From Eunapius fragilis (lineage: Eukaryota; Porifera; Demospongiae; Spongillida; Spongillidae), in the NCBI GenBank assembly GCA_963681505.1, contig OY811980.1, positions 5,707,004 to 5,771,003 of the forward strand: a DNA stretch of 64,000 nucleotides, written 5' to 3'. A program made the translations under genes and the position numbers. The notes beneath the pieces were generated by a model. That model saw only the letters and a program-made list of their open reading frames with translations. It ran no database searches and was not told the DNA's origin. Shown in pieces: positions 1-64,000 of this stretch. Position 1 is the stretch's first letter. Each line of letters opens with the position of its first letter.

Positions 1-485
1 CGTTCTGACTTTTAATGGCGTGTTCGAATCTGTTTGTGAAAGGTAGGTTTGCATTGTGATTTTATGCTTGGTTTTAACCCAGTTGTTTTCTTCTAACGTT
101 TAGCGATGCATCTTTCGAGTAAAAAAAGTTGAACGCTTTAATTGGAGAGAGTGTATCTAGTTTTTGTGGTGAGGATACTAGTACAGCAGTACGGAATGCC
201 TGTATAACTCCTTCTCTGCAGACTAGCTGCCATACATATACGCTAAGAAAGAATTTACTGCCGTGCTACCCGGCTACTTAAGCGTACGCTACCGGTATAT
301 TTCTGTTCATGTATCTTGTTGCTCTGCTGATTTGGGTAGTTACTTATATAGACAGTGCAGTGGTTAGGTTGGGGCGATTAAACTTCATAGGGCATGCGCA
401 TACAAATGCTTACGGTGGCCCTGGAGGTCGCGAGTGAACACACAGTACAATTCTACATGGGTTTCATACAAATAACATCGGGCGG
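1..485. other. No gene recognised
   Basis: This stretch has no open frame or motif that I can support. It is ordinary mixed-composition DNA upstream of the reverse-transcriptase remnant. Confidence 0.5.
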
Positions 486-926
486 TTATAACAAATAACA
501 ATACCAGGGTTCAGACAAATATACTGCAGATTTAGTACCAGCTAGCACCCCATCATCTAGCAACCATGCATGGAAAAGCATCTTCAAGCATTCATCATCC
601 ATATCAACCACAGAGATGATTCTTTGGAGCACAAGTGCAAAAAGTAAAGGGCCCAATGGATCCCCCTGCAAAACCCCTGATTCTGATGACAAGCCACACA
701 AAGGATGCGGCCACAGTGCTGAATGTGCACCATAGCACCACCGTATATACTGCCCAAGGTAGTTTGGTCGAGCCATGGCCGGCAATGCAAACCGCATATT
801 GGTGCTGAGCAATGAATCCGATTGAAGAATTAGGTCCTCCTCATCTTGGTCAACCTTGCTAAATGTGAGCTTTTCAGTCATAAAGATATGAGCAGCACCT
901 TTCCAGAGGTGATAAAGTGTTCTCAT
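486..926 (-). pseudogene. Reverse transcriptase fragment of a retroelement
   Basis: The 146-residue minus-strand frame carries two reverse-transcriptase landmarks: GVLQGDPLGPLLFALVLQ near residues 85-102 and a catalytic-site-like WLLDDGVLAG near 121-130, where the usual Y-x-D-D has become L-L-D-D. The N-terminal palm and everything after the active site are missing on this strand. The layout resembles the reverse-transcriptase proteins common in sponge and cnidarian genomes; that family call is from memory. The matching C-terminal part lies next to it on the opposite strand (975-1690), so the copy is rearranged and dead. Confidence 0.75.
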
Positions 927-974
927 GTGCCACAGTCTATTTTGGCATCCCCGATCCCATAGAGAATCTTATCC

Positions 975-1690
975 CAGAGGTTGGATGACCACTCTTTTGG
1001 GCTTGTAGTTGGAGCTGCAACTGGGGCAGATAAAGCTTGTCTTCTTCCCACATCTGCACCCTATGCAGCCTCATGGCTCACAGTTGTACCTTCTGTGGGT
1101 CTTGGGCTCCATTTAGATCCCAATGAGCTCCAGATAGCAGAGAAGTGGTGGTTGGGCTTGGACACTTCCAGAGACACTTCATGTGCTCTTTCCCTGACGT
1201 GGACTCGACCATGCAGCTACCTGTTTAAGCTACCTGTTTAAGTTTCATGATGTCTTTCTGAGCTATTGCCACCAAGCTCATATTGCAGCAGCGTTAGAGG
1301 CTGGAAGTGGCCTCACACCAGGACTGGATCACACTCGCCCAGCTGATGTGCTAGTGAGGGACTAGGCACTAGGCAAGCCAGCTGCCTTTAACATCACTGT
1401 CACATCTCCACTAAACCCAACTATTTTGGCTGAGGTATGTCTGAGGGTGGGTGCAACTGCTGAAGCTGCAGAAAGGAGGAAGCATGCAGCCAATGAAATG
1501 TGCTGAGCTGGGCTGGGTGTGTGTGCCTCTAGCAGTGGAGACATACTGCAACTGGGGTGCTACTGGCTACACGCCTAGCCTTTGGCTCCTCATTTCACAA
1601 AGCCGGAGTGATTGGTGAGATGAACGGAGGATTGAACATCACTCTGGTGAAAGCGCTAGCAAGGGCCATACTGGCTCTGAATGTTGACTT
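975..1690 (+). pseudogene. C-terminal part of the same RT element family, inverted
   Basis: Read on the plus strand with frameshifts and stops, this stretch shows the post-RT region usual for this family. It has ASWLTVVPSVGLGLHLDPNE followed by KWWLGLDTS (about 1065-1165), then CHQAHIAAALEAGSGLTP and HTRPADVLVRD (about 1265-1365), then AAFNITVTSPLNP (about 1380-1420), and finally GGLNITLVKALARAILAL near 1625-1680. Stops at about 1364 and 1527 and several shifts show decay. It lies head-to-head with the RT fragment at 486-926, so an inversion breakpoint falls near 927-975. The family assignment is a recollection of similar sponge sequences. Confidence 0.65.
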
Positions 1691-2645
1691 TATTAATTCC
1701 ACTCTATTTTCTCGGTAATAGTAATTCTCAGAAAATACAACCTCAATTATTTGTGCCAAATGGGGCTTCATTAGCAACAGTGTGGGGGATGGTAACAGTT
1801 ACTGACAAAGATTTTCCGTTTCCTCCCTCTGCAAGCCTTCATTGCCTGCTTAAAAAGTTTCAACCAGTCCATTAGTATGGAGTACTGCTTAATACCACTG
1901 ACAGTGGTAATTATTTGGCCACGAACCAGTGTCCGAGACTATTTGTTCAAGTATATTTTGATTGGTCATCCAAAGCAAGTGGTGGTGATGTCCAAGTTAG
2001 TAAACTGTTTTCAATCTGCAAAAAAATCATTTGTTTTCGCTAAAGGATATTGCTCATGCAATATTAAGAACTGGGATCAAGGTCACTACACTGATTATTA
2101 GCTTTCACAGTCCCAGATCTTTCTATGCATGCATGATGTTTCCTTGTAAAAGTTATTACTTCTAGCTTAAGGGGTGTGTGGAGTTAACATTTAAGTCTCC
2201 ATACATTGTAGAATGGTGAGTTAAAAAAATAGCATTCCCACACAAACACACACAAACATACACCATAACTCAGAGTCCTGATAATGACACACACACACAT
2301 TTATATGTACCTGGTGCTGCAATGCTCACTAGTTTGCATGTATTAAAGTGAGGAAAAGACACTGCATTTACACACCTTCATCCCAATGGTAATGCTATAC
2401 ATGCAGTAAATGTCAAGTTAAACAAGAATTTTAAAACTATAATTTATAGTCAAAAATGCACATTCATACACATGCAATGCCGTGCAGATGAATACCAAAG
2501 ATGATACGGTCTTGGTGCACATACAAGTTCATCAATATTGTCACAACAGTTGAGTATCAACTACAGAATGCTGCAGTGTGGAAATGGAGTGGCCAAATGT
2601 TCATCCAAGCATGAGGGTTTTTTTTTAAAGGTGTCCAATCGCAAA
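1691..2645. other. Unassigned, AT-rich with short CA runs
   Basis: I see no convincing coding region. Short imperfect CA tracts occur at about 2240-2300, and a T-run at 2620-2627. The stretch probably includes the 3' UTR and downstream flank of the minus-strand EXTL2-like gene. Confidence 0.5.
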
Positions 2646-5594
2646 TTAGGACATTGATGTCAGCACTATATCAGAGTAGCTGAGAGGCAATTCTCCATAG
2701 ATGTCCGAAAGTATATTCAAACATGATGATCGTGTGACTTTATGCAAAGGACTGTGCCACTTGCCTTGGTATCCTTTGGCTGAAGGAAAAATTTTTCTCG
2801 CATAATCCCACAAATCACACCCACTACACATATAACGCTATCAAACTAACTCTCACTTTCGATGCTTTGGCAGTTCTGTGAGCGTATATAAAGGCCTGGG
2901 CACTGGGGTAAGGCCGCCTTGTCAAGGAAATGGGCGACCATTACATTCATCGCAATGTCATCACAGTTCTCAACAGAATCAATCATATCATGGACTGTCT
3001 TGGGGACCAGGGCTTTGTCATTGAACATTTTGAGGTACTCACTGTGGACAAAGGCAGCTCCAATTAGAATCATTGAGTATGTGTTTCTGTGTAATGGAGT
3101 CCCTGAATCAGCCCTTCTTGTTCCATAGGCATAATGCCCATTAGTTTTGACATGTTTTCGAGGGTAAAACCCTACAATCAGTTGTGGAAACTGCTATTTT
3201 TAAAAAGAAAATATTATGAATAGCAGGAATATGGCTAGCCAATCTTTACATATGTTGTTACAGTAGAACAAGTATATCTTAAAACCCATGGGACCAAATA
3301 AATGGGTCCTGGGGTATATAGTATGGCCTACCAATAGCATAGCTGGAGTAGATGCAATATATTACCAATCCATAATTATTACATGAATGGAGGGTGTGGT
3401 CTCACGTAATTTTCACTGTAGGGGCAATGCCAACTAGGACTTTCTAATGGCTGATGGGAGGCAATTAATGCGAAGTCATTAAAACCATGACTACGAATCA
3501 GATCCCATCCCTCTTTATCACAAACAAGATCAGTTTGCATGCGCTTTTAGCGAACAAAATTAACTGGTGCCCATATCCCGTGTTCAATCCTTTTTTTGCC
3601 TACTTTTGCTATATAATGTTCTGAAATATGTACTATATATACGATATACAATACAATCAGGTAATGATTCCATTGATGCATATATGCTCCTGATACATTA
3701 GAGATACTTTGAGTCCACTTATTTATATTTTTTAATGGTTCTCTTTGTAACACTGCTGTATCGTCCGTACGCAATGGGTTGTCAACTTCCTATTTTCCAT
3801 ACAAAAGGATACACCATTTCTATATTTTTAATTAGAATTGTGTTAAAATTGTGTTCCTTGAATCGATTCCCGAGGAAACATGCAAAGGAGGCGGGGCATG
3901 TATGTAAATCATTGGTGCACATCGAACTTTGCAAAGCCATATCTTTGCAACGGGCAGAGTAAAAAGGAAAAGGACTATTCTACATATATACCGATTCTGA
4001 AGCGATTTGGATTCTCCTGCAGAAGGATATTGCAGTTTTGAGCCTCTAAGGGTAATGCATGCCCTTTGCATGTTCCATAGGGATGTGATTCAAGGAACAA
4101 AATTCTAATTTTAGATATAGAAATGGTGCATCCTTATATGTGGAAAATGGAAAGTCGATAGCCCAACACGTTCGTAAGATAAAGCAATTTAAAGTGAACC
4201 ATTATACATGTATAATTATAAACGCGAGTCCCATATATAATAATTATATTTGTAAACAGTGAGATTATTAGTGTGACCAGCTCAGATGATGGTGTGCATG
4301 ACAACATGAGGCAGCAGTCCAACTACATAACCTCTGCCACAAATGCTCCACACCTAGCTGTCACTTACCTGCCATACTCTAAATGCAAACATCACATCAG
4401 CCAGGGCCACGAGTATGTCATCGTCCATCATTAGGATGGCTAGAAGGGAATCACAAGGCCATGAAGGTAATATGATAGGTGTGTAGCACTCCAAAGTGCA
4501 CAATCACATAACCAACAACAACAACAACAACAACATGAGGTCCATTTCAGCAACATCGACTCAATGACTGTGTATGTCCATGAAACATGTGGATTTCAGT
4601 GATAACAAGACACTTGGGTGCTCGTGGCTTTAAATTGTTGCAGCCAGTAATTATGAGTAGCAGAGCCCTCCTGTACCTCATTATGTCATACCTCCTCCCC
4701 CCCACCCTCTCCATAAGTTGACTACTACTGATACGGTGATAAACATCCAGTATGCATATTTAAAACATATAAGACCTGGACAGCTTTTTAACCCTATAAA
4801 CAGGCATTATGTTTGAAAGGACATATGTGATGGTGTAAAGATCTTCAGCTGTCATTAAGCCTTAAAGTTACCATATTGTGAATCCTGTACCCTTGTCATC
4901 ACTAATGCCAGCATGCATTTCAAGATGCTTCACCCACTGCACATCTCCCATTGGCACACGCACACATCTCCCATTGGCACTCCTGCACATATCTCCTATT
5001 GGCACACCCTGTACATCTCCCATTGGCACACACATAGGTCTCCACATATCCCATCTGATCAATATTTATAGCATTAGTTTCTCCCCCTCCGCGGGAAAAA
5101 TATGATCGGACGCCTATACCTTTGCCTTCAATTTCAGGAAAGAGGTGTAACCTGTTTCTCATCTTATTCTGTGCCTGGATCAGCACTTTGATCTGACATA
5201 GGTGAGCCCACAGGTCATACGGAGGGGTGATGTTAACATTATTCCACACCAGAACGATAAGCTTCAGGGGCGGACCAATGGCACAGTAGTGTGAAAGGAC
5301 TTTGGGGAGGATGTCTGTTCTGTTGTACGTCTGAATTACCATTGTAAACGAGTGTTCAGACTGCGTTGAACCATTCCATGGGTTGTAGCAAAAGCGTGGT
5401 GGCGAGTTTTCACAGTCGGTAAATTCGTTTCTTTTGTACTCACTGCACAACGAGAAGGGATAGCCAATGTCCGTTAGCGATGGGCGCAATTGCTCGAATA
5501 TTCTGAAAGTATCCCGCCTGCTTGTAACGAAGGATATTACTGATACGGCAAGTAAAAATGCTGCGATGAACAAGACAAAGGTTCCGCGCTTCAT
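2646..5594 (-). CDS. EXTL2: EXTL2-like glycosyltransferase (GT64 family), 4 exons
   Basis: Exons on the minus strand are 5594-5120, 4439-4369, 3190-2857 and 2779-2646, all with GT-AG borders; the joined frame is 338 codons including the stop (337 aa; human EXTL2 is about 330). Residues 4-25 form one hydrophobic segment after MKRG, as expected for a type II Golgi/ER protein. The GT64 domain follows: FTMVIQTYNRTD, then MRNRLHLFPEIEGK, then the metal-binding DxD box in LMMDDDILVALADV (exon 2), GFYPRKHV, YSMILIGAAFVHSEYL, and the C-terminal NCDDIAMNVMVAHF and GYQGKWHS. The family transfers N-acetylhexosamine to the heparan/chondroitin linker or chain. The ATG at 5594 is chosen because the frame upstream has no other ATG. 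All landmark motifs are present, so it should be active. Introns 1 and 2 contain a minisatellite and a foldback repeat. Confidence 0.92.
3775..4168. repeat. Inverted repeat (foldback) in EXTL2-like intron 2
   Basis: The arm at about 3775-3864 is mirrored by 4090-4168. Shared blocks include CACCATTTCTATAT and GTTCCTTGAATC and their reverse complements. The loop is about 225 bp. It resembles a non-autonomous DNA element; clear terminal duplications were not identified. Confidence 0.6.
4930..5042. repeat. Minisatellite in EXTL2-like intron 1
   Basis: About five imperfect copies of a 20-24 bp unit based on CATCTCCCATTGGCACAC lie just 3' of exon 1. Reading through from exon 1 on the minus strand gives a repetitive tail, but the splice donor at 5119 excludes it. 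Confidence 0.7.
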
Positions 5595-6852
5595 TCTTAT
5601 AGGCACTTGAGAGATTGGTCAAACTAACGCCACACCACGCCCAGAGATAATGTATCTGCCACGCCCACATTTCATTATAATTGTTCCACAAGCACATTAT
5701 GAGCAGACAGTCTGACCGTGCGTCTACAGTCAGTATCAGGGGTACAGAGTACGGCGCCGCAGGCGCCAAGTACGCGCCGAAGGCGCCCTCGTCCACAAAG
5801 ATGGCGGTTATTAAGGAAGAGGTGAGTTAGTAAGTTTCAATGAAGAATGTCGGGATGGAGGGACGGGTGCAATTTGAGGGCGGATTCGGAGAGGGGGTGA
5901 AAAGTTGGGTCGGCGTAGCGGGCCTTCGGCCCCCTCCTAAAACCCAAAACCCAAAAACCCACAATATATCTCCTAACGACGCATCGCTGCTCTTTTTAGA
6001 ATGTGGGTGTTGATTTTTTTTTTTCTGTGCGTACATACACAGTGAAATATTGCCTGGCATAATATTTATTGTGTGATTGAACAGAAAATCACGCACAAAT
6101 CACATGCTTTATTTGTGTGATTTTTGTGTGATTTTCTGGTAAATCACGCAATGATTTCTAAATGACTCGACGCTTTCACTATGATAATTGCGAAGTTTTT
6201 ATCATGCAGTATTTTCCGCTAATGAAATCTGTCTCAATGTAATATAAATTCCGGGCCTTATAAATTATAACCTTTGAAATTTAAGGTAGTTTAGTGGTTG
6301 TTATCTCAACTTTAAAAAAAAAAAAGTCCGATCTCGTTTCAAATTTACAAATGGACGATCGCGTTTCACCGGGCTTTAGACGACTGACTCGCGACTATTT
6401 CGAACAGCGCATTCTTGTAACAATTAACATATACATTTCAATAGCCAGATTGTGCATGCGTAAGTGCTTCGTCCGCGGTCAGTCTAGCGCTTGTTACGTT
6501 GAATACAAATAAATTGTTGATTCGCAAGTAATTTGACAACAAAATCAAGTTTACCGCCGATATTTTTTTTAATCCTTGACCACTATACAATTAGCACACG
6601 TCCCATATGCTACGCTCTTCTTCTCAGTTCCCCGACTTTGAAGCGCCCAGTTTGCGGAATCAATAATTTATTTCGTTTGTTCTGTTCGCTGTGGAAGACT
6701 AAAAAAAAAAACTCACACCGCACACAGACACTGAATGTAAATATTGATGTTTGGGAGTAATGATACTTCTTCGAAAGAAACGTTGACTGCATCATTAAGG
6801 AAATGCTTACAGTACACTGCACTGCGCCACAATATATTGAGCTAGCTAGGTG
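5595..6852. other. Intergenic region between EXTL2-like and 7TM receptor
   Basis: The first 200 bp upstream of the EXTL2-like start are GC-rich (GGCGCC repeats at 5750-5790) and look like a promoter. A hairpin occurs at about 6065-6150, where AAAATCACGCACAAATCACA is mirrored downstream. From 6150 to 6850 the DNA is AT-rich and I see no gene. Confidence 0.5.
5798..5807 (+). promoter_or_regulatory. AAGATGGCGG motif (YY1-like), candidate promoter element
   Basis: AAGATGGCGG lies about 200 bp upstream of the EXTL2-like start, inside a GC-rich patch. It matches the AAnATGGCGGC class of metazoan promoter-proximal YY1 sites. It could also be the start codon of a short plus-strand exon (MAVIKEE followed by a GTGAGT donor), but I find no downstream exon. 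Confidence 0.4.
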
Positions 6853-7758
6853 TTATAACTGACACTGAACGTTACGGATTGCCCGCCTGGAACAAACATC
6901 AGTCAGTACAATATGAGCTATTAGGGTCACTCCCGCTGACAGACTCCAAGCCACCCCACAAGCAATGATAGCTACAGACAGTGCGTAGTTTTGTTCATAG
7001 GAGATAGGTCGATTAGTACCGTACACGCGAATGATAAACTGCGGTACAATAAAGGCGAAGAACAGGACTGGGTATGCTACCAATGGTAGCAGCTGCTTGA
7101 CTGCCTTCTGGTTCTGGTTATTCCTGAATGCGCGCCATAAATATGCTCGATAAGTTAGAACAATGGCCATGATGACCATGGCTATGGAAACGAATGAAAG
7201 GATGACCATGGCCGGCCCGTACCACAGCGCAAACTGTTCAACCTCTCCTATCACAAGGGGGATGCCCCCGGGGCAGTTATCCTTCCAGTTCTGTATCCAG
7301 CACCATGATTCAGACAGCCCATACGTGTGCGTTGCAATGGGGACAGATGCTACCCCTGCCGGTATGAGCAGAGAGGTCACTACGTACATCACTTCGAGCC
7401 TCTTCAGATTTCTATGGAACACTGCATAACAAAAGAGATGAAACGTTACCCACACGGTAAACAGCAATTTCACCAGCTCTGCGTACAGGAACAAAAACCC
7501 AAACGCTTGGCACAAGGGACGAATTGTTTCCAACAATGCGGAGTGCTTCAACAAGAAAATTTGTCCCATACTTTGAGCCGAAAGAGCCGAAGCGGTTAAA
7601 ATCTGATAGAGGGCTAAACGGTAGACCATTTTCTGGTGGAGCTTCAAAATGCATACCAGCGTAGTCGCCAGAAGGCACACGATGAGTGTAACGCCATTTG
7701 CCGAGCTAAAAATTATCACAGCCCTTCGAGAAAAGGCATCGCACGATGAATTGTTCAT
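6853..7758 (-). CDS. Intronless seven-transmembrane receptor (cAMP-receptor/adhesion-like)
   Basis: A single uninterrupted 301-codon frame starts at the ATG at 7758. The short N-terminus has one glycosylation site (MNNSSCDAF). Seven hydrophobic segments follow, roughly residues 14-36, 43-63, 82-108, 121-143, 178-204, 223-245 and 259-283. ESWCWIQNW before TM5 supplies the extracellular loop 2 cysteine, which can pair with the cysteine in RPLCQAFGF at the start of TM3. This layout is typical of cAMP-receptor-like/class B-related GPCRs that are abundant in sponges; the subfamily is an inference. The ligand is unknown. It lies on the same strand as its neighbours and has no introns, unlike them, so it may be a retrocopy or belong to an intronless receptor family. 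A MITE ends 5 bp upstream of its start codon. Confidence 0.85.
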   Translation of the reverse strand: MNNSSCDAFSRRAVIIFSSANGVTLIVCLLATTLVCILKLHQKMVYRLALYQILTASALSAQSMGQIFLLKHSALLETIRPLCQAFGFLFLYAELVKLLFTVWVTFHLFCYAVFHRNLKRLEVMYVVTSLLIPAGVASVPIATHTYGLSESWCWIQNWKDNCPGGIPLVIGEVEQFALWYGPAMVILSFVSIAMVIMAIVLTYRAYLWRAFRNNQNQKAVKQLLPLVAYPVLFFAFIVPQFIIRVYGTNRPISYEQNYALSVAIIACGVAWSLSAGVTLIAHIVLTDVCSRRAIRNVQCQL

Positions 7759-7763
7759 CTTTA

Positions 7764-8129
7764 TAGACCAGTTGCGGCGCGAACGTTTATCGTTGGTATG
7801 GCCTTATAAGGCCATAATAACGACGAACGTGTTAGTCGTGCGTCAATTCGGCGGCCATTTTGGTGGGCAAAATGTACAGGTGAGTATGCTCTAAAATGGA
7901 ATGGTCACGAGTTGTGTACAATCGGCTGAACAAATCGGTTCGAAAAGAATTGTGACAGGTAAACATTCAAATTTCTTACCGATAGCTAACTTTTTCGAAC
8001 CGATTTGTTCAGCCGATTGTACACAACTCGTGACCATTCCATTTTGGAGCATACTCACCTGTACATTTTGCCCACCAAAATAGCCGCCACGACTTAACAC
8101 CATACGAATAAACGTTCGCAACTGGTCTA
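7764..8129. mobile_element. Long-TIR MITE with TA target duplication
   Basis: TAGACCAGTTG at 7764 is mirrored by CAACTGGTCTA ending at 8129, flanked by TA on both sides (7762-7763 and 8130-8131). Inner arms of about 90 bp (7858-7950 and 7996-8083) are almost perfectly complementary. The element has no transposase. The TA duplication suggests mobilisation by a Tc1/mariner-type enzyme. It abuts the 7TM receptor start and so must supply its 5' leader, or be spliced out of it. Confidence 0.8.
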
Positions 8130-8442
8130 TACTGCGCAAGATAGAAGAAATACATTACGTTAATAAATAAATTGGTATTAGCACAATCTGATTGGTCCAC
8201 AGAACTGGTTCTCATACCCAGACCAACAAAAATGAAATGCGCACATACAACATACACAGAAACAAAGACGTCATATTTTGCAGAACAACTGCAGTACATA
8301 CATCATACACAAACCACAACTGAATGACCCTGCAACAGACAAGACACAAGGAGATAAAATCTCCTTACAGTTGCATACAGCTTCCCCAGAATCCAAATCA
8401 AATAAATATTTGTGCCAAGTCATGTTGATGCAGGAATTGGCA
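8130..8442. other. Spacer between TDRD7-like 3' end and the MITE
   Basis: No coding signal is seen. The stretch should contain the 3' UTR of the TDRD7-like gene and any upstream promoter of the 7TM receptor that remains outside the MITE. Confidence 0.45.
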
Positions 8443-11400
8443 CTAGGCAGATGGCTGCTTGGCAAACCCACGAAGCACTAGGTCTTGCGCCACAAGAGAG
8501 GTATCAGTGAGTGCCACAGTGTAGCTAGCTGAGGTACGCTCTTTGAACAGAGCAAAGAAAGACTTTTCAAGAACTCTCTCCCTAAAGTACTTTATTGCAG
8601 GATCAGACCACTTGCCTTCAAGGGGAACTGCACCTGTAGGATGAAACCAAACACACAAAGATGAGTTTTGGAGGTGTGAGGTGGATCACATGATCACAGT
8701 GCAACACACGTGTCATGTGATATATGCACAAACACAGAATGCAAAAAACCTTACCTCCCAAAATGCAGGTCACTCCATAGATGGGGAAATCACTAACAGA
8801 CTGGGGAAGAACATGAAGGGCAGTGGTCCTCAGTACAGCCTCATCTCCATAGTCAACAAACACAACTCGCACCGTCTGAAATAAAGTGAAGGGGTAGAAG
8901 GAGGGGTCAAAAGGATAGGGGAGGAGTCAGAGTTTAAGCACATCATAGTTATCCAATTAATCAAGTTTAAACCATTTGTTAGGTACGCGTGTGCCATAGT
9001 GCTAACTATATCTTTGAGATCAACACGCCAGCATCTCTACTACAAGTTTTAAAAGGTCCCCCCTCCCCTCACACACACACCTCCACTCTAACATATGGGA
9101 TGGCTGGTGATCAGTAGACAGATTGGAGGAGGGGACCCTTCAATAATGGGTGATGAAAAGACTACTCCAGACTATACCCTCCAGGTCCAGCTTGATCAAC
9201 TCATAGTGTCTATACATAGGGGACTATCAAAACTTCTCAGTAATCCCTGAGGTTGCCATGGGACACTGATAGAAACTAAGTCACCAACATAAATGACTTT
9301 GTATCCCACACCATCTTTGCAGTACAGCACCCTCTAGGTCATAGAGGAAATACTAAAGAAACCATGTGTTCGTTCACAGCAACTAGTTGGCTTAGTCCCA
9401 ATGTATACGCTTTATTTTCTCCATTAACCAAGCAGCGAAATTTCTGTATTACCGAGCTGTACTGTACATGCACAAAAGTGATAAGTGCTTTACCTATAAT
9501 TGCCTGAAAAAACGTAAGGTATACCTTACGTTGGGCTTTTAATGTTCTGATGAACAACATTGATTTCCAAACGAATTTATTAACTTTTTCATGTATGTTA
9601 CAAACCAGTGTAAGTATGAATGTCACTCAATAGCTCAACTGTGCAAAACTGCTACCACTATATGAAAAACCGTATCGTAATGAAGCGGCGAAGGCATATC
9701 GTGATGAAGCGGCAATGGCATTGCTTGACAGTTGGCTAGAGGTACGAATTGCATGCCTGTTGAAAACGAGGTTCGAAATTCAGAGTAGTAATATTCTGTT
9801 GAACACTAAAACTTGTATTTCTTTGGTAGTGGAACTGCAGTGCCTTCAAAAACAGTGTTTTTCTATGCCGCACCTTACGCGAACGATACCGTTTGTTACT
9901 CAGCGGCATGTATCGCCAGAACGGCACTAGTGGCTGATGCGGCAGCTCGTGGCGGTTAGAGCCTGGTCCATTGAAAGCTGTAATGTACCAATACTTCGAT
10001 CGCAAATCGCCAAATTTTACGCTGCATTTTTAATTTGAAAATCGTAAGGTATACCTTACATCCGGCAATTATTGGTTTACTTTCCAATGTGGGTTAACTC
10101 ATGCCACAATGTGAAGCATGGACCATTTGCCATTCCTGATACCACAAAAAAGCTTGCTGGGTTAGGTGACAACTAGTATTAGGATTGCATCAAGGTACAG
10201 TAGCGGTTTGCTCCAGCGGTAATTATCACATTCGCTCCAGCAGAAAAATAATTATTTCACCTGGTACAGAAGAAACTGTTGGTGGCCTGTGGTTGACTAT
10301 GCTGCTCTCTAAATGGAATTCACTGTTTATACGCGGCTTTGCTGTGTATATAGCGCTTCGTAATCCGCCCCTTCTCTCATACATGTACTATTAGAAAGGG
10401 GCGGATTACGAAGCGCTATGTACACGGCAAAACCGCGTATTAACAGTGAATTCCATTTATAGAGAGGAGCATAGTCAACCACAGGCGGGTTTGCTAAGTA
10501 CACCAACAGTTTCTTACCTATGAGGTGTACCAAGTCCCAGGCCACTGCTGCCATTTATAGCAGACTCAGCCTCACTTTGGTGAGGTCCTGTGCAAGGGCT
10601 CTGCTGTCAAGAGCTGGACCTTCATTGGTCACCACTGGTTGACAGTATTTTTGTTTTTCCTTTGTTGTTTCGTGTAACCAGGTGAAATAATTATTTTTCC
10701 ACTGGAGCAAGCCGCTACTGTAGTTAAAACACAATGCAATCCACAAACCGGTTATCAACCAAACCCTTCCACCACGAGCACTAGAGATAGGAATGGGCTA
10801 CCCAAGTCCTCACCTCATTGGGCAACAGCTCTGTAACTTCACATCTGTACCATTTCTGATCCGTAAACTGAGCACAGTACAATTTTCCCGTGGTAACAGG
10901 TTCTTGCAGCACCACACTGCCCTCAACCATACTCCCCATCATCTGCTGCAAGCGTTCCAACTGGGCGTGGTCAGAATCCACTTGGACCTGAGAAAATGAA
11001 CATAAATAAGTCCACTCAAAAAACCTCTTCCAAGTATGCTGGATTATAGTAACTTAACATTGGGTCACTGATATAATGTAACTATGTTTAGCAACTTGGC
11101 AGCTCAAGTAAGTATTGAATGCTGAGACCAATCCTTTTCTATTCTGAAATAGGTTTACGTATTAATATTTGTTGATGTCGGCAATTGAGCACTATATGGT
11201 GTCCCCCATACAAACCATGGCATAGCCATATCACTTCAGCATACTTAGCAAGTGCGCTTTTTTTTTGGATAAAGCAACCAATGGAAAAGAAGAAAGGTGG
11301 TCTATCTCTATACACGAGCAATCTCATTGCTCCTTTACCGTAAAATGGTCAGGTGACCTGACACAGGTCACTTTCACTTGCAAAATGGAGGGTTCTTTCC

Positions 11401-14400
11401 CAAATAGTCTTCTCTTCATACCAGGGCCACAGGAAGGTGACAGTACTGGAGGCGAGGAGATGGGCGTGGTTGGAGGTGTGACAGCAGGAGGGACTTTGAG
11501 TAAGGATGCGCGTGGACTAGCCTGTCGAGGAGTGGAAACACCAGACTGGGGAGGAGGACTACAGATGGGACTGGATGTAATGTCATACAGAGGAGGCGGA
11601 GAATGCGGAATAGCCTGGGGAGGAGATTTCTTGTGGGATGAAGACGCAGACATCAGAGATTTTGCAGTGGCCTGGGGAGGAGACGACCCGGGGCTCTCCG
11701 TCACTGTATATGAAGTAATCTGCAGGGACTGGATACCCGAATCAATAGTGTCAGTCACAGAGGGAGCAGTGTTTTGGGACAAATTGGAGCTGGAATGGGA
11801 ATGGGGAGGAGATACATTGTTCTCAACGCTGGCCTGATACGAAGGGGGAGGAGTCATCGCAGGACCTTTATGTGGCCTCTCCACAGGTTCATGATGTGCT
11901 CCAGGAGGGTTAGTACCAGACAAGCTGCCTTGCTCAACGATAACCTTTCTTGAGCGGATTTCCTCCGACCCTGTCACAACAATCTTCATGTTTGACAGAG
12001 GATAAGCTTTGGATTCCACAGGTTCTGAAGCAGACTTGGGCGGAAGGCTGTAGGGAAACAGACCATCACTGTACATGTATGTCCCCCCCCCCCCCCCCCC
12101 CCCCCCAACCATTACATGTACATTCCAAGCCTGTTTGTTCTTCACAGCTATAACTGGACAACATAATTGCTCCACCCCACCCACCCACCCACACAAAATG
12201 GACCTTCTAAATGGTCAAATAATCTAATTAACACAGCCATTGACTTGCATAAACAAACACACAAAGTTTTGACCACCATGTTTGTGTATTGGCTATGATA
12301 TCCTTAGAACACAGTAGTACCAGCATACACAACACTGTATAACAGGGCTCACTTAAACACTCCCAACGACAGGAGGTAGTCTCCAATGCAATGCTGTCCT
12401 CCCACTCCTCCCTCCTGCTCCTCCTCTTCCTCACTTGCTGACCAGAACAGCTTTACAGAAGGCAGTCCACCATCACTGGGCACTTTCACAACCTTTTGAA
12501 AAAGAAGGCATGTTTACAGTGCAAGGCAAAACACTGTGCAATCCACCCCCGCGTCAGCACCCACACACCCCACACTGTAGTGGCTATACACCCACACACC
12601 ACACACTTTAATGGCTGTAGTGGCTATAAGTACCAGCAGATCTAGCGGTTTAAAAAATAGCAGACAGTAAGACTGACATCACAAAATCCAATGCCTCCAA
12701 CATATTTCCAGTGTGCCATACATGTTATACATCAGATCAAACTACAAATTAGCCCTCAAAGGTATTACTTGTAGCACTTGCACTGTGGTTCATAACAATG
12801 TAACAAAGCTGGATACCAAATTGCTGGTCTTTGGGAAGCACAAATGCTAACATGCATGCCCCATGAGTGAGGGCCTTAATGGCTGGCAGAGGTGGTCCAG
12901 CTGTCAACAACATGTTGCTGCCTAGCAACCATATGTTCTGTTGCTGCTCATGACCAGATGTGCATTTTGCAGCTGTAACACAATATAATCCAATAACAAG
13001 ACACAACTAGCATGGCTGACAACTGCCAAAAGGCTTGCCTTTCCCCACAAATTGAGAACAGAAGACCAGTTCAGACCAGCAGATTCTAGTACTAAACTGG
13101 TCCCTCTCTTCCCCTAGTGCCAAACTGGTCCAAACTGGTCCCTCTCTTCCCCTAGTGCCAAACTGGTCCAAACTTGTCCCTCTCTTCCCCTAGTGAGAAA
13201 CTTGTCCCTCTCTTCCCCTAGTGCCAAACTGGTCCCTCTCTTCCCCTAGTGAGAAACTTGTCCCTCTCTTCCCCTAGTGCCAAACTGGTCCCTCTCTTCC
13301 CCTAGTGAGAAACTTGTCCCTCTCTTCCCCTAGTGCCAAACTGGTCCCTCTCTTCCCCTAGTGCCAAACTGGTCCCTCTCTTCCCCTAGTGCCAAACTGG
13401 TCCCTCTCTTCCCCTAGTGCCAAACTGGTCCCTCTCTTCCCCTAGTGCCAAACTGGTCCCTCTCTTCCCCTAGTGCCAAACTGGTCCCTCTCTTCCCCTA
13501 GTGCCAAACTGGTCCCTCTCTTCCCCTAGTGCCAAACTGGTCCCTCTCTTCCCCTAGTGCCAAACTGGTCCCTCTCTTCCCCTAGTGCCAAACTGGTCCC
13601 TCTCTTCCCCTAGTGCCAAACTGGTCCCTCTCTTCCCCTAGTGCCAAACTGGTCCCTCTCTTCCCCTAGTGCCAAACTGGTCCCTCTCTTCCCCTAGTGC
13701 CAAACTGGTCCCTCTCTTCCCCTAGTGCATTCAACACTAACAGCTAAAATTTGCATTTTTTACAAGAAGCGTCTAAAACCTGTAGTCATGCAGCCGAGAT
13801 GGGAGAATGGTGTACCATGAGGGGGATGGTGGACATGAGGGGATGGTGGACATGAGGGAGATGATGGACATGAGGGAGATGGTGGACATGAGGGGGATGG
13901 TGGACATGAGGGGGATGGTGGACATGAGGAGGATGGTGGACATGAGGGGGATGGTGGACATGAGTGGATGGTGGACATGAGGGAGATGGTGGACATGAGT
14001 GGATGGTGGACATGAGGGGGATGGTGGACATGCATCCTTTAGTTGTGGAAGTGTTTAGGAGTGGAGTGATGAAGCCATCAATGTATTTTCAACCCTGTCC
14101 AAAACCACAGTTATTTCAACTATTTGTGGTCACCTCAGCATAAACCTCAAGAGGCAGGATGTGGCCCACCCTCAAAAGCACCCCACACTAGTTAATTTCT
14201 GTAATGTATATTATTAGCCAGGCTTAATAACTACAATAAGTCTATTGACTTTCTTGTATGTTCATTTATCAATAAAAAGTTCACATACATAATAGACCAA
14301 GCAATACATGTATTACTTAATATATTATACTTAGGTCATTTTTTCCTTTTCAGTCACAACCCTTGTTACCATGCTATTTACACCACTACTGCATACCTTA

Positions 14401-14511
14401 CAATCGTAAATACCAGCAACTTTCATGTAAACAATGTTTTTAAGCCTCAGTTTTTATTACTTGTTTCAATTATGGTTTATAGTTATAGTAATCAAGTACA
14501 ACACTACCACA

Positions 14512-14560
<49 letters not shown>

Positions 14561-14766
14561 GAAGTAGTAGTTCACCAGAATCAATGAATTCACTCAATGC
14601 TTCACTGGCATTCTCTGTCCAAGATCCCTGCACCAAAGGTTCACACACAGACGATAAGAGGCCATTGTGACCCACAATAGCAGGGCCTTACCCCAACAGG
14701 AGGTAGTCCATGCATGGTGCACTTGACAGCCTGTGGAGAGAAATGATGATACACCAGCTCCTCATA

Positions 14767-14842
<76 letters not shown>

Positions 14843-15363
14843 GAGGGGGCAGAGAGAAGAGCTCGTCTGATTGTGAAGGGAGGACGAGTGTGGTGGTGTT
14901 CAGGTCCACTTCTTCCTCGTTGCCAAAGTCTACATACTCCACCAAGACCTGCAGTACATCAGCATTTGGTGGGGAAGGATGAAGGGACAAGAGAGGTGAA
15001 GGGGAAGGGAATACTACTAAAGCCAGCTATCAGAGACACAAACCTTCTTTAGTGATATGAGTTTCTTTATCTGTGCCCTGTACCACGTTCCATCCACAAA
15101 GGGCACACAACAAACATAGCCAACTGATCGCTGGGTCACAAAGCCCATAGGCTTACCCTCCTTCTATATAGAGAGATGAGGATAACCATGATACAGACCC
15201 TCAGTAACTGTTAGCAAGCACAGCCACACACAAACTCAAGTGTGGAAGCGTTGAAAAAAGCTATGGTACTGGCAGACAAATGGCTTAAGGCACATGGGAA
15301 GTGCCCTTAAATTATTCAACATCCTCTCCCATTCCAAGAGTAAGTGGTAAGTATGTACGCACA

Positions 15364-15396
<33 letters not shown>

Positions 15397-15632
15397 ATTG
15401 GATCTGTGTGTGATTGCCAAACATTACACGGATTTTGGAGCTCGGATTGTTGATCTCTGTCAGCAGCTGGTCCAGATATGTCAGCCCAGGTCCCACCAGC
15501 TGTACAGACACTATGCCATCTTCATCCACATCTGTTAGCTTTACAGCTACCATCGTATGACCAGGCTGTGTGAGTACAAAGCACGAGTTAATCACAAAAC
15601 ACCCTCCTCTCCCAATGATGGAGAGAGAGAGA

Positions 15633-15688
<56 letters not shown>

Positions 15689-15904
15689 AGAGTAGTTTCA
15701 CCATGTTACATTTTACACTAACAAGCAAATGTTTGTAAGCCACCTTCCATTACCAAACATACCATGGGCAGGAGTGGTTTCAGGCTACTGATCGGCTGTG
15801 ACAGCTTGAGGATGGTTGAATTGATAGTCTCGGCACCAGGCTCTGCATTTGTGGGGATGAGCTCAAGGGAACAGCGATGCCCCGAGCTGTGGAGGGGTTT
15901 GTGT

Positions 15905-15976
<72 letters not shown>

Positions 15977-18900
15977 AGGAAGGCAAGCACATCAAACAGT
16001 GGTACCAATACTGTACATGGATACACCTGAACAGCACAACAAACACTTACCGGCGTGCTATTGTTAGCACACATGTCCATGCCCCCCCTCCACCTAGTTT
16101 TTTTTCCCCCTTCGTTTCTTTACAATGCAAGATTTTATACAAAGGTATGTGAAACAAACACATGACTAATTATAAATTCATTTGCTGTTGTTTAACACCC
16201 CCCAATTTACAATGCTGTTCTGGAATCAATTAAGTACATGTACGAAAAAATTTGATTTTCAAGCTTTAAAAGATCATGCAGAAATAAGGTCCACAAATAA
16301 TCCCATGCAACCACCACATGCAACCACACCTGTTCATCACTTGGGCAACACAGGGCTCTTGATCTGCCAGCTCAATAAACTTGAGAGAAGCCGCCTCACT
16401 TGTATCTGACACACCATGAAGGCAGCACTGAACAGCCTGGGAGGGGGAGTAGCCAGGGTCACATGACCAACAGGAGGGGTGGTAGCCAGGGTCATGTGAC
16501 CAACAGAAGGGGTGGTAACCAGGGTCACATGACCCACAGTAGGGGGGAGTACTTATCCGAGGGTCACATGATACTTCAATCTTACTTGAAAAGGGAGCTG
16601 ATAGAATTGTGACGGCAGTGTCTTCAAGTCTTTACAAGGTAGAATCTTGGTGTCCCCGTAATCAGGGAACATCACATCAACCTGCACAGAAAGGAATCAT
16701 ATGAGCAAATGACACATAATTGACAGCTAGTGTGCAAAAACTTGCAGTGATTTAGAACAAAGACATATACAGTTCAGGAATAAACACAAAGCTTATTCCT
16801 GTTTAAGGCACTGCATTCATTCATGACCATCTTTATAGTTATTATAACATAAGCAAGGCACTGCACACTCCCAGTGTACAAGTTACCATAGTGCCACTAA
16901 ACGCATATTAACTCAGTACCGTTATTGATGATGATTTTGTAAGGTTTTTTGAAAACATATTTCAGGTACCATATTACCATTTCTTCCCCAACTTATAACA
17001 CCTATTGACCATCCCTTTTGTACATACAGTACCATTATGATAGTACAGAACCACTCCCCTGGCCGTATCCAAGGTATGGTACCCCGGGGGTAAAATGTAT
17101 CATAACTTCAGAACCAAAAATAGATTTAACGGCCAAACTTTAAACACTCGTAAGAAAATGGTATCCGCACACATGGTAAGTTTTTGCAATACCTTTACAG
17201 TGATGGTTCAGGCCAGGCTTAGTGTCAAAGATAATGCAGGCGGTGATGCAATTTATAAATTTTCATACGTGCCACACCTCCTTTTTTACATGACGTCACA
17301 AGGAATAAACATGGAAGGAAAGTACAAGGGGCTGCAATCAACACATCTGCACAACACAACACTTATTCGCTTGCGACAATGAACTGCATAGTACATGCAT
17401 TCACCTATTTCCGTGATGACGCAACGCTGGAAGGGTAGTTTTTAAAGGCCGAACGGTAACAAGCATTGCAAACAGGTTTGGGTGTGCTTCCAGTACAGTT
17501 CAGAAGGTACTAGATGAAGCCTTAAGGGAAGGTGAACCTAAAGGTCGATCACATTCGCTTTGGATGCAGGAAATGATGATGATGGCAATGAATTCAACGA
17601 TGATGGAGAGGAAGTCTAAATTTTTTACCTTCTTGTTCACCATTTCGTTTGCATTGAAGTTTCCAGCCTGAACTTGATAATTACAAGCTGTACTTTACAA
17701 AGTGCCTTATGTAAACACTAAACAAAAATGCACATCCGTTCATGTAGAACCATGACTTCAGCACATTGATCATTTTAAAATAAAATAAATCTGTGACATC
17801 ATGTAGAAATGGAGGTGTGGTGGGAATTTATAAATTGCTTCATCGCCTGCATTATCTTTGACACTAAGCCTGGCCTGAACCATCACTGTAAAGGTATTGC
17901 AAAAACTTACCGTGTGTGCGGACACCATTTTCTTACGAGTGTTTAAAGTTTGGCATTAAATCTATTATTGGTTCTGAAGTTATGATACGTTTTACCCCGA
18001 GGTACCATACCTTGGATACGGCCAGGGGAGTGGTTCTGTACTATCATAATGGTACTGTATGTACAAAAGGGATGGTCAATAGGTGTTATAAGTTGGGGAA
18101 GAAATGGTTATATGGTACCTGAAATATGTTTTCAAAAACCCTATCAAAATCATCATCAAAAACAGTACGAGTTCATATGCAATTGAAGTTTAGTACACAG
18201 TAGTTAGAAAACATATAATGGTTATCTATACCAACTTATGAATATACTTTGTTGTACCTTTAACCCCAATTCTTATCAGTTTGGGACAAATTAAGTTTTG
18301 TTATTTGCATTGTTTGCCATTAGTAATATATGCAGTGCAGTTTAAAGTCTAGTCCTTCTGTAACATTGATGGGTAGGGGCAAATGACTTTTGGTTTGCGT
18401 GAATTCTAATTGAAATGATTGTCCCAAACTTTGTTGTGCAATAGGAAGTAGCAAGAATTAATGCACACTGACACCCCTATGCCTTTATTAATGCACACCA
18501 ACATCCCTATGCCTTTATTAATGCACACCAACGTCCCTCTGCCTTTATTAATGCACACCAACGTCCCTCTGCCTTTTTTAATGCACACCAACGTCTCTAC
18601 GCCTTTATTAATGCACACCAACGTCTCTATGCCTTTATTAATGCACACCAACGTCCCTCTGCCTTTATAAATGCACACCAACGTCTCTATGCCTTTATTA
18701 ATGCACACCAACGTCCCTATGCCTTTATTAATGCACACCAACGTCCTTCTGCCTTTATTAATGCACACCAACGTCCCTCTGCCTTTATTAATGCACACCA
18801 ACGTCTCTATGCCTTTATTAATCAATGTACAGAAGGACAAGACTTAACACTCCCACCATGTATTTTTTAGCGCCTAGGGGTAAAAATCTCTGCCAATAAT

Positions 18901-19626
18901 CATATTGTCCCACTAATTGCCCCAAAGTTAAAAAATTGGGGATAACCATTTCTGCCCTAAAAACAGACTTACTATTTGATCAGAGCAGGAAACAACCAAC
19001 ACTCGACACCAATAATTTCTCCTTTCCCCTTCATCCTTCCATAAGTAGGCATAAAGGGTGTTGGGTACAACATGTGCAGGAACAGCTGCATGCCGGTGAT
19101 AGTGGGGAGGGAGAATGTGGCATGTGAGGGTGATGAGATGGGGAAGAGGGAGACATGAGTGCGTGTGAGTGTTTGTGTGTGTGAGGATAGATAGTGAGGG
19201 CAAAGCACGAATGAGCATTGGGAAGTGTCAGAGACAGACGAGGAGAGGCAAGGAACAAAAAAAAAAAGTGAGTGAATTGTAGTGGCAGGAATACAATACA
19301 CAATGTGTGTGCACCTCTGTGCATTGTGGAGACACAATGATTATCACAAACACCCGGAGATGGTCATACCTTTTGAGACATTCCAAAAGGAATACGTACG
19401 AAGCTCATCCTCTAACTGCTGCAGCTTTAGACGATAGGTAGAATATTTTATTAAAGGTCCCGTGCACATCAGGCCTTACCAATTTTTCATTCTCAGACTT
19501 CTGAACATAGAAGTCGATTGGGCTATTAATGCACGTAACGACCACATCAAAGAACTCTCCATCCAGCAAGGTAGTACCTGTTGTGGTGGATGTGTTGGCA
19601 TGGAAGAATATGGAAGATTGATAATG

Positions 19627-19671
<45 letters not shown>

Positions 19672-20333
19672 GAGTGTGTGCCTTACTTGGAAGGGGAGGC
19701 AACTTGGTTTGAGGTTGATCGACAGCAGAGGTAGCTAGAATGAAGTGACTAACACAGGCACACTGCGGCAACACCAGTCCTTACGTGTTGGTAACGGAGA
19801 AGGTGGCCACTCCGTTTGTTCTGCTGTAAATTAAAATCAAAAATAAAAATCCTTTCCATAAATTGTGCCCTTTAAGGTCCCACCATATGACCCCGTCAAA
19901 CTGTCCAGCCATCCTTAAACGCACCCTATGTAGGGACTCAGGAAATGCACTTTGTGTATCAGGAAGAATAATAATGATAACCTCATCTAGAAACGAAAAG
20001 GTGTTCTTAGCCTACCCTATCAACCACTACAGCTTTGTTAGGGCAGATAACTATAGCACTCTGATAAGAAAACACACTACAAGCTGATGACTATGGTCAT
20101 ATAACATGCAGAACAGTAATATAACGTATGATTTGATTATGTGAACTTATGCCTTCATTACCAGCAATTACAATTACAGTTTGTACACCCACAACCACAG
20201 GTAGCTTAACAGGCAGTTTATTTTCCTTTTCCTTGATACACATGTACCTAATATGGCACTTTCCTGATACTGTAGGTGAGTCACTGCTGCAACTACTACA
20301 ACTCTCTCTCCCCTCTCATCTCCTCCCCCCCCC

Positions 20334-20425
<92 letters not shown>

Positions 20426-20721
20426 TCTTCCCCCATCCACTACCATAGGCTGGGTCTGCTTCTTCAGATATATGATGGGGTTATCTTCTATTGGGCTGCA
20501 GTCAGACAACCAGAGCAAGTTATTGTCAGGGTTCATGCATGGATTACAGATGCACTAACTAATCAGTTTGAACAAAGGGCATTTCCATAGCCAATGAGCC
20601 CACACCATCAGGTATACTGCTCCCTTTAAACTTTGATTCCAACTCCTTTTTAAGACGCTTGACCCAAACACCATTTGGCTTCTCTTCAAGCAACTGTAAA
20701 ATCCAGATGGGCAGAGTTGTG

Positions 20722-20778
<57 letters not shown>

Positions 20779-22166
20779 CATGTTCTCTCATACCTGCCTG
20801 ACCATATCTGAGAGCTTAGCGTTCTGTGACCCCTTGGGAGACAGCTGGAATAAAGAACTGAAGGTCTCCATTATGCTCTCAATTACCACAACAGATGCCT
20901 GACTCCTCCCCTCCAGACTTATCAGACCACAAGCAACTCCCCCTTGCTACAATGCTGGTGTACATTGTCACCACCCAATGCTAACACACACAATTTCACA
21001 CCTCATTTTGTAAATACAGTACCCTATAATACAGAACACCTGTCTTTCAATGGTCCCCCCCCCCCCCCCCCCCCCCCCCCCAACATGTATATCCTTTCAT
21101 ACCTGTTTAATGACTGCCACATCTGGCCTTGCAGCACTGGGCTGCTTGCCCTTCAAAGCAGGGGGCACATCTGAAGAACGCTCCCCCCCTGCTGGCAGGA
21201 GCGCCGCAGTTCTGGCGGGTTCTGGTGAATTGTGGGGCAACAGATGGGGAATGGGGGTGGAGTTAGAGCGAGAAATGGTTAGGGGGGTGTCATGGAAGTG
21301 GAAAGAGTGTGATGTGTGGGTGGTGGTGGGAGGAGCGTTTTGTGGGTAGAGAGGAAGTGTAGGAGCAGTAAATGTGTGGGTGAGAGGGGGATAAGGTGGA
21401 GCAGCAAGAGTTGTGTGGGGTGGGCGACGAGGCGTTATGGGTGAGTAGCCGGGAGGCGGGGCTACGGATGGGCGGGGAGCCGGGCAGGTGAGATGCGGGG
21501 CAAGAGAGGGTGCAAAGCCGGGAGGAGGGGCAACGCTGAGCCACGACGACAAGGTGGGCGGAGCATCGGCGTGGTAGCTGAGCCACGATGATGAGGTGGG
21601 AGGGGTCTGGGAGTGGTAGCTGAGAGGGATGGGAGGGGCATGTCTGGAGGCAAAGGTGGTGACTGTGGGGTGGGTGGGGGGAAACAGAGGACGTGGGGGG
21701 GGTGAGGCGCAGAACGTGAAGTGACTGGTGCAGGCTGGTATCGGGTAGGTGTTTGAACGTGTGAGGGTGTGGAGGTGGTGGTTGGGAGTAGCGTGATGGG
21801 AGGAGGGAGGAAAGTGTGGAGAGAGAGGGTGTGGGATGGGATGGGGATTGAATCCTGTGTGGGACAAGGGAATGCAAAAAAAAAAATGAATGACATGATG
21901 TCATTATTTCACTGTGAAGAGCTTGTGTGGTACACAGGTGCCACTATCAGAAGAGGGCTGTCAAGGTAACAGGGATGAATCAGCTCGTCATCTCCCATGC
22001 TTTGCCCCTCCTCTTGCAGTTGACGGGAAGGGGGGGGGGGGGGGGGGGGGGAATAGGGGAGGAGCCCTCAACTCCGTAAGGGTAAAAGGCACAGCAAACA
22101 GGTAAATGTATTTGAATTGTACACTGCGTAGCAGCACACAGACACATACACAGACACAGACACAGA

Positions 22167-22233
<67 letters not shown>

Positions 22234-24688
22234 TAAAACATGTACCTGGTGGCCTCCATTGATTGGTGCTGACAGGTGGTCGATATGAACCACGTTGGAG
22301 TTGGAAGGGTGGAGGCGGATTACTGCTTCTGTTGAAATTACTCTGATGTATGGCAGGAACTACTGACGGAAATACTGAGATAACACGTGGCTCCACAAAA
22401 TCATGTGATAGGATGTCACAAATTAATTTTCTGGTAATACCCGAGGGAGGGGCAAAGAAATCTGTATGGACCCCATCGTCCAAACTGTAGAACTTGAAGA
22501 TTACAAATCTCCTTTTAAAATAAAAATCTGACTTCAGAGAAAAAAGATACGACTACGCCTCTTCCATTTTATCGCATTTTCGTATCTTTTTTGTTTCACT
22601 GCAGATTCACGTGGGAGTCACACTAATCGATTCCTTGCAGTGAAAGTAACTCATTAGCACCAAGTACAATCTGTAGACCCTCGCTAAAACCTAGAGCGCG
22701 GTAGTTAACATTTTAACCCGGCCATTCCAGAGATACATGTGGTAGGTTTAATTACCAGGTTAAAACATGCTAAAGGTTTTAGTAAGGGTTTACAAGTTGT
22801 ACTTGGGTCCTAACTAGCTACTTTCACTGCGAGGAATCGATCGGTGTGAATCCCATGTGAATCTGATACAAAACAAAAAAGATAATAAAATGTAAGGGGC
22901 GTAGGGTGGTACCCGCTACCCCCTCTTTTTAAAATCTCCCGTATCTCTTTTCTCTTAAGTAAGATTTTTATTTTAAAAGCAGATTCGTAATTCTCTCTTC
23001 AAGCTCTACAGTATTGGACGATGGGGTCCATACAGATTTCTCCCCCCCCCCCTTGGTAATACCATATATGGTGTAAATTAATTTGTGTATATAATTTCAG
23101 CCCCTCCCTTACAGTTTTCAAAACTTGTATAGCATGTTTTCCTCCATTTGGAATCACCTGTATATTGTCCTTAGGAACAGTAAATCTGAGTGGTAGCGGT
23201 GTTCCAGAATTAATTTCTACCCTTCAAAAATAGATGACCCTACAGTACAACTGTAATCACTGAGAAAGTAGTGCGTCGAATGGCAGAAAGCAGTTGTACC
23301 CACGTGCTCAACCCCCCTTGGAGTGGCCCTTGTACCCACGTGCTCAACCCCCTTGGAGTGGCCCTTGTACCCACGTGCTCCCCTTGGAGTGGCCCTTGTA
23401 CCCACGTGTTCAACCCCCCTTGGAGTGGCCCTTGTACCCACGTGCTCAACCCCCCTTGGAGTGGCCCTTGTACCCACGTGGTCAACCCCCTTGGAGTGGC
23501 CCTTGTACCCACGTGCTCAACCCCCTTGGAGTGGCCCTTGTACCCACGTGCTCAACCCCCTTGGAGTGGCCCTTGTACCCACGTGCTCAACCCCCCCTTG
23601 GAGTGGCCCTTGTACCCACGTGCTCAACCCCCCTTGGGGTGGCCCTTGTACCCACGTGCTCCCCTTGGAGTGGCCCTTGTACCCACGTGCTCAACTCCCT
23701 TTGGGGTGGCCCTTGTACCCACGTGCTCAACCCCCCTTGGGGTGGCAATATGACAATGTTGTGTATAAAAATACATGGTTGGCAGCCTTTCCAAGTCAAG
23801 ACATACACGCTGCAATGATAGAAATGGTACTTATGTGAGTGTGCATAGTGATTTGAGTGAACGTAAACTATAGCTACAAAACTGGCAAGTCAGACCTCTG
23901 ATAATATCGATAATATCAAGGGTCTCAGTTGAAGTCTTAATCAGCCATGGAAGTTAGAAGAAAAAAAAACCTTTTCAAATAAAACAGTAACAGTTCAGTG
24001 AAACAGATAAGCGTTTACGCCAAGCTTTAAGTCAATAGATCACGTGACGAATTTCATACCCATCTATGTTTAATAACCACATGCCCAAGTGAGGTTATGG
24101 GTGTGTTGGGGGGGTGTCAGCAAACCAAGATCAACTAATCAACCCAACAATCTTACATGCAACTATTAGTTCAGCATTTTGTTCCAAATAAAGCACACGG
24201 TGCATAACCGTTTTACTATCGCACTGCCCTACCCCTTCCATAACACACGACGCTATAGTACTATTACCGTTCAGTTCTTCTTTCATAGGCTTACCCCGTT
24301 TTCCTGGTCCAGCGGAATAGCGCCCCCTTGGGCCTGCCAGACCTTTCTTCGTAAAGCCAGTAGGACGGACGCAGGCCGAAGGCTTTGCACACCTATGGGC
24401 GGGCGGCTTTTTTTGCGTGGCTACCAGTCTGGCCACGTGCTGAGTTTCAGCCGTCGCCACACCGTAGTAGAATTTTTCCCCATTCGGCCCAGGCGACACT
24501 CTTACAACGTCTGGAATTGTCCTGATGAACTCATCTAAAGACCTGTATCCGAAGTTCTGAAATGGTAGGGGCCTCCCCATCGTGTTCCTGAAATCAGCAG
24601 CGAGGTCTCTGGCCGGCATGCCTCGCGGGCACGATATTAGAAGAGACCGTATAAGCTTCTTTAGCTTTGGTAAGTCAATTGCATCCAT
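8443..24688 (-). CDS. TDRD7: TDRD7-like protein: LOTUS and triple-Tudor germ-granule factor
   Basis: Exons on the minus strand that I can place: 24688-24157, 23216-23113 (junction uncertain), 22484-22246, 21854-21103, 20898-20794, 20693-~20618, ~20490-20447, 19577-19480, 19424-19400, 19085-18973, 16681-16586, 16437-16330, 15886-15763, 15565-15428, 15163-15044, 14948-14841, 14730-14692, 14627-14559, 12492-~12435, ~12047-11339, 10987-10814, 8875-8755 and 8633-8443. A 22-nt micro-exon near 20274-20253 would keep phase. Exon 1 is a LOTUS domain (KLKKLIRSLLISCPRGMPAR ... FYYGVATAET). A second LOTUS spans 20898-20447 (NGVWVKRLKKELESKF). Three Tudor domains follow: VDVMFPDYGDTK, VLVEYVDFGNEEEVDL and TVRVVFVDYGDEAVL hold their aromatic cages. 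Two proline/serine-rich linkers are disordered. The family binds DDX4/Vasa and methylated PIWI proteins in germ granules. Exons 2 and 19-20 have unresolved junctions, so exact length is unknown. Confidence 0.9.
9494..10075. mobile_element. Possible DNA element with palindromic ends
   Basis: ATAATTGCC plus the 16-nt palindrome GTAAGGTATACCTTAC occurs at 9496-9529. The reverse-complement arrangement recurs at 10043-10072, so both ends face inward. The interior (about 580 bp) has short unrecognised frames in both directions. It sits in a TDRD7-like intron. The target duplication is not clear. Confidence 0.5.
10198..10720. mobile_element. Foldback MITE with TA duplication and an asymmetric insert
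   Basis: CAGTAGCGGTTTGCTCCAG at 10198 is mirrored by the segment ending CCGCTACTG at 10720, flanked by TA (10196-10197 and 10721-10722). The inner arms match closely (GTGAATTCCATTTA, AAGCGCTAT, GGGGCGGATTACGAAG). The right arm carries about 160 bp (roughly 10514-10676) that is absent from the left arm. It lies in the TDRD7-like intron between 10814 and 8875. Confidence 0.75.
12083..12106. repeat. Poly-C tract
   Basis: A run of 24 C on the plus strand lies in the intron just upstream of the large linker exon of the TDRD7-like gene. On the transcript it is a poly-G run. Confidence 0.95.
13103..13728. repeat. 28-bp minisatellite, about 22 copies
   Basis: The unit is AACTGGTCCCTCTCTTCCCC followed by TAGTGCCA. 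Some units carry the variant GAGAAACTTGTCC. The 3' half of the array is nearly homogeneous, indicating recent expansion. It is in a TDRD7-like intron. Confidence 0.95.
13815..14032. repeat. 17-18-bp minisatellite, about 12 copies
   Basis: The unit is ATGGTGGACATGAGGGGG with small length variants. The short frames reading through it on the minus strand are repeat artefacts. Confidence 0.9.
14515..14558. repeat. CA microsatellite forming a splice donor
   Basis: The plus-strand CA run begins directly at the 3' border of the TDRD7-like exon 14627-14559. On the transcript the donor reads CAG|GTGTGTGT, so the repeat itself supplies the intron's GT. Confidence 0.85.
14768..14840. repeat. CA microsatellite forming a splice donor
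   Basis: This CA run of about 73 bp begins at the 3' border of the TDRD7-like exon 14948-14841. The donor reads CAG|GTGTGTGT. It is the second exon of this gene with a microsatellite donor. Confidence 0.85.
15622..15692. repeat. GA microsatellite
   Basis: A GA-rich run with a few interruptions in a TDRD7-like intron. A short GT run also occurs at 15369-15394. Confidence 0.9.
15900..15974. repeat. GT microsatellite
   Basis: A GT run of about 75 bp on the plus strand, only about 14 bp from the acceptor of the TDRD7-like exon 15886-15763. On the transcript it is a CA-rich tract next to the acceptor. Confidence 0.9.
16441..16560. repeat. 33-bp tandem repeat, 3-4 copies
   Basis: The unit contains GGGTCACATGACC and GGAGGGGTGGTAGCCA. 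CACATGAC is partly palindromic. It lies in the intron between TDRD7-like exons 16681-16586 and 16437-16330. Confidence 0.85.
16900..18195. mobile_element. Large foldback element, about 1.3 kb
   Basis: The arm from about 16900 to 17300 is mirrored by 17815 to 18195. Shared blocks include TGATGATGATTTTG, GAAAACATATTTCAGGTACC, GGCCGTATCCAAGGTATGG, and CTTAGTGTCAAAGATAATGC with their reverse complements. The loop is about 500 bp. I see no transposase frame. It sits in a TDRD7-like intron, inside the split between the two halves of Tudor domain 1. Confidence 0.8.
18460..18828. repeat. 30-bp minisatellite, about 12 copies
   Basis: The unit is ATGCCTTTATTAATGCACAC followed by CAACGTCCCT, with C/T variants in the last positions. 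Open frames through it on both strands are artefacts of its multiple-of-three length. Confidence 0.95.
19629..19662. repeat. GT microsatellite
   Basis: A GT run in the TDRD7-like intron upstream of exon 19577-19480. Confidence 0.9.
20325..20422. repeat. Poly-C followed by a long TC microsatellite
   Basis: Twenty C are followed by about 39 TC units, in a TDRD7-like intron. On the transcript it is a purine-only tract. Confidence 0.95.
20722..20772. repeat. GT microsatellite
   Basis: A GT run between the two exons that encode the second LOTUS domain of the TDRD7-like gene. Confidence 0.9.
21055..21081. repeat. Poly-C tract
   Basis: A 27-nt C run just 3' of the proline-rich exon of the TDRD7-like gene. 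Confidence 0.95.
22030..22051. repeat. Poly-G tract
   Basis: A 22-nt G run in the TDRD7-like intron between exons 22484-22246 and 21854-21103. Confidence 0.95.
22140..22231. repeat. CA microsatellite
   Basis: A CA/CAGA run ending about 15 bp from the donor of TDRD7-like exon 22484-22246. Confidence 0.9.
22436..23063. repeat. Inverted duplication that includes part of a TDRD7-like exon
   Basis: Arms of about 300 bp (22436-22740 and 22765-23063) are reverse complements. The left arm includes the first ~50 bp of exon 22484-22246 with its acceptor. The right arm carries the same acceptor and exon start in antisense (CTCTACAG then TATTGGACGATGGGGTCC near 22999-23030). Blocks such as GTCCATACAGATTTCT and TTTTAAAATAAAAATCT are shared. 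A poly-C run replaces part of the exon in the antisense copy. Confidence 0.85.
23296..23746. repeat. 35-bp minisatellite with CACGTG in each unit, about 13 copies
   Basis: The unit is GCCCTTGTACCCACGTGCTC followed by AACCCCCTTGGAGTG. A shorter form lacks the CAACCC part. Each copy contains the palindrome CACGTG. It lies in intron 1 of the TDRD7-like gene. Confidence 0.95.
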
Positions 24689-25548
24689 TTCTGCTTTACG
24701 CGAATCAGAGGTAATGGGAGCAAGAACGTGCAACAATTATGGCGGACTCATCGTTGGCGTATTAAGAGATTATTAAACATTATTAACAAGTTAAAGCAAA
24801 TGCCACTGCAATGCTGTCTAGATGCTTTGCCTCGGACATGTGCACTGTTTAGATTAGGTAGTTTCTTATTTTATTATGATATGTCATGTTATAATTTTCA
24901 CTATAATTACAATAACAATACAATTTTAAATTGACCCAATCGCTGGTTGGACCTGATGTCGATTATTGCATTGCTATATTTATTACTCCATTAATCATCA
25001 ATTAAACTTGGAAGTGGGCTGGGGCATGGAGGAGAACATATGATACAACCAGCAGACAGGCTAGTCTCGTGCCCAAACCCAATGCATCGCAGCTGCGGGT
25101 GGATGACAAGAATGACGCATTCATTCATTATTATTTTAGAAATGGCATTTCTAGAAGTAATACAATAAACATTGATAATGGGTCTGATTCACGGGCTGAC
25201 GTCTAGTGCGAAATCTGTGCGCGTACAAAAAAAAAAAAAAAACAGCAGTACATGTGTGACAGCTGCTATAGTGCTCGCGTCACGTCTGGTTACCAAAGTT
25301 ACGGCGAACAGGAGAAAACTTTTATCTCGTGTTCTGATTGATATTCAAGCTATAGGTTTTCATAACAGACGTAAGTCAAATACGCTACATGAATCATCTG
25401 TTTTGTTACGGTAGTATAATTGAAGTGTTCTGTTCTATTTACATCTGTTTCTCCTTTTAAATCAAAATATGCTGAACTCGCCATTGCACTTTAATTCTAT
25501 AAAAGCCACACAAAAATGTATTTGTTCTTGATGCAGGTGACTACCAAA
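24689..25548. promoter_or_regulatory. Divergent intergenic region: TDRD7-like and adhesion GPCR
   Basis: About 0.8 kb separates two divergent genes. ATGGCGG occurs at 24739-24745, about 50 bp upstream of the TDRD7-like start. At about 25060-25115 there is one half of the palindromic TAGTCTCG / GCAGCTGCGG MITE. A likely splice acceptor (GATGCAG|GTGAC) ends at 25536, so the adhesion GPCR probably has an untranslated first exon in this region. A poly-A run lies at 25228-25241. Confidence 0.55.
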
Positions 25549-28500
25549 ATGTATGGAATTGGCAATGCTGCTATTATTGCATCATACATACTCCTGATTG
25601 CATCAAAGGAAATTGGAGGGGAAGGTGACCCAAGTGTACTTGAATGTATAAAAATGTTACAGCAGAGTGCATGTTTCAGTACTGCTCTTAATACAGTACA
25701 GATCAATTCTTATGGAATGTCAATTGCTGGACAAATATTTCAACTTTCATGCACAACAAGTGTGCCTTCTCCTGGCACAGCTCTGGCATGGATGGCTGGA
25801 GAACAGCAATTCATTGGCAACAATGTGATAATAGAGGGTGGAAACATCACATTTATTCCTCTGCTCACCTCTAACGGTGGAACATACAATTGTGTGGAAT
25901 CCTATGTAAACATGCAGCCATTTTACGTAACTGTGCAAAGTAAGGAAACGTGCCATGCACTATGTATTGTATGTGACTTTGTCAAAATCTCTCAACTGCA
26001 GTCCCTTCACCCAACATTTTGGTTTCATCAATGTCAATGCTGGGTGTTCAGAATACACTTCCAACAGACACGTACTATGTTGGAACAGATGTCCTTGTAA
26101 CCTGTAACATACGGATTGATGGAGCTGTGGACATTCCAACAGTGGTTGAAACAAAGTGGGTTGGACCACAGGGATCAGTTCTGAACAACAGCAGGGCAAT
26201 AATCAATGTGTACCAATACATGACAGGCTACAACGTACATCTTTGGGTGGCAACCACTGATACAAATGCTAGTGGCTTTTACCAGTGCCAATGTAATATA
26301 ACTGCAGATAGACCGTACGTGCAGCCAGGCTCAGCCCATTCATCACTTCAGTTACATATTCAAGGTATTGTTATGTCAGTGAGAACCACGATATCATGCT
26401 GTTTCTATTGTGTACAGCTAAGAACCCACCAAATGTCACTATCACTTCCAACATGGCAACAAACACTTACTCGCTCGTGTGCAACGTGAAAGTGGTAGAT
26501 GAACTGTTAGTTGTCCCTGATGTGGTGTGGATGAAGGATGGAAGAGTACTTGTTAATGGGACTAATACCACACTGACTAGGACTGTATCAGGAGCCAACA
26601 GCACATTAAACCTTACCTTTAACCCTCTCCTCACATCACATGGAGGACAGTACATCTGTATAGCCACAATCTACTTGCTTCAATTACAAGCTAATGCTTC
26701 CGCCAATGTTAAAGTACAAAGTAAGTGTGTGGATACATACCAGTGATATAGCAATGAAATGTTCCCCTCAACAGTTCCACCACCCCGTGTCATGATACTC
26801 ACTGATCCACCTGGACAGGTGGTCCCTGTTGGTGGAAATATGAGTATTAATTGTACTGCTACATTAAGCCCATCAGTGGACACGTCCATGGTAGTGAATA
26901 CACAATGGAACACACCATCAAGAGGGAATATCTCTTCTAGCTCTATGGTAGTACCTGGAATGGTGTACTGGAGCATACAGACATGGAACTCACTGGACAC
27001 CACTGATGCTGGAAACTATACCTGTTCAGTGACCATCTCCTCCAATGGCTCCCAGTTCACCACACAAGCCACACCAACAGCCACCACTTTAGGTATGCTT
27101 CTAAGTGATACATTGTGAGTGCCATTTCCACATCACCTGCTCTCAGTTTCAGTGTATTCAATCAGCATCACAATGCAGCAGGGCAGCCCAATAGCTGGCT
27201 ACACATACTCACTCCTATGCATGGGAAGAGTATGGGGAAACACACTCACCTCCCCTTTGGTGGTGTGGAAGAACTCAAGTGGTGCTGTTCCTAATGGAAC
27301 CACCATCATCACATCAAATGGCACTCTCACCTTCAACCCTCTCCACACCTCACATGGAGGGTTGTACACATGTCACTCCTTACAAAACACTAACATCTCA
27401 GCAACATACTCAGTTTATGTTCAAAGTTAGTGAAAGATGGATGATGTAATTATTGGTTGTGAACTGTACATTGTTCTACATCAGTCCCTTCACCCATCAT
27501 ATCTATTGCTCTGCAACCTTCAATGGGACCGTTCTACATTGGAACAACACTCCTCCTTACCTGCAGTGTACAAATAGACACAGCAGTGGACACTCCTGTG
27601 ATGATGGATGCTGTGTGTGTTGGACCACTGGGGCCTGTTCACAATGACAGCTGGAACTCTATCATAACCTCACGAACAAAATCTGGTTTCAATACATCCG
27701 TTTACATGGTCCTTCTAAACATACCTACCAGCAGTTCATATCATTGTATTTGGAAAATCTCATCATCAAATCCTAGTGTATTATCTGTTGCCAATACCTT
27801 TCAGTTTCAATTGCTAACTACAGGTAATAATTTCAGGTCTATATGTGCATATAGTAATCAAACTTCTTACATGTCAGCTACCCCACAACCCTCCATAACT
27901 ATTTTTAGCACTGGAATGAATATAGCTGGATCTGCGTACTCACTGGTGTGTACAGTGAAGGTGGTAGACGGACTGGTAGTTGTCCCTGATGTGGTGTGGA
28001 TGAAGGATGGAAGAGTACTTGTTAATGGGACTAATACCACACTGACTAGGACTGTATCAGGAGCCAACAGCACATTAAACCTTACCTTTAACCCTCTCCT
28101 CACATCACATGGAGGACAGTACGTCTGTATATCCACAATCTTCTTGCTCCAATTACAAGCTAATGCTTCCTCCAATGTCACAGTACAAAGTAAGTGTGTG
28201 GATACTTACCAGTGATATAGTGAAATGTTCCCCTCAACAGTTCCACCACCCCGTGTCATGATGCTCACTGATCCACCTGGACAGGTGGTCCCTGTTGGTG
28301 GATATATGAGTATTAGTTGTACTGCTACATTAAGCCCATCAGTGGACACGTCCATGGTAGTGAATACACAATGGAACATACCATCAAGAGGGAATGTCTC
28401 TTTTAGCTCTATGGTAGTACCTGGAATGGTGTACTGGAGCATACAGACATGGAACTCACTGGACACCACTGATGCTGGGAACTATACCTGTTCAGTGACC

Positions 28501-31500
28501 ATCTCCTCCAATGGCTTCCAGTTCACCACACAAGCCGCACAAACAGCCACCACTTTAGGTATGCTTCTAAGTGATATATTGTGCGTGCAAAGATCTTATG
28601 CATCATCCACTTTCAGTTTCAGTGTATTCAATCAGCATCACAATGCAGCAGGGCAGCCCAATAGCTGGCTACACATACTCACTGCTATGCACGGGAAGAG
28701 TATGGGGAAACACACTCACCTACCCTTTGGTGGTGTGGAAGAACTCAAGTGGTGCTGTTCCTAATGGAACCACCATCATCACATCAAATGGCACTCTCAC
28801 CTTCAACCCTCTCCACACCTCACATGGAGGGTTGTACACATGTCACTCCTTACAAAACACAAACATCTCAGCAACATACTTAGTTTATGTTCAAAGTAAG
28901 TGATGTTTAACATTGATGTATACTAATGACGTAGTTTCTAAGAACTGTTTCCAGTTCCTCCTCCAGCTATGGCCATCACTGTTATGCCTAAAGATCAGCA
29001 ACTGTATACCATTGGAACAAGACTCCTCCTTACCTGCAGTGTACAAATAGACACAGCAGTGGACACTCCTGTGATGATGGACGCTGAATGGGTTGGACCA
29101 TTGGGGCCTGTTCACAATGACAGCTGGAACTCTATCATAAGTTCCCAGACGATCTCTGGTTTGAATACATCACTTTCCATGGTCCTTCTAAACATAACTG
29201 CCAGCAGTTTTTATCAGTGTATTTGGTACATCTCATCATCAAATCCTAATGTAGGATCAACTGCCAATATCTCGCGGTTTCAATTAATAACTACAGGTAA
29301 TAATTTCAGGTCTACAAGTGCATGTAGTAAATAACCTTCCTACATGTCAGCTACCCCACAACCCTCCATAACTGTTTCTAGCACTGGAATGAATACAGCT
29401 GGATCTGTTTACTCACTGATGTGTACAGTGAAGGTGGTAGACGGACTGGTAGTTGTCCCTGATGTGGTGTGGATGAAGGATGGAAGAGTACTTGTTAATA
29501 GGACTAATACCACTCTGACTAGGACTGTATCAGGAGCCAACAGCACATTAAACCTTACCTTTAACCCTCTCCTCACATCCCATGGAGGACAGTACGTCTG
29601 TATAGCCACAATCTTCTTGCTCCAATTACAAGCTAATGCTTCCGCCAATGTCACAGTACAAAGTATGTGTGGATACTTACCAGTGATATAGTGAAATGTT
29701 CCCCTCAACAGTTCCACCACCCCGTGTCATGATGCTCACTGATCCACCTGGACAGGTGGTCCCTGTTGGTGGAAATATGAGTATTAATTGTACTGCTACC
29801 ATAGGCCTATCAGTTGACACATCCATGGTAGTGAATACACAATGGAACACACCATCAAGAGGGAATATCTCTTCTAGCTCTTTGGTATTGCCTGGAATGG
29901 GATACTGGAGTATTCAGACATGGAACTCACTGGACACCACTGATGCTGGAAACTATACCTGTTCAGTGACCATCTCCTCCAATGGCTCCCAGTTCACCAC
30001 ACAAGCCACACAAATAACAAAAATTCTTGGTAAATATAACCAAGAAGTGTATTTTCTAATGCAATCATATCTACCCTTTCAGTTCACACAATCAATATAT
30101 CCACTGAGGGAAACCCAGTAAATGGCCAAACATATTCCTTGATTTGTACAGGACGAATATTTGGCAATATGTCTATAATGCCAGCTGTGCTGTGGAGTGG
30201 AGCTGCTCTGAACGGGAGCAATGTTCTTGTAATGGGTGGCAATCTAACCTTCAATGGTCTTCAAGCAAAAAATGTAGGGCAGTACATGTGCCTATCTATC
30301 TTGGAATCGCTTAACTCAACTGTTGTGATGCGGTTTAATGTTTCTGTTCTAAGTGAGTTTTGCTATTATTATGTCTGCATGTAGGGGAGTGCACAATTTT
30401 TTTGTACAGGGGAGACTTTAAATTTATGCATGTAATGTTGATATATAAAGCTTGTGTTTATGATACTATATGTATATTGTGATTACTGAGGGAGGTGACC
30501 ACAGTACTACTTGTCTGCTTTGAATTGGACATGCTGAAAAAATGTCCCCCTTTCATGGTATATCATGCTTTCTGTATCCCCCCTCCTCCCCCTCCTTCCC
30601 ACCCTTACTCATAAGGCACCCGTGTGGCTGCTCCATACATTCCACATGGTGTAACTGTTACAGCATTAAACACAACGTCAGTGTATGTCGTGTGGAACAG
30701 CACTGCAGACAGTGGCATAAATGGTACAGTCGCAGCATATGAAGTGAGCTATGTGGGGCCGCCCAATGCCACCGGATACGTCAACGTCACCGCTAACGGC
30801 ACGTCAGTTCTGCTGACGGGTCTCAGTGTTTGTGTGCAATACAACGTCTTTGTGAGGGCATATGATTCAAAGGGACCTGGACCTTTTAGTGATGCAGCAC
30901 GCGACATTACTTTCAATGGTGAGCAAAAACAACACTTCAAATTGTTTCTTATGTTAAGAAAAACACCATCCACAAACACACACAACTCTGAAAACACTCC
31001 CACTCCACACCCATCCCACCACTCCATCCACTTCTCCAACACCACCTTTGAACTCATCCACTTCCCAAAGCTGGCCAGGTCCCGCAGCCGCCGGAGGTTC
31101 TACCAAGTGCCCTCACTTCCACTTCGGCAAACCTCACGTGGAGCTGCCCTTTGCTGGTCAATAGGACTATCATCTCCTACGCTGTCAGTGTAACCTTAGT
31201 CAACGCAAGCGCCGTCGATTCAGATTGCATCAGGGGAAAAGAGCCAAGCATGCACTTTGATTCCATTCCCAGTGACCAGAGGCACCTGGAGCTAACTGAT
31301 GTGCTAAGTAAGTGCACTCGTGGTCGTTCAAATGCAACACTGTAACCACACCCTTCCCACCCACTATACCATCAGTACCATACGCATGGTACACATTTGC
31401 TGTGGTAGCAAGGTCAAATGCTGCCGGCGGAGGCCTATATTCCTCGCCAAGGCTATTCAGAACTCTGCAGGCCCCGCCATCGCCCGTGCGCGTGAACCTG

Positions 31501-34500
31501 CGGGCGCTCAACTCTACCAGCCTGCTCGTGTCATGGAGCCCGCCTAACTGCAGTAATGGTGTGCTGATGGGATATGTGGTGAGTGAGAGATGAATGCATA
31601 CAGAGGGAGAAGACTATCCTCCTCCTACCTCCTCCTCCCCACCCCCCAACCCTCTTGCATAGGTCTGGTTCTCTACCACTCCACCCAAATCTGCAACTGT
31701 CTCTGCCTCTTCACGTAGCCTCGTCATTAATAACCTTAACAGCAACACCAGGTACAGTGTCTCTGTGTGTGCTCTAACTGCAGCTGGATGTGGCATTGCT
31801 GCAAATGGGACGGCCACCACATTACTTGGTCAGTGAACACATATTAATTAAGGTGACTGTGCTTTGTGAATGCTATTGCCAGTTCCAGTAGTGCAGCCCA
31901 CGGTGTTTTACTTGAGAGCGTCTTTGGCTGTTGATGCCAACGGCACTGGACTGTCACAACTTTCAGATATGGTGAGTGGTGGATGTTACGTGTGGGATGC
32001 TTGCATTTTACACAGCATATGAAATGACCATCTCAGCTGATGAGTTTAGCAGCAGTGGGCCTTGGTGCTAATGTTGCATCAGGAAATGCATCCCAGACGA
32101 ACTGCAGTTTTGTGAATCAGTTAAGATGCTCTAAAGTACGCTTCAAGTCCTGTGACTTCAGTAATGTTATAGGTGCCAAGAGGACCTTGAGCATGGCTGG
32201 AATAGGGTCGAGTGCAAGGTTGCGATCTACTTCAGACTAGAGGCAAATGAGACATCAAACATTATTAGTACTGTAATTGATGGAATAGTTAATAGCAACA
32301 TACTTGGAAACAGCGCAGGAAACATTATAGGTACTGTGAGTTTCAGCCATGTGGTGAGCATTTTTATATGCAAGGTGTTGAATTCCTTTACAGTGTCAAA
32401 AACATACTTCTGCGGTTGTGAAACAAGTAACAAGAACAGGGGGGTTTACTACTGGCCAGAAGTGCAGGTCAATGGAACTGTCCTCTATCCTTGCCAGTAT
32501 GGACCTCTGGGTTACAATTCTACTCGAAAGTGTGCAGCTGGTGGGAAATGGCAGGAGGATGCATCACACTGCACCACTGAGGCGACAAATAAATTCAATA
32601 TAATCAAAAACATGAATGTAAAGATGCCATACTTTATTTCCTTATATTAATCATCTTGTGTTTTATTCAGCAAAGCGTGATTGATGGAGATGTGCTGAAC
32701 ATCACCACCCAACTGCAGGATGTGGTTTCCCAGGCAACAGCGACAACAGATCAGACATCCTCCAACCTTGTTGCTGTGGCATCTGTGTTTACACAAATAT
32801 CAAATCTCTCGTTGGCGAGAAATGGGACAGTTAAAAAAGAGGTTACCTTTAAAGCTTTGCTGGCTGCATGAGGAGGTTTGTGAACCTGATCTTTTCCAAC
32901 AATAGGTTGTTATGGCAGCAGTTGGGATACTAGATGGTATCCAGAACTGGCCTCCTCATATACTGGGTACAGAAAGTTCAAAGTTAGCCTGATGAGGTAG
33001 TATTTTCAACCACATTGATTGTATCTTGATCTTAGGATAGTGAAGTCATTTGAAACCACTGTTCACAATGTAATTCAGCAAAGTGACTTCACCCCTTTCA
33101 CTACTACGCAGAATCAGACATTTTTCAATGCAGAAAAGGTACTATTGTGACTAGTACTTTAAGTTTTACACATTTATAACTGTTCTTTTTCACCTTTCCA
33201 GCTATCGCTGACAAATGTAACAACAAAAGGGTCATCATTTTATTATTCAGGTGGAAATGGTAAGGAAGAAAAAAACAGCTCATTGAACTTTTATTGAAAG
33301 ACTCATACATTTTTAGATAGTCAAGTCAATGGTACCTCACTGTCAGCAAGCATTGTTCTACCTGCTTCACTATTTAAGGCAGTTATTGGAAATAGTTCTG
33401 ATATTGGAGTATTTTTCTCTGTCTACAAAACTCCAGCACTATTTCAATTAGTTAATGCAACAAACACCTCCATTATAGCATCATTGGTGCTAGGTGCCAC
33501 TGTTGTTTCAACAACATCATTTAAAAACCTCACAGAACCTGTGCAGCTTGAATTGCCTATCACAATCCAGGTCAGTAGAACCAGTGTTATCCGTGTAACC
33601 AGTGTGCATTGTGTATACAAAATAGAACTACTCTGCACTCTACTGTGTTTGGTGGGACTTTGATGCTGCTGGTAAGCGGAAAGTGAATTGACTGCATTTG
33701 TATGTGTGTGTGTTGTGTGTGTGTGTGTGTGTGTGTATGTGTGTGTTGTGTGTGTGTGTGCGTGTGTGTGTGGTGCACAAATGTGGCAATACTAGCAATA
33801 CTGTTGGCACACATTAGGAGGAGCAGGCAACTGGTCCACTGATGGATGCCAACCCATTACTTCAACTGCTAACCAAACCATATGTCTGTGCAATCACTTA
33901 ACTAACTTCGCTGTCCTTGTGGTAAGCTAAAGCATTTCCGTCCACTTTTACAAATCTGCCATTGTTTAGGATATATCAATCAGGACAGTAACACCTAGTT
34001 CAAAGACTAAAATAGAGAAAGCAGTGGAGCGTGTGATTGAAGTGATATCCTACATTGGCGTTGCTGTATCTCTAGTTGGGCTTCTGCTAACTATCATTTC
34101 CCTTTTATTTTTCAAGTAGGAGTTAAGCATTGTTGCACATGGTTTATGTAATTTTTGTCCAAAATCAGGCAGCTCAGGCACAAAGATACCTCCAAGTTCC
34201 ATGTTCAGCTGTGCTGTGCCCTCATTGGTATGCTGTTGGTGTTTGTGGTTGGAATTGACAGGACAGAGAACTATGGAGGCTGTGTGACTGTGTCGGTGTT
34301 GGTCCACTACTTCACCCTGGTGGCCGTGATGTGGATGGGGGCGGAGGCCTTGCTGATGTTCCAGAAGCTTGTCATTGTTTTTGTCCGGATCAACGTCCGT
34401 CACATAATCGTTCTATCACTTATCTGTTGGGGTAATAACTGTGTAGCCAGAAAGGTATAAAGATGTTCTTTACTAATATTTTTAACCCATTTAGTGGCTC

Positions 34501-35156
34501 CATTGGTTCCAGTGATTATTCCTCTTACAATTGATAGGAGTCTGCTTGTGAATCGTAATGGAACACATGGATAGTAAGTCTAGCATAAATACAATAAGGC
34601 TGTTCAAGTTTTATAATACACAAACATACTTTGACACAGCTGCTTCATCAGTGATATCAGAGTCTTCTTTGGTGCCTTCCTTGGGCCTATACTACTGATC
34701 ATGGTCTTCAATTTCACTGCTTTTTTTACCGTGATGGCCGTATTTGTTAGACACCTTGTAAGACGTGCAAAAAGCTCCAGCAAGAGGAGCACTATCCTGC
34801 AGCTGATGGCAAGCACTGCTAGTATTTCTATTCTCTTTGGCCTTACATGGATATTTGGTGCTCTGACAGTTTCCAAAGCAGACCTAGCCTTCCAGGTCAT
34901 CTTTGCACTATCAAACTCATTCCAGGGGTTCTTCATATTCCTGTTCTTCTGTGTACTCAACAAGGAAGTTCAGTTGGCATGGAAACGGCTACTTGGCTCC
35001 CTCCATCCTGGTTATGAGAGTGTAAAAAAACAATCCACACTGACAACAAGCACTACTGGCACCAGTGGAACTGAATCTGAATCTGCCAGATCTCAGGAGA
35101 ATGCAGCATTAGACATGAGAGTGCTTGATAGCACAGATGTTCATCATAGTGCTTGA
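25549..35156 (+). CDS. Adhesion GPCR with 13 Ig domains, FN3, HRM, GAIN/GPS and 7TM
   Basis: I place 33 coding exons with GT-AG borders that join in frame (2,443 aa). A signal-like start ([20 protein letters not shown]) is followed by 13 Ig exons: 25697-25939, 26002-26364, 26418-26720, 26775-27092, 27147-27425, 27485-27823, 27878-28189, 28241-28558, 28617-28895, 28955-29296, 29351-29662, 29712-30029, 30083-30352. FN3 exons are 30616-30918, 31071-31307, 31376-31578 and 31663-31828. A possible SEA-like part (31883-32330) precedes the hormone-receptor motif ([16 protein letters not shown], 32394-32617). The GAIN region runs 32671-33570. The GPS spans 33626-33921 (CVWWDF, then [13 protein letters not shown], cleavage expected at HL/T). 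The 7TM exons are 33970-34115, 34169-34431, 34495-34573 and 34640-35156. The Ser/Thr-rich tail could be phosphorylated. In Ig6 the core Trp is Cys (DAVCVGPLG against DAEWVGPLG). An alternative ATG is at 25516. Confidence 0.92.
26002..30352 (+). repeat. Three tandem A-B-C-D four-Ig cassettes
   Basis: Ig exons 2-13 of the adhesion GPCR repeat in the order A-B-C-D three times, starting at 26002, 27485 and 28955 (spacing about 1.48 kb). A carries an [13 protein letters not shown] strand, B carries [21 protein letters not shown] carries [13 protein letters not shown], and D carries [17 protein letters not shown] single D-like domain (25697-25939) precedes the first cassette. Introns inside the cassettes are about 50-60 bp and are repeated with the exons. 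Copies 2 and 3 are closer to each other than to copy 1 in several domains. The last D (30083-30352) is the most diverged. Confidence 0.93.
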
Positions 35157-35876
35157 TGTAAATTGTAATTGTCTCATTGGCAAAGGCTGAATACATTCAG
35201 TGTACTTTAGCTTAGCAGCTTTAATGTGTTTATTTCTGCAATTAATTTAACGTGGTGACTTACTGCTGGAATTGTATAATTTGTATGCCACATTTATTCC
35301 ATATATCTAGTACTCTGAACATAGAATATATTTGATTCTGTGCTCACCCATAATGAAAGGATCAATCATGTAAAAACCAACATAACCACACATTTTATGA
35401 AAAGATCATTGTTAACCCTCCTAAATGTGAGATTTTTTTTGCATAAAAAGCCCCAAAATTGTCATTCGAGGCATCCCCATTGGGGACAAGGCATTTTGCT
35501 CTACCTTCATTTCAGAGAAGCTAAAGCTCTTCCTTCAACTTGTACAAGTAGGTGCAGTTGACCCTCATGTAACCTTTTCTCTTCTACGTAAGTGTGCGGG
35601 GTTCTGCAAACTGGCCCACCTTGCTCACAGCACACCACCCTCACAAGCCATTATAGCTCTTGAAGCTTTTAATTACGATATCCATATACTGCCTTCTCCA
35701 AAAGGCTAGCTCAGAAATTTGTACTTTAAGAAGAAGAAGGGCAAGCTAGGTTTGTACATTTCAATTTTGCTAATGCACACAATTGTCTTGTCCGTAAGTC
35801 ATGGGTAGTGCTTTATAATAGACAATGGAAATAATATTTTTGGAGTTAAGAAAGTTAGAGCAGCATCGTATTCTGC
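35157..35876. other. 3' flank of the adhesion GPCR
   Basis: AT-rich DNA with no supported gene. It should hold the 3' UTR. Confidence 0.5.
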
Positions 35877-36495
35877 ATGAATGTTGTCTGGGCACATGGG
35901 AGTGAAGCGAACTTTGAGTAGGATCAGTGAACTGTTTATTTGGCCTGGAACAGTCAAAGATGTGAATGATATGGTGAGACATGCAACTTAGATTTTTAGC
36001 CATAGAATCTATTAAGACTACCTTAATTAATTTAACTACAGGTTTCCAAATGTGCACGTGACACCTGCCAGCATGCAAACTGGAAAAGTCTTCATATTGC
36101 ACCCGGTCCAGTGAAGTCACCATGGAATCACATTGGCATTGATTTTGTTAGGCCACTTGTGAAGGAAATCAATACATCCTGACTGTGTGTGACTACTTCT
36201 CTAAATGGTAGAAGCAGTCCCACTTCCATCTAAACATGCAATTGGATTTGCCAATGCACTCTTCAAGGTATTGTTAATTGAAGCAACATTGCAATACAGG
36301 GTATACGTGGTTAAGTTTGTATTAAAAGTTATAGTACATTGATACAATGCCATTCACACTGATAATCTGATTCACTGTATTCTATCCTTGCAGATTTTTA
36401 TGCGAATGCATGAGTTTGCCCAAGATTATTACAACAGACACTGAATGGCACAGAGTTTATAAATGAATTGAACAAGCATGTAATTCCTCAGGTTA
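35877..36495 (+). pseudogene. Degraded Ty3-type integrase fragment
   Basis: HMGVKRTLSRISELF and IWPGTVKDVNDM (about 35895-35975) match the integrase zinc-binding region. CARDTCQHANWKSLHIAPGP and NHIGIDFVRPLV (about 36055-36165) match the zinc-finger end and the first catalytic Asp. PLPSKHAIGFANALFK (about 36220-36267) and TEFINELNKHV (about 36450-36480) match the core, but in different frames. Two gaps are bordered by intron-like GT..AG. Stops and frameshifts show decay. No LTRs are seen. Confidence 0.65.
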
Positions 36496-38508
36496 GTGGG
36501 GAGTTGTGGGGGACAGTGGACTCTTATTAGAATGGGATGTTCAGAACTGGTTTGATAAATCACACAAAGAACAGTATATGGTGCATAAACTTTACCATGA
36601 CGCGTGAATACTTTACATGTGATGTGTACATATGACCCACAGGGTCACCATACATCCCTTCCCTACATATGGTTCCAGCAATATGCACAGGCAGTAAATA
36701 AGGAAATAAGTAATACATGTCCATGTAAACAGGGAAATAGTTAATGCATGTTTATGCTTACACGTGAGGTGTTGGACATGTACCAACATCCTCTTTATAA
36801 TGGAGGAAACAGCAAAACTCCCAAGTGCAGGGATATGTGGGGGGCCCAGAGGGATGGGGGTGCTTTATCACCATGTACCCACACCACCCCCTTCCTCCTC
36901 TCCTTATACCTCCTCCCACTACCTCCTCTTGTTCCTCTACCCCCTCCCTTCAGTTATTTCATGTATGCAGCACGGGGAAGTCATTATAAAAAGAACTTAA
37001 GCTATTCTTTGCAGGCATGCAGTTGGAGTTATACACTATTGTAGTGAATCATAATTCAAGGCATTCCTCCTCCTGCATATATAATTATCATTGCTAATAT
37101 ATACGTTGTTATTGGAGCAATTAATGGAATCAAAGGAATCAAATCTATAGAGTTACTGGGGATTACAGATTGACAACAGCTCCTCAACATAAGCATTGCA
37201 AATTCACCATTTATTGCATCACATGCAGCTGCTTGAGTATGCATAATGTATGTATTCACTGAGCATGCATGCACAATGCATTTATAATATATATAATTCA
37301 TCACGCGCCCTTTATTACATGTGACGCCTTGAAATAAACTTACAATTATAATAATATTGTAAATAGCAAGCCAGACAAATTGTCCTCCAGCTGAAGAAAA
37401 AAAAAAGTTAGGACAGACTTTGCGCTTTTAACTACGATCTGAATAGGGGACCGTTTTTGGCAAGGCAGGACCATTTTTGGCGGACAAATATGGTCCGGGC
37501 GGACCAATTTTGGCGTCCAAAGGTGGTCCGCCGGACCACTTTTAGGTAGGACCACTTTTGCCATGACTGGCCTGGGCATGCGCACCCTCAGCAGGCATTT
37601 ACAGCAGCATATGTTGCCTCTCCCTGGACCCAACACAGGGTTTTCCGTAGACAGGACATATATGACTTCATTTTTTGGTGGTTGGCTTGACAACAGCAAG
37701 CGCTCGCCTTGCCAAAAGCAAACTGAATGAAGTGTTGATTGTTGCAACACTTAACACTTCCTTAAATACAACGAATGTTAACGGAAAGCGGGAAAACCCC
37801 GCCCAACATCATCTGTCACATGCAGTGGAGTTGTTAAACTCCCTCAATCCTCTATTTGAGGCAGTACTAGTCAGCACTGAGGAGGCGTACGTTGACACCC
37901 CTATCCATGAGAAGGTACTGTCCAATAAATTTAAATTGAACCGTCTCATGCTATTTGAGAAAAAATGTATAACGGTTTTGAGATGCTAACATTACGTTTC
38001 GTTACATACATTTCTTTAACAGTATCTATAGTACTCTCGATTCTATCCGCATACCCCTATCCAGTTCTCGCTATTTGTTGCGTTAAAAGCAATCTTCATC
38101 ACCCACCCCGTCATCGTAAATACCATGATAGGGACTGGCTAATTGATGCAAACGTAAATGTTTGTACTTCTTCAAAGGCCGCTATTGACCAGAGAACTGC
38201 AAAGCATGCATGATAGGAAGAACAAGGCTGTTAATATGCATTGCAACTATTCAGGTAAGAAGCCGAAAATGGCGAGTCAGCTTTTCGTTGGCAAGGACTA
38301 TAGCGTTAGAGCTCTTACAGTCTTTGCTGGTTGTGGGTCTAATAAGGACGTTGGGACTTATATTAGTGGAAGCATTAAGTTTCGTTGCACCCCAAAACTG
38401 TTGCACGTATATATTTTCTAATGAATTCGGAACGGTCAATCTCACAGCAAAAAAAAGACGCAAATCATATTTTGATTCCACAAGTGATCAGATTTTTCAA
38501 AACTGTTA
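36496..38508. other. Unassigned region with one unrecognised open frame
   Basis: A plus-strand frame at 37675-37989 (104 codons) has reasonable amino-acid composition (SHAVELLNSLNPLFEAVLVS) but matches nothing that I recognise and ends near an AT-rich patch. A cluster of GGACCA/TGGTCC units occurs at about 37450-37560 and looks like part of a repeat element. The rest is AT-rich. Confidence 0.4.
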
Positions 38509-41500
38509 TCACTCCAAAGCCTGATGGTCAGTCTGGATGATAAATGGTTTGCCAAGTAGGTACACTCTTAATGCTTGGGTAGCCAACTTGATGGCAAGGC
38601 ATTCTTTCTCAATTGTGGAGTACTTCTGTTCCCTTGAAAGTAGCTTTCCGCTAAAATAAGCTACTGGGTAGTCTGCACCTGTGTCATCTACCTGGCTCAA
38701 CACTGCCCCAACAACAACATCCAAGGCATCTGTTTGTAGTACAAAATCCTTCTGGAAATCTGGACTCTGCAGGATAGGAGCACAGCACAGTAGGTCCTTA
38801 AGCCTCTTGAATGACGCTTCACACCTTTCGTTCCACACCACCTGGTTTGGAGAAAACGTCCTAGTAAGGTTTGTCACGTGATACTGGCATAATCCGGGAT
38901 AAACTTCCTATAGTACCCAGTCAGCCCCAGAAAACAAGGGAACCTGTTTCTTAGTTGTGGCAGAGAATGCCTCAACACTCTGCAGCTTGCTCCCGTACAG
39001 TGCCATTGCCAACAATGTGGCCCAGGTACACACACTGGGACATTCCAAACTGACATTTTGAAGGCTTGGCAGCGAGTCCTGCTTCACGCAGATGCTGCAG
39101 CACATTATGTACTTGCGCCAAGTGTTCCCTCAGGTTATGCTGTGGATCACCAGATCATCTATGTAGACTGCTGCATAGCTCTCCAATCCTGTCAGAACCT
39201 TGTCCATCAATCTCTGGAACGTTGCTGGTGCTCCTTGAAGACCAAACGGCATAACTCTGAACTGGAAAAGCCCAAGTGACGGCTGTGAGATGTCTGGATG
39301 CATTAGCCATGGGTACTTGCCAGTATCCTTGGGTGTCGTTAAGAACTTTGCCTTGCCCAGCCGATCAACGAGATCACCTATCCTGAGCATAGGGTATGCA
39401 TCCATCTGTGACCCATGCAGAGTTCAACCGGCTGTAGTCAACAACAGTCGCAGTGTGCCATCCTTCTTTTTCACTAATACAATAGGAGATGCCCACTCAC
39501 TTGAGGAAGGCTCAATGATGCCAGCATCTAGCATCCCTTGTACCTCTCTATGCACCAGGTCTCGATACGCATGAGGGAGTCGGTAAGGTGACAGTCTAAC
39601 TGGTCTGGTACCTGTAGTGGTCACTTGGTGTTCTATATCACAGTTTTACGTTCAGGGTTGCTACTCATGACGTCACTGAACTCAGCCAACAGTTCCTTCA
39701 GTTGTCGCCACTGAGTTCCTGATAGCTGATCACCAATCTTGGAGTCACCTTCACCACCTCCTCTCCATTCAGGAATCGCCTCCTCCTCTATCCATTCCTC
39801 TCCAGCCTCTGCCCAGTAGTTCCCATACATCGGTGTGTTCCACTTCTATAGCATGTCGACATGAAAGGTTCTCTCACCGCTTTCTAGTGTCCTGCATGTC
39901 CACCAGATAGTTTACACTGCCAATCTTGTGAAGCACCGGATATGGCCCCTTCCATTGTGCAGTCAGTGACCCTGCTGAAGTAGGGAGTAACACTAGTACC
40001 AAGTCCCCAGGCTTGAATTCCGTCTGGCATGCATTCCGATCGTACCAAACCTTCTGCCTTTGCTGGGCTTCACTTATGTTCACCCTCACCAAGTTAGACA
40101 TGCTTGCCAATTTCTGCTGTACAGCCAATACATAGGACACCACGTTGTCACTACATTTCATGGGTTCCTTTCATGTCTCCTTGAGAATGTCCAAAGGTCC
40201 TCCTAGAACTGCCTGGCCATACAGAAGTTCAAATGGCAAGAACCCAGTAGAGTCCTGAGGGACTTCACAGTATGCAAATAGTAGGAATGGCAACCACATG
40301 TCCCAGTTCAGTTGATCCTCAGCTGCAACCTTCCGCACCATCACCTTAAGAGTTTTGTTTAATCACACAACAAGACTGTCTGTCTGGGAATGGTATGGAG
40401 GCATTGAATGTACATGTAGCAACTGGTAGATCTCCGACAGCTGTTGTGAAGTAAAATTACTTCCTTCATCAGTCAGTATCTCTTCAACCCGAGAAAATAT
40501 CCGGACCAGTTCTCCTGCGATATGCTCTACATCAACCGTCTTGACTAGGTGCAGCCTCAGAGTATCGGGTGGCATAGTCGCACATCACAAGAATGTTAAC
40601 TGATTTGGTCCTGGGTAGTGGACCAACTATATCCATTGCCACACGCCTGAAGGGTTCCGTCACCACAGGTAGTGGGATAAGGGGAGCCTTTACAACTTAG
40701 TGCTTGGATGTCCTCTGGCACACCTGGCAACTCCTGCAGAAGTCTTCTACATCCTTGTAGAGGGTAGGCCAGTAGAACCTGCGTAGGATCCTCTTGGACG
40801 TCTTATGCCAATAGAACCTGCGTAGGATCCTCTTGGACGTCTTATGCTTGCCTAAGTGTTCTGCAATTGGTACCTCATATGCCAGTTGGAGCACAGCCTT
40901 CCGACACTGAGTAGGAAGAACCAGTTGATCCACAGCCAACTCCACGTTACATCCACTGCTGGTAGAGAAGTCCATCTGAGAGGTAGTAGTGGGTTTCGTG
41001 CAGCTCTCCGGCCCCAAATTTCAAGTTGGGCAAGGATGGGTCCTCTTTTTGCAACATCTGTAGCTCCTCAGCTGAGATGTCCAGTGCACCAGCCCTCATC
41101 TCCTGTTGGGGTTGCTTCTTCTGAGCCCCTCTTTTGGCTTCTGGTCAACTTCACTCTTGATCGGCCCCCACTGAACAGGTCGTCATCCATATTGCAACCT
41201 TCTGGTGTTACGTCTGCACACTCCATCTCTGCATCTCTAGCTTGTATAGCCAGTGTGTCTGCCAGCTCAGTCTCCACTGTTGATGGCCTCACTTGAGAGT
41301 CTTCCTCCTTTTGTAAGAGGATTTCCTCTTCCTCCTTTTGCTTTCTAGCCCCAGCTCATGTCACAACCATCCAGGCTTCATTGACCTGTTTGTTGCCTGA
41401 CACCATGGGTATTGCCTCCAATGAACTCTGCCAACTCAGGTACATCGGTTCCCAGGAGCACAGACACTGGTAGTGATTTAGATACTGCAGCCTCCACAGT

Positions 41501-42742
41501 CAGTTGAACTCCGTCTATTACCAGGTCGACATTTGCAAGAGGGTACAGCACGCTGTCTCCATGTGCACAACGTATAGTGACAGCTTCCCCTGGCAACAGT
41601 TTCGCATTTGAGAAACCAGGTTGTGGTGGACAATGGTCTTAGAGTACCCAGTATCCAACACAATGTCATTCATCTCTCTTCCTAATTCCACCAGCCCCTT
41701 TCTCTGAAGTGTAGAGTTGCCACGACGTCCATTAATACAGTACATTGCCTTCTCAGGGCACTTTAAAGCCACATGCCCCTGTTTTCCACAGCTGTAACAG
41801 TTTACTGTAGATAAGTCTCCACACCTCAGTCCTGGTCTGAAAGGTTGCTTGTCCCTGGTGTGTGGAGGTTCCCCATAAACTAGTCACTCGGTCATCCTTA
41901 GTTGACGGCTTGAGACCAGTAGGCTGGTCATCTTTGGTAGTCTGCTTCCTTGCTTCAATATAGTCATCAGCAAGCTGCCCTGCTTCCAGAGCTGTCGTGG
42001 GCTTCCGTTCCTTTACCCAGACCCGAATAGCAGGTGTAAGTGTGTTCAGCAGTTGCTCCTGGATGACTGCTTCCTTCACCAGCTCAACTGTGTTCACACC
42101 CTTGAGCCATTTTGTAGCAAGATCACCCAGATGTATAGCAAGATCATGATGAGTCTCGTCATTGCTTCGAACTGCTGACCAGAAACGCTGACGATAGGTC
42201 TCTTCGGTTATATCATAATGCCTGAGAATGGCCACCTTCACTGTATCATAGACTGACTGATAGACAAGGGGATCATCTGTACTAACAGTAGACAGAGCTG
42301 CGTAAGCCTGCTGCGCCTTCCCAGTGAGCTATGGTGCCAGTTTGAACATCCACTTGTTCCGTGGGATGCTTTATGCTGCCATCAGCCGTTCAAAGGTGGT
42401 AACGTAGGCTTCACAACGTCGTCCCGATCATTAAGCTTAACAACCCGTAGGTCATTATCACCTGTCTTGCTTGTTCGGTAGACTCCGCCCTTTTCACGTC
42501 AGCGATCTTGGCTAGCAACTCCATCTGCAACCCACCGTAGCTCCTTATCGCGCTGCTTCCACTCCTCCTCCCGTTTTAGACGATCGGCCTCGTCTTTCTG
42601 CCGGGTCTCTTCCATCCGCTTCTGTCTCTCTTGTTCCTTTTTTGCCTCCATTCGTTTCCTCTCATTTTCACGATCACGTCGCTCTTGCTCGCGCGCGCGC
42701 CTTCTTTCCTCCTCTTCGTCTCTCTGCTTTCTCTCCTCAGCA
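38509..42742 (-). mobile_element. Decayed Ty3-like retrotransposon with integrase before RT (Gmr1-like order)
   Basis: Read on the minus strand from 42742 down, the order is as follows. First a charged coiled coil (42740-42530) and a SCAN/capsid-like Gag (about 42400-41950; KWLKGVNTVELVKEAVIQEQ). Then a protease region with the active-site DTG (LDTGYSKTIVHH, about 41660). Then integrase (40990-40363), with the zinc-binding CRSCQVCQRTSKH at 40740-40700, and its C-terminal part (40161-39874; KVWYDRNACQTEFKPGDLVL). Then reverse transcriptase (39624-39130; AVYIDDLVIHS near 39150), then RNase H (38877-38509; TDALDVVVGAVLS, IEKECLAI, TDHQALE). Many stops and shifts are present, including a 39-bp duplication at about 40770-40848 in the integrase. 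The 3' end is cut off inside RNase H and no LTR is visible. Confidence 0.85.
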
Positions 42743-43051
42743 CAGGGGCGGATGCAGGCTTTTGGGGCGGGGGGGGGGGGGGGGGGGGTGTGTGAAATGA
42801 TTTAATAATAACGCGGTTTTACCCCCCCCCTCCCCCCAAAGAAGTCGTGAATTTAATAGCACGGTTTTGCGGGATACCCTACTCCACCCCCCACCCCCCC
42901 TCCCCTCCCCTATCGTTACACGTATAGCACACGTAAGAAGCCGTGAATTTTTAATAACATAGGTTTTGCGGGGGGGGGGGGGGGGGGGGGGGGGGGTATA
43001 CCCTACTCACCCCCCCCCCCCCCTCACCCCCCTCCCCTAAATCCGCCCCTG
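42743..43051. mobile_element. hAT-like MITE with long homopolymer G/C runs
   Basis: CAGGGGCGGAT at 42743 mirrors ATCCGCCCCTG ending at 43051. TCAGCA flanks both sides as a probable target duplication. The interior holds poly-G and poly-C runs of up to about 28 nt. It is inserted beside, or in, the Gag end of the retrotransposon. Confidence 0.75.
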
Positions 43052-43104
43052 TCAGCATCGCTTTCTGATTCAGGAATTATACAGCTCTACAACCCCCGCT
43101 AGTG

Positions 43105-43201
43105 TAGTCTCGTACCCAGACCCACACTCCAGAACAGCTGCGGATGGATTACATCACCGCTACCACGCTGTAATCCATCCGCAGCTGTGAGTACGAGACT
43201 A
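43105..43201. mobile_element. Palindromic MITE (TAGTCTCG family)
   Basis: TAGTCTCGTACCCAGA mirrors a segment ending GTACGAGACTA. The centre holds CAGCTGCGGATGGATTACA and its complement. The same family recurs at 59180-59304, and a half copy lies at about 25060. Confidence 0.8.
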
Positions 43202-43290
43202 CCGCTAGTGACGATGCTTCGTTCTCGCCTATGTCCGTGTCTATCTGTCTCTCAATCGTTCCGCTAGACGTAATATATGCACGACCAGAA

Positions 43291-43549
43291 CAGGGGCGGA
43301 TCCAGGAATTTTGAAAAGGGGGGGGGGGGGGTACCAATAATGAAAAGTTAGAATTAAGTGAGAAATGGGCGTGGTTCACCAAAAGGGGGATATGCCCCCT
43401 CCCGCGCGAAGCGCGGACGCTTTTGATAGCTGTACGTTCAAAATGCAATTTAAAACGCTATATAGCGCGACTATGAATATATAATTAGACGAACGAAAGG
43501 GGGGGGGCACGTGCCCCCCCCCTCCCCCCCCTCCCCGGATCCGCCACTG
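43291..43549. mobile_element. hAT-like MITE (CAGGGGCGGATCCAGG ends)
   Basis: CAGGGGCGGATCC at 43291 mirrors GGATCCGCCACTG ending at 43549, flanked by CAGAA on both sides. It contains poly-G and poly-C runs and no transposase. It belongs to the same end-type as 42743-43051. Confidence 0.75.
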
Positions 43550-44648
43550 CAGAACGTGTGGTCATGACATCCGTTTCGACGTTATGAGTCTTCTCAGCTT
43601 CTGACTGTCGACTATCACGTACATGCATGCATGGTAATAGGTGATAACGTAATATGGCCGATCATAATAACTATATTTATGTTTAGTACGGTACGGATGG
43701 CCAACAATTCACACTGCTTAATAATAGTAGTAAAAACGCATTTAGGCATTCGGCAAAGTGGGGCAAACACGATGCATAATGAAAAAGGCATTTACTTTTA
43801 AAAATTAAATAAACAAATGTAGTGCATATCATTGTATACAGTATGGTGTTAATATAGTCACCAGAACTATATATACAAAGAACATGACCTAGCCTCCTGG
43901 GTAATAGGGCTTATTGTCAATTTTATCTCAATTAGGACACCCTTCGTTACCATTGAAACCAACAGTTGCTTACATGTATATTCCGTAGTGTGAGGGTTTT
44001 GATAGTGCTTTTGCCTTCGTGTGTACCCAAGCTAGTTTCCTCTAACAATCTATATGATTTCAGTGACGGTAAAAGTTACGTTATAAATGCAAGCCATTAG
44101 ATATACCAACTGTTCTGTGTGCTTTCTGTGTTGACCTTGTAAGCAGCTTGCATGCTTTAAGCAAACAAGAACTCTGTACATAAAGCTGTTTGTAGTCCAT
44201 CTCTGCAGCCTTACTCCTCATTCTGGTGTCCATGATACAATGGTAAGATACTTTTTACTGATAGCATTTTGGTTAGTTTTTGGTACATAGGCCTCGCATT
44301 AAGTAATGCATGCATACATGTATGTACCTCTCCCTGTCATCGATGTAGAATTCATGTAGTTTGAAATGATGGGACGATGTTGGCTATTATCTGATGAAAG
44401 TGCTTGCAAATGTATAACAATTTTTTGGTAATGCTAAGAGGCTATAGTTTTGAGTAGCAAAATGTGTTGCCAGGAATCAAAGTGAATACATACGGGCATC
44501 ATAGCTAATACTGGAAAAATTAATAAGCAGATCAAAAGGCATGCGCAGCTCAATGACCATTATTATGCAAGATGTTGCAATAAGCTGATTGGTCAGGTTG
44601 CATACAATATTATACTGATAAATATTTATGCTCATGTACAATACACTG
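43550..44648. promoter_or_regulatory. Upstream region of the receptor phosphatase gene
   Basis: About 1.1 kb of AT-rich DNA without coding signal. A possible untranslated exon ends at about 44242 (ACAATG|GTAAGATA). CCAAT-like ATTGG occurs at 44590-44594, and TATAAATG-type sequence occurs near 44085. These are weak signals. Confidence 0.4.
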
Positions 44649-47600
44649 ATGCATCAAGTGAAAGCTGCTATCCCGCAGGGTGGAATAAGTCCAAGGATTG
44701 TCAATTTGTGTGTCTTACTGCTCCTGCTTGTTTCACTAGTTAATGGTAAGTAAGGAGAATCAACAGCTAAAACCAACAATAACTAACTTATTGTATTGCT
44801 AGCCTCCAGTAGCAACGCAGGGCAAAACTTCACACTGATATGCAATAGGGGTATGCCTACCAATGCGACATTTAAATGGACGAAACTAAATGAAACTTCC
44901 AGCATCATCAACACTACTGGTCCAAACCTAACATTCACTCCTCTGAGAACATCTGATGCAGGACAGTATTGGTGTGCTTTCAACACCAATAATATAACTG
45001 TGGGAAATATTACTGTGGCAAGTTAGTGCTTTTCAAATAGCTGAATACAATATCACATTCCATTTTATCCTAGTACCTGCTCCAAATATGACATTGACAT
45101 ATTTACCATTATTGGGTCCATACAATGTTGGGTCAAAGGTTCTCATAACCTGTAGCATTCGGATTGACAAAGCAGTGGATACATCAGTAATTGTGAATAC
45201 AATGTGGATTGGACCACAGGGAACTGTGTACAATGGAAACAGGACCACAGTCACCTATTCCCAGCCCTCAGCTATGGTCTACAATACAACACTTCAGATC
45301 AGTCCTCTAACCTCTAGTAATAATGGAACATATCAATGTGTAGGCACCATCTCTTCAACCAGTGACTATGTTACACCACCTTTTATTAATGTATCAACAA
45401 ATATATCATTGGCTGTCCAAGGTGAGGATGTGTAAGATGATCATTGATGTGATACTTATCCTACCTCTTACCTCCAGCCCTCCCTCCTCCTGTGGTCACT
45501 GCATCATCTGGTAGCTCAATAGCTGGATCTGTGTACTCAATGGTGTGTACAGTGAAGGTGGTAGATGGACTGGTGGTTGTCCCTGATGTGGTGTGGATGA
45601 AGGATGGAAGAGTACTTGTTAATGGGACTTACACCACACTGATTAGCACTGTATCAGGAGCCAACAGCACTCTGAATCTCACCTTCAACCCACTTCTAAC
45701 ATCACATGGAGGACTATATGTATGCAATGCCACAATTACCACACTTGAAATTCCTCCAATTCGTGCAAACATTTCAACTAGCATGACAGTTAAGAGTAAG
45801 TTAGATGTTTGATAACTCGTATACATTTCTAACTCTTTCTCTCCAACAGTACCCTCACCTCAGCTAACTCAGAAAACCATTCCAACATCCACATCCTACT
45901 TCACTGGGACTGGTGCGAGCATCATATGTGCTTTAGCAACCCAATCAGTAGTGGACACTCCTGTAATGGTGAACACAACATGGATTGGACCACAGGGACG
46001 TATCAACAACAATATTCCTAGGAGTATGGTAGCAGTATCACAGTATGCCACCAACTATACATACAACACAACACTTCAGATCAGCCCTCTGAATACCAGT
46101 GACACTGGTTATTATCAGTGTACTGGTAATTTATTTTCAACCATTAATTACATACAACCCTCTGATTTTTTTTCTGGAAATATTTCATTAATGGTACAAG
46201 GTGGGTGTGACCAAATGTATACCATTACCAGTTGATAACTAGTGCCCATATCTTTTTTTACAGCCCTCCCTCCTCCTGTGGTGACTGCATCACCTGGCAG
46301 CTCAATAGCTGGATCTGTGTACTCAATGGTGTGTACAGTGAAGGTGGTAGATGGACTGGTAGTTGTCCCTGATGTGGTGTGGATGAAGGATGGAAGAGTA
46401 CTTGTTAATGGGACTTACACCACACTGATTAGCACTGTATCAGGAGCCAACAGCACTCTGAATCTCACCTTCAACCCACTTCTAACATCACATGGAGGAC
46501 TATATGTATGCAATGCCACAATTACCACACTTGAAATTCCTCCAATTCGTGCAAACATTTCAACTAGCATGACAGTTAAGAGTAAGTTAGATGTTTGATA
46601 ACTCGTATACATTTCTAACTCTTTCTCTCCAAAAGTACCCTCACCTCAGCTAACTCAGAAAACTATTTCAACATCCACATCCTTCTTCTCTGGGACTGGT
46701 GCGAGCATCATATGTGCTTTAGCAACCCAATCAGTAGTGGACACTCCTGTAATGATGAACACAACATGGATTGGACCACAGGGACGTATCAACAACAATA
46801 TTCCTAGGAGTATGGTAGCAGTATCACAGTATGCCACCAACTATACATATAACACAACACTTCAGATCAGCCCTCTGAACACCAGTGACACTGGTTATTA
46901 TCAGTGTACTGGAAATTTATTTTCAACCAATAATTACATACTACCCTCTGATTTTTTTTCTGGAAATATTTCATTAATGGTACAAGGTGGGTGTGACCAA
47001 ATGTATACCATTACCAGTTGATAACACGTGCCCATACCTATTTTTACAGCCCTCCCTCCTCCTGTGGTGACTGCATCACCTGGCATCTCAATAGCTGGAT
47101 CTGTGTACTCACTGGTGTGTACAGTGAAGGTGGTAGATGGACTGGTAGTTGTCCCTGATGTGGTGTGGATGAAGGATGGAAGAGTACTTGTTAATGGGAC
47201 TAATGCCTCACTGACTAGGACTGTACCAGGATCCAACAGCACTCTTAATCTCACCTTTAACCCTCTCCGCACATCACATGGAGGACAATACACCTGTAAT
47301 GTGACTATATCAATTCAACAGGTACTTCTGCTGATGTCCAGCAGTTCAGCGCTGGTTAGTTTATTAGTGGAAAGTAAGTATATTCACGGTAGCAGTCATT
47401 GGTATTAAATTACTTTTCCCACAGTTCCACCACCAAATATTACTCCTATGGCTATTCCTTCTGGTAGCATGTTGTATGTAGGAACTAAAACAAGCATCCT
47501 CTGTGTGATTGCTATCCCATCTGTTGTTGACACACCAGTAATGGTGAATACAATATGGATTGGACCACAGGGAACTGTGTTCAATGGAAACAGAACTACA

Positions 47601-50600
47601 GTCATCAATTCCCGATCAGACATGGTCTATAACACAACACTTCAGATAATTCCTCTAAACTTCAGTGACACAGGAACATATCAATGTATAGTTAATATTT
47701 CATCTAACATTAGCTACATTAGATCTTTTATTAACGCATCAACAAATATATCATTGGCTGTCCAAGGTGAGGATGTGTGTAATGACCACTTCTGTGATAC
47801 TTATATTGCATCTTCCCCATAGCTCTCCCACTCCCTATGGTGACTGCATCATCTGGCAGCTCAATAGCTGGATCTGTGTACTCACTGGTGTGTACAGTGA
47901 AGGTGGTTGATGGACTGGTAGTTGTCCCTGATGTGGTGTGGATGAAGGATGGAAGAGTACTTGTTAATGGGACTTACACCACACTGATTAGCACTGTATC
48001 AGGAGCCAACAGCACTCTGAATCTCACCTTCAACCCACTTCTAACATCACATGGAGGACTATATGTATGCAATGCCACAATTACCACACTTGAAATTCCT
48101 CCAATTCGTGCAAACATTTCAACTAGCATGACAGTTAAGAGTAAGTTAGATGTTTGATAACTCGTATACATTTCTAACTCTTTCTCTCCAACAGTACCCT
48201 CACCACAGCTTATTCTGAAAACCATTTCAACATCCACATCCTTCTTCTCTGGGACTGGTGCGAGCATTGTATGTGCTTTAGCAACCCAATCAGTAGTGGA
48301 CACTCCTGTAATGGTGAATACAACATGGATTGGACCACAGGGACGTATCAACAACAATATTCCTAGGAGTATGGTAGCAGTATCAGAGTATGCCACCAAC
48401 TATACATACAACACAACACTTCAGATCAGCCCTCTGAACACCAGTGACACTGGTTATTATCAGTGTACTGGAAATTTATTTTCAACCAATAATTACATAC
48501 TACCCTCTGATTTTTTTTCTGGAAATATTTCCTTAATGATACAAGGTAGGTGTGGCCAAATGTATGCCATTACCAGTTGATAACTAGTATCTATACCTTT
48601 CTGTACAGCTCTCCCACTCCCTGTGGTAACTGCATCATCTGGCAGCTCAATAGCTGGATCTGTGTACTCAATGGTGTGTACTGTGAAGGTGGTAGATGGA
48701 CTGGTAGTTGTCCCTGATGTGGTGTGGATGAAGGATGGAAGAGTACTTGTTAATGGGACTTACACCACACTGATTAGCACTGTATCAGGAGCCAACAGCA
48801 CTCTGAATCTCACCTTCAACCCACTTCTAACATCACATGGAGGACTATATGTATGCAATGCCACAATTACCACACTTGAAATTCCTCCAATTCGTGCAAA
48901 CATTTCAACTAGCATGACAGTTAAGAGTAAGTTAGATGTTTGATAACTCGTATACATTTCTAACTCTTTCTCTCCAACAGTACCCTCACCACAGCTTATT
49001 CTGAAAACCATTTCAACATCCACATCCTTCTTCTCTGGGACTGGTGCGAGCATCATATGTGCTTTAGCAACCCAATCAGTAGTGGACACTCCTGTAATGG
49101 TGAACACAACATGGATTGGACCACTGGGGTATATCAACAACAATATTCCTAGGAGTATGGTATCAGTATCACAGTATGCCATCAACTATACATACAACAC
49201 AACACTTCAGATCAGCCCTCTGAACACCAGTGACACTGGTTATTATCATTGTACTGGAAATTTATTTTCAACCAATAATTACATACTACCCTCTGATTTT
49301 TTTTCTGGAAATATTTCCTTAATGATACAAGGTGGGTGTGACCAAATGTATGCCATTACTGATAACTAGTATCTATACCTTTATGTACAGCTCTCCCACT
49401 CCCTGTGGTAACTGCATCATCTGGCAGCTCAATAGCTGGATCTGTGTACTCACTGGTGTGTACAGTGAAGGTGGTAGATGGACTGGTAGTTGTCCCTGAT
49501 GTGGTGTGGATGAAGGATGGAAGAGTACTTGTTAATGGGACTAATACCACACTGACTAGGACTGTATCTGGTGGTACCATTGCTCTAAACCTCACCTTCA
49601 ATCCTCTCCTTACTTCCCATGGAGGGCAGTACCTGTGTGCACCCAGTCTTTCTAACGTCTCTCTTCCTAGTTTGACTAATTCAACAGCTGTGAACTTTAC
49701 AATTGCAAGTAAGGAATTCTACATAGACACTGACAATATTGCAGTTAACATTTATTCTATCTATCCAGTTCCTCTACCAAGTTCAGGTGTTGCAGTTTCT
49801 CCATTATATACTACCAATTATATTGGGACTTTGATAAGGATAATGTGTTCTTATATACTCCCATTGGTTGTGGACACTCCAGTAATTGTGAATACAATGT
49901 GGATTGGACCACAGGGAACTGTGTACAATGGAAGCAGGACCACAGTCACCTATTCCCAGCCCTCAGCCATGGTCTATAACACAACACTTCAGTTCAGTCC
50001 TCTAACCTTCAGTGATAATGGGACTTATCAATGTGTAGGCAACATCTCTTCAAACAGTGGCTATGTTACACCTTTTATTAATGCATCAACAAATATATCA
50101 TTGGATGTCCAAGGTGAGGATGTGTAAGATGACCATTGATGTGATACTTATCCTACCTCTTACCTCCAGCCCTCCCTCCTCCTGTGGTCACTGCATCATC
50201 TGGCAGCTCAATAGCTGGATCTGTGTACTCACTGGTGTGTACAGTGAATGTGGTAGATGGACTGGTAGTTGTCCCTGATGTGGTGTGGATGAAGGATAGA
50301 AGAGTACTTGATAATGGGACTAATACCACAGTGATAAGAACTGTATCAGGATCCAATAGCACTCTAAATCTCACCTTCAACCCTCTCCTCATATCACATG
50401 GAGGATCATATGTATGTACTGCCAGAATAGCCATACGTGAAATTACTCAGATCAGTGTTAATAGTTCAACAGTGGTTAACATGAAAGTCAAGAGTAAGAT
50501 AACATTTACGGTAATCACATTAACCTTTAAAACTCCTTTTCCTACCAGTACCTACACCTCAGTGTACTCTGAAAACCATTTCAACATCCATATCCTTCTT

Positions 50601-53600
50601 CTCTGGGACTCGTGCGAGCATCATATGTGCTTTAGCAACCCAATCAGTAGTGGACACTCCAGTAATGGTGAATGCAGCATGGAATGGACCTCAGAGCAAT
50701 ATTCCTAGGAGTATGGTAGCTGTATCACAGTATGCCACTAACTATACGTATAACACAACACTTCAGATCAGCCCTCTGAACACCAGTGACACTGGTTATT
50801 ATCAGTGTACTGGAAATTTATTTTCATACAATAATTACACACTACCCTCTGATTTTGTTTCCGGAAACATTTCATTAATGGTACAAGGTGGGTGTGACCA
50901 AATGTATGCCATTACCAGTTGATAACTAATGCCCATACCTTCATGTACAGCTCTCCCATTCCCTGTGGTGACTGCATCATCTGGCAGCTCAATAGCTGGA
51001 TCTGTGTACTCACTGGTGTGTACAGTGAAGGTGGTAGATGGACTGGTGGTTGTCCCTGGTGTGGTGTGGATGAAGGATGGAAGAGTACTTGTTAATGGGA
51101 CTAATACCACAGTGACGAGAACTGTATCAGGATCAAACAGTACTCTAAATCTCACCTTCAACCCTCTACTTACATCACATGGAGGATTATATGTATGTAC
51201 TGCCAGAATAGCCATACATGAAATTACTCAGATCAGTGTTAATAGTTCAACAGATGTTAACATGACAGTCAAGAGTAAGATAACATATTTGGTAATCACA
51301 TTAACTTTTAATATACCTTCTCCCACCAGTACCTACACCTCAGCTTACTGTGAAAAATATTTCAACATCCACATTCTTCTTCTCTGGGACTGGTGCGAGC
51401 ATCATATGTGCTTTAGCAACTCAATCAGTAGTGGACACTCCTGTAATGGTGAACACAACATGGATTGGACCACAGGGACGTATCAACAACAATATTCCTA
51501 GGAGTATGGTAGCAGTATCACAGTATGCCACCAACTATACATACAACACAACACTTCAGATCAGCCCTCTGAACACCAGTGACACTGGTTATTATCAGTG
51601 TACTGGTAATTTGTTTTCAACAAATAATTACATACTACCCTCTGATTTATTTTCTGGAAGTATTTTATTAATGGTACAAGGTGGGTGTGACCAAATGTAT
51701 ACCATTACCAGGTGATTACTAGTACCTGTACCTTTATGTACAGCCCTCCCTCCTCCTATGGTCACTGCATCATCTGGCAGCTCAATAGCTGGATCTGTGT
51801 ACTCACTGGTGTGTACAGTGAAGGTGGTAGATGGACTGGTAGTTGTCCCTGATGTGATGTGGATGAAGGATGGAAGAGTACTTGTTGATGAGATCAATGC
51901 CACACTAACTAGAGTTGTATCACCCAGTATCTCTGTTCTCAATCTGACCTTTGTTCATCTTCTCTTGTCCAATCGAGGACTGTACACATGTGTCGCAGCT
52001 ATCAATATATCTGAGTTGTTTCTCAGTAGTAATAATGATACAAATATTTCTATGACTGTTGAAAGTAAGTGTTGAATATTTACTTGCATGTCTTGGTATT
52101 GTTTAAGGTGTGTAATTTTTTCTCTTCCAATACAGTTCCTACTCCAACCGTGTCTATATCTCCCAACAATTCATACACAGCTGGCACCAGAGTCAGTATT
52201 AATTGCTCTGTTCTCTTCAACTCATTTGTTGACACTGAGGTTGTTGTAAACATGACGTGGACAAAAATTGGTAGTGGTGTCTTGATAGCTGACAATAAGT
52301 ATACTTATGTCTCATTGAACCGCACCACCAGCAGCTCTACTAGTTCCCTATTATTTGATCCAATTGGATTTGATGATATCGGAGCCTACACTTGTGCAAT
52401 TGAGATTCAGAACATGCCATTTTCCTTCATATCTCCTATCAGTAATATCAGTGATATTGTGATGGTCACTGGTATGTAATAACTATAATTGTGATGGGAG
52501 AGCATTGTAACACAATGTACATTCTGTTCTAGCAATACCATTTCTCAATGTTAGCATAATCAATCTAACTAATGCATCAACCATCTACCTGGTCTGCCAA
52601 GTCAGTGCTGTCGATGGCCTGGTTGTGCCTATCCTTCTCACATGGCATAAAATTAATGGAATTGATCAAAAAATACTTTCTGCAAGCGTGGGCAGTGCTA
52701 CTAGTACCTACACAATTAACCAATTGAGCCAAGAGGACTCTGCAGAGTACATGTGCATGGCTAACATATCCCTACCAATCAAGGGCATCAGCAACATTAG
52801 TGTTGCCACTACTGAAATTAGCTTGATTCGTAAGTTTTCACATGTATATTAAAACACTAACTTACATGAGATGTGTATGTTGCAGCGCCGGAGCCAGTAA
52901 TTGGTGCAATGATAAACATTACCTCAAAAAAAGATGTGTTAGTAGAATGGAGCACACCACTGCATACCAATGGAATTCTGAGAGGCTACAGAGTGACTTG
53001 TACTGAACTTGAAGACTACAACCAACCACTCAATCAGAAATATGCAAGCAGTGTCTCAAGTAACTCATTGAATATCAGTGATTTATGTGAGTTTCACAAC
53101 ACCATCATAATTATGAGTTCTAAAATGTAACCATCATATTCCCATTTTGTGTATAGCTTCTGGTGTTCCATATGAGATTTGTGTCAGTGCCTACAACACA
53201 GCTGGTGCCAGCATGGGGTGGTGTAATGTGTTCTTCACGGATGTCTTGAGTGAGTGTGGGCCACATTCTGTAAAGCTTGCTTTTCATGTGCATAGCTTTC
53301 CCCTCAGTGCCATCTGAAGCCCCTCGGGGAGTTACAGTGACCCGATCATCAGATGGACGCAGTATGGTTGTTAGCTGGGAGCCACTGACACTCACAAAGG
53401 CTAAAGGTTTTCCTTTCTACATTGTGTCATACACCTTCGATAACGCTGTTCGTATAAGGCGTGGTACTTCAGCTCAAATAACAGTATACAAAGCCAGCTC
53501 AGTACTAATAACTGGATTGGATCCATTTAGTGATTACCAAGTGACTGTGACTGTGTCAAATTATGGGAACAGCACAGGGAAAAACATGGCATACGAAGCG

Positions 53601-56600
53601 GGGGTGACAAGCATTGCTGTAAAATCTGAATCTGTGGCATACACAGCTACTTTCTATGGTGGGCACCTCCCCCCCCCCCCCCTTACCTTAACATGTACTT
53701 GCTACATCACCATCCCCAGGAGTAGTTTCAGCAGTGGCAGCTATGGCAGTAGTTGTGCTACTGTGTTGCTGTGTGTGCTGGTGAGTTACCATCAAGGCAC
53801 TGCATGCCCTTATAGTGGGACATTATTCTTTACTTTGCACCCCTATGCACAAAGCTGCAATTGTTGTAGGGCTAAGGCAGCACGTCGAGACATCTATGTG
53901 TTGAATGAAATGGACTATAACGTGAAACGATTGAAGGAGGGGGGTGTATGTGAAACAGATATGGCACAGCTAGATAAGCCACAGCTAGATAAGCCACATC
54001 CTGATAGACAAGGTGAGACCTGGCAGGGCAGGTGGTGAATCCATTATTGATAATGATGATATGCTTACAGCAGAGAGTGACAAAAGGGTGTCAATCAGCC
54101 TGAACTGCTTTAGGGAATATGTAGAGAAGATGCATGTAGATGGAGACAGAGGGTTTGAGCTCGAGTTTGAGGTACAGTCATTTGAATGTCTCTGTGAATA
54201 ATTCCAAACTCTTTCCCCGCAGTTGTTGAAATCCGAACCAGAAAAATCTGATCATCTTAGTTGTAGTCAATTGCCATGCAACCAAAAGAAGAACAGATAT
54301 TGCAACATCCTTCCATGTAGATGACGTATTTGTGTTTGCAGAATAACTATTTGCTTCCTTTAGATGATGCATCAAGAGTAATTTTGAAAGAGATCAAAGA
54401 TGTGCCAGGATCAGACTACATCAATGCCAGTTACATAGATGTAAGAACTGATGTGCTGCAATGATGTGCAGGCTTCAAATGTATATATTCATTCTTTTTT
54501 GTATGCAGGGTTACAATTGTCAGAATGTATACATTGCTACACAAGGTAAGTATTGAATTGTTAATGAATAGAATTTTTTTAATACTTAGGTTTTAGGGCC
54601 TAATGCTGAAACAGTTGATGATTTCTGGAGAATGATTTGGGAAAAGCAGCTGGATACAATTGTAATGCTTGCAAAATGTATTGAAGATGGCAAAGTGAGA
54701 TAGACAAGCATGGTATATAAACTTCGATGATAATTGTTGTACATTTGGCAGCAAAAGTGTGCCCAGTACTGGGCAGAAGGGAGTGGAAACAAATGTGACA
54801 CATCTCGGTTTACTGTTACAACTGTTTCTACTGAATGTTTTGGTGACTATGTTACAAATTCCCTAGTACTCTCTAATGTGAGGTTGAAATAATTGTGAAA
54901 TTTTGATACTTGTAGTTATTGGCTTTAATCTGCAGAAGGAAAAACCAGATGGAGAAAATTTGCATGTCAAACATTTTCATTTTATATCCTGGCCGGATGA
55001 AGGAGTACCTGGGACATATTCTACACTGATATCCTTCCTCAAACATACCCAGAAGAATCGTAAGTTAAGAGAAGAGAACCCAATGGTGGTCCACTGTAGT
55101 GCTGGTGTTGGTCGCACTGGGACATTCATTGCCATAAGCATTTTGTTGCAAAAAATCAACGTTGAAGACTCAATCAATATATTTGAGTGCGTGAACCAAT
55201 TAAGAAAGAAACGCCTATTCATGGTTCAGGCACTGGTAAGGGGGGAGGAGCAATATGTCCTCCTTTAAATATATACAATATTGCCTTTAGGAGCAGTATA
55301 TATTTATCCATGATGCTATTTTGGATCAAATTATGTGTGGAGTTACGGAAATTGATGCTGGAAACCTCAGAGCAAAGGTCAACAATTTGTATAAAATTAC
55401 TGCTGGAAATGCAGTAAATGGATTTGCACAGCAGTTCCAGGTATGTAATTGTAATTTCACATGAGACCATTATGAATTGACACGCATTGCAGGGCCGTAG
55501 CCTCCAGTCCGGCCAGTCCGGCCATGGCCGGACCGGTTTTAGCCTAGCCAACTTCCAATTATTATGTTAATACTATAATTTATTAATTCCCTCATGGTCT
55601 CCCACCCTCGCTCCCACCAATGGCCGGACCGGTTTATTTATCGTGGCTACGGCCCTGCATTGACATAGTAAATAACGTCCTTCTTCTTCAAGGACAAATT
55701 GTCCATTGAATTAATGTTGACTGCATCCATAAATTGTCATTAAACAGCTACTTAATGATGTCTGCAAAAAGCCTCTAAAAGTGGATTGTTCTGCTTCATT
55801 GGAAAACTCTAATGAGATGAAAAACCGATATCATGATAAACCACACTGTATGTCAGTACTTGTGTTGCTCAGTGCAAATATTTGAGTTGCTTGTTGTATT
55901 CCAGACAATCACTCTCGGATATTGCTGGCACAAGATGCCTCAAACTCCACCTACATCAATGCTAGCAAAGTTCGAGTATGTTTGTTGCACTTGTGTTATT
56001 TGTGGCATGCCCACTGCAATTTTTTTTTGCCTCTCGTATCTAAAGGGTTACAGGTTTTTGTGCACCTACATTGCTACCCAAGGCCCATTAAGTAACACAG
56101 TGAATGATTTTTGGAAGATGATAATGGAGCAACAAAGCAAGACCATTGTTATGTTGTGCCCACTAGCAGAGGAAGGGGAGGAGTCATCAGTCTGTTATTG
56201 GCCCACGGCAGCTGAACCAGTACAGTATGGAACAGTCAGTGTGCATCTGTTGTCTTCTGCTGCCAGTAACAACATGGTCATTCGGAAGCTGAAGATTACT
56301 GAAGACATTGTGAGCTATTTATAATGTCATCTTTAAATTGGATTTAGCCATTTATTTACAATGCAGAATGAATTAGCTGTGACCCAGTATTGCTATTCTG
56401 AGTGGCCACTGCATGGCAAGCCAGCTAGCCCAGCTGGTATCCTTCAACTATTAGATATGCTCAACAATGCTCAAGTCGTTTCTGAGAAAAACATAATTAC
56501 AGTTGTCTGCAAGTATGTTGAACTGCTGACATCACTAATAATGTGTATCATGTACAATGAATCATTTCTCAAAGCGATGGGTGTGGTCGTACTGGGTCAT

Positions 56601-56860
56601 TCATCTGCATCCACTCTGAGCTTGAACACCTCAAGGCTGAGGGAGCTGTGGACATCTTCCAGTGTATCAAGACAATACGGTCTTCACGTCCTGGCATGGT
56701 CCAAAATGTGGTAGGATTGGTGCAAATGTCACTGGAAGGGTTAGTCACCTTTGTTTCCTTGTAGGAACAGTATGCTTATTGCCATGATGTCCTTGCTGGC
56801 TATGTTGATAGCAATGCTGCATCACACTCAATTGTCAACCCTAGTGCCAATTCAAAATAA
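44649..56860 (+). CDS. Receptor tyrosine phosphatase with 21 Ig and 2 FN3 domains
   Basis: I place about 41 exons that join in frame (3,198 aa). Exon 1 (44649-44745) ends with the signal peptide core [17 protein letters not shown]. Ig exons are 44803-45021, 45074-45421, 45478-45795, 45850-46200, 46264-46581, 46636-46986, 47050-47373, 47425-47766, 47823-48140, 48195-48545, 48609-48926, 48981-49331, 49391-49708, 49769-50113, 50170-50493, 50549-50887, 50951-51274, 51330-51680, 51744-52064, 52136-52471 and 52533-52829. FN3: 52886-53086, 53157-53249, 53308-53658. TM exon 53720-53780 ([16 protein letters not shown]). Phosphatase domain 1 (54071-55440) has [17 protein letters not shown], the WPD loop (SWPDEGVPG) and the catalytic [11 protein letters not shown] near 55089-55121, so it should be active. 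Domain 2 (55748-56860) has WPL instead of WPD and VVCNDGCGRTG instead of VHCSxGxGRTG, so it is probably a pseudophosphatase. The family dephosphorylates phosphotyrosine at the plasma membrane downstream of adhesion. Confidence 0.94.
45074..52064 (+). repeat. Three tandem A-B-C-B-C-B six-Ig super-repeats
   Basis: Ig exons 2-19 of the receptor phosphatase follow the order A-B-C-B-C-B three times, starting at 45074, 47425 and 49769 and ending at 52064 (spacing about 2.35 kb). A carries [13 protein letters not shown] strands, B carries [20 protein letters not shown], and C carries [20 protein letters not shown]. The intervening introns (about 50-65 bp) repeat too. Later B copies of each block diverge at their C-terminal third. 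Ig16 has lost 12 bp of the C-type strand ([10 protein letters not shown]). Confidence 0.94.
55490..55657. mobile_element. Small MITE in a receptor phosphatase intron
   Basis: CAGGGCCGTAGCC mirrors GGCTACGGCCCTG, flanked by CATTG on both sides (55485-55489 and 55658-55662). The interior contains GGCCGGACCGG twice. It lies in the intron between the two phosphatase domains and does not disturb the exons. Confidence 0.85.
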
Positions 56861-59028
56861 CATTGGTTTTAATCAATTCATCATTATAGTATGATGTAGT
56901 AAAGACTTCTTTTTCATTGCAGTTAGTTGTTTGTTAGCTATTGGTTGAATACACAAAATGTTTCATAACATTCAATTCCCCCCACCTCTGTTTCCTCTAT
57001 CGGATATATAACAACAACACGCTGAGGAACTAGGTTATAGCGCTGATATCACTCCATCCAAAAATCGGGCTCTGTTTTAGAACATTCTGACCCGAGATTT
57101 GGTCGATGTCTAACCTGTTTGTAATGCTTTGGATTCATATCTGGCTCGCGCAGCGCTTACAATTAAGGCAAAAAATGATATACAAAAACCTTTTGGAGAA
57201 AATAGCTATGATGTAATTGATATTATGAAGAAAAAACTGCAAGTGCAAAGCCAACTGGAAAGTTAAGTAACAAACAAGGAAAGAAGGTGTTGGTATAATG
57301 GACTTAGCCTCGTTTCCAGGCCGTTTTTTAAAAAGTTGGAGGGGGGGGCGGGGGGGGGGGGGGGGGGGGGGGGTTTGGTACCGAAATGGCAATGTTTTAG
57401 CGAGCAAGGTTGAACCTGTCTTGTTTACTCCACCGGCTTCAGTAGGTCCTTCTGCATATCTCAGTCACTGTAGGACACCTTAGCCTTCTTCCTCCCAGGA
57501 TCATCAAAGGTCTTCCACGCTTGTAACTACCAGATGGTGCCTGTGGTTTGCTACCAATACTTTTATACACTCAAGTCTTTTTTTCCTGGAGTGGCAGCTC
57601 ACTAAGCCTAATGGTCTTCTGCAATTGCATTTTCTCCAATCTGTCATAGACACCATGTAGCAGCCCGGCGATACCTTAATTTTGCCGAGGTATTTGTTTT
57701 CTCCTGCTTTCCGTGCAGTACTCGTGGATTATACTTTTTACCTTGGAGGTGAGCTCTGGATGCATGTGTGGGCCCAACCAGCATTTTTTTGGGCACCAAA
57801 TGGTGTTTATGGGGGTGTCTCACTATCATCTAAAAACATGCTTGCAGTTGGGTCGATTGCATCAGTGATAGAGAAGCTAAAAGTTGGACAGCATGCCGCA
57901 TGGCAACACTGAGAGCATCCCATGATTCTGAAGTTCCAGTACACACATGCTTTTCGAAGAGCTGTGGAGACTTAAATTGGTACAAGTATACTGAGGGCAA
58001 ATGGCTCGACGTATTATATCCACCTTGCCAAGTTTTGATTCTCAAAATCACTCTTACTTACTTCTAGACTACCCCTTTCCATCTTTCTTTGCTTTTACAC
58101 AATTATTGGTGTTATCACTGCTGAGAAGTACAGTGACTCCTGTAAAGTTGACACTTTCTATTCCAATCTCATGTGATGATTGACATGAAGAAATGGACAA
58201 ACACCTCCTGCCCCAGACTGTTGTAAGGACAATTTCTCCTCATTTACACTTGTAACATACTGGGTTGCATAGAAATCTGAGGTGCCTGAGACACATGGGA
58301 GGAGAGGATGTGCCACATCTGCAGACTAATTGTGAGCAACAGCCTGAAAGGAGAGATGGCTCTGTTTTCATTTCCTCACACTTCTGGTGGTGCAGAGCTT
58401 AGTGGGTTTATATTCCTGATCTGGTTCAAAGGATGTTGACCTCTTGGAAGAGAATGATTGGTTAAGAGGTATGCAGTAATTTTAACCCAATGCAGGACAA
58501 GACCTGGCATGATGCCGACATTCCTGCTAGTGAGGTACAGTTAAAAATTGGAGGGCACAAAGGGGAGGCGGCTCATTCAAGATGAACTCAGATAGTGTGG
58601 TTTTTGGCAACGAGGTGCTGAGTCCATTCATGCCAAGTTTACATGCACGACTTGGCTTGGCATATACACAGAAATTACTGACAAAGTAAAGCATCTGCTG
58701 TGCATTGTCAAGGAGCACTTGATCAGTATAGCCCCTCAAGTTGTAGCTGCCATCCCCTACCACATAAGAGAAAAAGATTATTTAACATACATCTTCAAAC
58801 CCTTCAGTGTGCCCGGTGCACATAATTTATAGAAGTGCGTTTATGCCATGCAGTCAGTGGACATGCAACTCTGAACCCTTCAGAGAAATAGGGTGGCACA
58901 TTGGAATGCAATTAACAACACAAGTCAAGCGCCAAAATGTAACTAAGAACCCATACAGGCAATTAAATAAAACCACTGTCACATGGCTTGCGGCGAAACT
59001 GAGATCACACAAAGACGATTCCGTGACT
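56861..59028. other. 3' flank of the receptor phosphatase; unassigned
   Basis: AT-rich 3' flank up to about 57300. Poly-G runs occur at 57341-57373, next to AGCCTCGTTTCCAGGCC, and look like MITE debris. A minus-strand frame at 58763-58527 has protein-like composition (YTDQVLLDNAQQMLYFVSNF and SRACKLGMNGLSTSLPKTTL). It may be a remnant of a transposase or other element; I do not recognise it. I see no complete gene. Confidence 0.4.
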
Positions 59029-59091
59029 CAGGGGCGGATACAAAGGGGGGGGGGGGGGGGGGGGGGGAGGCAGCTGACGCTCCAGAATACG

Positions 59092-59155
<64 letters not shown>
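59029..59155. repeat. MITE end with poly-G and GT microsatellite
   Basis: CAGGGGCGGATACAAAG at 59029 matches the hAT-like MITE ends at 42743 and 43291. A poly-G run (59046-59067) and a GT run (59096-59155) follow. The other end of this element is not visible, probably because the palindromic element at 59180 was inserted into it. Confidence 0.55.
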
Positions 59156-59157
<2 letters not shown>

Positions 59158-59179
59158 TTGTGGTGGGGTGGGGGTGGGG

Positions 59180-59304
59180 TAGTCTCGGCTCCAGACCCAA
59201 CGGACGCAGCTGCGGATGGATTACATCACCGCTACGCGTCACTGACGCGTAGCGGTGTTGTAATCCATCCACAGCTGCGGCCGTTGGGTCTGGGGCCGAG
59301 AATA
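59180..59304. mobile_element. Palindromic MITE (TAGTCTCG family)
   Basis: TAGTCTCGGCTCCAGACCCA is mirrored by a segment ending TGGGGCCGAGAATA. The centre is CGCTACGCGTCA/CTGACGCGTAGCG. It is the best-preserved copy of the family seen at 43105-43201. Confidence 0.85.
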
Positions 59305-62300
59305 GGGGGCGGGGGGGATGCTTCCTAGCGGAAGAGGGGGTTACAGCCCCCTGCCCATGCGTGTAACGATGTTAGTTGCTTGAACACCTTGGGAAGATTG
59401 AGAAGCACAAAGACTCCCCATAGCCAAGCGGCAGATAGACAAAAACGTCCCGGCCTTTAAAAACGCAGTCTTCTGATAATGGCGAAGCGCTGGGTATCCT
59501 AGCTTAATACAGCGCTCGGACATGGCGGTTAAATAGCAGCGTTAGTATGCATACTAGATGGTAATATACAAATGGAATGTGATTATGACACCATTTGTTT
59601 ACCTTATACATGACTCACATGACTACCCGCATCTGATTGGTAGCGACAGAATTCTGTCGCTAAAAATGCCACGAAATTCGCCCTATTTTCGCCAGACGTA
59701 TAGTTTTTATTTATTTATACGTCTTGGTACGAGACTAGTACTGCGCGCTGCAACTCCGCAAAGCCATTCCGGCATCGGCCGCTGAAACATTTCAGATGGT
59801 TAGAAGGCCAATCAGAAGATGCAAAAACGTTATACTATACATGAATGAGCGTGCTTGATTTAAAAAAAAATCAGAATGGTTGGCGAACCATTCTTTAATC
59901 ATGATGTAAGGACATTGGTCTGGGGCTGAGACACAAGTGGCTGCGACGGCCCTGATATTACATAGGTCAGTCAGTACGCACTGAAATAAGTACCTCACTT
60001 CAAGCCATGAATCAGACATCTTTTTGTGCGGTAGGCCACGTGATTTTATACCCCTTATGAAATTAAGTTCAGAGGTGTTTCTTAACCATAGTATGGCTTA
60101 TAGGTGTAGCCACATTCGATCCAAAGGACATCGTTTGTCCGGTTCGTTGCTATGAGACAGCAAATCCCATTTCAAAATTTTTGGGCGGAGGGGCCTATTA
60201 ATTTCCACGCACTCGGTGAGAGCAGACCGCCGTGTATAGAACTTGCTACTGAGATGTACTTGTGATATGCGTCTTTATATGACCTTACGGGGCACCGTAC
60301 AGATAAATTCCGAAGCGATCGGTGCTATTGTCGTTCTTCAAAACCGTTCGCAGCTTGAGTTAAGAAGAAGAAAAAGAAAAAGAAGACGACGACCAAGATT
60401 TTTTAGGACTGAGCACCGTTTATGACACGGAACCAACGTAGAACTGTAGATCTTTGAGTTCTCGTTCCATATGCGATCCGTTTCTTCGTTGTCCCTGACG
60501 CGATTGAAGTTTTAAAAATGATCGCCGTCAATCAATCAATCGTATATTGAACCTGATTCTTCGAACTTACCTTTAACCCACAATGTTTTTAATTTTTAAA
60601 TTTTATTTATGTTTGTTTAGGGTTGGCATGTTCGTGAGGCAGCAATAACAATAAGGACTCAAATGGATGCACAATGTGAGAGTTACCCATTATTCACAAT
60701 GTGTTCATGTAGTGTACCTTGTTATCAACTTTATGAAGTGGTTTAATATTTTGTTGTACTCGTGAAGAATCCACACCTTTACCATTTAGTTTGGAAAGAC
60801 AATAGAATTAAAAAAAAAACCTTAGTCTCTTCCCCTGACTTATGTCACGCCGCATTCATGCACGTAGCGGTGATATAACCAGTCTGGAAACGAGGCTAGA
60901 AAAACATAATCAATCGCGCGCGAACATTAACTATGAGCACGAGCTCACTTCCTGTCGTTCCCAAACGTAACCGGTATTCATACGGGAAGTTACGATTTCG
61001 TTATACCATGTGCTATAGTGAACTTGGCAACTTCTGACAGCAACCCAGCAAAGAAAACGTCGGTGTCATATTTCGTGTGCCTCGTTGTCTGTTATTTACT
61101 TCGAACAAAGGATTGTATCATCTCAGTGAGCGTAAGCCCAGTGTGTTAGGATATGCGGTTTGATGTGGTTGTTGTGTACCGTCATGAAGGCGAGGAAACG
61201 AACTTAGAGTGCATGGCATTATATAGGTACATGCATGCTCGCACATACACACTCATGCTCCCACACAGGCACGCACACGCACCCTCGCATTTAACACACA
61301 ACGTACACTTAATTTAATTTATACGCAGGAATGCAATTAAGAATTAGGGCGTCGACGCGACCATGTATAGTGACGCGACGTTGTTTCATTTGTCGCGCTC
61401 TAAAAGAAGAACTAAGGCAGCGGCTACATGTGTTCTTCTTTGGATTGCTGCTCTAAATAAACTGACAGCTGTTTTTACCTAGCTCACAGATGTAATAAGA
61501 AGTTATTGCTACATGTTGTGGAGGAGGGTTGGGGGAGGGTTGGCCTATAGATGCGATAAGGCTGTTAACAATAACAGCACATGTAGGGTTCGTTTTCTTA
61601 GCAGGCCGGAAGGTTATACAGCAAATGCAGGTTTGGTTGGAAAGAGAGGCATTTGGTAATATGTAGTCCTTGAGCCAAGATACGTGCGCTAATGGGTTTG
61701 TAGGCATAACAACTTGATCAACTGGTTGCTATGTGTATGTATTTGCGCCATCCACGCATATATGGGTATGTGTGCACTGGTATATATGTTATTGTACAGT
61801 AAAGTTTAATCAGCAGGTTATTATCCAGAGTAGGGAGTTTTATGTGTAACATATACTGTAGTGGGTAGTACAGAGAGAAACATAATCTCCCATAACCTAT
61901 GGCAAGATTTGTCTCTTTGGGAGGATGAGGCACAGCCCCCCTAGGTATAATTACACTTGCCTCCTCACTTGATGTCCCCCCCCCCCCCCCCCCCATTCCC
62001 TCCTCCCCTCACCAACCGGCTGGGCTGTAGCCTTATTAGCATAAGTAGGATAACCCTTTGGCTCATGGACTGCTGCAGCACAGGGCAGGGAACCACCATT
62101 TATATCTGTAGGGGCTTGTGTGAATACAATATAGTGGTTGGTACAAATGAAGGTATGAATGTGTGGTATGTGGACCCTCACACCCACTCCCATGCACCTC
62201 TTTGCCAAATATTGGCCAGGACAACTAAGTCAATGCCATTAACCTTACATGGATAATAAATGATGGGCTGCATCCTATGGGTTTATTTTGGTAGGCAAAG

Positions 62301-64000
62301 TGTACCTGCCACCCACCAGATACGAAGTGAATCCCAAATAGAGTTATGTTACGTAGTAATCAGAGAAAGGTGCTGTATCTCAGATACCATACACTGGTCA
62401 ACTTCCTGCCGATTTATAGCCTGCAACTCAAATGTATATGGGTAAAACAAATTCAGTAAACGATGCATGTTGCAGGGCAGAAATGTTGATCTACACTATG
62501 CCAGCCTTAATGATGTAGCACATGTAGGTATTCTTTAGTTGTGAGCTTAATAACTTCATTGTATTGCGGTTACTTACTTATATGGTATCATGTTTACTTC
62601 ATGGTTTGGGCTTCTTTTCCTGCTGTCACATGTATTCATCATTGTAATGTTATTCTGACTATTGACTGTTTTTTTACTTCATTTTGATGATGTAATGTCT
62701 TTAGAATTTTTATGATTGAGCATTAGAAACAAGTACTGTGCCTAAGAAATAACTTCGGATATTTGTTTTGTCCAGAAGTTTACAGCATTCTACTCTATTG
62801 GTATTATTAAAGGAAAGGAAAGTCTAATGAAGTGGTGCCTCATCATAGGTCAAGTTTTATTACCACTGTCAGGGATCTCCATGTAGAGTAAAAGCTCAAG
62901 CATGATTTCTTTCACTCTGAGCTCTCACCTAGTGTACTGCAGAAAAATGCAGCATGTTTATAAACTCGGTTACATCTTTACAATTGGCTCTATACACATG
63001 TACCAGTTTTGGCATTGTGGAGCTCTTTACTATGCACTGTCACAACAGCTGTTGCAGTGGAAATTTTTTCTTAGTCACAAATTTTTGCTATCATACCCAT
63101 TATCAGTTTGATTCTCCAAGTTACTATTTTTGCAATTATCTTATGCCCCTAATGGCCCAGCACACATATCGCCTAGTGTATATGTGTAAGTTGTGGTGAC
63201 TTCTGTTGCTGGCAATATGTTGCCCAGAGTTGTGCACTATTCAACTTTGGGTGACTATTTTAAACTAACCGCAATCAATAGTTAATAAAATGCACTTTCT
63301 GCATCCATTCAAACAAAGTCTGTTCTTTTCTGTATAGCCGATGCCCCTCTGTACTAGTTGGTAGTATGCTCTCTGAGAACTGCAACATCCTCATTCTAGC
63401 CAAGATGGAACCTATTTTGATCTTTTTCGACGTCTTTGCTTTCTTCTAAGCAAAATTGCTAAAACCACCACGCAAACACCTAGAATCTTTGTATGCATAC
63501 TAATCCGTATCTAAATAAAAGAAGTCTCTATTAGTTGGTTACCCACACCTACAACTGCTGGTATTAGTTGTGGGCGACATCGCTTAGTGTGTACCTGACC
63601 TAAAAGAAACAATATCATTGGTGACTAGTTTCTGGTGATATTGCCGAACTAATGTGTGCTGGGCATTCAATCAAAATATCACTCAGGTGATTTAAGACTG
63701 GCTACACTTGAAATGTTTAAATGACTGCCAAAGGAATTGTTTATTCTTACTCAGGGACCTTACCACAGGATTCATAATGTCCCAGATTGGTAACACTTTA
63801 TTAACTTTATAATTATATAATGTCGTTTCTATGACAACGGTTACATGTGGGAAGTATTTAATTGAATGTTGAAATTGAAAACCCAGATGATAAGAATATC
63901 GTTTTTCGCATGTTTCTACAGCTCTTCTATTCCAGGAATACCCATACGTAATCACCTTGATAGGCATATTGATTGGTATTTTGAAACGCTTAGAGTGCTT
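59305..64000. other. No supported gene; AT-rich with scattered repeats
   Basis: An Arg/Lys-rich plus-strand run (RRRKRKRRRRPRFF at about 60365-60405) may be a fragment of a transposase N-terminus. A CA-rich stretch lies at 61230-61310, and a poly-C run at 61977-61994. Short frames at 61453-61707 and 61951-62208 (minus) have no recognisable domain. I see no complete gene, tRNA or rRNA. Confidence 0.45.
59641..59662. repeat. Perfect 22-nt palindrome
   Basis: TAGCGACAGAATTCTGTCGC followed by TA is a perfect palindrome. A second inverted pair (GACGTATA/TATACGTC) lies 35 bp downstream and leads into a TACGAGACTAG end. It is probably the core of a MITE. Confidence 0.7.

Follow-up and report, generated by a model that had tools for sequence, protein, structure and literature searches.

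Related immunoglobulin exons in an adhesion GPCR and a receptor tyrosine phosphatase lying in tandem in Eunapius fragilis

How do two receptors with unrelated signalling ends come to carry Ig domains of the same types? This question is raised by a stretch of 64,000 nucleotides of Eunapius fragilis DNA (hereafter, the window), in which an adhesion GPCR (aGPCR) is followed in tandem by a receptor tyrosine phosphatase (RPTP), both on the plus strand. A first-pass annotation had claimed 13 Ig domains for the first gene and 21 for the second, one common strand, and signalling ends that have nothing in common. These counts and this layout are borne out by an Ig HMM, which places 13 Ig exons at 25681–30363 and 21 at 44787–52831, all on the plus strand, and by Pfam, which identifies Ig, fn3, GPS and 7tm_2 domains in the first gene and fn3 and Y_phosphatase domains in the second. 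GT/AG phase-1 sites with an open frame between them were located for 11 of 13 Ig exons in the aGPCR and 20 of 21 in the RPTP by a script that demanded phase 1, so that the uniform exon length modulo 3 is a product of construction, and that did not place the acceptor of the remaining three exons (two in the aGPCR, one in the RPTP). The features of the aGPCR gene are as follows:

25681..30363, plus strand: aGPCR Ig array, one first Ig followed by three C-A-E-D units (HMM, alignment, splice sites in 11/13, types by tree)
26468..26660, plus strand: common A core in aGPCR Ig3, 84–90% DNA identity to full-length A matches of the window RPTP
27922..28129, plus strand: common A core in aGPCR Ig7, best match 92.8% to Ig7 of the window RPTP
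29397..29602, plus strand: common A core in aGPCR Ig11, at most 90.8% identity to Ig7 of the window RPTP
30642..31794, plus strand: two aGPCR fn3 domains (Pfam 42.7 and 33.3 bits, cut-off 25)
33805..33918, plus strand: GPS autoproteolysis motif with CNHLTNF (HL^T) (PF01825, 44.1 bits)
34146..34937, plus strand: 7TM region, 7tm_2 (PF00002), in two exons (33.7 and 51.9 bits, cut-off 20.6)

The first gene thus combines a 7tm_2 domain with a GPS motif containing a putative HL^S/T cleavage site, as expected of an adhesion GPCR. It is very unlikely that the Ig array upstream of the 7TM region is a separate, truncated RPTP-like gene outside the aGPCR, since it shares its strand with the fn3, GPS and 7TM regions that follow, the first fn3 exon lies about 250 bp 3' of Ig13 and has a phase-1 acceptor candidate, splice sites and an open frame are present in 11 of the 13 Ig exons, and an E exon and a 7TM region also occur on one 287,430-bp contig in another assembly. 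What speaks for such a gene is a nearby array of 25 Igs (G4, at 5656293–5665894 of chromosome C10, minus strand), which has broken exons (an abnormal Ig2 end and a TGA in Ig7) and no PTP domain found behind it. The next 7TM region lies 12.7 kb downstream of this array, with fn3 stretches in between, homology to the neighbouring RPTP ends at its 3' end, and there are weak transposon-like matches below the Pfam cut-off. A second Ig–aGPCR fusion was considered for it; the damage in Ig2 and Ig7, the 3' stop of homology and the weak transposon-like hits make a broken RPTP more likely.

The second gene of the window comprises the following features:

44787..52831, plus strand: RPTP Ig array, one first Ig, nine alternating C-A pairs and two juxtamembrane Igs, Y and Z (HMM, alignment, splice sites in 20/21, tree)
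47050..47373, plus strand: RPTP Ig7, A type, the exon of the window phosphatase closest to the aGPCR A exons (DNA comparison, dS)
52912..53567, plus strand: RPTP fn3 domains (26.6 bits; the second, at 19.1 bits, below the Pfam cut-off)
54503..55259, plus strand: PTP domain 1, with WPD loop and a ten-residue motif (profile searches)
56034..56734, plus strand: PTP domain 2, with WPL replacing WPD (profile searches)

The tandem PTP domains of this predicted RPTP score 222.1 and 91 bits in Pfam (two frames, two stretches each), and the ten-residue motif of domain 1 is the active-site Cys motif. Domain 2 probably has reduced or no activity, as WPL stands in the place of WPD.

The relationships among the Ig exons were resolved in a tree of 74 Igs, from which the 25-Ig array was left out. 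The first-pass annotation had held that separate deep clades for each gene would speak against sharing; such clades are absent, and four types (C, A, E and D) can be distinguished among the Igs of the aGPCR, each grouping with phosphatase Igs. The aGPCR C and A types join those of the near RPTPs (SH-aLRT 97 and 99, respectively), while the E and D types join those of the far RPTPs (93 and 85–88, respectively). In both genes the first Ig has a long branch and cannot be typed with confidence, and a very long branch within the E clade leads to one Ig from a different aGPCR region. E and D are missing from the alternating C-A array of the window RPTP and have their relatives in more distant phosphatases. 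In particular, a far RPTP with 19 Igs, located 1.8 Mb away on the same chromosome (C10:7.547–7.559 Mb), contains two consecutive full E-D-C-A units in addition to E-D pairs. Because this cyclic unit matches that of the aGPCR, we interpret the Ig array of the aGPCR as an ectodomain of phosphatase type that it captured. Also in favour of this reading is the 287,430-bp contig of another assembly mentioned above, which carries a 7TM region at 68%, an E exon at 61% and 11 A exons.

The genomic distribution of the exons bears on the same point. Among the best E-type matches on C10, the exon next downstream within 15 kb is a PTP exon in 53 of 57 cases; three belong to the window aGPCR and one has no such neighbour. 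These 57 are among the top 59 of at least 124 matches, two on C4 having been dropped. The neighbour count also drew, on C10 only, on the best 67 of at least 149 A matches (down to 65 bits), on 22 listed 7TM matches, and on PTP matches to an E value of about 5e-14, with three C10 matches in that range missing and weaker ones left out. The genome profile search scores about 150 candidates, and its counts are therefore lower bounds. Among the matches listed, of which there are at least 149, A-type exons with 68% identity or more are confined to C10:5.657–5.786 Mb. PTP exon matches number at least 192 genome-wide, the majority of those listed being on C10, and among the matches listed in a kinase search, none falls within the 5.19–6.51 Mb interval of C10.

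The sharing is uneven. It had been claimed that the two genes draw on common B and A/C exon families, and near-identity does exist in the A type, which is probably the "B" of that annotation, whereas the C-type exons show an old relationship (dS 1.5, aGPCR versus window RPTP) and E and D lack counterparts in the window RPTP. Near-identity between the two genes is found only in the A-type exon, which carries an 18-residue motif, and there only in its central ~200 bp, where DNA identity reaches 84–93% with E values down to 3e-85, far beyond chance. The exon ends, the introns and the C exons are far more diverged; aGPCR and RPTP introns have median identities of 0.59–0.66 to each other, against a shuffle baseline of 0.54–0.56. 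Two origins were rejected: simple tandem gene duplication, because of the unrelated signalling ends and because alignment between the genes is limited to ~200 bp of the A exons and short patches, and a recent swap of whole Ig exons, because exon ends and introns are unrelated.

The boundary of this tract is also visible at synonymous sites. Between Ig7 of the aGPCR and Ig7 of the RPTP, synonymous differences amount to 6.0/51.2 in the core and 21.0/29.0 in the flanks (Fisher p 5e-8); the seven core-versus-flank pairs, in one of which p is 0.056, were picked by the analyst and are mostly close ones. A near-identity bounded to ~200 bp within far more diverged surroundings suggests exchange, by gene conversion or crossing-over, and on this pattern of sequence similarity a tract-like exchange of the A core between the genes is likely. 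The alternative is that both arrays go back to a single ancestral Ig array and that the A core merely seems recent through unusually strong constraint at the protein and codon levels. Common ancestry of this kind appears rather unlikely to us, because the core dS between the aGPCR and the near RPTPs (0.13 at best, 0.30–0.43 pooled by gene, 0.43 over 27 pairs) is lower than that between the aGPCR and far-RPTP A cores (0.70) and far lower than that of the C exons of the same genes. Moreover, in alignment windows starting at columns 44–64, the identity of the aGPCR to the near RPTPs is 0.70–0.96 and to the far ones 0.41–0.52. One A-exon identity comparison was made without Ig2 of the neighbouring RPTP G3, which the dS comparison includes.

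Several results nonetheless go against recent exchange or favour common ancestry alone. The dS between near and far A cores (0.70–0.78) is lower than in their N flanks, so that synonymous conservation or an older exchange is possible. In the A-core DNA tree, monophyly of the near RPTPs is not rejected (AU p 0.38) and the three aGPCR cores form one clade (99/96); repeated recent exchange is thus not forced, and the tree does not favour either direction for the last exchange. The AU test and the pooled dS cover the A exons of four genes, with the broken fragments at 5668785 and 5700655–5703159 left out. At the 3' end of the core (columns 76–84), the aGPCR exons are closer to far A exons (0.74–0.87) than to near ones (0.60–0.82). 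The A cores are also conserved across other assemblies. At the protein level, the best foreign A cores are nearer to the aGPCR cores (95–96%) than the best phosphatase cores of E. fragilis itself are (93% for Ig7, 91% for Ig11 and below 90% for Ig3), and of 26 foreign A exons, 23 show a better match to the aGPCR Ig3 open reading frame than any own phosphatase exon does. Highly repetitive arrays are in general hard to assemble, and the similarity could in principle stem from collapsed or duplicated haplotypes; this is extremely unlikely, given that the two genes are unlike in their introns and exon ends and that, on other contigs in the protein database, a related 7TM region is again accompanied by these A and E types.

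A comparable mosaic is found between phosphatases. For the window RPTP and the neighbouring RPTP G3, dS is 0.27 in the A core and 0.145 on the N side of the A exon, compared with 2.5 in PTP domain 1, so that parts of the ectodomain exons remain similar between phosphatase genes that have diverged to saturation in their catalytic domains. The C exons (dS 0.83) and the A tails (dS 1.5) are less alike, which indicates that the array has not been homogenised throughout between these genes, and the introns after A exons in different phosphatase genes have medians of 0.65–0.66 only. The class of the A tail fixes the class of the next C exon in 25 of 25 non-terminal near-RPTP pairs, a count over the same four-gene set that leaves out the three terminal pairs and uses tail classes drawn by eye ahead of the permutation. 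Two of the three terminal A exons break this rule, having a QQ tail that elsewhere precedes C3 and here precedes the juxtamembrane Ig. In a structure model of the A domain (mean pLDDT 63.9), the A tail is predicted to form the last two strands.

Taken together, the tree, exon order, genomic distribution and dS uphold the ectodomain sharing that had been attributed to local duplication or exon shuffling, and sharpen its origin to an older capture of four Igs with a later exchange of the A core, which is likely and not proven. We assign a probability of about 58% to the reading that the aGPCR carries a captured phosphatase-type Ig array, that its A core was exchanged later, and that both receptors present one recognition scaffold as a pair. 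An ancestral aGPCR at this locus would have captured a C-A-E-D array from a neighbouring phosphatase via phase-1 symmetric exons, after which the local phosphatases would have lost E and D and expanded their C-A pairs. The A core may since have been exchanged or homogenised across genes, in either direction, while the last ~25 residues of the A exon, at the end of the last strand pair, would have stayed gene- or class-specific. Both receptors would then present the same scaffold at the cell surface, probably for cell–cell or homophilic contacts, and the A domain, with its conserved framework and variable end, could set specificity. By analogy with vertebrate paired receptors, one putative output would be G-protein signalling through the GPS and its tethered agonist, and the other the removal of phosphotyrosine. 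Only tentatively do we entertain the further idea that continuing DNA exchange between the unrelated families keeps one Ig scaffold common, so that a single ligand or self-partner feeds two signalling chemistries, with specificity residing in the variable end of the A domain. If ligands are shared, this would be an early-branching animal system in which a single recognition event is wired both to G-protein signalling and to phosphotyrosine signalling, and a concrete, testable candidate locus for sponge cell recognition. The sharp bounds of the tract leave it open to scrutiny at synonymous sites.

RPTPs of the LAR/R2A type combine an ectodomain of Ig and fn3 domains with two PTP domains; the window RPTP differs in having 21 Igs, mostly in alternating pairs, from the three generally given for LAR. 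Adhesion GPCRs of Amphimedon queenslandica have Ig and fn3 among their N-terminal domains (PMC4302439, Figure 4 legend), as here, and section 8 of that article does not mention sharing of Ig exons with receptor phosphatases. No description of such sharing between aGPCRs and RPTPs was found in titles and abstract openings of the open-licence literature, which is no proof that it is unpublished, or in the portions of PMC6208332, PMC12447643, PMC11067881, PMC12065747 and PMC4302439 drawn on here. The Alr complex of Hydractinia, according to the relevant part of PMC11067881, consists of clustered Ig-superfamily genes and pseudogenes, of which the highly polymorphic, single-pass Alr1 and Alr2 control the allorecognition response. 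The present locus resembles it in its tandem Ig-receptor genes, the similar tracts between copies, the relics nearby and the large phosphatase family on C10. However, a 7TM region sets the aGPCR apart from single-pass proteins, neither signalling end resembles those of Alr, and concerted evolution also occurs without a recognition role, which makes a self/nonself recognition locus of the Alr kind, the candidate role put forward in the first-pass annotation, decidedly unlikely. In the fuhc locus of Botryllus, fester and FcoR genes lie next to each other as receptor pairs whose putative outputs differ; their domains are others (Ig, sushi, ITIM/hemITAM), and the portion of PMC12065747 used here describes no GPCR or RPTP sharing their Igs. 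The vertebrate paired receptors, such as CD300A and CD300C, in which gene conversion maintains the similarity of IgSF ectodomains with different signalling (PMC12447643, in the portion used), may be paralleled by the linked genes of this locus with their tract-like A-core similarity, but in the present case the AU test does not force exchange and the other Ig types are diverged. Moreover, CD300A and CD300C belong to one family with inhibitory and activating members, whereas here the 7TM and PTP ends are unrelated and near-identity is limited to one Ig type. Paired receptors and exon shuffling are each known separately, and in this locus recognition modules appear to be common to receptor classes that are otherwise unrelated.

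The window spans C10:5707004-5771003 in a genome of 218.9 Mb and 24 contigs. An Ig HMM built from the exons of the window returned the same Ig counts that the first-pass annotation had given for the adhesion GPCR (aGPCR) and the receptor tyrosine phosphatase (RPTP):

Window 25681-30363: 13 Ig exons of the aGPCR
Window 44787-52831: 21 Ig exons of the RPTP

The aGPCR array is followed by fn3 domains, a GPS containing the site HL^T and a 7TM region. Among named proteins, the 7TM is closest to one from the freshwater sponge Ephydatia muelleri (48% identity), which suggests a sponge host. The RPTP array is followed by fn3 and two PTP domains, D1 with WPD plus [11 protein letters not shown] and D2 with WPL. 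The introns measured between Ig exons span 49-71 bp in both genes, and phase-1 splice sites with open frames are predicted from the DNA for 11/13 aGPCR and 20/21 RPTP Ig exons. Three minus-strand ORFs also lie in the window: one with a SCAN domain, probably part of a mobile element, between the two genes (41756-42328), one with a LOTUS/OST-HTH domain directly upstream of the aGPCR (24134-24736) and one with a Glycosyltransferase family 64 domain (4923-5618).

Alignment divides the Igs into four types, C, A, E and D. One first Ig and three C-A-E-D units form the aGPCR array, while that of the window RPTP opens with one first Ig, continues with nine C-A pairs and ends in the juxtamembrane Igs Y and Z. 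The sharing of Igs across genes proposed in the first-pass annotation is upheld by a tree of 74 Igs (G4, a broken array left of the window, excluded; a quick method on few columns, with several long branches), in which every aGPCR type groups with phosphatase Igs and deep separate clades per gene are absent. The C and A Igs of the aGPCR group with the phosphatases around the window (SH-aLRT 97 and 99), and its E and D Igs with one far phosphatase (93 for E, 85-88 for D); the E clade includes one Ig from a different aGPCR region, whose very long branch was flagged as doubtful by the program.

Among the 149 A matches listed, exons with at least 68% identity are found only in C10:5.657-5.786 Mb (C10 being the contig of the window), in the aGPCR, the window RPTP, the phosphatase to its right (G3), G4 (to the left, minus strand) and fragments. 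Relatives at ~50% map to the same chromosome, and almost all of them precede PTP exons. For the best 67 of the 149 A matches, all on C10, the next downstream exon within 15 kb is PTP in 46, 7TM in five (three of the window aGPCR, two of G4) and neither in 16 (mostly the rest of G4 and fragments); for 57 of the 124 E matches, likewise on C10, it is PTP in 53, three belong to the window aGPCR, and one has neither. Moreover, the far phosphatase at C10:7.547-7.559 Mb, with 19 Igs, contains two complete consecutive E-D-C-A units plus E-D pairs, the same cyclic order as in the aGPCR. Therefore, the Ig array of the aGPCR is read, from exon distribution and order, as putatively phosphatase-derived. 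A further aGPCR, with 7TM, GPS and eight Igs, lies at C15:2.690-2.698 Mb (locus L040, C15:2690001-2699000). In its array, Igs resembling type E (28-43% identity to E types) alternate with Igs of a different type; thus, the sharing between aGPCRs and phosphatases may have arisen earlier or more than once. C10 ~6.98-8.45 Mb contains large phosphatase exon clusters, and at least 192 PTP exon matches occur genome-wide, most of those listed on C10.

Three further arrays were located:

C10:5656293-5665894, minus strand (loci L024-L025): G4, a 25-Ig A/C array with fn3 downstream
C10:5700655-5703159, just left of the window (locus L029): A and C Ig exon fragments with broken frames
C4:10637001-10647000 (locus L041): phosphatase-type Ig array x-E-D-E-D-Y-Z with fn3

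In G4, Ig7 contains a TGA and Ig2 ends abnormally, and no PTP domain was found downstream of the Igs. There, weak hAT- and PHD-like matches below the Pfam cut-off are followed by nine further fn3 stretches and then by an aGPCR 7TM at 5642.8-5643.6 kb of C10; G4 is either a disrupted phosphatase gene or a second case of Igs fused to an aGPCR. The fragments of L029 are relics of another array. No PTP match was found in ~7 kb downstream of the C4 array, where a SCAN domain is present.

The similarity between the two window genes is concentrated in the A core, the central ~200 bp of the A exon. Within each A exon, blastn aligns ~190-220 bp with 84-93% identity, except for RPTP Ig19 (just 123-138 bp), and elsewhere only short patches. 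Synonymous divergence between aGPCR and window RPTP is 0.43 in the A cores (27 pairs pooled; 0.26 within the RPTP), but 0.9 on the N side of the A exons and saturated on the C side, and it reaches 1.5 in C exons; against the far phosphatase, the E and D exons of the aGPCR give 1.1 and 1.6. For aGPCR Ig7 and RPTP Ig7, synonymous differences amount to 6.0/51.2 in the core versus 21.0/29.0 in the flanks (Fisher p 5e-8), and six of seven hand-picked pairs gave p < 0.01, Ig7 with RPTP Ig13 giving 0.056. Introns of the aGPCR resemble those of the phosphatases (medians 0.59-0.66) hardly more than shuffled sequence does (0.54-0.56). The C-side ends of aGPCR exons have a lower dS against far phosphatases (0.79) than against near ones (saturated or nearly so), whereas dN points in the opposite direction, these 25-residue alignments being unsafe. 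In the A-core DNA tree, the three aGPCR cores form one clade (99/96) nested in the near phosphatases; however, a constraint that unites the phosphatase cores comes at a cost of just 1.8 log units (AU p 0.38). Thus, the putative exchange of A cores between genes is best supported by the contrast between core and flanks rather than by topology.

Protein matches to an A exon numbered 41, 15 of them on a 1,144,714-bp contig whose proteins match the window locus at 98.8-100%, and 26 elsewhere (hereafter foreign). The A core is also highly conserved at the protein level: the best foreign cores show 95-96% protein identity to aGPCR cores, compared with 93% (Ig7), 91% (Ig11) and below 90% (Ig3) for the best phosphatase cores of this genome, and 23/26 foreign A exons are closer to the aGPCR Ig3 ORF than to any phosphatase exon of this genome. 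This closeness argues for a more ancestral aGPCR core or for constraint rather than for a very recent copy from phosphatase to aGPCR. The core motif SGGN, present in 23/26 foreign A exons and 0/31 of this genome's (aGPCR included), fits within-species homogenisation, and could also be a plain lineage change. A 287,430-bp contig of another assembly, to which the A, E and 7TM matches were assigned on the basis of equal contig size, holds 11 of the 26 foreign A matches, a 7TM exon 68% identical to that of the window (the second foreign match by E-value) and the sole foreign E-exon match (61%); a 553,256-bp contig has two A exons and a 7TM at 65%.

Sharing is also evident among phosphatase genes. 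Between the window RPTP and G3, dS is 0.27 in A cores and 0.145 in A-exon N sides, compared with 2.5 in PTP D1 and saturation in D2; the C exons (0.83) and A tails, the last ~25 residues (1.5), indicate that the array is kept alike only in part. Introns preceding A exons in different phosphatase genes have median similarities of 0.71-0.95 (maxima 1.00), and those following them just 0.65-0.66 (maxima 0.94-0.98). In all 25 non-terminal pairs of the near phosphatases, the A-tail class, assigned by eye, determines which C class follows (0/20,000 permutations as good). Of the three terminal A exons, two violate this rule in that they precede a juxtamembrane Ig, and the aGPCR A tails are followed by an E exon in 3/3. 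The tail rule and the intron pattern suggest that an A tail tends to move as a unit with the intron and exon behind it, and recombination seems to be located inside the A core.

Functionally, the tandem Igs of both receptors may bind the same kind of partner with separate outputs, via the GPS and its tethered agonist in the aGPCR and via D1 in the RPTP. The conserved A core would serve as a framework, and the variable end of the A exon would correspond to the last two strands (low-confidence structure model, pLDDT 63.9). A role of the locus in allorecognition is hypothetical. The pair resembles paired receptors such as CD300A/CD300C, in which gene conversion keeps the ectodomains similar though signalling differs (PMC12447643).
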